In this document: positions 1-64,000 of the stretch, in pieces | How the letters are laid out: each line of letters starts with the position of its first letter | Position numbering within the stretch: the first letter of the stretch is position 1 | Origin: Closterium sp. NIES-65 | Lineage: Eukaryota; Streptophyta; Zygnematophyceae; Desmidiales; Closteriaceae | Length of the DNA: 64,000 nucleotides | Direction: 5' to 3' | NCBI GenBank assembly: GCA_948144175.1 | Contig: CANXME010002192.1 | Coordinates: forward strand, 2,542,001-2,606,000 | The notes under the pieces: model-generated | What the model was told of the DNA's origin: nothing | The model's input: the letters and a program-made list of their open reading frames with translations, nothing else | Databases searched by the model: none | Position numbers and translations under genes: made by a program

Positions 1-3000
1 TGGCTGACTGCCACTGAGAGGAGTACTCACCCGCGATCGCCTAAGCGTAAGAGCGCGGGGTCGGGATGTCTGGAGCATCCGGGTCTCCCTCAGGGGCAAT
101 CAGCATGGACACGAGATGAGGCGCAGCGGCTGCAAGACACTCAAGGTCCTCCTATCTGTCCTCAAGGACGTCCGTGCCTAGAGCACACTCACCCCCGACG
201 GACGGAGGACAGACAGACTCAGACTCAGCAACAAGACTGGCAGCGTAGTCTAGACGACAGTGAGCAGCAAAGTCGACAAGTTCAGCAACTAGGGCAGACG
301 CAGCAACAGACTCAAAGGAAGGGTCCGTGACAGCAGTGGCCAGGAGACGCATGACAGTAGGACTGGCAGCACGAAGAGAGTCGGACTCCAGGTCAGAAAG
401 GACCGGAAGAGAGGACTAAGGAGGAGACGGCAGAGGGACACACTGCGGAGCAGTGGAAGGATGAGAGTCATATAGTATGTGCCAGGCACAGGTGGAGGAC
501 GCTCACGCTGACCACGGCGACCAGTGCGAGCAGCACGAATAGGTGACACAGGACGGGACACAGGCAACACAGGACGAGACTCAGGCTCACGACGCTCGGT
601 AAGACCGCCTGTCGGACCAGTGTAGGGAGAAGGACCAGGAAGTGGCGTGGCAGGTGGGAGCTGGGACTGCGACTGGACAGGCGGAGGACACTCTAAGGAG
701 GGAGGAGGACTAGGAGGAGGTGGCTGACCAAGAGCCTGCTGAAGGAGCGGAACGAAGTACGGCCGCGGCCGTGGAGCGCCCCCAGAAGCAGCAGAGACAG
801 CACCAGAACCTCCAGCCGAACCACCAGCAGCACCTCCAGCAGCTCCAGAACCTCCACCAGCACCAGCAGCACCTCCAGCATCACGGAGGTCCGAGCGACC
901 TCCATGACAAGAACAATGCGGCGCTGAGCAACCCCATTCTGCTGCGGAGAGGCCGGGAGAGTGAACGTCTGGCGGATGCCGTGCTCCGCACAGTAGGCTG
1001 CCAGGAGGTCAGAGGAAAACTCGCCTCCTCTGTCACAGTGCAGACGTAGGACAGGAAAGTCCGACTGGAACTGCTGGCGGAGCTGGAGACGAGTAGCGCG
1101 GATCCAGGGGATCAGGACATCAGGGACCTCACCCTTGGTACGCAAGGGGAAGACCGGGGTGTAGCGCGTGTAGTCGTCGACGACCAGCAGAAAGTACCGC
1201 TCGTGGCCCTGTCCCCGGACGCGGGCGGGGCCCTATACGTCTAGGTGGAGAGTCTGCAGGGGAGCTTCTGTGGGAGGGAACGAGGAGGAGTGAGGAGCGG
1301 CGCGCTGCCGCCCCTCGACACAGGGAAGACACGGAGGAGCAGGCGAGGGCGGTAGGGGAGGGAGAACTGTGGGAAGACCAGAAACTAGGTACCTGGAGTG
1401 CATGCCGCGAAGGCGCTGCACTGACGGGTGACCAAGGCGATGGTGCCAGAGGACAGTCCTGTGCAACAGGGAGCGACACGAGTAGGGGGCCGACAGCTGA
1501 CCTGACGTAGACGCAGAGACAGCCACCTGAGGGGACTCAGTGGTCAGTGTGTACAAGTCCGACCCCGGCTGCCGAGTGAAGGTAGCCAGGTGACGACCCG
1601 TCTGGGCACACGTGCAGTGCGTCACACGCTCGTAGGCCAGGGTGAATTGGTGAACACCCTAGTCCTGGAGCGCGAAACCTGCCACCAAGTTCGTAGAGAA
1701 CGAGGGGAGGTATAGGCCCGACAGCGTGCCAGACGGGACAGCAGGACAAGGGAGGGCAGTGGTGGAGGTCGCAAGGACCGGACCCCCTGAGAGTTCAGCC
1801 AGGGAGAGAGCAACCGGTCTAGGGAGCTGCTCGAGGGCAGTGCGGTCGCGAAAGAAACAGCGGGAAGCACCTGAGTCCAGTGTGAAGGTGTAAAGTGCCT
1901 CAGTAGGTGCAGTACCAGCAGACGCAGACACACCAGCACCTAGGGCAACAGCCTCACCAGGACCTGGAGCAGCAGACGCACTAGCACCTAGAGCTGCAGT
2001 CTCACCAGTCTCCTTACCTGGGTCGGGCGGTACACTCAGGTAACAGTCACCCTCAACACTAATAGTCAATGCATACATAGCAGATCAGCCCAGCGGGGCA
2101 GCTCAAAGGCGTCAGGAAACTGCTCGCGCGAGGCGTCGTCAAGGCGAAAGAAACAGCGCTGTGGCGTGTGAAACCTCCCACAGGTCTGGCCAGTGCGGTC
2201 ACCTGTGCGGATGACGTACGGGCAGGTACCCCCACCCCCAGACCCCCCACGCTGAGAGTACCACTCACGGAGGTGCTGGGGCAAGGGAGTCTCACCGGGA
2301 CCCTGCTGCTGCTGCCTCTGGCCACCGCCGAGCCCCCCGCGTTGTGCCGCTCCACCGCGCCCGCCACCCGCTCCACCGCCGCCACCACTGCCACCACCAC
2401 CCCCACCACCTCCAACACCTCTGCCGCCACCACCCCCTGTGCCGCCACCGACTCCCCCACCACCCGCGCCACTCCCACCTCCGCCACCACCCCCGCCCCC
2501 CCCACCCCCTCCACCGCCGCCGCCCCCACCTCCACCTCCACCACCCCTGCCCCCCTTGCCCCTGCCGCCCTTGCGCCTCCCACTAGGGGCAGACGCAGCC
2601 CCGACCCCCTCAGCTCCGAGGAAGTCGACAGCAGCAGCAGATGCAATGAAGGGGAGGAGGGGGGAGGGGGAGCACCCCTCAAAAAAGGGGGTGCGGGGGT
2701 CACCACGAGAGGCACCTACAGCTACAATGCTCTTCTTAGCTGCTAGGAGTTCCTTTTCGAGGAGGTCGACAGTGAGGTCAGTGGGGGAGAGGGCGAGAAA
2801 CTGGTCCCTGACTGTGCGAAGGGAGTCAGGGAGGCGCGTGACAAGGTGGTACAGTGTGAGGTACATCGGGGGGGGGTTCTTGGCGAGGAAATCTGGGGGG
2901 AGTGCGACACGGTAGCGGAGGTCACTGGTACAGAGATGGGTGATGAGGTCAGCTACAGTGGCAAAGGCGGACAGGTCGGGGAAGAGGTAGGGCAGTGAGA

Positions 3001-3337
3001 GACGACCTATAGCAGCAGTGGCAGGGGAGGAGTAGCGCGCGACTACTGCGTCGTACAGTTCCTTAGCGGTCTTATGCTGACCGAAGTGCTCGCGCTCATC
3101 TAACGGCAGGTGGCTGCGAACGGCTAGGCGGGCGTGAGCATCACGGGTCTGCCACTGGGAGCGAGCAATACTGTCAGTAGTAGCGGGAGGTGCGGGAGCA
3201 GCGCCTGATGTGTGGTCATACAGTGAGACATCGTTCTTGGCAGTGATCTGGAGGAACAGGTGGAGGTCATCTAGTCAAACGTCAAACTTAACTGGGCGGC
3301 TCTCAGCGTCAAAGGTGAGAACAGTGGGACTGTCCAT
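1..3337 (-). pseudogene. Degenerate copia Gag-Pol of element 1
   Basis: Gag starts at the ATG at 3335-3337 (MDSPTVLTFDAESRP). A TGG-to-TGA stop lies near 3276. Gag continues in frame through the capsid-like region to a glycine-rich tract (about 2440-2590) and a zinc finger with spacing C-X13-C-X3-H-X4-C (CPYVIRTGDR...CGRFHTPQRC). A ~50-nt deletion with frameshift near 2078 precedes the protease (TLDSGASRCFF, near 1855). Further stops lie near 1657 and near 1233 (W to stop before GPARV). The integrase zinc region (HHRLGHPS) and part of the DDE core (LHCDRGGEF, SPQQNGVAQRR) are visible. Near 880 the integrase is joined to the variable linker, removing about 1 kb relative to element 3. At the left edge the reading matches the linker/RT boundary (TDPSFES, VLEDR, SQWQ). 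Confidence 0.88.
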
Positions 3338-3970
3338 AGTGGCAGTAGCAGTAGTAGTAATAGGAGTAGAAGCAGTGTTAGGAGCAATAAGAGTAGTAGC
3401 AGTAGCAGCTGTAACAGTAGGTGCTGCAGGTGGGGCGGCGCAGCTCGGTCAGGGCGGCGCGGCTCGGGCGGCGCTGCTCGGGCAGGTAGGGCGGCGCGAC
3501 GGCGGGCCTAGTGACGGTGCGCGGCGGCGCCTAGGGTGCGGCTGCGCGCGGGCCGTTGGTGCGTTCGTGCGGGCGGCGGCGTTCGTGCGGGCGGCGGGCT
3601 AGCACAAGCGGCGGCCTAAGGGGACGCGGCAGCGGCGCGGGGCGGTCGACGAGCGGCTGACGGGCCGTGCTAAGGGCCGCACGAGGCCAGAGCGAGCTGC
3701 GCGTGGGCAGCGATGACGGCACGAGCGGCTAGCGGGCCGCGCACCCAAGAAACAGGCCGCGCGCGGGCGGGCTAGCGGGCTACGCGACCTAAAAACAGGC
3801 CGCGCGCGCGGGCTTCTAGCGGCTGCACACGGGCAGCTTAAGAGGAAACGAAGGCGCACGAGGGCGCACTAGGAGCAAGGCGCACGAGAGCGCTAGGAAG
3901 GGACGGCGCACGAGGGCGCTTCGAGCGGAAACGGTGGGCCCTTAGGAACGGTCCTAGGTTCCTAACCTAG
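3338..3970 (-). other. Untranslated leader of element 1
   Basis: About 630 nt between the primer-binding site and the Gag start. It is very GC-rich with repeated GCGCG/CGGCGG words, and its short reading frames are Arg/Ala/Pro-rich composition artefacts. No gene is seen. Confidence 0.6.
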
Positions 3971-3983
3971 GCTCGTAATACCA
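3971..3983 (-). promoter_or_regulatory. Primer-binding site of element 1
   Basis: Immediately after the LTR end the minus strand reads TGGTATTACGAGC, close to the usual copia site TGGTATCAGAGC complementary to initiator tRNA-Met. The family role (priming of minus-strand cDNA) is known; this site is inferred from position and similarity. Confidence 0.7.
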
Positions 3984-4112
3984 TGTCAGAATTAGTGAGA
4001 TGAATAAACTACACAACATTGCAGTACAAGTAGGAAACCCTAGAGTTGTGTACCCCCTAAAGGCTAACCCACTATAGCCTACACAGCAGTAACACATATA
4101 TAGTGTTTGACA
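3984..4112 (-). repeat. 5' LTR of copia element 1 (129 bp)
   Basis: On the minus strand it begins TGTCAAACACTATATATG and ends CTCACTAATTCTGACA, giving TG...CA ends. It is followed directly by the primer-binding site. It shares words with the other short LTRs here (GGGGGTAC, TAGGGTT). At 129 bp it is very short for an autonomous copia element. Confidence 0.82.
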
Positions 4113-4210
4113 GCCAGCAGCGCCAGTAGTCCGGAGGTCACCCTTGCTCCGGTAGCCCAGCGAATCTACTGCACCAGTCGCCCGTGATTCCGTTGCTCCA
4201 GCTGCTCGTC

Positions 4211-5259
4211 TGTCAACGGGAGTAGTGTTAGGCCCCGTCCTCGCTTGGGCGGAGCCGACCGCGGGAGAACCGCGGGGCCGCGGGAGGCTGCGGGAGAACC
4301 GCGGGACCGTGGGAGAACCGCGGGGCCGCGTGAGGCCGCGGGAGAACCGTGGGACCGCGGGAGAACCGCGGGGCTGCGGGAGGCTGCGGGAGAACCGCGG
4401 GGCTGCGGGAGAACCGCGGGGCCGCGGGAGAACCGCGGGGCCGCGGGAGGCCGCAGGAGAACCGCAGGACCGCGGGAGAACCGCGGGGCCGCGGGAGGCC
4501 GTGGGAGAACCGCGGGACCGCGGGAGCGCGGGAGAACCGCGGGGCCACGGGAAGACCGCGGGAGGCCGCGGGAAACCGCGGGACCGCGGGAGGGCCGCGG
4601 GAGAACCACGGGGCCGCGGGATGACCACAGGACCGCGCGGACCGCGGTGGCCGCGGATGGACGACCGGGGGGCCACGGGGGCCGCCGGATACCCGGTCGA
4701 CCAGGATACCCAGGCGACGTGGGCGAAGGTCGCCGGGGTGGTTTCTGCGAGGACGACCTCGGGGGTGGTATCCCGAGGTCGACGTGGCTGGTGGGCGCCG
4801 TCACCAGTGGAGTGTCTGCGCTGGGCATGTGACGGGGCGTTGAGCGCCAACCAGGTGGACGCACCTGTGAAGCAGGTGCACTGTTGTCCCGCGGATGCAA
4901 CGCTGTGCAGCCGACTTACTACAACGCTGGCACACCGCGGACTGGCAACGTTGGCAAGCCGCGACTCTGCTCTGCTGGAGCGCGATCGACCAAGTAGTGC
5001 TGGCACGCGGTCGACCGTGCTGCGTTGGCAGTCGACCAGCAGCCTTGCTAGGTCTGATGTAGTCTGTGCTGCCAATGTTGATTCAATCATTCTGAACTTT
5101 TGTTGTCATGTTTTCCTAGTGAAACTCTTGCCAATTTTCCCGTGAACTAGCAAGCAGTGCTAGCACTTGGAAACGAATAAGGAGCGAACGAACGCTACGA
5201 TCACTCTTGCCCCGTGCCTAGCCCGTAGTCTAGCTCCTGTTGCACTAGTTATCTCCGCA
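4211..5259 (+). repeat. 5' LTR of copia element 2 (1049 bp)
   Basis: Starts TGTCAACGGGAGTAGTG and ends ATCTCCGCA. The first ~450 bp hold a variable minisatellite of CCGCGGGAGAACCGCGGGGC-like words, rich in the self-complementary hexamer CCGCGG. The LTR is ~108 bp longer than its 3' partner, mainly from copy-number change in the minisatellite. Long reading frames on both strands here (Pro/Arg/Gly-rich) are repeat artefacts. Confidence 0.9.
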
Positions 5260-5275
5260 TGGTGCAGTGAGCGTG
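5260..5275 (+). promoter_or_regulatory. Putative primer-binding site of element 2
   Basis: TGGTGCAGTGAGCGTG follows the LTR end directly. It starts with the expected TGG (complement of a tRNA 3' CCA) but is not the initiator-Met type seen in elements 1 and 4. I could not assign the tRNA. Confidence 0.45.
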
Positions 5276-5347
5276 GATGACACCGCTAAGGCACCTTCGG
5301 TTTAGTCGACTTTGCATTCACCTAGCTTGTTTGTAGAGCGAGACACC

Positions 5348-8300
5348 ATGGTGGACCCCGTAGTGCAAGTGGGCGTTGTGGACACCCGGGAGGCACGGCT
5401 GGAGAACGCAAGGAGAAGGCACGAGGCCAACGAGTATGGCGACCTGCCCTGGGCGGTCGTCGAGGCTGGCATCCGCGCATTGTGGGCGACGGAGCACCCT
5501 CCCTCTCGGCCTGCGTCTCCTCGACCGGTGAACAACGCGGGCAGCGTCGACGCGGACGTCAACGCGGGTGGTGGCCAAGTCGGCAGCAGCGCGGGAGGCA
5601 CGTCGAGGCAGCGAGGTGTGATTCACGCCGATGAAGTCGGCGGCGTTCAGGCGCAAGGGATGCAGTCGTCCGCGGCTGCAGGGGCCTCGTAGGGCTTCGT
5701 TGGAGGCAAACGAAGTGAATTGGCTCCGATGTCGGCGACGCACGTGACCGCGGGAGGAATTGCGCCGAGCTACGGCTACTTCAAGTTTACGCCGGACAGG
5801 ATCTCGGTCACCCCTCCGCTGGTCGGTCGTCCCGACATCCTCACGTGGAAGGAAGCCATTGAGCCCCAGCTGGAGATGGCCGGGCTGATGGGCTTCGACC
5901 GCGGGTCCGTGGCGACGCCGGAGGAACACTACCCCGATCTGCGAGCAGAATTTCGCGCCGTGCAGTTGCTGACCTTCACGGTCATCTCGCGGTGCTACTC
6001 GCGGCTGTCGATGGCGCCGAGCACGCGGGTGACGCTCAACGAGGACACATAGACCTCGTACATCCTGCAGGACAAGGCGATGCTGGAGGCTGAGCGGTCC
6101 CAGGAGCTCCTCGCGCAAGTGAACTACGTCGCCCCGGCAAAACAAGGTGGTCGACCGGGACAGCGCGGGCAGTCCGGTGGCAGTCACCGCGGTGGCGGGA
6201 AGCCGGGGAAGGACGCTGACAAGCAGAAGTCGGCCAAGGATGGCGGTCGTGGAGGAGGAGGTCAACGTCGGGAATGCTGGCTGTGCGGCGACCCCGACCA
6301 CCTCTCCTTCGAGTGTCCCGACCGCAGTGACTCGGACGACGACAAAACCAAGGGAGGCCGTGGGAGGTCTGGCAGCCGTCGTCCGCGTCGAGGAAACCAG
6401 CCGCGAAAGAAGAAGCAGTCAACGAAGTCGACCTCGGCGAAGGACGCCGACTCTTCCGCGGGTGGCAAAGGGCGAGGTGACAAGGAGGCGTCGTGCTCGC
6501 TGGTCGGTATCGTAGAGCCGACCGTCTCGCTGGCGCCTGCAGCTAGCGAGGATTTCCAGGCGGCGGCGGCAGCTGTGCAAGCGAACCCCCCGGTGGTCCT
6601 GCTCGACAGCGGCTGCTCGCACCACCTGATGGGGACAAAAGAGGCCTTCGTCGACTTGGGGCCGAGCGGCGACGTGAAGCACGTGCGCGGCTTCAATGGG
6701 GTGCTGCAGGACGTTCGCGGCCGTGGCACGGTTGCTCTACAAGGGGAGGCCAGGAAGCGGGTGCTCATCTCCGACGTTCTGTACGTCCCAGGCGTGCACA
6801 CGAATCTTCTTTCGGCTGGCCAGCTGAAGGAGAGCGGGGTGACGCTGAAGGACGACGGCGACAAGATGTTGCTCATCTCCGCGGCGAGGGACGTGCTCGG
6901 TCGAGCAACGTACACCGATCGGGTCCTGTGCACTAACCTGCGCCCATGCGCGGTATAGTCAATGACGCCCACAAAGGAGGAGGTGGCTCTACGGGGGATA
7001 GTCTCGGCGACAAAGGCAAACCCGAACAGGCTGTACGCAAGGCTTGCACATGTTGGCATGGACACCATACGGAGCTCAGCGAAGCACGAGGTCGCCACCG
7101 GGCTGGACCTCAAGTCGGCGTCTGGCGCCGACTCACCGTGTGTTTTGTGCGTCGGCGGGAAGCTTGTGCGGCACACCTTCCCCGACGACGTCCTGGCCGT
7201 CGTGCACATCGACTTGTGCGGGCCATTTTGCGTGGCTGCAAAAGACCGCAGCCTGTACTTCTTGCTGCTGAAGGACCGCAACACCAGCTATGTGTCGGTG
7301 AGGCCAGTCGCCAAGAAGTCGGACGTGCTGCTGGAATTCCAGAGGTGGCTGGTGTTGGTGGAGCGGCAGGCAAAGCATTCGGTGCTGCAACAGCATTCTG
7401 ACCGTGGAGAGGAGCTCCTCGGGAAGGACTTCACCGCCTTCGTGGACGGCAAGGGCATCGTCCACGACTTGACCTGCCCTTATACCCCGCAGCAGAATGG
7501 CATGGCGGAGCGGGAGATGAGGACGGTGGTGGAGTCTGTGCGGACGATGCTGCTGCACATGGGCGTGCAGCACCACTAGTGGCATCTCGCTCTGCGGCAG
7601 GCTGTCTGGGTTCGCAACTGCCTAGAGCGGTCGTTGCTGCCCGCGAGGACGACGCCGTACCAGCTCCTGACCGGGCAGAAGCCCGACTTGTCGATGGCGC
7701 GCGTGTGGGGCTGCATGGCGCAGTTCCTTGTCCCTGAGCAGCAGGGCGGTGGAAAACTGCAGCCGAAGGCTCGATGGGACCTTCACCTCGGCGTGTCGGA
7801 GGAGAGCAAAGGCTGGGAGCTCCTCGACATCGCCGCCAACCGGATGGTCACCACATCGGACGTGGTTTTTTACGAAACTATGTCGCTGGAGGTGTGGAAG
7901 TCGGAACTCGGGCTGCGTCAGGGCGGACGCGGGCCAACACGCCGACGGACACCTCGACGGCAACGCTTCCTTTGCTCGCCGCGGTCGGTGAGCAGGATGA
8001 TGAGGATGCCGCGGTCGCCCCTGCCTCGCCTTCCCCTGCCCCTTCTTCCCGCCCCCTTCCCGTCGACCTGCGTGGCCTGACTCCGATGTCGGCCTCCGGC
8101 GATGAGGGGAGCAGTGGGGCGTCGCCTGTGGCGCCGGCCAAGAGCATCGCCGGTGGCCGACGTGACGCCCAACCAGTCGGGGCCGCAGGACCGCAAGACC
8201 GCGGAGGCCGCGGGAGAACCACGGGGTACCTAGACCGTGTGCTGTACATGTACCAGCCGGACTACTTCAACGACGGGACCGGCCGGGTGTGCAAGCTGCT

Positions 8301-9459
8301 GAAGAGCCTCTACGTGCTGAAGCAGTCGCCGCTGTTGTGGTACAAGGCTCTCAACGACGTGTTGGTCGACGCCGGGTGGAAGAAGAGCCAAGTCGACGAG
8401 GCTCTGTACTTCAAGGTCGGCGACGACAAGGTGACCTGCTGGGTGCGGGTCTATGTCGACGACCTCCTCGCCGCGAGCAGCAGCACCGCGATGCTGAAGG
8501 AGCTGAAGGAGCTGCTGGAAGCCGCCTTCGAGCTTCGCGAGATTTCGCCGGTGCAGAAGTACCTCGGCTTGGAGATCGTGCACGACAGGCCGGCGCGGAA
8601 GCTGTGGCTGCACCAGCAGGGCTACGCTGACAAGCTGCGCAGACGCTTCATCGACGAGGAGCAGACCGGGCGCACTCCGAAGACACCGGTCTCCGTCGTC
8701 GCCTACGCGGAGCAGACATTCGACGACGAGGAGGCGAAGGAGCATGATGAGGAGGAGTACCAGCAGAAGGTCGGCTCGCTGCATTTCGCGGCGACGACGA
8801 CGAGGCCGGACATCGCATTCGCGTGCAGCAAGCTGGGGAGCGGCCTCACGGTGAGGAGCGACCAGCACTGGCGCGAGGTCAACCGCTCCCTCGCCTACCT
8901 CGCCAACACGCGAGACACCGCCTTGGAGTTCGGCGGTGGTCCGGAGTCGCCGGAGCTGGTTGGGTACGTGGACGCCGACGACGCCGACGACAAGCAGAAC
9001 CGGATGAGAAATTGTGGCTACATGTTCATCTACGGTGGGGCCGCAGTCTCCTGGTCGAGTCACCGCATCAAGTGCGCGACGCAGTCGTCGATCGAATCGG
9101 AGTACGTGGCGGTCGTCAAAGCTAGCAAGGAGGGGCGTCGCCTTCGCTTCCTCCTTGCGGAGTTCTGGCAGCTGGACGCCGGGAAGCCGACTGTCCTCAG
9201 GGTGAACAACAAGTCGGCCATTACGATCGCCGAGGGCATGGGGTTGACGGGCAACCTCAAGCACATGGAGCGGCGACAAGCCTGGCTCCAGCAGATGGTG
9301 AAGCACGTGAAGTTCTCGCTGCAGTACATCCCGACCACTGAGCAGCCAGTTGATTTTCTGACGAAGGCGCTACACTATCCGGCCTTCAACCGGTGCTCCG
9401 TCGCAATCAACCAAGTGCGACTGGCCGACGTGGGCGACGATGACAACGACGTGCAGTAG
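5348..9459 (+). pseudogene. Degenerate copia Gag-Pol of element 2
   Basis: The first frame starts MVDPVVQVGVVDTREARLEN at 5348 and stops at 5692. A second begins about 5720, with a stop at 6050-6052, and holds a canonical zinc knuckle (CWLCGDPDHLSFEC, C-X2-C-X4-H-X4-C, near 6280). The protease motif LLDSGCSHHL lies near 6600. A stop near 6956 precedes the integrase, whose core shows HIDLCGPF, QHSDRGEELL and TPQQNGMAERE. There is a further stop near 7579 and a frameshift near 7910. The N-terminal half of RT is missing: linker sequence jumps at about 8228 into YLDRVLYMYQPDYF. The second half keeps VYVDDLLAAS (8450-8480), and RNase H ends at 9459. It cannot make a working polyprotein. Confidence 0.9.
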
Positions 9460-9577
9460 TAGGTGCCATGCCTTTTTGCATGGCTGGTGCGGTGACCGGC
9501 GTGCTGTGTGTTGTATGCACGCCGACAGGCTATTCTCCGAGCACTGCTGCCGTGTGGGCTGGGGGCCCCAAACGTGA

Positions 9578-9591
9578 ACGCGGTAGGGGAG
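9578..9591 (+). promoter_or_regulatory. Polypurine tract of element 2
   Basis: GCGGTAGGGGAG sits directly before the 3' LTR, the expected place for the plus-strand primer of a copia element. Confidence 0.55.
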
Positions 9592-10532
9592 TGTCAACGG
9601 GAGTAGTGTTAGGCCCCGTCCTCGCTTGGGCGAAGCCGACCGCGGGAGAACCGCGGGGCTGCGGGAGGCTGCGGGAGAACCGCGGGACCACGGGAGAACC
9701 GCGGGGCCGCGAGAGGCAGCGGGAGAACCGCGGGGCCGCGGGAGGCCGCGGGAGAACCGCGGGACCGCGGGACCGCGAGAGAACTGCGGGGCTGCGAGAA
9801 GACCGCGGGAGGCCGCGGGAAAACGCGGGACCGCGGAAGGGCCGCGGGAGAACCACGGGGCCGCGGGAGAACCGCGGGGCCGCGGGAGAACCGCGGGGCC
9901 GCGGGAGAACCGCGGGGCCGCGGGACGACCACGGGACCGCGGGGACCGCGGTGGCCGCGGATGGACGACCGGGGGGCCACGGGGGCCGCGGGATACCCGG
10001 TCGACCAGGATACTCGGGCGACGTGGGCGAAGATCGTCGGGGTGGTTTCTGCGAGAACGACCTCGGGGGTGGTATCGCGAGGTCGACGTGGCTGATGGGC
10101 GTCGTCACCAGTGGAGTGTCTGCGCTGGGCATGTGACGGGGCATTGAGTGCCAACCAGGTGGATGCATATGCGAAGTAGGTGCACTGTTGTCCCGCGGAT
10201 GCAACGGTGTGCAGCTGACTTACTACAACGTTGGCAAGCCGCGACTCTGCTCTGCTGGAGCGCGGTTGACCAAGTAGTGCTGGCACACGGTCGGCGCTGG
10301 TAGTCGACCAGCAACCTTGCTAGGTCTGATGTAGTCTGTGTTGCCAATGTTGATTCAATCATTCTGAACTTTTGTTGTCATGTTTTCCTAGTGAAACTCT
10401 TGCCAATTTTCCCTGTGAACGAGCAAGCGGTGTTAGCACTTGGAAACGACTAAGGAACGAACGAACGCTACGAGCACTCTTGCCCCGTGCCTAGCCCGTA
10501 GTCTAGCTCCCGTTGCACTAATAATCTCCGCA
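9592..10532 (+). repeat. 3' LTR of copia element 2 (941 bp)
   Basis: Same ends as the 5' copy (TGTCAACGGGAGTAG ... ATCTCCGCA) with a shorter CCGCGG minisatellite (about 9640-9960) and scattered substitutions. The downstream part (about 9960-10530) aligns closely with 4640-5259. Confidence 0.9.
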
Positions 10533-10555
10533 TCATCTTGGCCGCGGAGCCAGTG

Positions 10556-10925
10556 ACTCCAGTAGTCCGGACACCCTTGCTTGTGTACGGTAACCCGTGC
10601 GCGCCGTTTCTGTTGGCCGTGTGTCCGCGGCTTCACACGTCGCCTCCTATCTCCATTCCTCTCAAAGTCCCTCCTCCTCCTCACTTGCCCTTTGCGACTG
10701 CCTCTAGTTTTACTTGTGCTTGTGAACTTTTTATGCGACTGCTTGCTGTGCTGATCATACCCCACTTTGCCTATGGGGGTGTGTAAGAATTTATTATTTG
10801 TCTAGTCTGCAGTGGGGTAATTTATAGTGAGTGCAGCCCAGTTAGGGTTTGCTATATGTATCCCATTGCTTGCTAGTGAAAACCCTCTTCTGCTGTTCTC
10901 ATTCCTGCTTGCTTTCTTGACAACT
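10556..10925 (+). repeat. Degenerate 3' end and LTR remnant of a short-LTR copia element
   Basis: CCCCACTTTGCCTATGGGGG followed by TGTG at 10756-10781 matches the polypurine tract that precedes the 3' LTR of element 3 (55748-55766). It is followed by an LTR-like stretch starting TGTAAGAATTTATTATTTG and containing CCCAGTTAGGGTTTG, ending near TTCTTGACA (~10922). No coding sequence remains. The upstream piece 10558-10600 repeats words found at 4127-4170 on the other side of element 2. Confidence 0.6.
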
Positions 10926-12744
10926 TAATGTAGTTCTATGCATCATTGCTGGTGCACCTTCTTGATTTCATTTTCTATATCTTGTACATGGCTCAGCATT
11001 CGATCCATTCTTACACTCTAATCTCACTATTTTTCCCAAACCATTAGGTCTTAAGCTACCTAGCCATTTTTTATAATACGCACAAATCAAGGGAGTAGCT
11101 GTGTTAATCGTTGATAATTGCCCGAATTCGTCATCATATAACGAATAAAAAGCGTACCCATAATGATTTATAAGTAAAGAGATGCACAATATGTTCAACA
11201 TTTAGGCCAGATAGTGTTTCGTCATAAATATTATTTATTATGTTTAGCCATATATTTCAGGCAGTCAGACTGTTTGTGCTGAATGTTATGGATCGTGGTT
11301 TACGCAAATATTAGAGTTAAGCATAATAAAGCTGACATATGTGATCTTCTCCTAGAATTCCCTACACTTATAGCGGCCACTTTTGATATTCTCACGGTCC
11401 AGATCTCTGGCCAGACCCATAATTGCTTTCACCTCTATCTGTCGGGTGTGCCGTGATGCATGAGGATGGGTGGCTACAGCCACTAATGACCAGCTCAACC
11501 CTGGAGAACAGATTCGCAACAGAAAATGGATTCACATCAACAACTCCTTTCTGGTTCATTCTGTTCATTGCAAAAAACTTGAATCAATGTTGCACTAGCT
11601 GCCATGGCACCTCCTTGTCGACTTCTGTGACTCTGTGTCGATGTGGCTAGAAGGGCGCAAAACCAGAACTTGTGGAACTAAAATTTCCAGGTTGCTTGCA
11701 TTCGGGGGTTACTGTAGTGAATAAGTAAGTTTGAAAATAAATAAATAAATATTTGGTAATCAAAGTAGCACTCTTCTTTGACCTTTGTCTTGTTTTCGAA
11801 GGGTCAGCCCTTAGACGCTGTTCGGCTGAAAGCTGCTTTGCTGGGCCTCGAATTAGGGGGTGGCTCGATGTGTTGTTTTGTGCTATCTGTTCAGCTGCAA
11901 CTGCCACCACAGGTTAGCAACACCGTTTGGCGCTTGGGGTCTGCGGTGCCCAGCTGGGGGTGCGTCCTCCTCTCCAGTTTACCGCGTTGTTCGTGTGTGT
12001 GTTGTCGTGTCGTCTTTGACAAGACCACTTTCTCTTTCACCCCCCTTTCCCGCCTCCCACCCAGCCTCCAGCTCCCTCTTTCTAACCGCTTGGCACCCAT
12101 CTTGAGTTGGTTCCACGCACTCGGAAACCCCCCTACCCCCCCTTCCCCTCCCCCCCACCCCCCGTACTTCCCCCCACCTGTAACCCTCCCCAGGTCGAAG
12201 GTGCATTCTGCCCATTTCTGGAAAGCGCCGCGGCTCGAGTACGACCGTATTCCTTGGTTTCTGCTTGGTCCGGTCGGTTTACCCAAAATCGGCTCCCTTT
12301 TTTTCCGGGAATGTCACGGCCTCGCTCGATTGAATTTTTGACCGACGAAGCGAGCTGGATGCAGAGAGTTGGCTGAGCTTTTGCCAGCTATGTTGAAATC
12401 CAAATAGGACGTAATCTCAATAGACTTGTATCGGTTCGGTTCGAATCGGGTTGGATTGGTTCGAATTGCTTGTGATCGCTTTTCCCGCGCCGCTCGATCA
12501 AAGCTGATTTTCCTCGGAAACTCGATGAGCTTGCATGACAAGTGTGACGCATTTACTTGGTATTTTCTTCCCAGTCTTTGCGAGAATGGCGAAAATAATG
12601 TAGCGTGGTAACCTCGTGAACATCGCACCGCAGACAATGTCGGTCTAAAAACTTGGCAGAATTTTCTCGCCAGTCCGTAGGTATGAGCGAAATGTTTTCG
12701 AGACCTCTAGTCGACTGTGTAATTTTATCGCGAACATCGTCCAG
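10926..12744. other. Non-coding stretch, no gene recognised
   Basis: AT-rich (10926-11420) and then mixed sequence. Short reading frames lack family signatures or splice-supported continuation. 12040-12190 is a C/T-rich tract. Nothing here could be assigned. Confidence 0.5.
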
Positions 12745-12945
12745 GCCCCCGATCACATGCAATCAACTGATCGGGACTGATTGTGTCTAATCGTGATTGA
12801 TCGGGCTGTTTCAGGCGGTCGATCGAGCTGGAGCGATCAGCTGATCGCGATCAGCTGATTGCCCCTGATTGCCTGAAATTGGACTCCCGCCTTCCTGAAT
12901 TCATTGATCGCCTTTGATCGAGCCGATCAAAGTCGATCGGGCCCA
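12745..12945. repeat. GATC word island
   Basis: Eleven GATC tetramers occur between 12751 and 12940, mostly as TGATCG or CGATCA, with local palindromes such as GATCAGCTGATCGCGATCAG near 12836-12853. At random about one would be expected. No coding content. Origin unknown; it could be a decayed short repeat. Confidence 0.6.
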
Positions 12946-14085
12946 CGTCCTTAGAAGGGGCTGCGACCAGCCAGAGAACAGCAAAAGGCAAAATTTACAG
13001 TCCATATATTCTGTCCTTGCTTCGTTATATACTATGTGTAGCTGTCCTTGCTTCCCGGCCGGATTTTATGGTTGTGTGATACTCGGTGGGCATAGCACGG
13101 AACCAGTTTCACATCAAACCACCACCATCACCAGCAGCACAAAGGAACACATACACTAGTATCGGATATAAAATATCCACACTTCGTGTGAATTGCGAAC
13201 ATCGACATGCCAGCGTGCTAAAAGTCATTTGAACTAGAAAGACATGTACAAAGTCTGTATTTGGAGGACTCTCAAAATCCTAAACTGTAAAACGTCGTAC
13301 TTGAAAACATTTTTATCAGACTGGACCATACAACTGGCCCACAGTTGTTGAAGCCGCCTTTCCGCACAACTGTACTCCCCCACTTCTCCCCTCTTGCCCT
13401 AATCCCCCCTCGCACCCCTTCATTCCAAATGTGCGACGCGCCTAGACCATGAAATGTGTGAATGCCATCCAAGCCTCACGATGGGTTTGGGGGTGGGATG
13501 CGAGCGTGCGAGCGAGCGATCATTCCCATCAGTGACTGGCTTCGATGGGGGTTTCAGTCAGCCCGCCCGCCAAGACCCGTCGTCGTGTAGTCGGGTCGTC
13601 GCCCAATCCGGTCTGGTCTATGCGCGCGCTGGCACACTCGTGTTGCGCCTCTTACTCCGCAGCAGTGCAGCACACTACCACAGCGGAGTCTGCACAGAGC
13701 TTCACAGCACAACAACAGCGCATCCGCAGGCCTACACTATCCTGCTGCTTCCCTCCGATCGCACCCCCAACGCGGTGGGTGCTGGCTGGCACACCCCTCT
13801 GTTCAGTCCGTTGCGAAAGTTGAGAATGTTGTGATGAGAATGCAGGGAATGCAGCGGGAAGGAATCACACCAAGCAACTAGCTCGCACAATTGCTGCGTG
13901 CTCGAGGTCAAACTTGGTTATTTCTATTTGTAGGCCTGACTCCCTCCCCATTGTAACCACCATATCAGCGAGACTCCCGGAGTAGAAACTTCTACTGTTT
14001 ACTGTGGGAAAAACAACTCAACTTGATTTGAAACATCAAACGTCGACCACAATATTCGAGAGAGTCTCGCGATCCGTGTGATACG
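12946..14085. other. Upstream region of the WRKY-like gene
   Basis: No convincing reading frame. Presumably holds the promoter and 5' untranslated part of the gene starting at or before 14086. No TATA box was assigned with confidence. Confidence 0.4.
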
Positions 14086-16591
14086 ATGATGGAAACCGCC
14101 GCCGCTATCCCTTCCGAATCGCGCAATGCTACCAGCTGTACGGGTTACTCGTGGAAGAAGTACGGTCACAAGGTTCTCGCGTCCGTCAACGTCAAACGGT
14201 GAGGATTCACACACCGAGTCGCGATTTTCCCTGAACATGATTTTTTCGCCGGGAAAACGAGAAATTCCAGCAAACAATCATGTGTCACATCCAGCAGTAA
14301 GCTGGTGGTGGCAATATATGGGATTTAGGACTGCCAGTCACTGGCACTAACAAGTCGCATTGCCGTTTTTATTTGCCGCCTCCGTGTTTCGTCGCAGATT
14401 CTACTACGCCTGTGCGCAGAAGGACACGCACGGGTGCCCCGCGAAGAAAATCGTCGATAAGCCGCGCAAGCGACCCCGCGCCGGCAGCTTGAACGGGCGC
14501 GCCGCATCCAGTGGCGGCGGCAGCGACGGCGGCGGCGGCGGCGACGGCGGCTGCGCCGGCGGAGGTGCGCTGTCTCCGGAAGCCAGCACAACCAGCGACA
14601 ACAGAAAACCCGTTTCTCCCAATGCGGCGGGGAGGTTGAACCTCCTCGCATCCGTCTCCCGGAACGACAAACTCTCAGGATCTTCGCCCCAGGATTTCTG
14701 GGCACGCAGTTCTTTTCCCGGGCCCGCCGGCGCGGTGGCGTGCGCGGGCCATGATCAAGGGTCCGCGGGCGAGGCCATGGCGGCGGCGGCGGGTTCGGAT
14801 TCCGCCGCCGGCGGGGAATTGTCGACGGAGACGGCAATGAAGGAGAAGACCTGGTTCGAGAATGCGCACAACCATCCTCCGCCGCTGCTCTCCTCCCGCC
14901 TCTCCCGCAACCGCTTCCTTGCTGCCGCTTCTGCTACCGCCGCCGCCGCCGCGGCCGCGGTGCCGCCGCCGTCGCCGCCGCCGCAAGGCGGCGTGATGAT
15001 GGTGCCTGCAGCTTCCGCCGCCGGCGGCGGCGTGTGGCGGCAGCAGGAGCAACAACAGCAGATCATGCTGCACCAACAGCAACAGCAGCAGCAGCAATTT
15101 CTAGTGCAGCAGCAGACGCCAAAGCTAAGAACGGGGCGGAACGGAGGGCAGGCGGAGCCGCATTTAGCAACGTTTCCCGCTCCAGGGAACAACACCCAGG
15201 CACTTTCTGTGCGCTCCCCTCCCCCGCACCAGCAGGCTCAGCTGCAATCTCAGCAGCAGCAGTTGATGATGGGTCGGCCTATGATGCCACTGGATCAGTC
15301 AAGTCTAAATTGCTCAGGCCGTCAAGATGCGTCGGGAGGAGTTAGCATAACATTAGGAGTCACATCATCCGTACCTTGTGGTGGTAATGCCGCATATCAT
15401 CCGTGCGGTGAGGCCCATCACGCTCTGCGTTCCACGCCGCCTCAGCAGCATTGCACTGAGGCGTCTCAATGGCCCGGGTCGCACCCCAGACGACAGGGTT
15501 ATCTTAAGACAGCTGAGGGGAGCGGCGAGAATCGAATGCCGCTGCTCCAGATGCTGTCCAATCAGGAGCCGCCACCTCAGCTGCTCTTGTGCACGGAGCC
15601 TCCATTGACTCCCTGGGATTCTGGCCAGCCTGGCAATCATGCTTCCTCGCCACATAGCCTTCCCCAGCACGGCCTGAGCGGGCAACCGCAGCAGCATCAA
15701 CAGCAGCAGCAGCAGCAACAGAAACAGCAACAACAGAACGACAGCCAGCACCAGCCGCAGCAGCAAAGCCAGCAATGGCAGCAGGGACAGCAGAGGATCC
15801 AGTATGCCGGCCAATTCAACCAGCCAGTGTCAGCAAGTCTCCCCCCCCTTCCACCCTCCCCGCACACATCCACACCCCCTACGCCCCTTCCAATCTCAGC
15901 ACCAGCAATGCGACCTGCTATGTACGCTGTCCCTTCCGCTCACGCTAATCTCGCACCCACCGCCGAGCGCAGCACTGTCGGCGGCAACAGTGAGAGCAAC
16001 GGCACAACGGGACTTTGCTTATCAAGCAATGTGTGCGATGGAAGCACCTGGGAGCAACCATCCCACCCAGGGAAGCGGCTCAAGAGGGATCCTGGTAGCA
16101 GTGCTTCTTTAATCACAGCTCTGGGCTCTCGTCTTCCCATGCCCTCTAACGTCCTCACTCATTCCAACAGCAACGCTCCTGCTCCTGCTCTTGCTCCCGC
16201 TCTTGCCCTTGCCACCGCTATTGCTGCTGCTGCTGCTGCTGCTGCTCCTGCTCCAGCTGCAAGAGACAAGGCGACCACGCCAGCCGAAGCGCAGCCCATG
16301 GAGAGGAATTTCATCGACGCACTCTCGCTCTCGCCCTCCTCTCTCTCCTTGGCTTGCTCTCTTGCCCCACCTCATGGCCCCAAGGGAGAGAGCCACACGG
16401 GAGAGGGCGCCAAGGCAGGGGGTTTCGTGGGGAAGGTTCGTATGGGAAAGAACGTCAAAGGGGAGAGCCTTATGGGGGAGGTTGTATTAGGGGAAGGCTG
16501 CTCTCCCTCTGCCCGAGGGCCGTCGTTGGACCTGCCCGGGTTTTATGAGCCTTCTTTTCCAGAGCTCTCACTTAGCCTTGGCAGGTTGTAG
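14086..16591 (+). CDS. WRKY-like transcription factor with interrupted zinc finger
   Basis: Exon 1 (14086-14198) encodes a short N-terminus and the variant heptad in YSWKKYGHKVLASVNVK, in place of WRKYGQK. A 199-bp GT-AG intron (14199-14397) splits an Arg codon in phase 2, the site of the conserved intron in many plant WRKY domains. Exon 2 (14398-16591) continues FYYACAQKDTHGCPAKK, a C-X7-C half finger. The HxH half appears only 143 residues later (WFENAHNHPPP, His codons 14867 and 14873), after an Ala/Gly/Ser-rich insert. The rest is low complexity with poly-Gln/His runs (about 15045-15115 and 15690-15790). It ends PELSLSLGRL, an LxLxL (EAR-type) motif suggesting repression. Two ATGs (14086, 14089) are possible; an earlier exon cannot be excluded. 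Confidence 0.8.
14199..14397 (+). other. Intron of the WRKY-like gene at the conserved domain position
   Basis: Donor AAACG|GTGAGG and acceptor GTCGCAG|ATTC join to give Lys-Arg-Phe-Tyr-Tyr across the domain, restoring the expected order of strands. The reading frame fits exactly. Confidence 0.85.
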
Positions 16592-16812
16592 CTTTCTACC
16601 TTTTCCTGATCAGATTTGTAAAGCCTACTCACAAGTGTAAAAGAAATGTTAAGTGCGTTCCTACTAATGTAAAAAACATATTTCGTGCAAAATAGCCCCT
16701 GCGAAGGTGGTTTCATAGCAAATGGTGTGAGCCGCCAGCCAGCAAGCATGCTTTCTGGCAGTGTCGCAACTCGTTCCTTCTTGCGGCGAGCTGAGCGCGT
16801 CGAATCTACGCT

Positions 16813-17360
16813 CTGGTTATCAGACCAAATCGGTCTGATGGTCTGACTTTCAGACCTACATTTTTGCTTTCATCTGATTTCTAAGGCAATGCTTTTTATT
16901 CCGTCTGATCCATAAGACTATTTATTTTAGCTCGTCTGATTTCATCTGAGATTTTAGATAGCGGGTTTTTTTTTCGTCTGACACCACCCCTCATTCTCCC
17001 CCCCCCCCCCCCCCCCCCCCAACGTGCGTCTCGCATCTACAGCATATTTTCATACGGTCCCTCTTGCCACGTGCGTCCCATCCCAACACATCCCTCCCGT
17101 CGCCTCCCTCCAACTTGTCACTCGCCTGTCAGCAAGCACACCATCAGTGCCGCACCACCGCCTCCGTTATAAGCTTCGGCAAAATAGAGTTGAATCACGC
17201 TCGACAAGTGTTTTAGTTAATTCAAACTAAGCAAAATATATCGTCTGAAAAACCAGACACATCTCCAACTTTCATATGAAAAATCAAACAGAAAATTTTG
17301 GCCTGTCTGAACGTCAGACGAAACGATTTTTTCATTTATATTTTCAGACGGGCCTAAATC
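16813..17360. repeat. GTCTGA/TCAGAC word island
   Basis: Repeated self-complementary words around GTCTGA and TCAGAC (for example GGTCTGATGGTCTGAC at 16842-16857, and CGTCTGA near 16975 and 17241), set in AT-rich DNA. Inverted copies face each other across the poly-C tract. It might be a decayed foldback or MITE; no clean terminal repeats or target duplication were found. Confidence 0.5.
16998..17020. repeat. C homopolymer (23 bp)
   Basis: An uninterrupted run of 23 cytosines. Its exact length is likely unreliable. Confidence 0.85.
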
Positions 17361-17485
17361 CTAGCAAGATCCCCGCCGATCAATCATTGAGGTCTGTCAC
17401 ACTTACGGTACAAGAAACCCTGATACTGGTATGCCCTCTCCATTGAAATGAAAAAATAGGCAACAGAACAGAAGCATACCTAAGT

Positions 17486-17880
17486 TTATGGCTCCAAAAA
17501 AAACCCTACCTTGCCTGCAAGCCAGCCAGCCCACCCCAATGCACATACCGCCGTATGTCCAACCTCGCGTCTAATCACATTCGCCTGAGCAAACACCTTC
17601 CTGGAAATATCAATTTTCTGCACCCCTTTTGGATCCTTCACTACCGTACTAGATTCCCCTCCATGGTCTTCCCAGCCCACCCACCTGCTGCACTCCCCAT
17701 GAGCTGATCGCCTAGCCTCCTTTCTGTCTCATGGCATTTGCTCGCACAAAAACCTTCCTGGAAATATCCGTCAACATTTTCTGCACCCCCTTGGGGTCTT
17801 TAGCAACCAAATTCCCTTCCACGGGCTTCCCGACCCACCCACCCACCGCACTCCCCACCGGCACTCCCCACGAGCTGACT
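17486..17880 (-). repeat. Two degenerate extra copies of the last GT61 exon segment
   Basis: The ~150-bp segment encoding the C-terminus of the GT61-like gene (17881-18040) recurs at about 17710-17870 and, more diverged, 17500-17690. All copies share CACCTTCCTGGAAATATC- or CACTTTCCTGGAAATATC-like words and the reading KGVQK..DISRKVFA. They lie downstream of the stop codon, so they are non-coding duplicates. Confidence 0.7.
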
Positions 17881-20800
17881 AGCTACCCTCCTTTCCGTCT
17901 CATTGCATTTGCTCGAGCAAACACTTTCCTGGAAATATCCGTCAACATTTTCTGCACCCCCTTGGGGTCCTTGGCGCCCAAATTCCCTTCCACGGGCTTC
18001 CCTGCCCACCCGCCCGCCGCACTCCCCACCGCCTTCCCCCCCTCACAAAACGCCAAATAATACTCAATCTCGCAGATATCCGCCAGCTGGTGGAAAATCA
18101 CATCCGGATTCTCCACGGGGCGAATCTCCAGCACGGCGGATCCGGGCGGCATGAAGACAATATCGGCGAGGATATTATCGTGCACTGATACCATGAGGAG
18201 CGCGCGGTTGAGCAGGTCTTTTCGGCGGGGGAGGGAGATGGAGCCTTCCCGGTAGATGACGACTCGCTCGGGGGGGAAGAGGCGGGTGAGGTGCTCGTGT
18301 AGCTTGAGGCTCTGCAGGAGGGATGCGCGCTGCTCCTTCCACCCCAGCAGCACCACCCAGTTGCTGCCGGGCGCGTATGCGCGTGGTGTGTAGGCCGGGG
18401 TGGCACTGGCAGGTCCCTTGAACCTGGACGTCCAGTCTGGTGGGGAGAGGAGAGGGGCGGGGAAGAGCACGTGGTTGAGGGGGGGGGAGATGGAGCCTTC
18501 TCGGTAGCATAGGCGCATGGTGTGTTGGCTGGGGTGGCAGGTCCCTTGAACCTGGACGTCCAGTCTGGTGGGATGGCGCACGCACGTGGGATGTGGTGTG
18601 AAATAAGTGTTTATGTTTTGAGCACTTTCCTGAAGTGGCTCAACAGGAAAGGATCATCATCTCAAGGTCTGGGATTGAAGGGAATGATGTTCAACGTAGA
18701 TAGTCTAGAGTGTCGTTACCTTACAGGCCAAACACCCCTCATCCTCATATCCTGAATCTGAAACCTTCACCCCGCCCAACTCCACCACCATGGTCACCCC
18801 AAAACCACACCTGTTTTGAGTCGACTCAAAACACACCTCATCCTCAGATCCTGCGTCTGACACCTTCACCCCACCCAACTCCACCACCATGGTCACCCCA
18901 AAAACCACACCTGCCATGCCCACAAGCCCCCCCACCCCTAGCCTGTAGCCTCCACCTCCTCTCTCCTCGATTCCCCGCCCCCCCATCCCCCCCACCCCAC
19001 CCTCCCACCCCTCCCCCTTTCTCTTTGCGCGCCTTTTTTCAGTGGAAGCCCCCCCCCTCCCTTCACTCGCCCTGCTCGTACCAGCATTAAAGATGGGCAG
19101 CCCCCCGGGCGGCAGCAAGTGTCTCATTCGCAGATAGTGCCAAAGCGAGCGGCTGGGCTCCCCACACCGCTGGTGCAGTGGCTGGGAAAGGGAGGAGAGG
19201 GGAGGGGAGAGGAACGGAGGGGAGGGGAGCGGACGGGACAGGAGGGGACGGAGGGGAGGTGAGGGGATTGGAGGAAGGGGAGGCAAAGGGAGGGGAGACA
19301 GGGGAGGGATGGGGTGAGATGATGCGGAAGGGAGCGAAACAGGGGAGTAGCGTGGGGAAGGAAGGGGGGAAATGAAAGAAGGGGGAGGCAGGGTGCCAGG
19401 GAAAGCCACTTCCACTCACAATGACGAGCTTCTCAGCGAAAAAGAATGAAGATTGTGAGCCTCGACCACACTCACGCTCATCCTGTCCCCTTGCACTCCC
19501 TGCCCATCCTCCACTCCCTGCCCATCCACCACTCCCTGCCCATCCTCCACTCCCAGCCCATCCTCCACTCCCAGCCCATCCACCACTCCCAGCCCATCCA
19601 CCACTCCCAGCCCATCCACCACTCCCAGCCCATCCACCACTCCCAGCCCATCCACCACTCCCAGCCCATCCACCACTCCCAGCCCATCCACCACTCCCAG
19701 CACATCCACCACTCCCAGCACATCCACCACTCCCAGCACATCCACCACTCCCAGCACATCCACCACTCCCAGCACATCCACCACTCCCAGCCGATCCACC
19801 ACTCCCAGCCCATCCACCACTCCCAGGCACCAACTTTTCGCAGGAACTCAACCACACCCTCTCCCTTCTCCCCTTCCCCTTCGCAACCCACTCACAATGA
19901 CGAGTTTCTCTGCAAAGAACAGTTCCTTGGACTTGACCACGTGCACGTTCATTCTGTCCACCCGCACTTTCAATGACCACCTGTTGAGGCACCTCAAAAC
20001 ACCCTCCCATCCCCTCCCGTCTTCCCTTCCCCTTTGCACCCCACTCACAATGACAAGCTTTTCAGCGAAGAACAGGTCCTTGGCCTTCACCACGTGCACG
20101 TTCATTTCGTCCACCTGCACGCCCAGCACATCCACCGCCTCCCCCGTGTTTTGAGACGGGCATCCACCGCCGCCCCCGTGTTTTGAGACGGACATCCACC
20201 GCCTCCACCGTCTCAAAACACTTCTTCATCCACCTGCACGCCCAGCACATCCACCGCCTCCCCCATGCCATGCATGCTCCCCCACACCCACCCAGGCCAC
20301 CCCCAACCCCCACTCACAATGACAAGTTTCTCTGCAAAGAACAGGTCTTTCGACTTCACCACGTGCACGTTCATTTTGTCCACCTGCACGCCCAGCACGT
20401 CCACCGCCCCCAGCGAGCACAGCTGCTCCAATCCGTTCCTCACATGCGGCCGCCTGTGCCCCACCGCCACTGGTACGCCCCTCATAGCCGGCAGAATGCG
20501 GTGCAGAGAGATGAAGAGCGGTATGAGGTCGAGCAGCATGGCGCGCGTGGACCAGGCGAACCAGTCGACGAGGGAGACAAGCTCTTTGAAGTGGGTGACG
20601 CGTGTGCGGTTGGCGGTGTAGCGGAAGGGCAGCGTCACGGTGATGTTGGGACTGCCCGCACACGCGTTGTGGTCAAAGAGATGGGTGGAGTTGAACACCT
20701 GGCCCACCACGTTTATGTACACGTTGCGCAGAACTAGGACCTGTGGGGGTGGGGAAAGGGGTGGGCGGGCGGGGGGGAAAGGAAGGGGGTTGAAGATGTG

Positions 20801-21924
20801 CGTGGAGTTGAACACCTGGCCCACCACGTTTATGTACATGCTGCACAGCACCAGCACCTGTTTGGAGCGGGAGGGAGTGGGGGATGCATGATTGGGGGCA
20901 GCCCCGCATGGGATTGCAGAGGGGAATGAAGATGTGTTGTGAGTTAAGCACATGCCCACGTTTAAGTACACGCTGCGCAGCACGGGGAACTGGTGGGGGT
21001 GGGGGAAGAAGGGGGGGGGCGGGGGGGGAAAGGAAGGGAGTCGAAGCTGTGCGTTGAGTTGAACACCTGCCCAACCACGTTTAAGTACACGCTGCGCAGC
21101 ACGAGGAACTGGTGGGCGTGGAAAAAGAAGGGGGGGGAGGAGGGAATGAGAAGAAGATACATGCATAGATATGCGAGGAGGATCAGCAGCCACTCCAGGT
21201 CATTCTTCTGAATGCACGTCGGGTCCACCTCCTTGCAATTCACAGAGCACCTCACCCAGCCAACCCCATTCCCATTCCCCCCTTGTCCCCCATCCCCCGC
21301 CTCCCTCCATCCCTTCCTCCTCAGCACCCACCTGAGCGGATCACTTGTTGTGCGGCAGCAGGTCATTCTTGTGAATGCACGCCGGGTCCACGCCCTTGCA
21401 GTTCACAAAACTCCTCACCCAGCCCTCCATCCATCCCTCCTACCCACCTGAGCGGACCACTTGTTATGCGGCAGCAAATCATTCTTCTGGATACACGTCG
21501 GGTCCACGCCCTTGCAGTTCACAGGAGGCCGCGTGGCCGCCCGCTTCTCATCCGCGATCCCTGCCTCCCAGCACGACCCAATCCCAGGGAACCGCTCGAA
21601 CCCAAACTCAAACACCGGGCAAGCCGGCCCTCTGGACGCCTTGGGAGGCTCCAGACCCGCTTTAGCGGCGGTGAGTTGCGCCTCTTCGTTGTAACGAATC
21701 ACGTCTAAGAGGACCGGGTAGAGCTCCGGTTGGGAGATGTTGGTCTGGAGCCGAGACTTGGAAGGAGGGATCCAGGAGAGGACGAAGCTGCCGTTGATTG
21801 GTGCCCACCGGGCTGCCGGACCTGGATGCAAGGTCCGGGGTTTGGTTGGTTTCAGAGGGTTGGGTGCGGATGATGCGCTGTGGCTAGTGGTGCTGCTGTC
21901 ACCATCCCTGCCGTCACTGATGCC

Positions 21925-21962
<38 letters not shown>

Positions 21963-22758
21963 CACTGCTGCTGCCACTCCAACCACTGCCACTATCACTA
22001 CTGCCACTGCTGCTGTCACTGCTACCGCTGCTACTGTAGCTGTCCCCCATGCCACCATAACCACTGCTGCCGCCGCCGCCGCTGCTGGAGCTGCTCCTCA
22101 TATTGACGATTTCCGGGCCAGACTGAGTCGAATCCGAGAACCGTTGCTGCAGGATCGCATCCCCACCCCCTTCCCCCCTTCCGCCCCCTTCCCCCCTTCC
22201 GCCCAACCCCAACCGCTCTCCATCCGAGCGATCCTCTCCTCCCCGTGCCAACGTGCCAGCTGTCGCTCCTGGCGAGTCCACGTGGTGTAACCTGGGATTG
22301 CCACCTGCCCCCATTTCCCCTCCCCCAATCTCCCCAGCCGCTCCCATTCCGGCTGCCCCAAACCCCCCAGCTACAGCACCTCCTGATCGTTGATCTACCG
22401 AATTCCCCACTGTTGATCCTTCATAGTAGCCACCTCTACCACCGTACGCCCCTCCTCTCCCGTTATAGTCACGGCTCTGAAGCATTCTCCCGTCATCTGA
22501 ACCCCACGGTTCCGCCTCCCGTGACCCCCCTCTTCTTCTGTGACTGTTAAGGAACGACTCTTCTGACGGATATGACGACGTTCTGAGAAACGACCTGTGG
22601 TTCAGAATCCACACTAGAAACGCGGCGCCTCCTATCAACAGCAGCAGCCGCGTGGTGCTGCTTTCGCCAAACGCGCTGCTAAGTCCATCGCCCGCGATCC
22701 CCCCGCCGCTGGCTCGCTTCCGAATAGGAGCGCGTTTCTTGGCTACCTTCACCGCCAT
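17881..22758 (-). CDS. GT61-family (DUF563-like) glycosyltransferase-like type II membrane protein
   Basis: Five exons proposed: 22758-21448, 20740-20318, 19169-19082, 18910-18720, and about 18400-17881. Joins 1-2 and 2-3 are phase 0 with GT-AG borders. The N-terminus (MAVKVAKKRAPIRKR) is basic and followed by one hydrophobic anchor (LLLLIGGAAFLVWIL, residues ~36-50), then a Ser/Gly-rich stem, as in Golgi enzymes. The C-terminus RVVIYREGSISLPRRKDLLN ... VHDNILADIVFMPPGSAV resembles the GT61 core, where a VHGA-like motif and FMPPG are typical; here HG is replaced by HD. GT61 enzymes add xylose, arabinose or GlcNAc in the secretory pathway; the substrate here is unknown. Exon 4 contains an in-frame duplication. 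The gene is riddled with partial exon copies. The exon 4-5 junction is uncertain. Confidence 0.68.
18416..18585 (-). repeat. Partial duplication of the intron/exon 5 boundary in the GT61-like gene
   Basis: The segment with CAGGTCCCTTGAACCTGGAC (near 18411 and 18537) and the neighbouring GGGGGAGATGGAGCCTTC (near 18229 and 18484) occur twice in direct orientation, so parts of exon 5 and its upstream intron are duplicated. Confidence 0.65.
18720..18910 (-). repeat. Direct duplication with a 20-bp palindrome at the junction, in frame inside exon 4
   Basis: About 84 bp (18729-18812) is repeated at 18831-18915. The perfect palindrome GTTTTGAGTCGACTCAAAAC (18813-18832) lies at the junction. On the minus strand both copies read FGVTMVVELGGVKVSD, and the palindrome reads through in frame as CFESTQNR. 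Confidence 0.85.
19497..19826. repeat. 18-bp minisatellite in a GT61 intron (~18 copies)
   Basis: Unit CCCATCCACCACTCCCAG, head to tail, with small variants (GCACATCC in copies near 19700-19780). It creates long artefactual frames on both strands. It lies between exons 2 and 3. Confidence 0.9.
19890..20264 (-). repeat. Decoy copies of the 3' part of GT61 exon 2 with GTTTTGAGACGG palindrome arms
   Basis: The end of exon 2 (VHVVKSKDLFFAEKLVI plus donor) recurs at about 19895-19980 and 20050-20140. A 35-bp piece at 20111-20145 repeats at 20230-20264. Between these lie GTTTTGAGACGG at 20147-20158 and an inverted pair GTGTTTTGAGACGG (20178-20191) / CCGTCTCAAAACAC (20208-20221). A more diverged copy lies at 19416-19500. 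Confidence 0.75.
20790..21420 (-). repeat. Decoy copies of GT61 exon 2 start and exon 1 end
   Basis: The start of exon 2 with its acceptor (LVLRNVYINVVGQVFNSTH) recurs at about 20795-20860, 20930-20990 and 21040-21115. The end of exon 1 (CKGVDPTCIQKNDL) recurs at about 21180-21250 and 21340-21412. Each copy is cut partway through the exon. Confidence 0.75.
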
Positions 22759-24041
22759 GGCAGATTCCTAAAAATCTTTAAAATCCGTCTCAAGGAGATC
22801 AACTCGCAGGTTTCTTAGCCACCCTCACCGCCATGGCAGGCGGAGATGAGGAAGATCATGAATCAAGATTATTCTCTCATCGAAGGAGCGTCAAGAGGTG
22901 GCCAATCAGGAATCGAGCTACTTCGTAGGAGACTTAATCGATGATCCGCGGCAAATTAAACGCTGGACACTACCCGAGCTATCAGCTGATGACAGCTCCT
23001 TTGACTCAGAATCTTTTAGCATGAAGATTTCAGACTGCTGGGAATGTCGGAATTTCAGAATCGCTGACTCTCAGAGCCTAGAATCCGTGTCTAGAATCCA
23101 AATCCCTCTAAATCGTTTGGTAACGATTTCGCTCCCCTCCAAGAGGGAGGCATATGCGGCTGCTGCATGATTGAAATCGGTGCATCCTCGAAGAGTATGC
23201 AAGTGAAATAAACGCGGCGAGCTGATTCTTGGAGTGATTCGGGCTAACGAGCGTGTGCGGATTTCCGCAGGGCTTAAACGAACCCGGCGCTGCGATCCAT
23301 CGTGATCCCCCGAATCGCCCCAGCGTTTCAGTTCCCGGGGTGCTACAAGCTGGCGTAACCAGCCGGAGAAGGTATGGCAGATGGTTTCTAGAATACTAAG
23401 ATTCACGGCAACGGCTGAAGCAAATTACTATTTTGGCAGTCGGTATCTAGGGAGAGTCGCACGAGACGCGCACGTCGCTGCGCGCCGCAAATGGGCACGC
23501 GGCGCGAGTCCAACACTCCCAGTCAAAGAACCGTGACGCAATGCTGCTGATCACTTAGCGTGAGCCGAGAGTTGCAACGAACACGGGACTAACGCCGGTC
23601 GAGAAACGTCATCACATAAGTCGCGACGCGACAGACGAGGGGATATGGAACCTCAGGTAATGGGAACTCGAGAGCGCGGAAAGAATGGGTAAAGGAATGC
23701 CGTAGTTGCGGTGGCAGTATAATAGATGGGAATTGAAGTCTGCGCGACAAGTACAGGCACAAGTATTCTCTCGAGGTTCATTTGATCGGGTTGGGTTTGG
23801 GGAGGGAGGTGTGTTGTGTTGGTGTTCCCAAGAACACAGGTTGGGTGCACTTCTTCGCTTTAGCAGACCCGTTACAGCGTGTGGTCCCGACAGATTGTAG
23901 AGTGGGGGAAAGTTGTACCCGTTTGTCACTGAAGCCACGCTTCATCAAGTTTCAAGGCGTAAATGGTAATCATTAAGCATAATCGTTACTGCCAATTTAG
24001 CCAGATTTACTCACAGTGTTGATCGCATTCAAAACCACATC
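22759..24041. other. Intergenic region upstream of GT61-like and downstream of ARP5
   Basis: Holds a second copy of the GT61 start region (CACCGCCATGGCAG at 22827-22840, duplicate of 22749-22762). Otherwise no gene was recognised; short frames lack signatures. Confidence 0.5.
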
Positions 24042-27000
24042 TCAGAAGTACTCAAACTTATACCGTCGAAACGCATCCGGCCCACGCTCCTCATACTCCT
24101 TCCGACTCACAGCCTGCCGCAGCAATCTCCTCCCATCCCCAGCCATGGCTGCCGCTCCCCTCCACGCATCCCAGAACACATCCCGGGCTTCCACAATCTT
24201 TATCCCACTCCCCATTGGCAGCACCTGCCGATACTCCGCCTCCAACCTGCCCCTCATTCCGGGCAGCAGCGAACTTCCTCCGGTCAGGAAGAGAAAGCTC
24301 GGCGGAACGTTTTCCATGCCCGAAACAGCAGTGGCAACCGCAAAAGCACCACTAGCTGACTTGGTTCTAGAATACAACGGGACTAGTCTGCTCCTTAGCT
24401 CCTCGGCCGTTCTTCTCACAGCTGCACCCAAACTTTCGCCCAAGCCTGCCCGGTCCAGCCCAATCAGAGACGGCTCGAAAATAATTTCAGCTGCCCGGAC
24501 GCGCTCCACGCCGAGCCGGATCTGATAGTCTGCGTCGGTGGGCTGCCGAACCGAAGGTCCGGGAACGCTGGTAGCCGTGCCTGGAGCTGTGGTTGAAGCA
24601 GGCGCGGCATTGATGGAGACTAGGAAGGCTGGGTCCACCTCCTGAGAGAGACAGGGGGCCGTCGGGGGCGAATGGGGAATGGGGAATGGGGGACAAATAG
24701 GGGATGGGAATGACCGTTTCCCTGTAAAACTCGTAGTGGAAAAAGCATGGAACTAGGCCACATCACATGCACACTGCACCTACACCGTCACCCCAGTGAA
24801 TCCCCTATCTCGTGCCCACTTCCTTCACCATTCCTGCACATTGCCTCACCTGCACCCCCCCTCACCTGCACCCAACCTCACCTTCACCCCACCCTGAATT
24901 GCACCTGCTGACAGCCCTCACTCTCACCTGCAGCCTGGCTCTCAGCTTCTCCAGCTCTGCTGCCTCCCTCTCCGCCTCCTCCTCCTCTTCCTCCTCCACG
25001 CCCTTAGCGCTCATCCTCTTATACACCAGCCAGTCCTCGTCAAACATCCCAAAATCACCTGCAGCCTTTCACTCACCTGCACCCAACCCCCACCCTCACC
25101 TGCAGTCTGCTTCTCAGCTTCTCCAGCTCTGCTGCCTCCCTCTCCGCCTCCTCCTCCTCTTCCTCCTCCACACCCTTCGCGCTCATCCGCTTATACACCA
25201 GCCAGTCCTCGTCCCTCATCCCAAAATCATCCTCCTCCCCTGCTCCCCCTCCTCCTTTCCTCCCTCCTCCACCCCCTCCTCCACCCCCTCCCCCTCCTCC
25301 TCCCTTCCCTCCGCCCGCGCCTCTCCGCCCTTTCTTACTCTCAAAAGCAGCAGCAGTCAGAAGCTTCATCCTCTCCCTGTGCGCAGCAGTAATCCGCTCC
25401 GTTCTCCCACCAGCCACACTACCAGCAAGGCCCCCTCCCAGCCCCACGCCAGTGCCCCCTGCAAGGCCACCAGCAGGGCCCCCCAGGGGGGTGATGTCTA
25501 GCTTGGCGCCCTTCACAGCCTGGCCTGACGCGGCCGCTGCTGCCGCCGCTGCGAGAGAGAGCACAGACGAGACAGCGGAGCCTGAAACCCCTCCTCCTGA
25601 AACCCCTCCTCCTGCTCCTGCTGCACTCGCTGCCGTTGCTCCTGCTGCTCCTCCTGCTGCCCCTGTTGCCGCTCCCGCTGCCCCACCTCCTCCTACCGCT
25701 TCTCCCCCACTGGCACCTCCTTCCGATCCCATGCCCTTCCCACCAGACTCTTCCCCTCCCACTGAAGGCGACGCCGCAGCGGCACCAAGAACCACGCCCC
25801 CTGCTCCCAGCTTCCTCCGCTTCCTCTGCTCCAAGGCCGCCTGCACCTGTTGGAATCGCGCCTTCAACTCTGCTGCATATGCCTCTGGGTTCTCCCTGCA
25901 ATGGAAACGAGAAGCAAGAAGCAACAAGCAGACGGGAGCACACTGAGGGACCAAGCTGTTAACCATCCCTCCGCTACCTCTGCTCCAGTGGCGCCTGCAG
26001 CTGTCGGAACCGCGCCTGCAGCTCTGCTGCATATGCCTCTGGGTTCTCCCTGGAATGGAAACGAGAAGCAACAAGCAAGAAGCAGACGGGAGCACACTGA
26101 GGGACCAAGCCGTCAACCATCCCTCCGCTTCCTCTGCTCCAAGGCCGCCTGCAGCTGCTGACACCGCGCCCTCAGCTCCGCTGCATACGCCTCTAGCAGA
26201 AGCCAACGCAAGGAGGAGACACACAAGTGAAGTTGGTGAATAGGATCGGATCCCCCCAGCCCTGCTGCATGCAGCAATCTAATCTAATCTGCAACGCCTG
26301 CCCAAGCTTCTCACCAGTGCTCCATCTCCCTCTTTCCCACTTGGTTCATCCCCGGCCCTGTTTCACCTCCTCCCTCCTCCCCAGCGCAATCTTGAAGGGA
26401 GTTTTTGAGAATTCTCGAAAACTCCCTGTTTCCATCCTCCCTCCTCCCCAGCGCAATGTTCGAGGCGCCTCAGAAATAGGCCTGCAAAGCTTCTCACCAG
26501 TGCTCCCTCTCTCTCTTCCGCACTTGGCTCATCCCCGGCCCTGTTTCCATCCTCCCTCCTCCCCAGCGCAATATTTGAGGCACCTCAGAAATACGGCCTA
26601 AATCCTGCCCATCCGCTCGCCTCACCTTCTCTTCCGCTCCTCTTCATCCCTCTCAGCAGCCGCCTTAGCTCGCTTCTCCTCTGCTGCCTGTCGCATCCTC
26701 GCCTGCCCCAGCGCAATCCCTCGCATCGTCCGCTGCCGCCGCTTCTCCCTCAGCTGCCATGCAAAGCCGAATGCAGAAAAGGGTGAGAAAAAAGCTAATA
26801 GATATCCCAGAACGGAAAGACTAGAGGGTGGAGGGATGAGAAGGTATGGAGAGATGAATCGAGGATGCAGGAAAAGAGGGAGGGAGAACCCTACAGGACC
26901 ACGAAAAGTGAGGAGAAAGGAGGACCCTACAGGACCACGAAAAGAGAGGAGAAAGGAGGAGTGAGCAGCAAGATGAGAAACGGAAGGGCATTCGTTTTGC

Positions 27001-30000
27001 TCACCTCCTCGGCCTGCCCTCATTCCCCTCACCTCCTCTACTGTCAGTTCTGCATCCGGGACATCCAGCTGCACCTGTCGGTGGTACACCACTGACTCAT
27101 CCTGCTCTGTTGATTGAGCCAACTCACCACCTCTGCGCCCCAACTTCTCCTCCCACCTCGTCTGCTCTCAAACCCCTCCTCACACCTCCTCGGCTGTCAG
27201 TTCTGCATCCGGGATATCAAGCAGAGGGTACGGTACAGCACCAACTCATCCTGCTCCTATGAGTCGACTCTCACTGCACCACCTTACCTCCTTTGCTTGC
27301 CAGGTCACTCCTCTCTCACCTCCTCGACCGTCAGTTCTGTATCTAGGACATCAAGCAGACGGTACAGCACCGACTCATCCTGCTCCTCCTTTGAGTCGAT
27401 TCGAAGTTACTCACATCAGCTCTTTTTTCACCTCCCCTCTACCCTCACCTCCTCTCTCCTCTCACCTCCTCAGCCGTCAGATCTGCATCCGGGATATCAA
27501 GCAGAGGGTACAGCAGCGGCTCATCCTGCTCCTCCTTTGAGTCGATTCGAAGTTACTCACATCAGCTCTTTTTTCACCTCCCCTCTACCCTCACCTCCTC
27601 TCTCCTCTCACCTCCTCAGCCGTCAGATCTGCATCCGGGATATCAAGCAGCGGGTAAAGCACCGACTCATCCTGCTCCTCTGCTCCACCAGCCACTGACC
27701 CCGTCTCCCCCTCCTCCCCTTCACCCTCGCCCTCCTCGCCCTCCCCCTCGCCCTCCTCCCCCCTCAGTCTCCTGAGAGTGGCCATGCTCTTGGCAAGCTT
27801 GGCTCGAGCTTCTGACAGGGTGGCACAGCGCACACGGGAGAGCAACTGAAGGTGTGGGGAGAGAGAGGAGAGAGGGGGGAGGGAGGACGGAGGAAAGGGA
27901 GGAGGCAGACGGGAGAGAGGAGGCAGAGGGGAGAGAGGAGAGGGTAATGGGATGTTGGAGGCGGGGGGAAGGGAAGGAGAAGGGAGGGCGGAGGGTCGGT
28001 GGGGTGAGACAAAGCGAGGCTTCAGTCAGATGTAACTGGCAACTACTACTTTTGAGACGTCGCAAAACAGGAGCTTCTCCATACGTGACTGGCTGGTGCT
28101 CTCTCTTCATTGAGACGAATCTTGAGGCGCCTCAAAAGTCGCCTCAAAAGTCTTTTCCATACGTGACGAGCTAGTGCTTTTTATTGAGACGAAGAGCACG
28201 GAGAAGCTCCTCAATTGAGAATCATACGGCTGATCTCAAACACTCACCATGATCGCCTCTCTCCCTTCCGCCCCGTCCTCCACATCTTCGATCACCGCTC
28301 TCAACCCCTCCACCTCGCCCTCCACCTCCTCCAGCTCCGCCGCCCGCTTCGCCGCCCGCTTAGCAGCCGCCATGTCTCGCAGCCGCTGCCCCGCGCGCTC
28401 CTTGTTGGCCGCCCGCCTCGCCACCTCCTCCTCTGACGGGCCCTGTGGGGCCACGGGCGCCACCCACGGCAGCTGCCAGGAAACTACTGGGGGGTCTGGA
28501 GACTGTGTGGTGTGGGGGGTGGGGAGGAGGTGAGGGGGTGTGGAGGGAGGGAAGGGAGGGGAAGATGTGTGGGTTGTGGTGGTTTTTGAGTGGGCTCAAA
28601 GAGGGAGGGTGTGTAAGTGCACGGCAGCACGGGTATGCCATGCGCGCTCCTTGCTGCACGGCAGCACGGGTATGCCATGTCTCTTATCTCTTAGACGCTG
28701 CCCCGCGCGCTCCTTGCTGGCCGCCCGCCTCGCCACCTCCTCCTCTGACGGGCCCTGGGGGGGCACGGGCGCCACCCACGGAAGCTGCCAGGAAACTACC
28801 GGGGCGTTTGGGGACTGGGTGGAGGAGGGGTTGATGGGATGGAGGGAGGGTAAGGGAGGGAGTATAAAGGGCTTTAATGGCTGCTATTGCAGGTTCTGAA
28901 GGGTGTCTTCGTTTCCAGGCATGCTTGCTGTCGGAGCAAGCGTGCAATTGTGTGTGCATGGAACACGCAAAGATGGGCATGTGCATGGCGGGACAGGATG
29001 GATGTGACATGTGCATGACGGGACAGGATGGATGTGACATGTGCATGCATGCTGTCGTTACTGAAGAGTCATTAGAACGAACCTCCAGGGTCATTTGAGT
29101 GTCACTCAACGAATGACCGTCCCACCCTCCACAACCGTCCACAACCATGCACAACCATGCACAACCGTGCACAACCGTGCACAACCGTGCACAACTGTCT
29201 CACCTGGAATGCCTTCACTTCTTGCGAGTAGTCAATGGCTGCATACACACTCCTGCACTTCATCTACTTGCTCTCCCATCCCATGCATGAATGTCAGATA
29301 TTTAGGCGCCTTGACATTTACCTGATGGTCACTCACCTGGAATGCCTTCAATTCCTGCGAGTAATCAATGGCTGCATACACACTCATGCACTTCATCTCC
29401 TCTGCTCTCTCCCACGTTATTACAGATCTGTGGTGACATGTGTGATGTGGCATGACAGAGTGACGTGGCATGACAGAGTGACATGGCATGAGAGGTTGAT
29501 GTGGCATGACAGTGTGTTTGCATGCCTGTGAGAGAGTGCGTGCATGCATGTGTGTGTGTCCGTCCGTGTGCGTGCGCGCGTGTGTTTGTGTGCCTGTGCG
29601 ACTGTGTGTATGAGTTTGTGTGTGAATGAAACATTTTGCCATGAAAGCTGGGATCAGGTCATACAAGACCGTGTTTGAAACCGGCACACAATGCACTCCT
29701 GTGACCTGCCAACGATTGATGAAACACTGTGTGCGGTGCGACCACAAAGCGTTGCAAAAAGGTACAGAGTGGTGCACGGATTGACATGCCATGAGGATAT
29801 CACCTCAAGCAGAGGAAGAATGTAAAAAAAAAAAAGGAAAAACAATCGAAGGACAAATGAAGGGTGGGGTGAGGGAGAGGGGTGGGGTGGAGGTGGGGAC
29901 GGGGGAGGTGAGATAAGAAGGCAGTGAAGAGGGGACAGAGGTGCCTCGCCTGAGCTGTGGGGCACGTACGTGTGTTGAGGATAGAGCAGAGTGAGAAGGC

Positions 30001-32936
30001 GTTTCAGGTAGTCAGTGACGTGCCATCCGCCAACGGGAATGCGACACGTGGCGTCCAGCAGAGGCTGCCCTGCGATCATCTGCCTGCACATGGAGCCACA
30101 TGGTAATGCACGATTTGTTCTTGATGGCAGCAGAAAAAAACACGATATAGCAAGCAAGCAAGCAAGCATGCATGCATGCATGCATGCATGCAGGCAGGCA
30201 GAGCAAGTGGTCCAGCCAGGGTCACAAGCTGTGAATCTGAGTCACGAGCCTCTGTGAATCTGAGTCACGAGCCTCTGTGAATCTGAGTCACGAGCCTCTG
30301 TGAATCTGAGTCACGAGCCTCTGTGAATCTGAGTCACGAGCCTCTGTGAATCTGAGTCACGAGCCTCTGTGAATCTGAGTCACGAGCCTCTGTGAATCTG
30401 AGTCACGAGCCTCTGTGAATCTGAGTCACGAGCCTCTGTGAATCTGAGTCACGAGCCTCTGTGAATCTGAGTCACGAGCCTCTGTGAATCTGAGTCACGA
30501 GCCTCTGTGAATCTGAGTCACGAGCCTCTGTGAATCTGAGTCACGAGCCTCTGTGAATCTGAGTCACGAGCCTCTGTGAATCTGAGTCACGAGCCTCTGT
30601 GAATCTGAGTCACGAGCCTCTGTGAATCTGAGTCACGAGCCTCTGTGAATCTGAGTCACGAGCCTCTGTGAATCTGAGTCACGAGCCTCTGTGAATCTGA
30701 GTCACGAGCCTCTGTGAATCTGAGTCACGAGCCTCTGTGAATCTGAGTCACGAGCCTCTGTGAATCTGAGTCACGAGCCTCTGTGAATCTGAGTCACGAG
30801 CCTCTGTGAATCTGAGTCACGAGCCTCTGTGAATCTGAGTCACGAGCCTCTGTGAATCTGAGTCACGAGCCTCTGTGAATCTGAGTCACGAGCCTCTGTG
30901 AATCTGAGTCACGAGCCTCTGTGAATCTGAGTCACGAGCCTCTGTGAATCTGAGTCACGAGCCTCTGTGAATCTGAGTCACGAGCCTCTGTGAATCTGAG
31001 TCACGAGCCTCTGTGAATCTGAGTCACGAGCCTCTGTGAATCTGAGTCACGAGCCTCTGTGAATCTGAGTCACGAGCCTCTGTGAATCTGAGTCACGAGC
31101 CTCTGTGAATCTGAGTCACGAGCCTCTGTGAATCTGAGTCACGAGCCTCTGTGAATCTGAGTCACGAGCCTCTGTGAATCTGAGTCACGAGCCTCTGTGA
31201 ATCTGAGTCACGAGCCTCTGTGAGCTGATTCCTCAGTCCACCCAAAAATGACCACACGCCAGCCCAGCTGGGAAGTTGGCAACGAAGCAGAGGAGGGGTG
31301 AGGGAGCGAGCGAGATAGGGGAGGTGCAAGAGCAAGAGAGGGGGGTTGAGGGAGCAAAAGAGAGAGTGCAGGAGAGTGAGAAATACAGGGTGAGAGAGTG
31401 GAGAGAGGGCAGCAGGAGCACACGGGCATGACATGAGTGGTGGAGTGGCCGCAGTTGACCAGCAGACCGTCCGGCACAGAGTGGTGCTGTGCGGTGTTGA
31501 GGCGATAGCTGAACACCCCATCCACTCCGAATGCTGCAAGGGTGCAGGGCAGCCGATGCGGTGGAGAGGGGTGGGATGGGATGGCATGAGATGCGAGTGG
31601 AGCATTGGAGACGAGATGAGGGTATGAATGAGGCTCATTGGAGAAAAGGGTATGAGACCACTGGAGACGCTTTCAGTGAAACATGAGTGTGGAAGGATTG
31701 AGGACGGGAGGGGAGCGGAAGATTGGAGAGGAGTGGAGAGGAGTAAAAGTTGAGCAATGCAAGGCGAGGTTGAATGGTAAGCAAGGCAGGTGGGACATGG
31801 TGTGACAAGACATGACATGATATCCAAGTGACGCCCTGGCAAAGCACACAAGCTGACACACCTCTAGCAACAGACGGACACCAGAACACTCTCCAAACAC
31901 CCACGCACGAAACGCCCCATCTCACTCCCCACCCCTCCACACAACACCACACCACACCACACCACACCACACCACACCACACCACACCACACCACTCCAC
32001 ACCACTCCACGGCAGGGATGCTACAACTGTATGTATTGTCTTACCAAGGGCAGGCACGCCGTAGGTTTCAAACATGAGTTCTGCTGTCTTGCCACGCGTG
32101 TACAGGGGCGCACACGGAGCCTCGGTTAATAACACAGGGTGGTTTACCCTGCCACCGCCTTCCACCCCCAATCGATCAAAAGCGTAATCAAAGATCTGCG
32201 AAGTAAGGAGGAAAATCATGAAAAGAGGGGCGGGGGGGAAGGGGAGGGGAGGGGAGGGGAGGGGAGGGGAGGGGGAATGGACGCAGAAGTAAAGGGGGAG
32301 AGGGTGAGGGAGGTGATGCGTTTTGGGGCGACTCAAAGCACGTGAAGGAAGTTGTCTTTTGAGTCAACTCAAAAGGCGACTCAAAGCACGTGAAGGAATT
32401 TGTCTTTTGAGTCGACTCAAAAGGCGACTCAAAGCACGTGAAGGAATTTGTCTTTTGAGTCAACTCAAAAGGCGACTCAAAGCACGTGAAGGAATTTGTC
32501 TTTTGAGTCGACTCAAAAGGCGACTCAAAGCACGTGAAGGAATTTGTCTTTTGAGTCGACTCAAAAGGCGACTCAAAGCACGTGAAGGAATTTGTAAACG
32601 AAAGGGACGACCGCGGGATCGAGGACAAGAGTTGAGAGGAGAAGAAGGGGGTTGATCACAAACATATGGCAATCGCAGCGCTGTAGGAAGATAGATAGTG
32701 TTCCATCTATTGCAAGAGGGTTGGGTTGGGGTGCTTTTGAGAATTCTCAAAAACACCCTGCAGCAAGAGGGTTGGGGTTGGAGGGGACAGCATAGGTCGA
32801 GGGGGGAGGGCGAGGGTGGAGGGGGCGGAGGGGGGAGGGGAGGAAGAGCAGCAAGCGAGAGGCATACAAACGCATTCCATGAGCTCAAAGGGCGAGAGGG
32901 AGGAGAAGCTATAGATGACGTTAAACTCAAAAGGGC

Positions 32937-33029
<93 letters not shown>

Positions 33030-33216
33030 CCCCAATGAGCGAGGGGCAGCTGTATCAGTTGATAGAAGACCCCTCCGGCCATTAGGGCCGGGCGGGGAGG
33101 GGGGGGCTGGGGCTGGGGTATTGCGGGGTTAGCTGTTGTTTTGCTGTAGCCTTGCTGCGAGATTGCTGTAGCCTTACCATGCGTGTACCTTGCTGACATT
33201 AATACCAAGGACCGTT

Positions 33217-33300
<84 letters not shown>

Positions 33301-36300
33301 GAGAGAGAGAGGATTAGCCTCTCCCCTTCTACCCTCTGCCCTCTGCTTTCTGCCCTCTGCCATGACTACTTAAGGTCACGGCGGCCTCTCCATCTCTCAT
33401 TCTTTCAGTTAGCGCTGAAAATCTTTCCACTTAAGTCGCAGCACTACTTGCCCCGTCCCGCCTTATAGCCTTCGCCAAACCAGGGGGGGGGGTACGTCCC
33501 ATTGCGATTGGAGAGTCATTGCTTAGGCTGGCGGCTAAGGTGGCGCTCTCAGATCTGCAAGGAGAAACGCGAAATTTTTTCCTACCTCAGCAATTTGGCG
33601 TGGCAGTCCTTGGAGGTGCAGAATTTGTCATCCATGCTGTCCGAGACCTCACCACGGTGCAGCCCTCCAGCCTAGTACTCCAGCTCGACATTGAGAACGC
33701 GTTCAACTCAGTAGAGAGGAGCGCGTTCTTCAACGCACTCATCGGCTCCCCACTAGCTCCCCTAATCCCCTTCACATGCTCTTTCTACGCAGCATCTTCA
33801 CCACTGCTGCTGGACCCATGCTTCAATTCCACGGCACTCACCAGCGGAAGGGGAGTCAGACAGGGGGATCCCCTCGGACCTCTGTTATTCGCAGCGTCTA
33901 TCCAGCAGCACCTCAGGCACGTAGCAACGGAGCACCCCGAAGTCACGGTCCTCGCTTACGCGGACGACATAACCATGATTGGACCCGCGGCGGCGACGCT
34001 GGAAGCGCTCAGGGAGCTCACGCCGCTGCTGGCACGGGACGGTCTCACCTGCAACTTTAGGAAGTCGTCGGCGTGGTCCACCGTGCCGCTAGGAGGGGAC
34101 GTACTCCCCGAGGGCCTTCCCCTCACCCGCGAGGGGGTGCGGGTGTTGGGAAGTCCAGTGGGGTCGCAGAGCTTCTGCTCTGATTTTGTCCGCAGCACCC
34201 TGACGGACGCGGCAGCCCCCTTGGGCTCTCTGGCGTCCATCCACCCACAACACGCCCTCCTGCTACTGTCTCGTTGCATCAGCCGCAGAGTCGGCTACCT
34301 GCTGCGCACTACCCCAGCTGACGTCTTACCGCTCTCGGAATGGCACACATGGTGCGCCGAATTACTGAACACTGCCTTGACCGCCGCCAGCATTCAACCG
34401 CCACGCCGACAAGCCGAGTTCAACTTCCTTCTCCGACAGGCAACTCTCCCAGTAGCCCTAGGCGGACTGGGCCTTACGGACCCCACAACTGAAGCAGCAC
34501 CGGCCTACCTGGCATCTACAACAGAGGCGCTGCGCCTGCTCCGCTCCCTGGACTTACCGGCAACCGCGCCGCTAGGGGCCGACAGCAACGCCCTGCAGCC
34601 GTCTGCAGCGCACTCCGTGACCATCCAGGACATGGAGGGGCGACTGCCACCGCTGGCGCTACAAAACCTACGGGAGGAGCAGCAAACCCCGTCCCAGGAC
34701 CAGCTGCAGCGCGCCCTCTCCCAGGAAGTGCACGCGGCAAAGGCTGACGCCCTAAGAGAGGAGTCACGCGCAATACAGTCAGCCCCCGAGATGGGCCACA
34801 CACTCCGCCTAGTCAGCCTGAGAGGAGAGGGAGCGGGAGCGTGGCTGCAGGCACTACCCTTGATTGACCCCGGACCTCTGCTTCTCACCGGGACAGTTCC
34901 GAGCGGCCCTGGCCTTCCGCATGGGCATCCGACAGAATGTACCAACCGTGTGCGAGTGCGGAGAACTCGTAGCCGACTGCAGCCTACCCAACCACTTACT
35001 CCGCTGCAGCACAGGCCCCAACAGGACGCGCACACACAACCAGCTGGCCTTCGCCATGGCTAAAATGGCGAGGGAGGCGCAGCTGGTGGTATACCTGGAG
35101 AATGCGATGTACTCACCTCCGGATGACCCGAAGAAGGCAGATGTGATTGTACAAGACCCGGACAGTGGAGAGACCTGGATCACAGACACCACGATCACTG
35201 ACCCTGTGCTGCAGAACCGAGACCCTACGGCCCGCAAACCCCCAGGTTGGGCTGCAAGGGAGGCACAGAAGCGGAAGGAGAGGGACTACTACCGACACAC
35301 TGAACACGTGGTGTTCTGCGCCCTGGCCGTCGAGACCTATGGGGCAAACGCGCCCCCCACGACGGCGTTCCTGAAACTGCTGGCCACAGCAGCAGCTAGG
35401 AACCGCTTCAGGGCCAGCCCCTTGGCGAAATCCGCCAAGAAGATGGCCTACCACTTCAGCCAGCGCTGGTCAGTGGCCCTCCAGCGCTCCCAGGCGAACG
35501 CCCTGCACACCAAGGCCAGGGCTGGGATTGAGGCAGCACACCCCCAGATGGCAGCGGACCCCTGGCCGCTGCACCTGGGGGACATCCTCCACACGCTGGA
35601 GGGCTAGAGGGTCACTCAGGGGGGAGGGGAGGGGAAGAGGGGTGAGTTGATGGGCTTATGGGATTGAGGTTATCATGGATAGAACTGCATGTCTGTACCC
35701 CTGCTGAATTAATACAACAGACCATTTGAGAGGGTAGAGAGGGCGGAAGAGGAGCGAGGGAGGGTGGTCGTGTGTGGAGGTCAAAGGAAAGGGGGGCCAT
35801 ACGCATCCCATGGGCGCTCGAAGTTGTTGATGACTCTGGTTGGACTCAAAGGGTGATCGAGGGATAGTGAGGGAGGGCGAGGGGGGGAGGACAGGAAGTT
35901 GGTGAAGGCCATGCCATACATGAGCATTCCATGAGCTCGAAGTTGTAAATCACGTTGGACTCAAAGGGGGAGCGAGGGATAGGGAGGGGAGGGGAGGGGA
36001 GGGAAAGAAGCGAGGGAGCGAGGGCAGCAAGTGGGTGGCTGGCGGCCATACGTACGCATTCCATGAGCTCGAAGTTATAGATGACGTTGGACTCAAAGGG
36101 CGATCGGATGCTCTGCCGCCCAAACTCCAGCGTCCTCAGCGCCGGCCACGCGGGGTCCCAGTCGCCCACCACTGTCACCTGCGAGCCTGGCGTGGAGGGG
36201 TGTGGTGGGGTGTGGAGGGGTGTGGTGGGGTGCGGTGGGGTGTGGTGGGGTGTGGTGAGGCATGGTGGGGTGTGGTGGGGTGTGGTGGGGTGAAACGGCT

Positions 36301-38303
36301 TGCAGCAGGAAGATGGAAGTGAGTTGTGGTGCAGAGCGATGGCGAGGAGATAGGCGACACGAGCATGGGGAGGGAGGGGTGTGATACCAGTCGCCCACCA
36401 CCGTCACCTGCGAGCCTGGCTGTGAGGTGTGGTGGAGATGGGTCAGCATGGGCAAGGAAAGGGGGCTGCTGGGGAGTGGCGGTGGGGTGAAGGAACATAG
36501 GGAACTGAGGGGTCCCATCCCATCCCAGGCGCCCACCACTGTCACCACCGTCCCATCCCATTCTGGCAGTAGGTTGAGGTGGGGTAGGGGTGACTTATGA
36601 TTAATAATTATTATTATTATTATAAAAAAAATCTGTACAGTGATGTGAAGTGAGGGAGGAGGAGAAGAGGAGATGACGAGAATGGGCGGCGCAGCACAGC
36701 CTCTCACTTCTCATCCTCTCACACTCTCCCGCCCCTCCATCCTCACCCCCCTTTTCCACCTGCCGTGCCCGCTCCACAGTCCACGGTCCACCCTCACCCC
36801 CATTCTCCCCCGGCCCCCCGTTCCCCCCTACCCCCTCATCTTCCCACCCCCACCGCTCACCCCAGTCCTCCCCGCTCACCCCCGCTCATCCCTCCTCACC
36901 CCACCGCTCACCCCCGCTTATCCCCCCTCGCCCCTGCTCGCCCCCGCTCGCCCCCGCTCACCCCCGCTCACCCCCGCTCACCCCGCTCACCCCCGCTCAC
37001 CCCCGCTCACCCCTCGCTCACCCCTGCTCACCCCTCGCTCACCCCTGCTCACCCCCGCTCACCCCCGCTCACCCCCGCTCACCCCCGCTCACCCCCGCTC
37101 ACCCCCGCTCACCCCCGCTCACCCCCGCTCCTAGGCCGCGGACGCCCCACGACGCTCCTGAAGTCCACCCGCGGATCCGCCTCCCCGCCCCACCTGCGCG
37201 CATGGCAGACGTGGGGGAAACGGGGGAGGGGGGAGGGGGAGGGAGGAATGAGGAGAGGAGAGACGGGTTGGGGATGCAACGAAGAGAGGGGTCGGCAGAA
37301 GAGGAATGGTGACAAGGTACGAAGCGAGGGGGGTTGGAATGGAATCGAGGGGCTATAGCGACGCGAAAGAATTGGAACAATGGTGGGGAACCGTTTGAGG
37401 CGCCTCAAAAGGAGGCTATAGCGGAAAAATGGTGGGGAAAAGGAATGGAGGGAGGGTGGGGGTGAGGGGGAGGGGAAGGGGAAGGGAGTGAGGGGGAGAG
37501 GGGGGTTGTTGCATTGGAGGGAGATAGCAGCAGACGCCACCGGGAATTCCCAATGCCGCCTTACTTATTCCGCCTTACTTATTCCGCCTTTCGCGTAACC
37601 TGAGTTGACTATGGGAACCACCCATCCTAGGTAACACCTACCCTCGATAACACCTGCTCCAGTGAACGCCTATCCCGAGACTATTCCGCACCTATTCCGC
37701 GCCTAACCCGCGCCTACCCCGCGCCTATCCCGCGCCTACCCCGCGCCTAACCCGCGCCTACCCCGCGCCTAATCCGCGCCTACCCCGTGCAGCACCCGCC
37801 CTATTCGGCAGCGGTGCGAGCCATTGTCGATGACCACGAACGAGTCCTAGGTAACACCTGCCCTGGTTAACACCCATCTTCGGTAACACCGGACTTCAGG
37901 GAAAACCCACCACCCCGGACGGCACCCACCCTATTCGGCAGCGGTGCGAGCCGTTGTCGATGACCACGAACGCGTCGCTTCTGCCCGCGTATTTTGCGCG
38001 ATAATCGCCGCAACGAGCGGGTCGCTCAAGCACCCCGCCTCCCCCTCCTTCCCTGCCTCTTCCCTCGCCGCCTCTTCCTTGTCGACCACCCCGATCGCGG
38101 AAATCGCGGTAGTCGCCTCCGTCATTCCCGCCGCCATCGGCTCCACCATTGCTTCTACGCCCGCGATCGGCGCCGCTCCGCTTCCCTAAATACCGGTCGG
38201 CTCCCCATTCGCCGAACTGCAGCACCACGGACGAGCCGCGGAGGGTTTGCGATCCGTCAGCGGCGTCGGAAAGCGTCGAAGCGCGGGTAGGTACGGGAGT
38301 CAT
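24042..38303 (-). CDS. ARP5: Actin-related protein 5 (INO80 chromatin remodelling subunit)
   Basis: Twelve exons fit the ARP5 family in order: 38303-37930 (VVIDNGSHRCRIG), 37193-~37130 (PRVDFRSVVGRPR), 36178-36056 (VTVVGDWD, SPFESNVIYNFELME), 32195-32045 (FDYAFDRLG, NHPVLLTEAPC), 31533-31422 (FGVDGVFSYR, NCGHSTTHV), 30083-29970 (CRIPVGGWHVTDYLKRLL), 29427-29337 (ITWERAEEMK), 28502-28248 (SWQLPWVAP, KERAGQRLRDMAAAK), 27845-27612 (LLDIPDADLTAEE), 26753-26626 (LREKRRQ), 25895-25100 (NPEAYAAELKARFQ, HRERMKLLTAAAF, DEDWLVYKRMS) and 24641-24042 (IIFEPSLIGLDRAGL, FLFLTGGSSLLPGM, stop). Nearly all joins keep frame with GT-AG ends. ARP5 acts in the nucleus in nucleosome sliding by INO80. Exon 1 and exon 11 carry Gly-rich expansions. 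The exon 2 donor is unclear. Introns hold a LINE, a satellite and many exon decoys. Confidence 0.88.
24930..25060 (-). repeat. Decoy copy of the 3' end of ARP5 exon 11
   Basis: The segment encoding EDWLVYKRMSAKGV and the following Glu run and LEKLRARLQ is present twice (24930-25055 and 25100-25225). The outer copy sits in the intron before exon 12 and could serve as an alternative exon end, since it keeps a CAG|GTGAG donor. Confidence 0.8.
25940..26205 (-). repeat. Two decoy copies of the 5' part of ARP5 exon 11
   Basis: A ~150-bp unit including the acceptor and EAYAAEL..RFQ..QAALEQ coding is present three times (about 25820-25960, 25970-26110, 26120-26200). The innermost is continuous with the rest of exon 11. 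Confidence 0.8.
26340..26600. repeat. Threefold repeat with 30-bp and shorter palindromes
   Basis: CCTCCCTCCTCCCCAGCGCA recurs three times, each copy followed by a different palindromic core: a 30-bp near-palindrome at 26397-26426 centred on GAGAATTCTC, then TTCGAGGCGCCTCAGAA near 26459, then TTTGAGGCACCTCAGAA near 26574. It lies in the ARP5 intron between exons 10 and 11. Confidence 0.8.
27011..27545 (-). repeat. Four decoy copies of the 3' half of ARP5 exon 9
   Basis: Copies at about 27020-27110, 27180-27260, 27310-27400 and 27465-27545 each read QDESVLY..LDIPDADLT-like on the minus strand and keep the donor. The intact exon ends at 27612. Three copies break off at GAGTCGACTC (27258-27267) or TTTGAGTCGATTCGAA (near 27390 and 27534). 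Confidence 0.82.
28050..28192. repeat. Palindrome cluster with direct repeat in ARP5 intron 8
   Basis: TTTTGAGACGTCGCAAAA (28050-28067) and TTGAGGCGCCTCAA (28122-28135). The segment CCATACGTGACTGGCTGGTG at 28079 recurs diverged at 28157, each copy ending near TTGAGACGAA. Confidence 0.8.
28380..28820 (-). repeat. Duplicated 5' part of ARP5 exon 8 flanking TTTTGAGTGGGCTCAAAG
   Basis: 28380-28505 (true exon 8) and 28692-28820 (decoy) are direct repeats encoding SWQLPWVAPV and KERAGQRL. The imperfect palindrome TTTTGAGTGGGCTCAAAG lies between them at 28584-28601. The decoy stops mid-exon at CGTCTAAGAG. Confidence 0.8.
29120..29512. repeat. Exon 7 decoy and short tandem repeats in ARP5
   Basis: A copy of the 3' part of exon 7 (29212-29275; true exon 29337-29427) keeps the donor but loses the acceptor end. 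Next to it are ACAACCRTGC repeats (29130-29195). On the other side lie ~17-bp GTGGCATGACAGAGTGA repeats (29447-29510). Confidence 0.7.
30231..31222. repeat. 23-bp satellite array, ~43 near-identical copies
   Basis: Head-to-tail 23-bp unit containing GTGAATCTGAGTCACGAGCC (then TCT). I saw no variant copies, which implies recent expansion or homogenisation. There are no spacers, so it is not CRISPR. It lies in the ARP5 intron between exons 5 and 6. Confidence 0.95.
31938..31998. repeat. (ACACC)n microsatellite
   Basis: Pentamer repeat in the ARP5 intron between exons 4 and 5. Confidence 0.85.
32327..32595. repeat. 48-bp tandem array built on an 18-bp palindrome (5.6 copies)
   Basis: Five exact-length 48-bp units plus a partial one. 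Each ends in TTTTGAGTCRACTCAAAA (core TCGA in three copies, TCAA in two), followed by GGCGACTCAAAGCACGTGAA. It lies in the ARP5 intron between exons 3 and 4. Confidence 0.95.
32712..32776. repeat. 18-bp palindrome flanked by a 14-bp direct repeat
   Basis: GCAAGAGGGTTGGG at 32712-32725 and 32763-32776 flank TTTTGAGAATTCTCAAAA (32735-32752), a perfect palindrome extended by GGGTG/CACCC arms. Confidence 0.88.
32941..33296. repeat. Two long (AG)n microsatellites
   Basis: GAGAGA tracts at about 32941-33026 and 33217-33296. Between them is mixed sequence. They lie just upstream of the LINE fragment. Confidence 0.95.
33435..35607 (+). mobile_element. 5'-truncated LINE with RT and restriction-like endonuclease, antisense in ARP5 intron
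   Basis: The plus strand encodes a LINE-type reverse transcriptase starting inside the domain (KPGGGVRPIAIGES near 33480), with GVRQGDPLGPLLFA (near 33850) and the catalytic AYADD (33955-33969). A frameshift near 34875 moves to a second frame ending at TAG 35605-35607. That part holds a Cys/His finger (CECG ... NHLLRC) and a restriction-like endonuclease (KADVIV ... TDTTITDP). RT followed by a C-terminal RLE is typical of the R2/NeSL-like LINE groups, which usually insert at specific sites. An in-frame TAA at 33432 marks loss of the N-terminus. No poly(A) tail or target duplication was found. Confidence 0.85.
35815..35975 (-). repeat. Decoy copies of the 3' end of ARP5 exon 3
   Basis: The exon end encoding SPFESNVIYNFELMEC is repeated at about 35925-35970 and, more diverged, 35805-35855. 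A third relative lies at 32868-32935 near the microsatellites. True exon 3 is 36056-36178. Confidence 0.75.
36185..36555. repeat. GTGTGGTGGG repeat and acceptor-side decoys of ARP5 exon 3
   Basis: A GGGGTGTGGT-type repeat spans 36195-36295. Copies of the exon 3 start with acceptor (TCGCCCACCACYGTCACCTG) recur near 36385-36410 and 36525-36550. Confidence 0.75.
36880..37131 (-). repeat. 10-bp array of splice-donor-like words after ARP5 exon 2
   Basis: On the minus strand GGGGGTGAGC repeats about twenty times (strictest at 36950-37131). Every unit contains G|GTGAGC, a good plant 5' splice-site match, and the array abuts exon 2. Confidence 0.85.
37349..37439. repeat. Direct repeat flanking a GCGC-core palindrome
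   Basis: GGCTATAGCG ... AATGGTGGGGAA at 37351-37390 and again at 37414-37438 flank TTTGAGGCGCCTCAAA (37394-37409). It lies in ARP5 intron 1. Confidence 0.8.
37680..37850 (-). repeat. CCGCGCCTA tandem words and decoy end of ARP5 exon 1
   Basis: CCCGCGCCTA-type 12-mers repeat at 37690-37795. CTATTCGGCAGCGGTGCGAG at 37800 duplicates the true exon 1 end at 37930. Confidence 0.75.
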
Positions 38304-40516
38304 ACGGACCGTTCTTTGGCAAGTCTCAGGGCACGGGACTCATACGGACGGCTGAAATCGACTAGTCAACTTTGAAGGTCAGCGACATGTTTCATGGGGT
38401 CGTCCGAATACGGCTCGGTGAGATGCTACACGTTCTACAACGTTCAAATTGGTATATTGATTAGTCGGGATGGGTAAGGGCGGGTCAAAAGAGTACGTCC
38501 GATTGCGGTTCAGAAAGGTTAAGGCTTGATCCAGAGCGGTCTTTTTCTAACACGAGATGGTTGGGTAGGGTTTTCTGCGAAAACGTGCTAAGTTTGACCC
38601 GCCCTAATGAGCAAACGTGAGCACATTGGACGCACCCAGCCAGCAGCAGTAGTATATAAATGGAAGTGCGCTATAGTGGTTTCTGTAATCCGATAAGGAG
38701 CAACTCAGTTGGTGTTGAAGTGACATAATGACTTTGGGGAGAATTCTTGGTGACGCACTTGGGGAGAATCTTTTCAAGGCAGCAGTTTTGGAACACTCGG
38801 AGTTACTGCTGCTGATGCTTATATTGTAAAGTTGATTTCATCCTAAAAAACACGGTATTCTTTCTGTACAAACCAGGTGTGGAATGGATCTAATAAACGG
38901 ATAATGAAGCTGTTCGTAAGGACCTTTGCTCTTGCACACACGAAAGGTCAAATCGCCTTGGGACCAGTCGAGGGGCCGTCCCTTTTGTCAGGAAAAGAAC
39001 AAAAGATTCGACAGACCAGTACACGTAATGCTCGTTTACAGAAAAAATGAGGAATAATCAACTGCATGCTCGCTTCTTTCACAGAGAAACACAGGGTTCG
39101 CCCCGCTCGATAGAATGTGCTTAACAACATCGCTTAAAACGGTTGAGACGAGACAGCAGTAAAAACCAACCACAAAAAAAGAAGAGCACAGACAGTCGCA
39201 TCGCATCGCAGACACAAAGTATTTCATACAGGCAAACACATGCTTGTTTACAGTCAAGCCATTGCAGTGACGATGTTATGGTGTGTTCCAGCCACTTCAA
39301 ACTTCAAGTTCTATGTGAATGTATACGTACAGCGTGTACTAGCTCTCAAGAATTCAAGCATCACAGCGGTATGGCTACGGCAACTGTACTTGTTCACCGT
39401 GATATCATTGGTGTTTGCAGTTGAATCTCTTTGACATTATGCTGAAAGCGTGGATGAATGGATCTTTTAGGCAAGGGGACTGCAAGTGACCCGAAGCAGT
39501 TCCTCCTGCGGAGGTCGCAGTGGAAGAAACACAATGGATTAAGCTAAATATTTGAGCACACACACAGAGTATCTCGCGGTCCAGAGTACTTGCTGATATG
39601 CACAGAGTACAAGTTTATTGAAGCCCTGTAAATTAGGAAGAATGTCCTGGTATCGACCGGGTTATTTGGCATGAAATCGTTTCATGAAATCCGTCCGTTT
39701 CCCGTGCGGGACAAGTTCACGTGCAGCCAAATTTAATGCAGCCCGCGTGTCCACTCGTTACCAGCCGCCGTTCAATCCCACCACCAACCACGCCCTCACA
39801 CGCTCCATATCTTTCCTGGCGGTGTGTCTTGGGCCGCGATGCACACTCCTCTTGAAACGAAGATGTGTCTGCCCGAACAGTTCAGTTCAAATCAGGGAGA
39901 TTGGGCTGCCACCCAACTGTCCACAGTGGCTGCCCTGCCCACCCGTGTCCAGAAAAAAATCGAAGCTGGCATGGTTCTGATTGGGTCCGCCGACTCCTGC
40001 CACTTGCTCTCGCATCGACCAAGGCAATCCGCTCCGATTTTAGCCGGAGCTACTGTACAAAGAGCACCGCGCACAACATGAGCGCGAGCTGGCGCAAATC
40101 CCTTGCCTGGTGCGGACGCAACCCATGATCCACACTGCACTGCAGAAAGGTCCCGCCAAGGTCCTCCCTCCACCGCGGAACTCCATCCGCCTCAACGACC
40201 AGACTTCCCCCTCCTCTTCCCCCTCCACCCCCTTCGCTTGCCTCCCCTCCCCTCCCCTCCCCTCCCCTTCCTCCCACATCCAAGCCAACACATCGAGTTT
40301 TGCCAACGCTTCATCCTCTTGACGATCTTGCTTGGCTGAATCAATTTGTTTGTTACCGTTCCGAGTTTTCTCACCAAGCTTGCTTGTCCAGTTTCGTTTC
40401 TAGGCTTTTTTCACCCAAGGGTTTGTCAGATTGGAGCACCTAAACTCGAGCCGCGCAGAGTCAATCCCTGTGAGCTAAGGCTTAGCTTCTCGCACTCCCT
40501 TGGGTATTTCCTCATA
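38304..40516. other. Divergent intergenic region between ARP5 and bHLH gene A
   Basis: Should contain both promoters. AGTATATAAATGG at 38650-38662 looks TATA-like on the plus strand but is not tied to a gene. C/T-rich tract at 40200-40280 just upstream of gene A. No further gene recognised. Confidence 0.45.
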
Positions 40517-41905
40517 ATGGTTGACCTCGTAGGGCGTTTTCAGAGTGATCTAGGCGCCGCGGGTCCGAGCTTGACTCTCGGGCCACCGGGGCGCTGGCTC
40601 GAGCAATCCCATGTTACAGAATTGGAACTTGGCAAACGCAAGGCTCGAGAAGTGCCGTCGCCGTCGAAATCTCGACCCCAGGAAACAACATCGTCGGAAG
40701 AGTGAGTCCCGTGAAGCGGCAATTGTGGCTCCAAGCCGCTGAGACTCTACCGATCCATCCTTAAGTTCCGCCGCCCGTTTCGTCCCTAACGTCGAAATTA
40801 CTTTTGCCTGTGCGCAGTGTGAGACTTATGAGTCCGATGATCAAGAGCCCTGACTCTTCGAGACCTGCTCGGAAAAGGTGTGAACTCGTCGAGATTCTCT
40901 AACAGTTCTGTGCATTTTCTAGGGTTGCGCTTTTAAAGGGGCGCGGCGGCGGAATGATTGCTTACGACTCGGAGTGCGTGTCGTGTTTTTTCACAGATCG
41001 CGTGATGATCTGGAAGAAGCGGGGCTCAGCAAAGCACAACGAGAAAAATTGCGTCGCGACCGACTTAATGACAGGTACAAGCCATGACGCGATTGACGCT
41101 CGGAATAGCTTTATAAGTCTCACGGGTACTTGCACTTGCGTCGCGCCTTTAACGTGTATTGATTATATCTGCGGTTTTGTGTCGTCGAAGTTGTTTATTT
41201 ATTCATTTATGTTATTTCCTTATTTTTTCCTCCCCCTTTTCAGGTTTCTTGAGCTGGGCCGAGAGCTGGATCCTACCACGACCCCGCGGACGGACAAGGG
41301 CATAATTTTAAACAACGCCGTTCGTGTGCTCACTGGTCTCAAGGCGGAGGCTGCTGCTCTCAAGCAGGGGACATGGCAGCTCCAGGAGCAGATCAAGGAG
41401 CTCAAGGTGAGAAAAAACCGGCTTGTTAGGTATTTTACTTAACTGAAGACAAACTGAAGATCCTCTTTGTTTCGATTATATGTTTGTTTGCTTTTTTTTC
41501 TGCTTTTTTTTCTCTTCTGAATCTCCATTGCCATCGGTTTTGTACGTTGTCTGATACAACCATCTTTATTCTCCCTTCTTTCAGGCTGAGAAGTCGGAAC
41601 TTCGGGACGAGAAGGCCCGCCTCAAGGCGCAGCGGGAATGCCTTCAATTGCAACTTCAAGCGTTGCCACTTCCTACGCCGGATCGGTTTTCGTCTCCGGC
41701 TGCTGCAGCTGCAGCAGCTGCCGCAGCTCTCGCTGCACTTCAGGCTGCAGCAGCTGGGCCCATGTCCAACCATTTCGCTCTGAAGCCTCCAGCGTCCATA
41801 CCTGCTGATGCAGCACTGGGTGCGCCTGGTTCTGCATGGCAGTGGCTTCAGTCGGCGTCTGGGGATGTTAAGAGAGACCAGATCCTTAGGGCTCCAGTGG
41901 CATGA
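40517..41905 (+). CDS. bHLH transcription factor, ILR3-like (subgroup IVc), gene A
   Basis: Five exons with GT-AG borders: 40517-40701, 40818-40877, 40997-41074, 41244-41406, 41585-41905. Joined, the frame stays open. The DNA-binding basic region reads KAQREKLRRDRLNDRF, with the Arg pattern of E-box binders. It is followed by helix-loop-helix (ELDPTTTPRTDKGIILNNAV), then a heptad-rich leucine-zipper extension (ELKAEKSELRDEKARLKAQ). The C-terminus DQILRAPVA resembles the conserved ending of plant IVc proteins (ILR3, bHLH104, bHLH115), which regulate iron deficiency in land plants. That function here is inference. It has an Ala-rich run after the zipper. Gene B at 44269-45396 is a paralogue with the same exon phases. 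Confidence 0.88.
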
Positions 41906-44268
41906 CTGCACCGGCTCACCTTTTTCCGTCCCCTTAAGTTGTGGGATGGTTGCTTACTAGCCTTGGAAGGCATGATGGCAAGGCATTTATAGTTCTGTAT
42001 AGTGTTCTTTTTGGGGTGTGGGGTGGGAAGGGGGGAGAGTAGTATGCATAGAATTTACGTTTTATTTTGCAGGTGGGAGGGAGTTTTCGAGCAGCAACCA
42101 GCTACTGGTTGAGCTTGATACAACCTTTGCCTGGGGGCAGGGGGGTGAGAGGACGATTACTGGAGATATTGTTTGTCGTCCTCTTAATGAAAATCCAAAC
42201 ATCTATTTGCAGCTTTTTTATGTCACATATGTTCCCTTAATGCTTTGTCACAACTCTTGAAGAGGAGTGGCTGATAAGTTGGTGGGATGACAAGGGGTGG
42301 CAGAGTGGCTGGCACCACTTCCAGTCAGCAGGGTTTTGAGCAAACGTTCAACTCACTTTGATCAGATACAGTTAATTTGGGGAAAGGCAGAAGGAAGATG
42401 ATATTAGTTCCGCGGCAGAAGGGAGTGGGGGGCCAGGGGGTTGCCGAAGAGGAGGGGAAACTGGAGGCATTCTATCGGTCCCACAACCCAAATTCCCAAT
42501 TTGAAACAGCTGCCTTGACGCGCATGGGGTTTGTCTGCGCTTGTTTGGCCGCTGTGCTACAGTAAGCGCAAGAGAGGAACCCTCTGGTCAGCCCGATTTT
42601 TGCACGTGGAGCTGCTTCGAACCGTGGAAGGTGGCGATAAGGTTTGTCGAAATCATCCAATCAACGCGCTTCAGGGGTTCGCTTTCATGAGCTCCCTGGA
42701 CCAATTCCATGAGAAGGGGGCGTGGCATGGGATGCCGACGGCGTGTCCGCCTGACACGCGTGCCCCTCACATCTGAAGCCACTCCGCCAACCGCCATCGC
42801 GTGCCAGGGATGGTCGGACGACGTTCACGACGTTCGCGAACAGATGGATCACTCCGAACATTTCCAATTAAAATCGCTCTCAACCAATCAAAAGGTACGA
42901 TGAGTTGAAGGGCCGCGCCGCTGCATGGCTCTGTATTTGTTCCTCATTTCAAGCAGGATCCACCCACACGTCAACACCCGGATCCGCGTAAGTAACCAGT
43001 CGCTTCACACGCTCCCGCACCAACGAATCCATTTTTGCCTGATTGTGCGCCCATGTTCCGGTCCGGACCGGAGGTATGGTCGTGGTGGGAGATGGAAGCC
43101 TCAGAACAGACCACAGGCACACGTGCACCAAGGGCGTTCCTGGTCTGGGAACAGAGCTCTCGGTATCAGGGTAAACATCCTGATTCTCAGGTACATTACG
43201 TATGTTTTTCCAGTGAATCCTGATTCATCAGGATTGCGTTAAATATTTCCGGATCATTTCCGGATGATTTGGCCGAGCATTCGGGTCTTTCAGTATTGTT
43301 TCGATAACCATACTGAGTTATTAGCTCGGTACTAGTTTCTGTGTGGGGATGTCGAATGCAATCAGATATGATGTAAGTGTTAGGTTTGTTAGTCCCTGCC
43401 CATCTGACTTGGGCGTTTAAGAGCCTCTTGCGCCTAAGGTGATGAACCGCTGATGTGCGTTTTCGGATTTTGGGAAAAACACATGGACGAGGAAGGGAAA
43501 CTTTCGAGGGATTGCTGATTCTTCAGGGTCTTTTCTCAGGGGAGCCCGGAGCCTTCCGTGCTTTCAAAAACGAAAAATTTGCCCTGTCTGGGAACCAGCG
43601 CAAGTCGAACACATGTGCTCTGGTAGAGACGCTCATCCAACCACACCACGTTTGGCTTGGTGTTGCCCGTCCCTTGGCTTGGGCGCAACCATGGTGCTGC
43701 TGTGGTATGGTTTCCAAGCGACCGCGTGCGGCTCGACCGTTGTTTTGTGGCCCCGAACCACAGCAATACGATGGACGATAACCTTCCCACTGTTGCACCC
43801 CGAACTCCCAACTCCCAACTCTCCCAACCCCCACGGCATAGGTAATCCCTCCCTCTGAACACCAGGAAGTAGAAGGAATCTATTGCTAGTCGGAGACTTG
43901 ATCAGTATTTTGGACGCTCGACTGTCGGAGACTTGCGATCAGTAGCTCCCTCCTCTCCTTCCTAGAGGGAAGTCCCCAACCGCAGTATCATTTAGCCTCT
44001 TCCTGATTTACTGAAAGCCGGTTCTCCCATTCCTGTCTTCAACGTCCCGCAATGGATTCGTCTCGTTCACTGGGACTAGAAGCAGACTGTGCGCTCTCGC
44101 TTGGTCCCATGTGGCTATCCCAGGACAGTCTTGAGAGAAGGTCAGCATATACGCAGTCATGATGTCCAGATAATCTGGTCCAGTTCGGCCTTGTTTTGAT
44201 GCATGTGACTTCAAATGATTCACTATCATCTTTTCCTCCTGCGTTATTCGTCCCCGTTGCCTCGGCAG
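41906..44268. other. Region between bHLH genes A and B
   Basis: Contains the 3' flank of A and must contain the promoter and first exon of B, which I could not place. Short self-complementary words (CCTGATTCATCAGG at 43218-43231, TTTCCGGATCATTTCCGGAT at 43247) and a repeat of GTCGGAGACTTG (43890 and 43924) are seen. Confidence 0.4.
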
Positions 44269-45396
44269 TCCAGATCCCGCTGCTAGACAACACTCGAACG
44301 ACGGCTTACCGCCTTCTAGAAAACGGTAAGATGTTCTTTTGTTGCTGCTTTGTTTGGTTAACGCTTGAACGTTGTGTTTTATTCAAAGAATGGGTTACAA
44401 TGGGAGCTTACTTGTCCGTTCGTGTCGATTCTTCTCGTGCAGGGTTCGGGAAGATGGTGCTAGTGAGAGAGAAGTTGTTTTCAGCAAAGCATCCAGGGAG
44501 AAGTTGCGACGCGATAGATTAAACGACAGGTACAGTTTATCGATCCTATCTCCAATCGCTGTGCACGCAGTCCATCTCTTGTCCAATCGCTTACACGCGG
44601 CCGTCCTTAGTTCCACCTTCGCTTCCACAGTCGTCGGCGGTAGTCCATCAGCAGCGTGTTGAAAGTCGTCGCATGTTTGTCTTCGCCACCCTCAGATTTC
44701 AAGATGACTTTCGAGTCGACTAAGAAGTCACAGCGTGTTGAAATTCGTCGCATGTTTGTCTTCGCCACCCTCAGATTTCAAGAACTTGCTAGGGAGCTTG
44801 GTCCGTCGGCAACCGTTAAGGTGGATAAGGCAGTCATACTGACGGAAGCTGTCCGGTTGCTTGTCCATTTGAGGGCTGAAGCCGCAAGCCTGTTGACGAG
44901 CAACCAACAGCTTCAGGATCAAATCAAGGAGCTGAAGGTACCTATTGTCAGTTTCATACCTTCGTTGGCCTCGAATATTTCTTATCGCCTTTCAAAACCG
45001 CACCATGGTTTTCGCTCACGAGGGCTTCGGTTTCCGCTCTTTCTTTCTCCATGGTTTTCAGTGAGGTGTAACGGCTCTATCCCCTCCCACGTACAGGTTG
45101 AAAAATCCGAACTGAGAGAGGAAAAATCACGCCTGAAAGCTGAGCGGGATCGTCTGCGGATGCACCTCGATACCCTCGCAGCTCCCACTAGGACCAACGG
45201 TTTCTTAGGCCACTCACCAGCTGCAGATTTGCAGCCGCAAACAGCGACGCACGCACCACACCTGGCACATGAAACACCCGTCAAGGTTGAAGCCATGCGG
45301 CTGCCTCACCACCAGCATATGGCGATGTGGCAATGGCTCCCTTCTGGCGTGGCTGATGCATCCGCAGATCGGTTGTTGACGCCACCTGTGGCGTAA
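44269..45396 (+). CDS. bHLH transcription factor, ILR3-like (subgroup IVc), gene B; first exon not found
   Basis: Four exons were recognised: 44269-44325, 44443-44529, 44775-44937, 45097-45396. Phases match gene A (exon 2 starts with the third base of a codon, exon 3 in phase 2). Basic region KASREKLRRDRLNDRF, helix-loop-helix ELGPSATVKVDKAVILTEAV, zipper ELKVEKSELREEKSRLKAE, His-rich tail with MAMWQWLP and the ending DRLLTPPVA, even closer than gene A to the plant IVc ending. The start codon and N-terminus must lie upstream of 44269. A decoy of the exon 4 acceptor with a palindrome sits in intron 3 (44652-44783). Confidence 0.82.
44652..44783 (+). repeat. Duplicated intron 3/exon 4 border of bHLH B with palindromic spacer
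   Basis: 53 bp (44652-44704) repeats at 44731-44783 with one mismatch, including acceptor CCCTCAG|ATTTCAAGA. The 26-bp spacer 44705-44730 is an imperfect palindrome (TGACTT...AGTCGACT...AAGTCA). Confidence 0.93.
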
Positions 45397-46227
45397 TAAC
45401 GCCCTCAAGTGTATTTTTGTGTCTCGGTTTGCAACAACTGGGATGTTTGCATTGTGCATATTGTGGTTGGTCAGGTTCCTCTATTGTGAGATCAGAAGGT
45501 GGTAGCCAGGGGTTTTTTTATCAGAGTAAATTACTCTTTCTCTGAAAATCAGAGTGGTTTTTAGGGGGTCACTCTGACGTGTCTGGGTAAGTTTTTTGGA
45601 GGACAAGTTTTCTCTGATTTGTTAGGGTTCTGATGTTAGCTACTCTGAGAGACCAGTGTATATTTGTGGCGGATGTACTTTTCCCTGTACAGGGTATAGG
45701 CATTTCGATCGACCCTCCCTCTTCCCCCCGCGCCCCCCAATTGGTGGGTTTAAAAGAATATATAATGTCTAAGGAATTCAAATTGTAACCGCGCCGCACA
45801 ACATTACTGTGTCTTTTGGTAGGAGAGCAGAAGGCCTGGCTGGGTTCAATACTTGAGAGGGCACTCAGAGTTGGAAAAATAGGTACACTGGGTGCCCAGA
45901 GTAAATTTTTCATACTGGTAACGTACAATGTCTGAAACGCGTGGCGCACTAATTCGACCTTTACTGTATTTATCATTGGTCAGCGTGACAAGCGGTTATA
46001 TCGCGGACGAGTTGGACGAGGCCCCATCACACATGTAAAGTCGCACGCGTGTCGAAATGTCGAGCTCCCCCCCGGCTCGACTGCATGCATCTGGACGCTC
46101 GCAATGGTGACAGTTTTGAGCGGGAAAAGCAACCGCCCTGTCCGTGTATCCAATCGATTGGTACCCACGCCCGTAAGCAACGCATCCCTGCCCGTCAGCC
46201 GAAACCCAACTTCCCGACCCTGCCCCA
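45397..46227. other. Region between bHLH B and the Harbinger-like genes
   Basis: Includes a CTCTGA/TCAGAG word island (about 45518-45652; examples CTCTTTCTCTGAAAATCAGA, CACTCTGACG). The left end of the Harbinger-like element should be here, but no terminal inverted repeat was identified. Confidence 0.45.
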
Positions 46228-47544
46228 TTGTCACCCACCCACATCAAACCCTCTCTCAACTCCAGTCCAGAACTATTCTCACCTTTGTTCTCTCCCGTTT
46301 CTCCAGCACTCCTCTCTCTGGCAGCCTTGGCTAGGAAGCGCAAGTCGGCAGCAGACGCTGCGACCGACGTCCCGCGGGATCTCAATGAGATCCCGTACAT
46401 CGCCTGGATTAACAAGCAGATTGCTGCGGGGCGCAAGCCCGCAAGCCCGATGCCTGAAGAAATAACATCTCCTAGAGCCACCTCTTACGAAGCTCCGCGT
46501 GACGTTCCAACTTGCGGTCGCCATGACCCCGACAGGGTTGCCTCCTCGCGCGTCGTCGACGACAACGCGCTTGACGACGACGACGGCAATAGCGATTACA
46601 ACGAGTACGCCGTCGGCACCGACGACGAGGCGGACTCCGGCGAGGAGCCGGACAAGGGAATGTCCGACTCAGAGGAAGACGGCGAGGGCGACAAGTCCGA
46701 GGATGAAGACGACGCACCTGAGGAAAGTCTGCCCGCGGCCTCGAACACGCGTGCCGGCCGTGCTAAGCCTGCAGCCCCCGCGAAAACCGCCTCAAAGGGT
46801 GGCGACCCTCCACGCCGTGCGCCGAAGACCCGCAACCACATGCCTGTGAAGCGCAGCGTGTGGTCCCTGCTGGAGAGCACGATCTTTGTGGCTGCCCGCT
46901 GGTTCATGGAAGACGAACTCGAGTCGCTGCTAGGGAAGCAGGGCTCGCAGTATTGGGCACGCCTTATCAACCACCTCGAAAAGGAGAACCCAGGGTGGGT
47001 TCGCGGCGTCAACGCAGTTCAGAAACAGTGGCGTAACCTCGTTCAGACATACAAGCAGCTCAAGAAGGGCGAAAAGGCGTCGGGAAAGCAAGCCCCCGTG
47101 GTACCCGTACATGGAACTGTTCCAGAACAATCGTGCCGTCGCCAACCCGCATGCTGTGGCCGCCGTCGGGGTAACAAACGTCAATGTGCCGTGCGGGTTC
47201 ACGGTGCCGTCCACGTCGGCTCCAACCACGCCTACTCCAACCTGGTTGCGGCGAAGCTAGTTTGTGAGACGATCAAAGGATGCCACGAGGATGCGATGTG
47301 CAAGCTCGAAGGACTCGTGCGCGCCTAGATGCAGCAGGACGAGCGAATTGCCCGCGAACGCCTCCAGCCGACTGCGCCACCTCCGCCTGCACGCGACGAC
47401 ATTCCCGCGGAAGCTGTCCCCCCGCCTGCCACGAACGCTGACGAAGGCGGCGACGACGGATGGTTCCGCCGCGGGCAGACTGGAGACGCGGCGGCTAACC
47501 AAGATGCGGACGAGGAAGTGTGGGTTCGCGGCGACGCTGAGTAA
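46228..47544 (+). pseudogene. SANT/Myb-like partner protein of a PIF/Harbinger element, frameshifted
   Basis: An acidic linker (about 46550-46730) precedes a SANT/Myb/trihelix-like domain: SVWSLLESTIFVAARWF ... QYWARLINHLEKENPGW ... NAVQKQWRNLVQTYKQLKKG. Such proteins accompany the DDE transposase in PIF/Harbinger elements and help bring it to the nucleus and element ends. After ASGK the frame shifts near 47089 (one extra base; PPWYPYMELFQNN lies in another frame), and the original frame resumes further on. A stop at 47326-47328 is followed by an open acidic tail to 47544. The start is uncertain: the open frame has no good ATG near its beginning. It converges on the transposase gene, with 3' ends overlapping by ~50 bp. 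Confidence 0.7.
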
Positions 47545-48757
47545 GGTACGATGCCTCCAACGCCTCACCGAGCCGTTTGCGCCTCTCTTTGAGGGTTGCT
47601 TGTGTGAGAGGGACATATGGCTCCCACTCGAAGTCGGCCACCGCGCCTCTTGTCCACCGCGGGTCTCTGTCTCGTGGCAGGGTTGCCCAATCCTCATTGA
47701 CCCGCCTAACCTGCCCCATTGTCTCGCATATGTTGTGCAGGACTACACAGCAAGACGCACCTGCCAGCACGCGCCACAGCTGGCAGTCGTTGCGGCCCGC
47801 GAATAGTCGCCATCTGCCTTTGAAGGCGCCGATGCAGCGTTCTACCGCCATGCGCGTCGCGCTCTGGCAGTAGTTGAAGCATTGCGCCCAGTCTTCCATT
47901 AGGCCCTCACGGGGTACATGTAGTGGGGTCAGGCAGAAATCTCTGAGTGGGTAGGCTGCATCTCCCACGATTTGATAAGACGCTATGTCGCCGTTGAGCA
48001 ACCTTTCTTGTAAAGCACTGTTCATGAGCACCCTTTGGTAGTGTGCACTCCCCGGGTACCCGATCAGGTAATCCCATATGATGCCACGCGCATCACATGT
48101 GAGCTGCAGTTGGACTGCGTACGCCGACTTCCTCATGTAGTACTCCTGCCTGTGCCCTTCCATCCCTTTTATGTGTATGTGCGTCCCATCAATAGTCCCA
48201 ACAACCGCAGGTACTCCTTTGACGGCGCGAAACTGCTCTGCCATCTCGGCGAGGTCCTCTGGCGTCGGGAAGTGCACCCACTGCTGCTTGAAGACGCTCG
48301 GGAAGTGCATCAGCCACACGTCGACTAGTGCATGACAGAGGGTCTTCGTCAGCCCGAAATAGTTTGCGAGGTCCACATACGCCATACCACTCGCCAGGTA
48401 CTTTATTGCGACCAAGTTCGCGACGTCATGCGAGATGAAGGATCGCTCAACGTAGGGCAGCATGTAGTACGCCATTCCCGTGACAATGTAAGATAGTATG
48501 GCACGGTTAATCCTGAAGAGGTCCCTGCACTCCCTGTCGCCCATGCCCTGCAGGTCTTCGCCAAGCAGCTCATATCGTCGGCGACGTAGACGTGCCCTCC
48601 TCGTGCGCTCGGCCGTCCTGTTGGAGCCAGTGGAGCTCTCTGCCGTGGAGTGGTCGCTGTCGAAGACCTCGGCTTCCGGCATGCCGCCGACAGCCTGTCC
48701 TACTACGTCCATGAAAATGGTGTAGTAGAATGTGATCCATGCGACGAGAAGGCGCAT
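47495..48757 (-). CDS. PIF/Harbinger DDE transposase, intact frame
   Basis: About 420 residues from the ATG at 48757; the frame is open to 48799. A helix-turn-helix-like segment (YVDLANYFGLTKTLCHALVD) precedes the DDE nuclease: first Asp in VVGTIDGTHIHIK, second Asp in IVGDAAYPLRDFCLTPL, and Glu in MAVERCIGAFKGRWRLF. This is the DDE_4/Harbinger arrangement that cuts and pastes DNA between short terminal inverted repeats. No stop interrupts it, so it may be recent or still active. Its upstream region is broken by copia element 4, inserted ~90 bp from the ATG, which may have removed its promoter. The matching flank resumes at 62242. Confidence 0.9.
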   Translation of the reverse strand: MRLLVAWITFYYTIFMDVVGQAVGGMPEAEVFDSDHSTAESSTGSNRTAERTRRARLRRRRYELLGEDLQGMGDRECRDLFRINRAILSYIVTGMAYYMLPYVERSFISHDVANLVAIKYLASGMAYVDLANYFGLTKTLCHALVDVWLMHFPSVFKQQWVHFPTPEDLAEMAEQFRAVKGVPAVVGTIDGTHIHIKGMEGHRQEYYMRKSAYAVQLQLTCDARGIIWDYLIGYPGSAHYQRVLMNSALQERLLNGDIASYQIVGDAAYPLRDFCLTPLHVPREGLMEDWAQCFNYCQSATRMAVERCIGAFKGRWRLFAGRNDCQLWRVLAGASCCVVLHNICETMGQVRRVNEDWATLPRDRDPRWTRGAVADFEWEPYVPLTQATLKERRKRLGEALEASYLTQRRREPTLPRPHLG

Positions 48758-48854
48758 GAGAAATGGGACAACACGAGGTTCCGCAATGACAGCAACCACA
48801 GCCTGGGCTGCAGCACGTGTGCGATGTGGTTGTGTGGGAGAAGATGCAGACTAT

Positions 48855-48971
48855 TCTTAAAAACTAAACACAGCGGAATGAGTTGGATTGATTGGGTTGG
48901 GGTACAAATGCCTAACCCTAACTGTTTGTACCCCATATAGCATGACCCACTAGAGGCTGTAACATTTGACA
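48855..48971 (-). repeat. 3' LTR of copia element 4 (117 bp)
   Basis: On the minus strand TGTCAAATGTTACAGCC ... TTTAGTTTTTAAGA, preceded by the polypurine tract CCTATGGGGGTGTG. Confidence 0.92.
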
Positions 48972-49327
48972 CACCCCCATAGCCTAAGTGGGGAATGCTA
49001 AGCAACAAGAAACGCAACATAAGGTCACAAGACCAGTCACAAGCAAGAGACAAAACAAAGCTCAGGGTGGATCACAACGTCACCACACAATCTGAGCACA
49101 AACAAAGGGCCACAAGGCCAGTTCAAGAGTATACAAGCTAATATATATGGTACACACAAACAAGAGGCAAGAAATCACTACTGCAGTCTACCAGACCCAG
49201 TCTCAACAAGGCCTAACTGCAGACAAAACCGGCGGTGGTCACAAGGCTGAAGGGCCTTGGTGAAGATGTCTGCAGTGTTGGCCTCGGAGGCCACGAAGTC
49301 CAGACGAGCCTATTCGCATCTCTGCAA

Positions 49328-49621
49328 TGTCAGAACATTATAGCTCATCGACTTTTTTTTTTTCCTGCCCGAAGCGCGCTCCGCCCGAGTCGCACTTCGT
49401 CGAGCCGCCCGAGCCGCCCGAGCCGCCCGAGCCGCCCGAGCCGCCTGATCAGCCGAGTCGCCGGTGCCGCGGAGCCACAGTCGCTACTGAGCCGTCCGAG
49501 CAGCCGTGTTACCGTGTTACTGCACTACTGAGCTGCCCGACTTGCCCTGTCTGGTGAGACCAGCGCTTCTGTCACTGCACTGCCCCTGTCCTACAGTTGG
49601 TCTCGCTAGTCTACTGCTGTC
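49328..49621 (+). other. Truncated 5' LTR and leader of element 3
   Basis: TGTCAGAACATTATAGCT matches the 3' LTR start. It is followed by a T11-12 run and a 9-bp GAGCCGCCC repeat (about 49400-49445). No TGGTATCAG-type primer site is present. Confidence 0.75.
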
Positions 49622-50657
49622 ATGGCTTCCCCTAGTGTTCTCACTTTTGACGCTGAGGGTCGAGCCATTGACTTTGAGGTTTGGGTAGATGACCTGCAGC
49701 TGTTCTTACAGTGCGATAGGGCAGACGGTCTCTCCCTCTTTGACCTCACCTCTGGCGCCTCTCCTGCCCCTGCTGCTGATGCTGACCCCACTGTTCGCTC
49801 CCAGTGGGCCACGCGCGATGCTGCTGCACGTCTTGCCGTGCGTCGCCACCTGCCTACCTCTGAGCGCGCGCACTTTAGTCAGTACAAGAGTGCTCACACC
49901 TTATACGACGCTGTAGTTGCGCGCTACTCTTCCCCTGCCACTGCTGCACTGAGCCGCCTCATGCTACCGTACCTCTTTCCTGACCTTGCTGCCTTTCCCA
50001 CAGTCGCTGACCTCGTTACGCACCTCCACACTAGTGACACTCGCTACCGCGCCGCACTTCCTGCTGAGTTCTGCGCCAAGAATCCCCCCCCCCATGTACA
50101 TCACTCTCTATTATATAGTCACTCGCCTCCCTGACTCCCTTCGCGTAGTCAGGGACCACTTCCTCTCAGTCTGTCCCACCACTCTCACTGTTGACCTCCT
50201 AGAGAAGGCCCTCCTAGCAGCGGAGAAGAGCATAGTCGCTGTAGGAGCCTCTCGTGGTGACCCTCGCACCCCCATCTTTGAGGGGTGTTCCCCTTCCCCC
50301 CTGTTGCCCTCTGTCGCCTCTGCTGCTGCGGCCGACCTCGTTGGTCTTGAGTCGGTCGGTGCGGCGTCTGCCCCTAGCGGGAGACGCCGCTCTGGCAAGG
50401 GCAAGGGGGGCAAGGGCGCGGGTGGGGCTAGCGGGGGTGGTGGAGGTGGCGGTGGGGGCGGCGGGGGGAGTGGGGGTGGCGGTGGGAGTGGTGGCGGGGG
50501 TGGAGGTGGCGGTGGCAGCGGCGGAGGCGGAGGCGGCGGTGGCGGTAGCGGTGGGAGCGGAGGCGGCGGTGGCGGCAGAGGTGGAGGCGGCGGTGGTGGA
50601 GGAGGTGGAGCTGGTCGGGGTGGCACTTCTCAGCGGAGCGGCACCGGGAGTGGTCAG

Positions 50658-50695
<38 letters not shown>

Positions 50696-53600
50696 TTCTC
50701 GGGACATCCCCCCTCCTCAGCATCTCCGTGAGTGGTACACGCAGCGTCAGCGTGGTGGGGGTTTTGGCCCGTGCACCTACGTCCTCCGCTCCGGCGACCG
50801 CGCGGGTGAGCAGTGTGGGGGTGCTCACCCCACCCAGCGCTGCTTTGGCTGCCTGACGGACGCTTGGCGTCAGCAGTTCTCGGAGGCTAGTGAGATCCCC
50901 CGCTGGGGAGAGCTGTCTAGGGTAGGCGTAGCTATCTTTGATCTTGACTTTGATGCTATCCTTGCTGCCATGTATGCTATGACTATTAGTGATGAGGGTG
51001 ACTGTTACCGGTGTTTCCCGCCCGACCCGGGCATTGGTACTGCTGCTCTAGGTACTGGTGAGGCTGCTGCTCTAGGTGCCAGTGCGTCCGCGCCCTCAGG
51101 TGCTGGTGAGTCTACGCTCTCAGGTACCACGTCGGCTTCGGCCTCCCTCACCTTCACACTTGACTCAGGGGCTTCTCGCTCCTTCTTTCGAGACCGCACC
51201 ACACTCACGCCGCTTGGTCGGCCAGTTGCAGTCTCCCTGGCAGACCCCTCTGGGGGTCCTGTCCTCTCTCACTTCTCCACTGTCCTCCCGTGTCCGGCTG
51301 CCCCCTCTGGCACCTTGTCTGGTCTTTACCTCCCCTCGTTCTCTACAAACTTGGTGAGTGGTGCTGACCTGCAGGATACGGGGGTTCACCAGTTCACTCC
51401 TGCGAGTCAGCGGGTGACCCACTGCACGGACGCTCGGACAGGCCGACACCTGGCCACGTTTACACGTCGGCCGGGGTCGAGCCTGTACACACTGACCACT
51501 GAGTCTCCTCCAGTCACTGCGTCTGGTCAGGTAGCTGCGTCGGGTCAGGTGTTTGCTGCAGCGTCCAGGTCTGGTCCTGAGTCTGCCCCCTGCTCGTGTC
51601 GCCTCCTGTCTCACGAGACTCTCCTCTGGCACCACCGTCTTGGTCACCCCTCCCTGCCTCGTCTCCGAGGCATGGCTTCCCGTGTCCTTGTCTCTGGTCT
51701 TCCCCGGTCCCTCCCTCCCCTTCCTCCGGGGCCTGGTCCTTCCTGTGTCCCCTGTGTCGAGGGGCGGCTCCGAGCTGCCCCTCACTCCTCTCAGTTTCCC
51801 CCGACAGAGGCCCTGCTGCAGACGCTTCACATGGACGTGTGGGGCCCGGCCCGCGTCCGTGGAGAGGGTCACGAGCGCTACTTCCTGCTGGTGGTTGACG
51901 ACTACTCGCTTTACACCACAGTCTTCCCCTTGCGCAGCAAGGGTGATGTCGCTGAGGTGTTGATCGACTGGATCCGCGCAGCTCGTCTCCAGCTCAGGAG
52001 GAGCTTCGGCTCGGACTTTCCTGTTCTGCGTATGCACTCTGACCGAGGCGGAGAGTTCTCCTCTGGCCTTCTGCGAGCCTATTGTCGTGCGCGAGGCATC
52101 CGCCAGAACTTTACGCTTCCGGACTCTCCACAGCAAAATGGGATTGCTGAGCGCCGCATTGGCATGGTCATGGGCGTCGCTCGTACGTCCATGATGCATG
52201 CGGCTGCCCCCCATTTTCTGTGGCCGTTTGCGGTTCGGTACGCGGCGCATCCGATCAACATTCACCCCAGGGTCTCGAGACCGGAGACCTCCCCAGCCTT
52301 GCTGTGGACGGGGAAGGTCGGCGATGCGTCTGCGTTCCGTGTCTGGGGATCTCGGGCGTTTGTCCGCGACTTGTCTGCGGACAAGCTGTCCCCTCGTGCT
52401 GCTCCCTGTGTCTTCCTTGGCTTCCCCCCCGACGCCCCTGGGTGGCAGTTCTACCACCCCACCTCTCGGCGTGTTCTGTCCTCCCAGAACGTCACGTTCG
52501 ACGAGTCAGTACCCTACTACCGCCTCTTCCCCTACCGCACTCCTTCCCTCGCCCCACCACCACACTTCCTTGTGCCAGGTCCCCCCCCGGTAGACCCCCT
52601 CCCCCCTCAGGGTCCTGCCCCTTCAGGTGTGTCCCAGGTAGATGCAGTTGAGCCGGTCGAGGTTGCTGGTGACTCTGGTACTGCTGCGGGTGCTGAGCCT
52701 GGGGGTGCTGACTCTGGGGGTGCTGCGCGCGTGGGTGCTGAGCCTGGGGGTGCTGCGTCTGGGGATGCTGCGACTTGGGATGCTGAGCCTAGGGGTGCTG
52801 AGCATGGGGGTGCTATGACTGGGGGTGCTGAGCCTGGGGGTCCTTCGCCTGGGGGTGCTGCGTCTGGAGCTGCTGAGCCTTGGGGTGCTGGGTGTGGAGC
52901 TACTGAGCCAGGGGGTGCGGAGCCCGCGGCCGCTGGACCTGCTCGTGTGGCGTCTGGCGGTGCTGGGCCTGCTGGTTCTCCGGGTGCTTCGTCTCGACGG
53001 GAGCCACTCTCTCCACAGGAGCTCCGCGAGTGGTTTGCCCGGCGCTGGAGGCGTACTACTGGAGCTGGTGCTTCTTCGGCTGCTGAGGGTGCTGGTGCCG
53101 CCGGTCTCGGAGGTGCTTGTCCTGCGAGTGCTACTAGAGTTGGAGCTGCTGAGGGTGTTGGCGCTGAGGCTACTGCTGTCAGTCCTGGCGGCGGTCCTGC
53201 TGCGGGTGCTACTGGTGCTGCTGGAGGTATTGGAGCTGGAGGTGCTGTTGACGCTGGTGCTGCCGCTGGGGGTACTGGTGCTGTCCCTGCTGTGTCTGGA
53301 GTCGCCGCGCGGCCTCGGCCGTACTTTGTTCCGCTCCTTCAGCAGGTTCTTGGTCTTCCTCCTCCCTTAGAGTGTCCACCGCCTGTCCATTCGCAGTCGC
53401 AGTTACCACCGGTCTCCCCACTGCCTTCTCCTTCTCCGTACACTGGTCCTACTGGAGGTCTTGCTGAGCGTCGTGAGCCTGCGTCTCGTCTTGCGTCGCC
53501 TGTTCGTGCTGCTCGCACTAGTGGTCGCAGTTCGCGTCAGCGTCCTCCTCCTGTCCCTGGCACGCACCGGATGTCTCTGCGTCCGTCCACTGCTCCTCTG

Positions 53601-55556
53601 CGTGCCCCTTTGCCTTGTCCTCCTGCGTCCTCTCTTCCTGCTTTTGCCGACCCGGAGTCGGACTCTCTTCGTGGTGCCAGTCCTACTGTCACGCGTCTCC
53701 TGGCGACTGTCGTCACTGACCCCTCCTTTGAGTCCACTGCTGCGTCTACTCTTGTTGCTGAGCTCGTCGACTTTGCTGCTCGCTTTCGTCTAGACTACGC
53801 TGCTAGTCTTGTTGCTGAGTCTGCGTCTGTCTGTCCTCCGTCCGTCGGGGGTGAGTGTGCTCTTGGCACGGACGTCCTTGAGGACAGGCAGGACGAGTTC
53901 CAGTGTCTGGCTGCTGCTTCACCTCATCTCGCGTCCGTACTGCTTACCCCTGAGGGAGACCCGGATGCACTAGACATCCCGACTCCGCGCTCTTACGCGG
54001 AGGCCGTAGAGGGTCCCTACTCCTCTCAGTGGCAGGCAGCTATGGATGCAGAGATGGCTTCCTGGAAGTCCACAGGCACCTACGTTGACGTGGTTCCCCC
54101 TCCTGGGGCGAACATCGTCAGTGGCATGTGGATCTTCAGGGTGAAGCGGCCGCCGGGCTCTCCACCTGTCTTCAAGGCGCGTTACGTGGCTCGTGGCTTC
54201 AGTCAGCGGCAGGGAGTTGACTACTTTCAGACCTTCTCTCCCACCCCGAAGATGACCACTCTTCGGGTGCTGCTACACGTAGCAGCTCAGCGTGACTACA
54301 AGCTTCACTCCCTTGACTTCAGCACTGCTTTCCTGCAGGGTAGCCTGCACGAGGAGATCTGGTTGCGCCGTCCACCTGGCTTCACTGGGACTTTCCCTCC
54401 TGGCACCCAGTGGAGCCTCCGACGGCCAGTCTACGGTCTCCGCCAGGCACCGCGCGAGTGGCACGACACACTGAGGACTACACTTGCGGCTCTTGGGTTT
54501 GCTCCCTCTACTGCTGACCCGTCCCTGTTTCTACGCACCGACACCTCTCTGCCGCCGTTCTACATCCTCGTGTACGTTGACGACTTGGTCTTTGCCACAG
54601 GTGACACTGCTGGACTCGCCCACGTGAAGTCCGAGCTGCAGAAGAGACACACGTGCACAGACCTGGGTGAACTGCGCAGCTACCTTGGCTTGCAGATCAC
54701 CCGGGACAGAGCACGCCGCACCATTACCCTGACTCGGTCACACATGGTGCAGCAGGTCCTTCAGCGCTTCGGCTTCACGTACTCCTCGCCTCAGGCCACT
54801 CCTCTGTCTACTCGCCACTCGCTCTCAGCTTTGCCTTCGGATGAGTCCGTAGAGTCGAGTGGCCCGTACCCAGAGCTTGTTGGCTGCCTCATGTACCTGA
54901 TGACCTGCACACGACCTGACCTTGCATACCCTCTTAGCATTCTTGCACGCTATGTTTCTCCTGGGAGACACAGACCAGAGCACATGGCTGCAGCGAAGAG
55001 GGTGTTGCGCTACTTGTGCAGTACGTCGGGCATGGGGCTAGTGCTTGGAGGGCGGAGTCCAGTGGTCCTCACTGGGCACGCGGACGCTTCTTGGGCAGAC
55101 GACCAGGCTACGCAGCGGTCGTCACAGGGTTACACCTTCAGCCTTGGTTCCGGCTCTGTTTCGTGGCGGGCTACTCGCTCGTCTTCTGTTCTCGGCTCCA
55201 GTTGTGAGGCTGAGATCTACGCCGGGGCCATGGCTGCACAGGAGCTTCGCTGGCTTACCTACCTGCTGACTGACCTCGGAGAGCCGCCTCATTCCCCTCC
55301 GGTGCTGTACGTAGACAACAAGGCCATGCTAGCCTTGTGTCGGGAGCAACGCCTGCAGCACAGAACGAAGCACATTGCTCTCCGCTACTTTCTTGCTCGT
55401 GAGTTGCAGCAGCGTGGTCAGTTGCGACTTGCGTACGTGGCCTCTGAGGCCAACACTGCTGATGTTTTCACCAAGGCACTTGCGCCTTGTGATCATCAGC
55501 GCTTCTGTACTCAGCTTGGTCTTGTGCCTGTCTTGCCTCACTTGCTCACCTCTTGA
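49622..55556 (+). CDS. Copia Gag-Pol polyprotein of element 3, one frameshift
   Basis: Gag begins MASPSVLTFDAEGRAIDFE (49622). At 50084-50093 a run of ten C shifts the frame; element 1 has nine and stays open. From there a frame of over 1,800 codons is unbroken to TGA at 55556. Landmarks: poly-Gly tract (50413-50625), Gln run (~50660), zinc finger C-X13-C-X3-H-X4-C (50772-50843), protease TLDSGASRSFF (~51160), integrase HHRLGHPS (~51633) with LHMDVWGP, MHSDRGGEF and SPQQNGIAERR as DDE core, a long Gly/Ala/Glu/Pro-rich linker (~52620-53900), RT (VKRPPGSPPVFKARYVARGF, then VYVDDLVFATGD ~54570), and RNase H (GHADASWADD, SCEAEIYAG), ending FTKALAP. The domain order PR-IN-RT-RH defines copia. Confidence 0.93.
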
Positions 55557-55766
55557 CCTTGCTTGTACTGTTACATATATATACACCTGCTCGTGCTTGT
55601 CTAGCTTTCTATATATATGTACTCATGCTTGTGAACTGGCCTTGTGGCCTTGAACTTGTGCTCGGAATGTGTGGTGACTTTGTGATCCACCCTGAGCTTG
55701 CTTTGCTTTGCTTTGCTTGACTGGTCTTGTGACCGCTTGTTCTCCCCCACTTTGCCTATGGGGGTG

Positions 55767-55897
55767 TGTCAGAACATTATAGCTTATGCTTTTGTGTAGG
55801 CTGTTGTGGGGTAGCCCATATGGGGTACAACCCAATTAGGGTTAGTACTTGTACCGAAATGTTTCATAGTTTATCCATTCTCGTTCTCATCTTCTCA
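55767..55897 (+). repeat. 3' LTR of copia element 3 (131 bp)
   Basis: Starts TGTCAGAACATTATAGC and ends CTCATCTTCTCA, preceded by the polypurine tract GCCTATGGGGGTGTG. Confidence 0.93.
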
Positions 55898-55902
55898 TGC
55901 AA

Positions 55903-57597
55903 CTCTCGAAGGAGGAAGTACCTGACGTTGATGTGCTTCACTCTGCTCTCCAGTCGAGGCCAACGACACAGGAGAATCATCGCCTTGTTGTCAGCAAACA
56001 AGGTCGGTGCAGAGCTCGGCCGCTCACCAAGGTCAGTGAGCAAGAAGGTCAACCAGCGTAGCTCTTGTGCAGCAAGGGCTCCAGCGTAGATCTCGGCCTC
56101 CGCGGTAGAAGTCGCAACAGAAGAGGACCGAGTGGACCTCCACGGAATAGCTCCAGAGCCAAGGCTGAAACAGTAACCCTGCGTAGACCTGTGAGTCTCA
56201 ACGTCGTCGGCGTAGGAGGAGTCGTAGTGACTGGTGAGTACAACTGGCTGTGTCCCTCCAAGTACAAGCCCCATGTCTGATGTCGCGCCGAGGTACTTGG
56301 CCACCCTCTTAGCCGCCGTCCAATGAACAGGACGGTGTCTCCCAGTCGCAACAAAGCGAGAAAGGATGCTAAGAGGGAAGGCGAGGTCCGGGCGAGTATA
56401 CGTCATTAGGTACATGAGGCAGCCCACCAGCTCTGCGTAGGGACCAGTGGGCTCGAACGGCTCGTCAGGAAAAGGCCCAGTGAGTCTGTGGTCTACAGCA
56501 AGAGGGGTGGGAGTAGGAGAAGAGTGCTGAAGCCCGAACTGCTAAAGGACCTGCTGCACCATGTGTGACTGAGTCAGAGTGATGGTGCGAGCGGCTGTGT
56601 CCTTGGAGATCTGCAGGCCAAGGTAGCGGCGCAGTTCCCCAAGGTCAGTGCAGGTGTGTCTCTTCTGCAGTTCGGACTTCACCTCCGCCAGTGCAACTGT
56701 GTCGGCTGTGGCAAAACCAGGTTGTCAACGTAGACGAGAACGAAGAAAGGTGTGCGCCCACGACGAACAAACAGCGACGGGTCGGGGGAAGACGGCTCAA
56801 ACCCGAGGTCGGACAGAGTAGAGCGGAGAGTGTCGTGCCACTCACGGGGTGCCTGGCTGAGACCGTAGACCGGTCGTCTGAGGCTCCACTGGGTCCAGGC
56901 GGGAAGGTGCCAGTGAAGCCCGGAGGACAACGCAACCAGATCTCCTCGTGTAGACTGCCCTGGAGGAAAGCAGTGGAGAAGTCAAGAGAGTGTAACTCGT
57001 AGTCTCTCTGCGCTGCTACGTGCAGTAACACCCGAAGAGTGGTCATCTTCGGGGTGGGTGCGAAGGTCTGAAAGAAGTCAACTCCCTCACGCTAACTGAA
57101 CCCTCTAGCCACGTAGCGTGCCTTGAAGACTGGGGGAGATCCCGGCGGCCGCTTCACCTTGAAGATCCACATGTCGTCAACTATGTTCGCCCCTGGGGGG
57201 GGAACCTCGTCAATGGAAGTGCCTGTGGACCTGTAGGAGGCCATCTCTGCGTCCATGGCAGCTCTCCACTGAGAGGCCCAAAGCCCTGACACTGCCTCAG
57301 CGTAAGTGCGAGGAGTAGGTATGTCAGGAGCGTCGGGGTCTCCCTCAGGAGTAAGGAGCATGTCACAGAGATGAGGCAAAGCAGCTGCCAGGAACTCTAG
57401 CTCAAACTTTCTGTCCTCTAGGACGTCACAGCCAAAGGCAGACTCACCCCCGGCGGATAGAGGACGGACAAGAGGAGCAGCCACAACACGAGTGGCGTAG
57501 TCAAGGCGACGCGTGGCAGTAAAGTCAGTGACAGCGGCAGTGAGGACCGTGATGGAGGAAGGAGAGGCACGAGGGTCTGTAAGAAGAGAGGCGAGAA

Positions 57598-57680
<83 letters not shown>

Positions 57681-58018
57681 GGCGGTACGTGCGGTAGTAG
57701 TCAGTGACCAGAGTGGACAGGGAGGCAGTGAGAGACGACTTAGGATGACGAGGAAGAACGGACGGAGGAGGACGAGGAGGACTAGGGCGAAACAACACGG
57801 TACGGAGGTCAGTGACAGGTGACGAAGGACGAGCACGAGGGGGACGAGAGGTCCAAGTGTGGGCGAGAGGAGAGGGAGACGGAGGAGATTGAGAACGAGG
57901 GAACACACCCGGAGCTGAGTCCGGAGGAGGAAACATAGGACCGAACACAGGAGGGGAGGAGGGGAGACCAAGGGCCCGAAGGCCAGAAACAGGGGCCGGA
58001 GGCTGCTCCGGTTGCTGC

Positions 58019-58060
<42 letters not shown>

Positions 58061-61000
58061 CGCTGCAACTCCAACCTCTCACGCTCCACCCACTGCTGAA
58101 CCTCCGACCTCTCACGCTCCAAACGCTGCTGCTCCTCACGCTCTAGACGAAGAAGGGCCTGGTAACGAGTCGGGTAGGGGTGAGGAGGAGGAGGAGTGGT
58201 GTCAGGAGATGCAGCAGAAGAACCGGCTCCGTCCTCGACAGTACTCGGCTGAGCACCCCTAGAGCGAGTACCTCCCGCGGCAGCACGACCAGTACCTGTA
58301 GGAGGTGTACCCGCACCCCCAGTCGTGGTGCCTCCAGTGGCACCAGCACCAGCCCCAAACTCTCCAGCTCCAGAAACACCACCAGCTCCGGCACCACCAC
58401 CAGCTCCAGTACCCTCGGAACGGGCAGCTGCGGCAGGTGCACGCTCAGCGCCAACGCCAACACCCCCAGAGCGAGCAACGCCAGAGCCCTCACCTCGAGC
58501 ACCAACACCCTCAGAGGCCGCAGTGGCCAGTAAAGGAAGCACTGACGGCTACTGCGGAGGCGGTGAGGACGACTGTGGGGAAGGAGGAGAGACCTGGGGG
58601 GGTACCAAGGGGGGGGGGAGTAGCGTGGGACACACCAGACAGAGCGGGAACAGGGGGGGGGTACAGGAGGAGGAGGGGCGGGAGGAGGAGGAGCTGGAGC
58701 CAGGAAGAGGGGAGGGGGGGGGACCGGGAGACCTCGACAGGGGTACCGGTGGGAGGGAGGGTGGTAAAAGGTGAAGTTAGAGGAGCCCTCTGGGAAACCA
58801 AGGAAGACACAGGGGACAGCGCGAGGCGAGATCTTGTCCGCAGAGGTGTCGCGGACAAGAGCCAAGCAGCCCCAGACACTAAACCTCGACGCAACACCAG
58901 GGGACCCTGTCCAAAGACTTGTCGGTGAAGCCTTTGGCCGAGAGACGCGAGGCCAGAGGTTCAGCTGGTGAGCGGCGTACCGAGCCGCGTAGGGCCACAG
59001 AAAATGGGGCGCGTGGGCGTGGATCATGGAGGTGCGGGCGATCTCCATGACCAGGCCTAAGCGGCGCTCAGCAACCCCATTCTGCTGTGGAGAGTCTGGA
59101 AGAGTCTAGGACTGGGTGATGCCCTGCTCAGCACAGAATCTGGCGAGAATGCCGGAGCGAAACTCTCACCCACGGTCGGAGTGAAGACAACTGACACGAC
59201 GATCGCGAGTGCCCTCGATGGCGAGGAGCCACCGGATCAGCGTAGAAGTTACATCGGACTTCTTCGCCAAAGGGAACACGGTGGTGTACTGAGAGTAGTC
59301 GTCAATGACCACCAGAAAGAAACTCTCACGCGCAGGGCCAAGGCGGGAAGCGGGGCCCCAGACGTCTAAGTGGAGAGTCTCGAAGGGCTCGGTGGCCGGA
59401 CGAAGGGAGGAGGAGTGAGGGGTGGCGCGCAGCCGACCCTGGACACAAGGACCGCACGGAGGAGCTGGGGATGGCGGGAGTGGCGGGAGGACTCGGGGGA
59501 GGCCTAAGACAAGACGCTGACTGGACATAGCGCGGAGACGAGGGAGGGAAGGGTGACCAAGGCGGTGGTGTCAGAGGAGGGAGGGGTGGGCAAGCGACCA
59601 ACACGAGCACGACGCAGCAAATACGCCTGACACAGCAACCTGACTGGACCCAGCTACCTGGTGGGACGGGGGAACCTGACGGGGGTCGGTGCGGAGGGTG
59701 TACACACCGGAGCCCGGCTCCTGGCAAAAAGTGGCCAAGGGGGCGTACGTGTCACCGTCCACACAGACCGCGGTGTCACCAGAAGGCTCAACCCAGACCC
59801 CGACGTGCTATCTCGCCAGGGTGCCCACACCAACCAGGTTCCGAGAGAACGTAGGAACGTGGAGGCCAGTCAAGGAACCGGAAGGAGCAGCTGGGCACGG
59901 GAGTGTAGTGGCGTGAGTCGCAATGACCGGTCCCGAAGAGGGATCGGCCAGTGCTACAGGGACAGGCGCTGGTAGCGGAGAGAGAGTCGTGCAGTTGCGG
60001 AAGAAGCAGTGTGACGCTCCGGGGTCCAGTGTGAAGGAGAGAGAGGCGACAGCCGAGGGAGTACCTGTACTAGTAGCTAAACGAGATCCTACACTAGCAC
60101 TTACTTTAGCAACAGGCAAAGATTCCAAGCTAGGTACAGGCAAGTACACAGATCCATAAGCACTATAGTCAACATCAGCATACATTTCATATGACCTAGC
60201 ATCATCCATAGTCATATCAAAAACAGCAATACCACGAGCAAGAAGTGTCCCCCAGCATGGCGGCGGGGGAGCAGAGGGGCCGTGGTGCAAGCGGTAGAGG
60301 TCGTCGAGACGACTGAAGCAGCATGCAGCAGAGTGGTCGGGGCGGCCACAGTACGAGTCCCGACGAGGACCCGTAAGGATCCAGTACTCACAGGGACCAA
60401 CGTCGCGGCCGGCCGAGCGAGGTCCCCGACTGGAGGGGGCGCCACTGCGCCCAGTGCTCTGGGGACCCGCTGACCTCCACTGCTGTTGAGGGCCCCACTG
60501 CTGCGGAGGGCCCTACTGCTGTGGAGGGCCCCACTGCTGAGGCTGCTGCTGATGGCCCTGATGCTGCTGCTGCTGCTGTCCCTGCCGCTGCTGCTGTCCA
60601 GGCGGTGTCAGGTGCTGAGGAGTCGGCTGCTGCTGCTACTGGGACCCCTCACCACCAGTGAAAACTCCACCGTCGAAAGGAGGGCCGTCAGGTCCCGAGC
60701 CACCCCCACCACCACTTGCACCACCTGCTCCACCGCCACCGCCACTACCCACACCACCTCCAGTACCCCCGCCGCCCTTCCCGCCCCTCTTACCAGCCTT
60801 GCCACGTTTCTGCCCACCAGAGACAGAAACAACCACCGTCTCCTCAGAGGCAGAAGACGTGGGGGTGGCAAGTGAGGCAGAGAAGGTGGGAAGCTGTGGT
60901 ACCGCACACCCCTCAAAAAGACGAGGAGGAGGCGCAGAAGAGGTAGAGGCAACAATGAGAAGGTTACTCTCGATCTTCGAGAGAACCGTCTCAAGAAGAT

Positions 61001-61625
61001 CGATGGTAAGCTCAGTGGGGTGCTTCAGAAGAAGCGCGTCGCGGGCTGTGGCTAGGCGGTCAGGGAGGCGAGTGACTAGCCAGTGAATAGTGAGCCACAT
61101 AGGGGGTGGGGCAAGGGCAAGCTGGTCCTCAGTGCAAGCAGCGCGAAAGCGAGCATCAAGGGAGCGCAGGTGAGTAGCGAGGTCAGAGACAGTCTCAAAG
61201 GAGACGAGGTCAGGGTAGATAAAGGGTACGAGGAGGCGACTGAGCGAAGCAGATGAGGGAGTGGAGTAGCGAGTAACAATAGCCTTATACAGATCTGCAG
61301 CAGACTTGACCTGAGCGAAGTGGACTGCCTCTATCGGCGGGAGAAGGTCGGTCAGGGCGAGGCAGGCAGCGGCGTCACGAGACTCCCACACGTCGCGAGC
61401 GAGGAGCTGGCGCTGGTAGTCGGCCTCCTGCTCAGAAGTAGGCGGTGGGGTAGTGGGCAGCGGCTGAGGCTGCAGAGGGGCGGTCTGAGTGCCGGACGCG
61501 TGTGCGAACAAGTGCACGCCATCCTGCCGCTGGCTCTTAAGGTGGCGCTGCGTCTGCGTAAGCCACGTACTAAAGTGAATCGGTCTCCCTTCAGGGTCAA
61601 ATCGAAGTACTCGGGAGGTCGCCAT
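55903..61625 (-). pseudogene. Degenerate copia Gag-Pol of element 4 (main part)
   Basis: Gag starts MATSRVLRFDPEGRPIHFST at 61625 and runs to a glycine-rich tract and a stop at 60636. A second frame carries the zinc finger (CEYWILTGPRRDSYC then GRPDHSAACC, near 60315-60400) and protease-like FTLDPGASHCFF, where the catalytic Asp-Ser-Gly is changed to Asp-Pro-Gly. Integrase pieces follow (HHRLGHPS, LHLDVWGPA, LHSDRG near 59170, MEIARTSMIHAHAPHFLWPY at 59048). Then come a linker with Gln and (CT)n-encoded Ser-Leu runs, RT (MWIFKVKRPPGSPPVFKARY; a CAG-to-TAG-like stop after ARGFS at 57092) and RNase H (YDSSYADDVETHRSTQGY) to the point of interruption. Several frames, so inactive. Confidence 0.9.
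57600..57678. repeat. (GA)n microsatellite inside element 4
   Basis: A run of ~39 GA units in the linker region. It is in frame as alternating Ser/Leu codons on the minus strand. Confidence 0.95.
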
Positions 61626-62107
61626 AGGGGGCGAAACTGAGAGAGCGCGGCTGCCAGCCGCGGGAGGGGGAGACAGTCAGTGGCGTGTGGGCAAGCGCGC
61701 AGGCGTGCAGGTGGGCAGGCGGCGTGGCATGCGGACAGGCGGCGCGGCGCGGCGCGCTGGCTGGCGGGCGGCATGCGCGCCGGCGTGGCGCGCTGGCGTG
61801 CGAGCTGGCGTGCGCGCTGGCGTGGGCGCTGGCGTGCGCGCTGGCGTGCGCGCTGGCAGGCCTGCTGGCTAGGGCGCTGGCGGGCCTGATGGCTAGGGCG
61901 CTGGCGGGCCTGTTGGCTAGGGCGCTGGCGGGCCTGCTGGCGAAGGCGCTGGCGGGCCTGCTGGCTAGGGCGCTGGCGGGCCTGCTGGCTAGCGTGCTTA
62001 GGGCAGACGGGGGGGGGGGGGGGGGGGGGGGGTTTCACGCCAAGGCTAGCCACGGCCGAAGTCTAGGAACGGCGGAGACTAAGTGTGGCCTAGGAACGGC
62101 GAACCTA
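61626..62107 (-). other. Leader of element 4 with tandem repeats and a G24 run
   Basis: A 24-bp GCGCTGGCGGGCCTGCTGGC-type repeat (about 61850-62000) and GCGCTGGCGTGC 12-mers (61790-61860), then a G homopolymer at 62009-62032. Arg/Gln/Ala-rich frames here are artefacts. Confidence 0.75.
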
Positions 62108-62119
62108 CTGCTGATACCA

Positions 62120-62236
62120 TCTTAGAAACTAAACACAGCAGAATGAGTTGGATTGATTGGGTTGGGGTACAAATGCCTAACCCTAACTGTTTGTACCCCA
62201 TATAGCATGACCCACTAGAGGCTATAACATTTGACA
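62120..62236 (-). repeat. 5' LTR of copia element 4 (117 bp)
   Basis: On the minus strand TGTCAAATGTTATAGCC ... TTTAGTTTCTAAGA, followed directly by TGGTATCAGCAG, a primer-binding site of initiator-Met type (62108-62119). Confidence 0.93.
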
Positions 62237-62241
62237 ACTAT

Positions 62242-62608
62242 GCTCGATGTGCATTTGTAGGTGATGATGTGATGTGAAGCACTTTGCTTCGTTGAGCGTA
62301 GGGTGGTAGGTGTGTTGCAACTGCAGCAAAATGTTTACAGCCGTGCCCGGCGCCAACATCCTAAACTCGGGCCCAATGGGACGAGCCAATCATATTTGTC
62401 CATGTGTACTTGGTTTTCTGTCGCACAATGTCGCGATACATCAGCTGTTTGTGACGCGTAAATTTGTAAATTTACAGACGCGACTCGGGAAAACGGGCAT
62501 GTGGATAAGAAAGAACTCTGGCGAATTGATGATTTATTTCTGACATCTCTCTTACACTCTTTAAACACTAGCTACATAGTTGCAAAAAATATCACTACCA
62601 CACCAACT
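62242..62608. other. Right-hand flank of the nested copia insertion
   Basis: By the target-site evidence this continues the DNA upstream of the Harbinger transposase gene (ends at 48849). TGTGACGCGTAAATTTGTAA (62449) and AAATTTACAGACGCGACTCG form a local inverted repeat that might belong to an element end. No matching partner was identified on the left. Confidence 0.5.
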
Positions 62609-64000
62609 TTATGAAACAGCTGTCACAACATTGTTCTTTTCACTCCCCTGCCCTAACCTCCCTGCTGCTGCTCCAACAACGGCACCTAACCCCTCCCCTC
62701 CATGCCCACCACCATTGCCAACTGCTAACACCCCCCCCCCTGCCCCTCCCTGCTGAAACTGCTGCTGACCTACGGGCACTAGCGCACCATTCACATCACC
62801 ACCAGGCGCACCGACCAATGGCATCGCAGCTCCGGAAGGATCAACGGCTGCGGTTCCATCTGGTGGCATGTGCGGTGGCAGTGCGTGCGGGCCAAGTCCC
62901 GAGGATGTCAGAGGGAGGGCGGCGGCAGGATGGAGGCTTGATGGGGCTGGAGAGTGTGTGGACGGACCACCTGGTGCTGCCTTGCTATTCAACCTCTCCT
63001 GAGAATGGGATGGAGTGGGATGGAGCAGATGAGTGGATGAGTGGAGGGCATGGATGGATTGGGATGGAGCAGATGGAGAAGTTGTGTCAATGAGTGGATG
63101 GGATGAATGGAGTGGATGGGTATGGGGAGTAGCAGAGGAAGAAAGAACAGCAGCAGCTATTACAACAGATTAAGCAACCGCGCTATCCACACACCTGCAG
63201 CAGCACCGTTCTGCCAGGCCACCTTGTGGCATTCCCCCTGCAAGCTTTGTGCTGCAAGCTCTGTGCTGCATGCTCTGTGCTGCATGCTCTGTGCTGCATG
63301 CTCTGTGCTGCATGCTCTGTGCTGCATGCTCTGTGCTGCATGCTCTGTGCTGCATGCTCTGTGCTGCATGCTCTGTGCTGCATGCCCAGAGGGCGTTCTG
63401 CTGCGCCATCTTATGGCACTCCTCCTGCATGCGCTGCAGCTCCCTTTTGACAACCATACCCACCCACCCACCCACCCACCCACCCACCTGCAGCAGTGCG
63501 TTCTGCTGAGCCATCTTGTGGCACTCCTCCTGCATGCGCTGCAGCTCCACTCGAATCGTCTGATTCTCGTCCGTCAGCGCGCGCACCCGCCCCATCAGAT
63601 CCTCACACTCCGCCTGCATTGGGCGGGGGGGGGAGTGTGTGGGGTTGGGGAAGAGGGGTGAAGAGATTGGCAGGCGGGCAAGGCAGAGACAAGAGGCAGA
63701 GGTTTAGGAACAGAGGACACCAGCTCGAATCGTCTGATTCTCGTCTGTGAGTGCGCGCACCCGCCCCATCACATCCTCACACTCCGCCTGGATTGGGGGG
63801 AAGAAGCAGAGGTTGATGGGAGGGTGAGGTGAGGGAAGAGAAGAGAGGGGAGTGGTGAGATCATGCACGCACCCGCCCCATCAGATCCTCACACTCCGCC
63901 TGGGGGTGAGGGAATAGTTTTTGTAAGAGGAGAAGACAATTGTAAGAGGAAAAGGCATTCGTAAGAGGAAAATACGTTTGTAAATGAGAAGACACTTGTG
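62609..64000 (-). CDS. bZIP transcription factor, G-box-binding (GBF) type, 3' part only
   Basis: Last exon 62998-62609 (ERLNSKAAPGGPSTHSPAPS ... stop TAA 62609-62611) and a zipper exon 63614-63488: AECEDLMGRVRALTDENQTI, then LQRMQEECHKMAQQNALLQ. Heptad leucines/hydrophobics and the QAECEELQxRV-like start match the zipper of plant GBF proteins, which bind CACGTG as dimers. The basic region and N-terminus lie beyond the window. The zipper exon has partial copies on both sides, so which copies are used, and whether other exons intervene at 62999-63487, is uncertain. Confidence 0.72.
63185..63450 (-). repeat. 14-bp tandem repeat and zipper-exon decoys
   Basis: TGCTCTGTGCTGCA repeats about ten times (63249-63383). 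On either side are partial copies of the zipper exon's 3' end (ECHKMAQQNAL at 63385-63445, ECHKVAWQN at 63190-63237). Confidence 0.85.
63700..63905 (-). repeat. Upstream decoy copies of the bZIP zipper exon start
   Basis: Acceptor plus AECEDVMGRVRALTDENQTI at about 63725-63792, cut mid-exon. A shorter copy (AECEDLMGRV) lies at 63868-63901. Confidence 0.8.

Follow-up and report, generated by a model that had tools for sequence, protein, structure and literature searches.

A dispersed family of short palindromes lying between local direct duplications in the nuclear genome of Closterium sp. NIES-65

We analyzed a 64,000-nucleotide stretch of the Closterium sp. NIES-65 genome (assembly GCA_948144175.1, contig CANXME010002192.1, positions 2,542,001 to 2,606,000; hereafter the window), in which short palindromes lie between local direct duplications (Table 1). 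The exact 18-bp palindromic pattern is TTTTGAG-N4-CTCAAAA (P). The initial annotation had placed a palindrome between duplicated copies at eight named sites. This holds at seven of them, weakly at 28122 and as part of a complex insert at 20178, and does not hold at 28584. The duplication at 20178 was missed by the centre-based repeat test (score 8); the insert at 20149-20224 has 43-bp copies on either side (20106-20148 and 20225-20267, 95% alike). Direct copies were not found alongside the P matches at 13260 and 26573 (scores 5 and 6). The previously described 48-bp array is present. The window also encodes a reverse transcriptase frame (RVT_1, 33435-35060).

Table 1 Palindromes, inserts and flanking copies in the window (positions count from its first nucleotide)
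Feature	Positions	Remarks
Left target copy X1	18730-18813	84 bp
P palindrome, core TCGA, TTTTGAGTCGACTCAAAA	18814-18831	Measured insert 18814-18828; last bases common with the right copy
Right target copy X2	18829-18913	85 bp
P-like palindrome, core GCAC, one arm mismatch	19982-19999	46-bp stretch between 107-bp copies 19861-19967 and 20014-20120
Complex insert: two left arms TTTTGAGACGG (20149, 20181), one right arm GTCTCAAAACACTTC	20149-20224	
Insert with palindrome, core AATT, arms to AGGGAG	26391-26423	Copies 26356-26390 (35 bp) and 26424-26457 (34 bp)
P-like palindrome, core ACGT, one mismatch	28050-28067	Adjoining copies not found (score 6)
Insert with palindrome, core GCGC	28120-28151	Diverged copies 28074-28119 (46 bp) and 28152-28193 (42 bp); weak, score 17
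P-like palindrome, core TGGG	28584-28601	Adjoining copies not found (score 8)
48-bp array, 5.6 copies, 98% matches	32327-32595	Has P (TCGA/TCAA) and CACGTG 12 nt from TTTTGAG
Insert with palindrome, core AATT	32726-32762	14-bp copies 32712-32725 and 32763-32776 (short)
Insert with palindrome, core GCGC	37391-37422	17-bp copies 37374-37390 and 37423-37439, one mismatch (short)
Left target copy	44652-44704	53 bp
Insert: decayed palindrome TGACTTTCGAGTCGACTAAGAAGTCA	44705-44730	
Right target copy	44731-44783	53 bp, one mismatch to the left copy

Across the 874-Mb assembly that contains the window, exact P occurs at 30,327 places vs 4 for the reversed pattern, and a version with a 6-base spacer occurs at only 44. 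The window itself holds 16 matches at up to two mismatches, compared with 0.14 expected from shuffles. When spacers of 0 to 8 were scanned in a 264-kb sample with at most one mismatch, all 89 P matches had a spacer of 4 and the reversed control pattern gave no match. Spacers of 11-19 yielded 14 further matches to the P arms at the same stringency, 8 of them at 16. This sample is P-rich, with 220 exact sites per Mb vs 35 assembly-wide. The abundance and the spacer specificity of P are far above chance. The initial annotation rightly described conserved arms around a variable, usually self-complementary core: TCGA (35), GCGC (21), ACGT (17) and AATT (5) together make up 78 of the 89 cores. The arms run on into family-specific sequence, as seen in genome counts of the extended palindrome GTGAC-P-GTCAC with core TCGA (1013 vs 0) and of CACGTG-N12-TTTTGAG (1598 vs 6). 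For the 12-base CACGTG spacing, these genome counts are better evidence than a 21-base peak of six-base palindromes (23 vs 3.9), which we rejected as a family signal: counted by eye, 16 of the 23 belong to arrays (those of L140, of L142 and of the window) and 7 lie elsewhere. The palindrome is a dispersed repeat family with longer conserved arms. Only its flanks are local, and the earlier statement that it is not one dispersed repeat was wrong. Searches of open-licence papers listed none that we recognised as a description of this palindrome family; one may exist elsewhere. At least 120 stretches of viral contigs also matched the 18-mer; these were assumed to be chance matches and left unused.

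Direct repeats abut exact P, or nearly so, at 30/36 loci of the 264-kb sample vs 313/3000 random positions. Counting only lone exact copies, with one try per locus as for the random controls, gave abutting repeats at 17/22 loci. Two earlier versions of the measurement are superseded, an association score on which 19% of the controls also reached 20 or more, the genome being rich in tandem repeats, and a version with a low-complexity filter, which stripped many long copies. Exact P centres fall inside stretches between direct repeats in 29/58 cases, and such stretches make up 2.6% of the bases. Abutting repeats become rarer as mismatches accumulate, at 8/17 loci with one mismatch and 5/17 with two (5/13 and 5/16 among lone copies), which fits palindromes and repeats decaying together. 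The duplicated flanks are genuine and vary between sites. Hairpin and local duplication are linked, as proposed, and a check of the 264-kb sample for P matches lacking duplications did not refute this. The flanks are best read as target-site duplications, and there is good support for insertion with target duplication.

The copying process envisaged in the initial annotation either left a hairpin or started from one. On the present data, it is more likely that the palindrome arrived by an insertion that duplicated its target than that a duplication assembled it from local sequence. In the latter case, error-prone repair would make the tandem duplication first. Local tandem duplications lacking P are common here, 118/167 local X-filler-X structures containing none, which indicates that this genome has further routes to tandem duplication and counts against the insertion reading. 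In other organisms, staggered breaks are a documented setting for small tandem duplications (PMC8355091). The same palindrome sequence nevertheless recurs at tens of thousands of places, with family-specific arms of up to ~38 nt. Duplication before palindrome is already disfavoured by these family counts, and we give it a very slight probability.

At 36 measured loci, the insert spans 15-53 bp and the direct repeats 14-94 bp (median 32), with identical repeat copies at 10/36. The insert ends differ between loci, lying 7-30 nt from the centre on the left and 6-27 nt on the right. Since neither end is fixed, the clean terminus of a classical transposon is lacking, which counts against a mobile element. 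Base counts at the four junction edges of these 36 loci revealed no strong target motif. Insert length on the left shows no significant correlation with that on the right (Spearman 0.16, p 0.34), and near-equal lengths (difference of at most 1) occur at 10/36 loci vs 6.7 expected (p 0.11), or at 8/25 vs 4.4 (p 0.04) when the GTGAC-picked loci are left out. Given the non-significant correlation, with a mild near-equal excess in the subset, we did not adopt symmetrical hairpin trimming; coupled trimming of the hairpin is neither shown nor excluded by the length data. MITEs are short, gene-less, inverted-repeat elements with many copies, fixed termini and a fixed short target duplication. The Closterium inserts resemble them in being short, gene-less, inverted-repeat and present in many copies with a target duplication. 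We rejected a MITE assignment on the ends and repeat lengths given above, which match neither fixed terminal inverted repeats nor one fixed short target duplication.

The TCGA type shows polarity. At the 20 loci fetched, one arm extends up to about 38 nt, and the match of the other arm ends no more than 18 nt away from the centre; two full arms occur at 0/20 of these full-arm loci. None of 46 exact 27-mers adjoins a mirrored one. A look for orphan outer arms showed the outer 20-mer adjoining the inner arm at 23/32 places (the other 9 were uninspected). Measured from centre to junction, the hairpin-side end lies at 7-21 nt in 12/20 loci and at 28-112 in the remaining 8, which have second palindromes or no clean copies. 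Two long arms were found in ACGT-type copies (L150:4612, L140:5300 and C62:1415207), so the polarity claim is limited to the TCGA type. The two arms of a locus agree at 65/73 positions (10 loci) vs 0.50 between loci, and 0/5000 re-pairings of arms matched the within-locus agreement. With GTGAC-picked loci included, the arms agree at 100/113 positions within a locus and 0.72 between loci.

A long arm truncated on one side, with the hairpin end present, would also suit retroposition, in which a LINE-type reverse transcriptase would copy a ~60-nt RNA with a 3' hairpin at a nick, leaving a strongly 5'-truncated product and a target duplication. The presence of target duplications, the absence of a strong target motif and the RVT_1 frame in the window point the same way. 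The variable hairpin-side end does not, and the ACGT-type copies with two long arms would be unexpected. No tail, longer parent copy or LINE-shared 3' end was seen, in a survey that included no dedicated LINE search, and for a LINE product a duplication reaching 94 bp would be long. We consider retroposition unlikely. SINEs and other LINE-mobilised RNAs have target duplications of variable length and one-sided truncation, both of which are seen here. A SINE assignment was rejected in view of the variable hairpin-side end and the missing tail, where a constant 3' end or tail would be expected, and the inserts here are much shorter.

Empty paralogues, which carry the repeated DNA once and no palindrome, were found for 4/40 precursors tested: two, alike, for L137:9308, one for L138:8980, two for L144:9173 and a weak one for L149:4758. 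Because recombination between two copies also removes the palindrome and one copy, these paralogues fit a gain, with its direction unproven. C1759, considered as an empty site for L144:4611, was dropped, as it contains a palindrome after all, with point mutations. This difference by point mutations separates two contigs of 97% identity, a 2.6-kb part of the window region recurs at ~100% in a second contig, and the repeat copies show graded divergence. An assembly artefact, which the initial annotation had allowed for, is thus an unlikely source of the structures. Palindromes are known fragile sites, and a pre-existing one could break or stall replication, with neighbouring DNA duplicated in repair. 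This would accord with the arrays of target-plus-palindrome units and with the 6/36 exact-P loci of the 264-kb sample at which no abutting duplication was found, a point that also counts against insertion. However, the empty paralogues lack both palindrome and duplication, and each measured locus reads X-P-X, with a single P, rather than X-P-X-P. We regard a fragile-site origin as improbable.

Our preferred reading, which we hold to be rather probable, is that the palindromes form a nuclear family of very small mobile elements, each a hairpin-ended mini-element copied into a staggered break whose overhangs are filled in. Palindrome and duplication would have been gained together, as insert and target-site duplication. 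The putative source would be a hairpin-ended molecule of roughly 60 nt, with RNA or DNA as the template. Two offset nicks would create the break, copying would begin at the hairpin end and run outwards over a variable length, and both overhangs would be filled in and joined to give the long duplication. In symmetrical palindromes, the short arm may derive from fold-back copying of the long arm, and arrays such as 32327-32595 may reflect later tandem amplification. Neither a source gene nor an autonomous long partner with the same inverted repeats was met, no dedicated search having been made, and this counts against the reading. Only tentatively do we propose a new class of nuclear mobile element, in which a gene-less ~60-nt hairpin-ended molecule, copied hairpin end first into staggered breaks, drives local tandem duplication genome-wide, also within genes.

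In Volvox carteri, palindromic repeats multiply in the mitochondrial and plastid genomes, and the copies in the nucleus were judged inert transfers, in the relevant portion of PMC2670323. They are similar to the Closterium family in being green-lineage, short, hairpin-forming (theirs averaging about 50 nt) and present in many copies in both orientations; they were judged selfish, their loops are TAAA/ATTT in that portion, and the term "target site" is absent from the text (PMC2670323). Unlike them, as far as that portion describes them, the Closterium family occurs abundantly in the nuclear genome, with direct target copies on its flanks. An organelle origin, with palindromes multiplied in an organelle genome and fragments captured in nuclear breaks, could draw on the Volvox palindromes being common to organelles and nucleus (PMC2670323, same portion). 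In 15.9 kb of plastid DNA, no P was found at up to two mismatches; mitochondrial contigs are also present (C155, C241, C311 and C1956). We judge an organelle origin extremely improbable. Mitochondrial hairpin elements of Allomyces, yeast and sponges are likewise tiny hairpins thought to be mobile, as outlined in part of PMC2800124; those of Allomyces are mitochondrial and, in that part, without flanking duplications, whereas duplications occur here at most exact-P loci. The tandem copies also resemble small tandem duplications at staggered breaks, as expected from filled-in overhangs, for which the pertinent portion of PMC8355091 mentions no particular dispersed sequence at the junction of the two copies.

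New sequence commonly arises through small tandem duplications, whose formation is still being worked out, according to the same portion of PMC8355091. With thousands of sites carrying a candidate junction tag, it may become possible to count duplication events in Closterium, to date them and to trace them. Should the mechanism be confirmed, these would be among the smallest mobile elements of a nuclear genome, and hairpin capture, offset nicks and duplication would be linked in one traceable process.

The palindrome TTTTGAG-N4-CTCAAAA (P, with its four central bases termed the core) occurs at 30,327 places in the whole assembly (874,075,685 bases in 2400 contigs from a single genome), against 4 for the pattern read backwards and 44 for a version with a six-base spacer. 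P is a genome-wide family, which contradicts the initial annotation, where the palindromes were judged not to be one dispersed repeat. The total takes in arrays and near-duplicate contigs and, since near-identical contigs carry copies, exceeds the number of independent insertions. A 264-kb sample, consisting of the window and 20 stretches of 10 kb each that were picked as the sites of the first listed P places, flanks being ignored, is P-rich (220 exact P per Mb, against 109 in the window and 35 in the assembly). With up to one mismatch, the spacer in this sample was 4 in all 89 matches having spacers of 0-8, 14 further matches to the P arms were spaced by 11-19 bases, and no match was obtained with the reversed control pattern. 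The cores of the 89 matches were TCGA (35), GCGC (21), ACGT (17), AATT (5) and others (11), 8 of the last group differing by one change only.

Direct duplications belong to P. P sites less than 200 bases apart were merged, giving 70 loci in the 264 kb, and direct copies were called at a score of at least 14, with both sides within 33 bases of the centre and short-period repeats left out. Direct copies were present at 30 of the 36 loci whose best P was exact, in comparison to 313 of 3000 control positions drawn at random away from P, bearing out the earlier placement of these palindromes at the junctions of local duplications. Loci with one mismatch had such copies in 8 of 17 cases, and those with two mismatches in 5 of 17. 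Multi-site loci had several tries at this test; hence we recounted single-site loci alone, of which 17/22 with exact P, 5/13 with one mismatch and 5/16 with two have direct copies. An ungapped method, used as a second test, placed 29 of the 58 exact P centres inside an 8-60-base stretch between direct repeats; such stretches cover 6887 of the 264,000 bases. Local tandem duplications are also abundant in the genome apart from P: among 167 with filler of up to 70 bases, 45 hold P (up to three mismatches), 4 are borderline and 118 are without it.

Copy pairs were found at 73 sites, arrays among them. At 40 of these the copies end short of the centre, and removal of four array-like sites left 36 for measurement, 11 of them from loci picked by the extended form GTGAC-P-GTCAC. 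The DNA between the target copies (the insert) is 15-53 bp long and the target copies are 14-94 bp (median 32). Some insertions look recent, since the target copies are identical over 14-60 bp at 10 of the 36 loci. Left and right insert lengths were not significantly correlated across the 36 loci; they were near-equal at 10 (6.7 expected, p 0.11) and, in the as-listed set, at 8 of 25 (4.4 expected, p 0.04). One to three bases are often common to insert and target at the junctions, where no strong motif was found in the 36 loci.

In each of the 40 cases, both flanks were spliced around a single target copy, and the resulting sequence was compared with the window and the numbered fetched stretches L131-L170. 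Paralogues with a single target and no P span both boundaries for L137:9308 (stretch:position; two, alike, each 83.5% over 97 columns), L138:8980 (one, 80.9%) and L144:9173 (two, 89.9% and 83.5%), with a weak, gapped match (71%) in a fourth case, L149:4758. The remaining matches span one boundary only and are hence uninformative on empty sites. Direct reading around L137:9308 showed a local sequence family, one member of which carries P together with a 60-bp duplication. The simplest reading of these alignments is that P and the duplication were gained jointly; an empty paralogue would also result from loss, if the two copies at an occupied site recombined.

The arms run beyond P itself. With a TCGA core, GTGAC-P-GTCAC was found at 1013 places in the assembly versus 0. 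CACGTG followed by P 4-24 bases on gave 820 + 773 matches versus 0, the gap being exactly 12 bases in many of the matches listed, and CACGTG-N12-TTTTGAG gave 790 + 808 versus 4 + 2. In 61 different N12 strings from the listed matches (mean pairwise identity 0.45), position 6 is A in 95% and position 7 is G in 89%. Six-base palindromes in 248 non-redundant arms from the fetched loci peak 21 bases off the P centre (23 versus 3.9 expected) and again at 45 bases (14); by eye, arrays account for 16 of the 23 and for most of the 14. Where at least three arm bases were available on each side past the nine-base half-core, arms agreed at 65 of 73 positions within loci and at 427 of 856 (0.50) between loci (10 loci, as-listed set), and re-paired arms were as alike as observed in 0 of 5000 trials. 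Removal of arms starting GTC left 7 loci (within 50/58, between 0.54, re-pairing 1/5000), and addition of the GTGAC-picked loci gave 19 (within 100/113, between 0.72). The closer agreement within loci than between them suggests fold-back copying, or a structure maintained by pairing.

The TCGA-type arm CCATGGTAACGAGGTGACTTTTGAGTC occurs at 46 exact places versus 0. Twenty were fetched, including two pairs that each appear to represent a single locus present on two contigs; upstream of the arm, several run on as about TGTGTCGTGTG, then CCATGG, and the opposite arm fits mirrored CCATGGTAACGAGGTGACTTTTGAGTC over at most 18 of 27 bases. None of the 20 has two full arms, mirror-image abutting pairs are absent among the 46 places, and 23 of the 32 places of the outer 20-mer CGTGTGCCATGGTAACGAGG (versus 0) adjoin an exact inner arm. 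Thus, the sampled TCGA type is polar, with a hairpin at one end and a long arm truncated at a variable position. Some ACGT-type copies have two long arms (L150:4612, L140:5300 and, on contig C62, C62:1415207). A LINE-type route would explain the one-sided truncation of the long arm, but the hairpin-side ends are variable (7-21 nt at 12 of 20 loci) and the duplications are long, both of which count against it.

The window occupies C1894:2542001-2606000 of the assembly. Nine of its frames were scanned, and four gave matches to transposon families, namely RVT_2 together with integrase and gag-type domains, RVT_2 in another frame, RVT_1, and DDE_Tnp_4; we take these to be Copia-type, LINE-type and Harbinger-type genes. 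Among the other repeats tabulated, the 113-nt segments look by eye like repeated exons, and the scored matches to the ~82-bp repeat include dozens of copies that are 93-99% identical. The tandem unit at 27313 contains a decayed P-like stretch, by eye, and L142:5031-5096 repeats the 24-bp spacing of the GCGC-core array. The assembly also contains plastid-type rubisco genes, whose protein fits rubisco large chains over its whole length, and we infer a eukaryote of the green lineage as the source; contigs C40, C75, C97, C162, C824, C1848 and C2174 each have at least two full-length matches, in both orientations, and are perhaps plastid assembly concatemers. A scan of 15,927 bases of plastid DNA, allowing two mismatches, turned up no P, which makes a plastid source unlikely; mitochondrial contigs were also located.

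Repeats and coding features in the window and the fetched stretches
Feature	Location	Description
Copia-like open frame, 1867 aa	window 49953-55556	RVT_2, integrase, gag-type domains
Other dispersed short repeat, ~82 bp	L144:5472-5552	20-base-arm hairpin, 4-base loop (CCTGTTCGGTTCGCCTCGAA-CGTG-complement), then T run
113-nt segment, three copies	window 19855-20389	85% and 77% to first; P-like palindromes between
Tandem duplications, 146-172 bp units	window 17690-18031, 24915-25229, 25814-26194, 27313-27680	without exact P
23-bp satellite	window 30229-31223	43.3 copies, 100% matches
GCGC-core palindrome array	L140:6185-6450	spacing mostly 24 bp

The P family shares some traits with MITEs and with SINEs, as we understand those classes, but lacks defining ones. 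Judging from excerpts of the published accounts, the nearest in kind include the short palindromic repeats of Volvox organelles, whose nuclear copies are inert transfers according to the authors (PMC2670323), Lobosphaera mitochondrial palindromes (PMC4524435), the organelle repeats shared by Haematococcus and Stephanosphaera (PMC7235400), and mitochondrial hairpin elements, of which the Allomyces copies are said to be without flanking duplications (PMC2800124). On balance we favour a small, hairpin-ended mobile element, probably inserted with target duplication. Such an element, with RNA or DNA as the template, would enter a break with offset nicks, the overhangs of which would be filled in and then joined; arrays, such as that at window 32327-32595, probably represent later amplification of the target plus palindrome. 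Tandem duplications at offset-nick breaks are known from other work (PMC8355091), and, compared with the staggered-break duplications in the excerpted account, the distinguishing feature here is a specific dispersed sequence between the copies.
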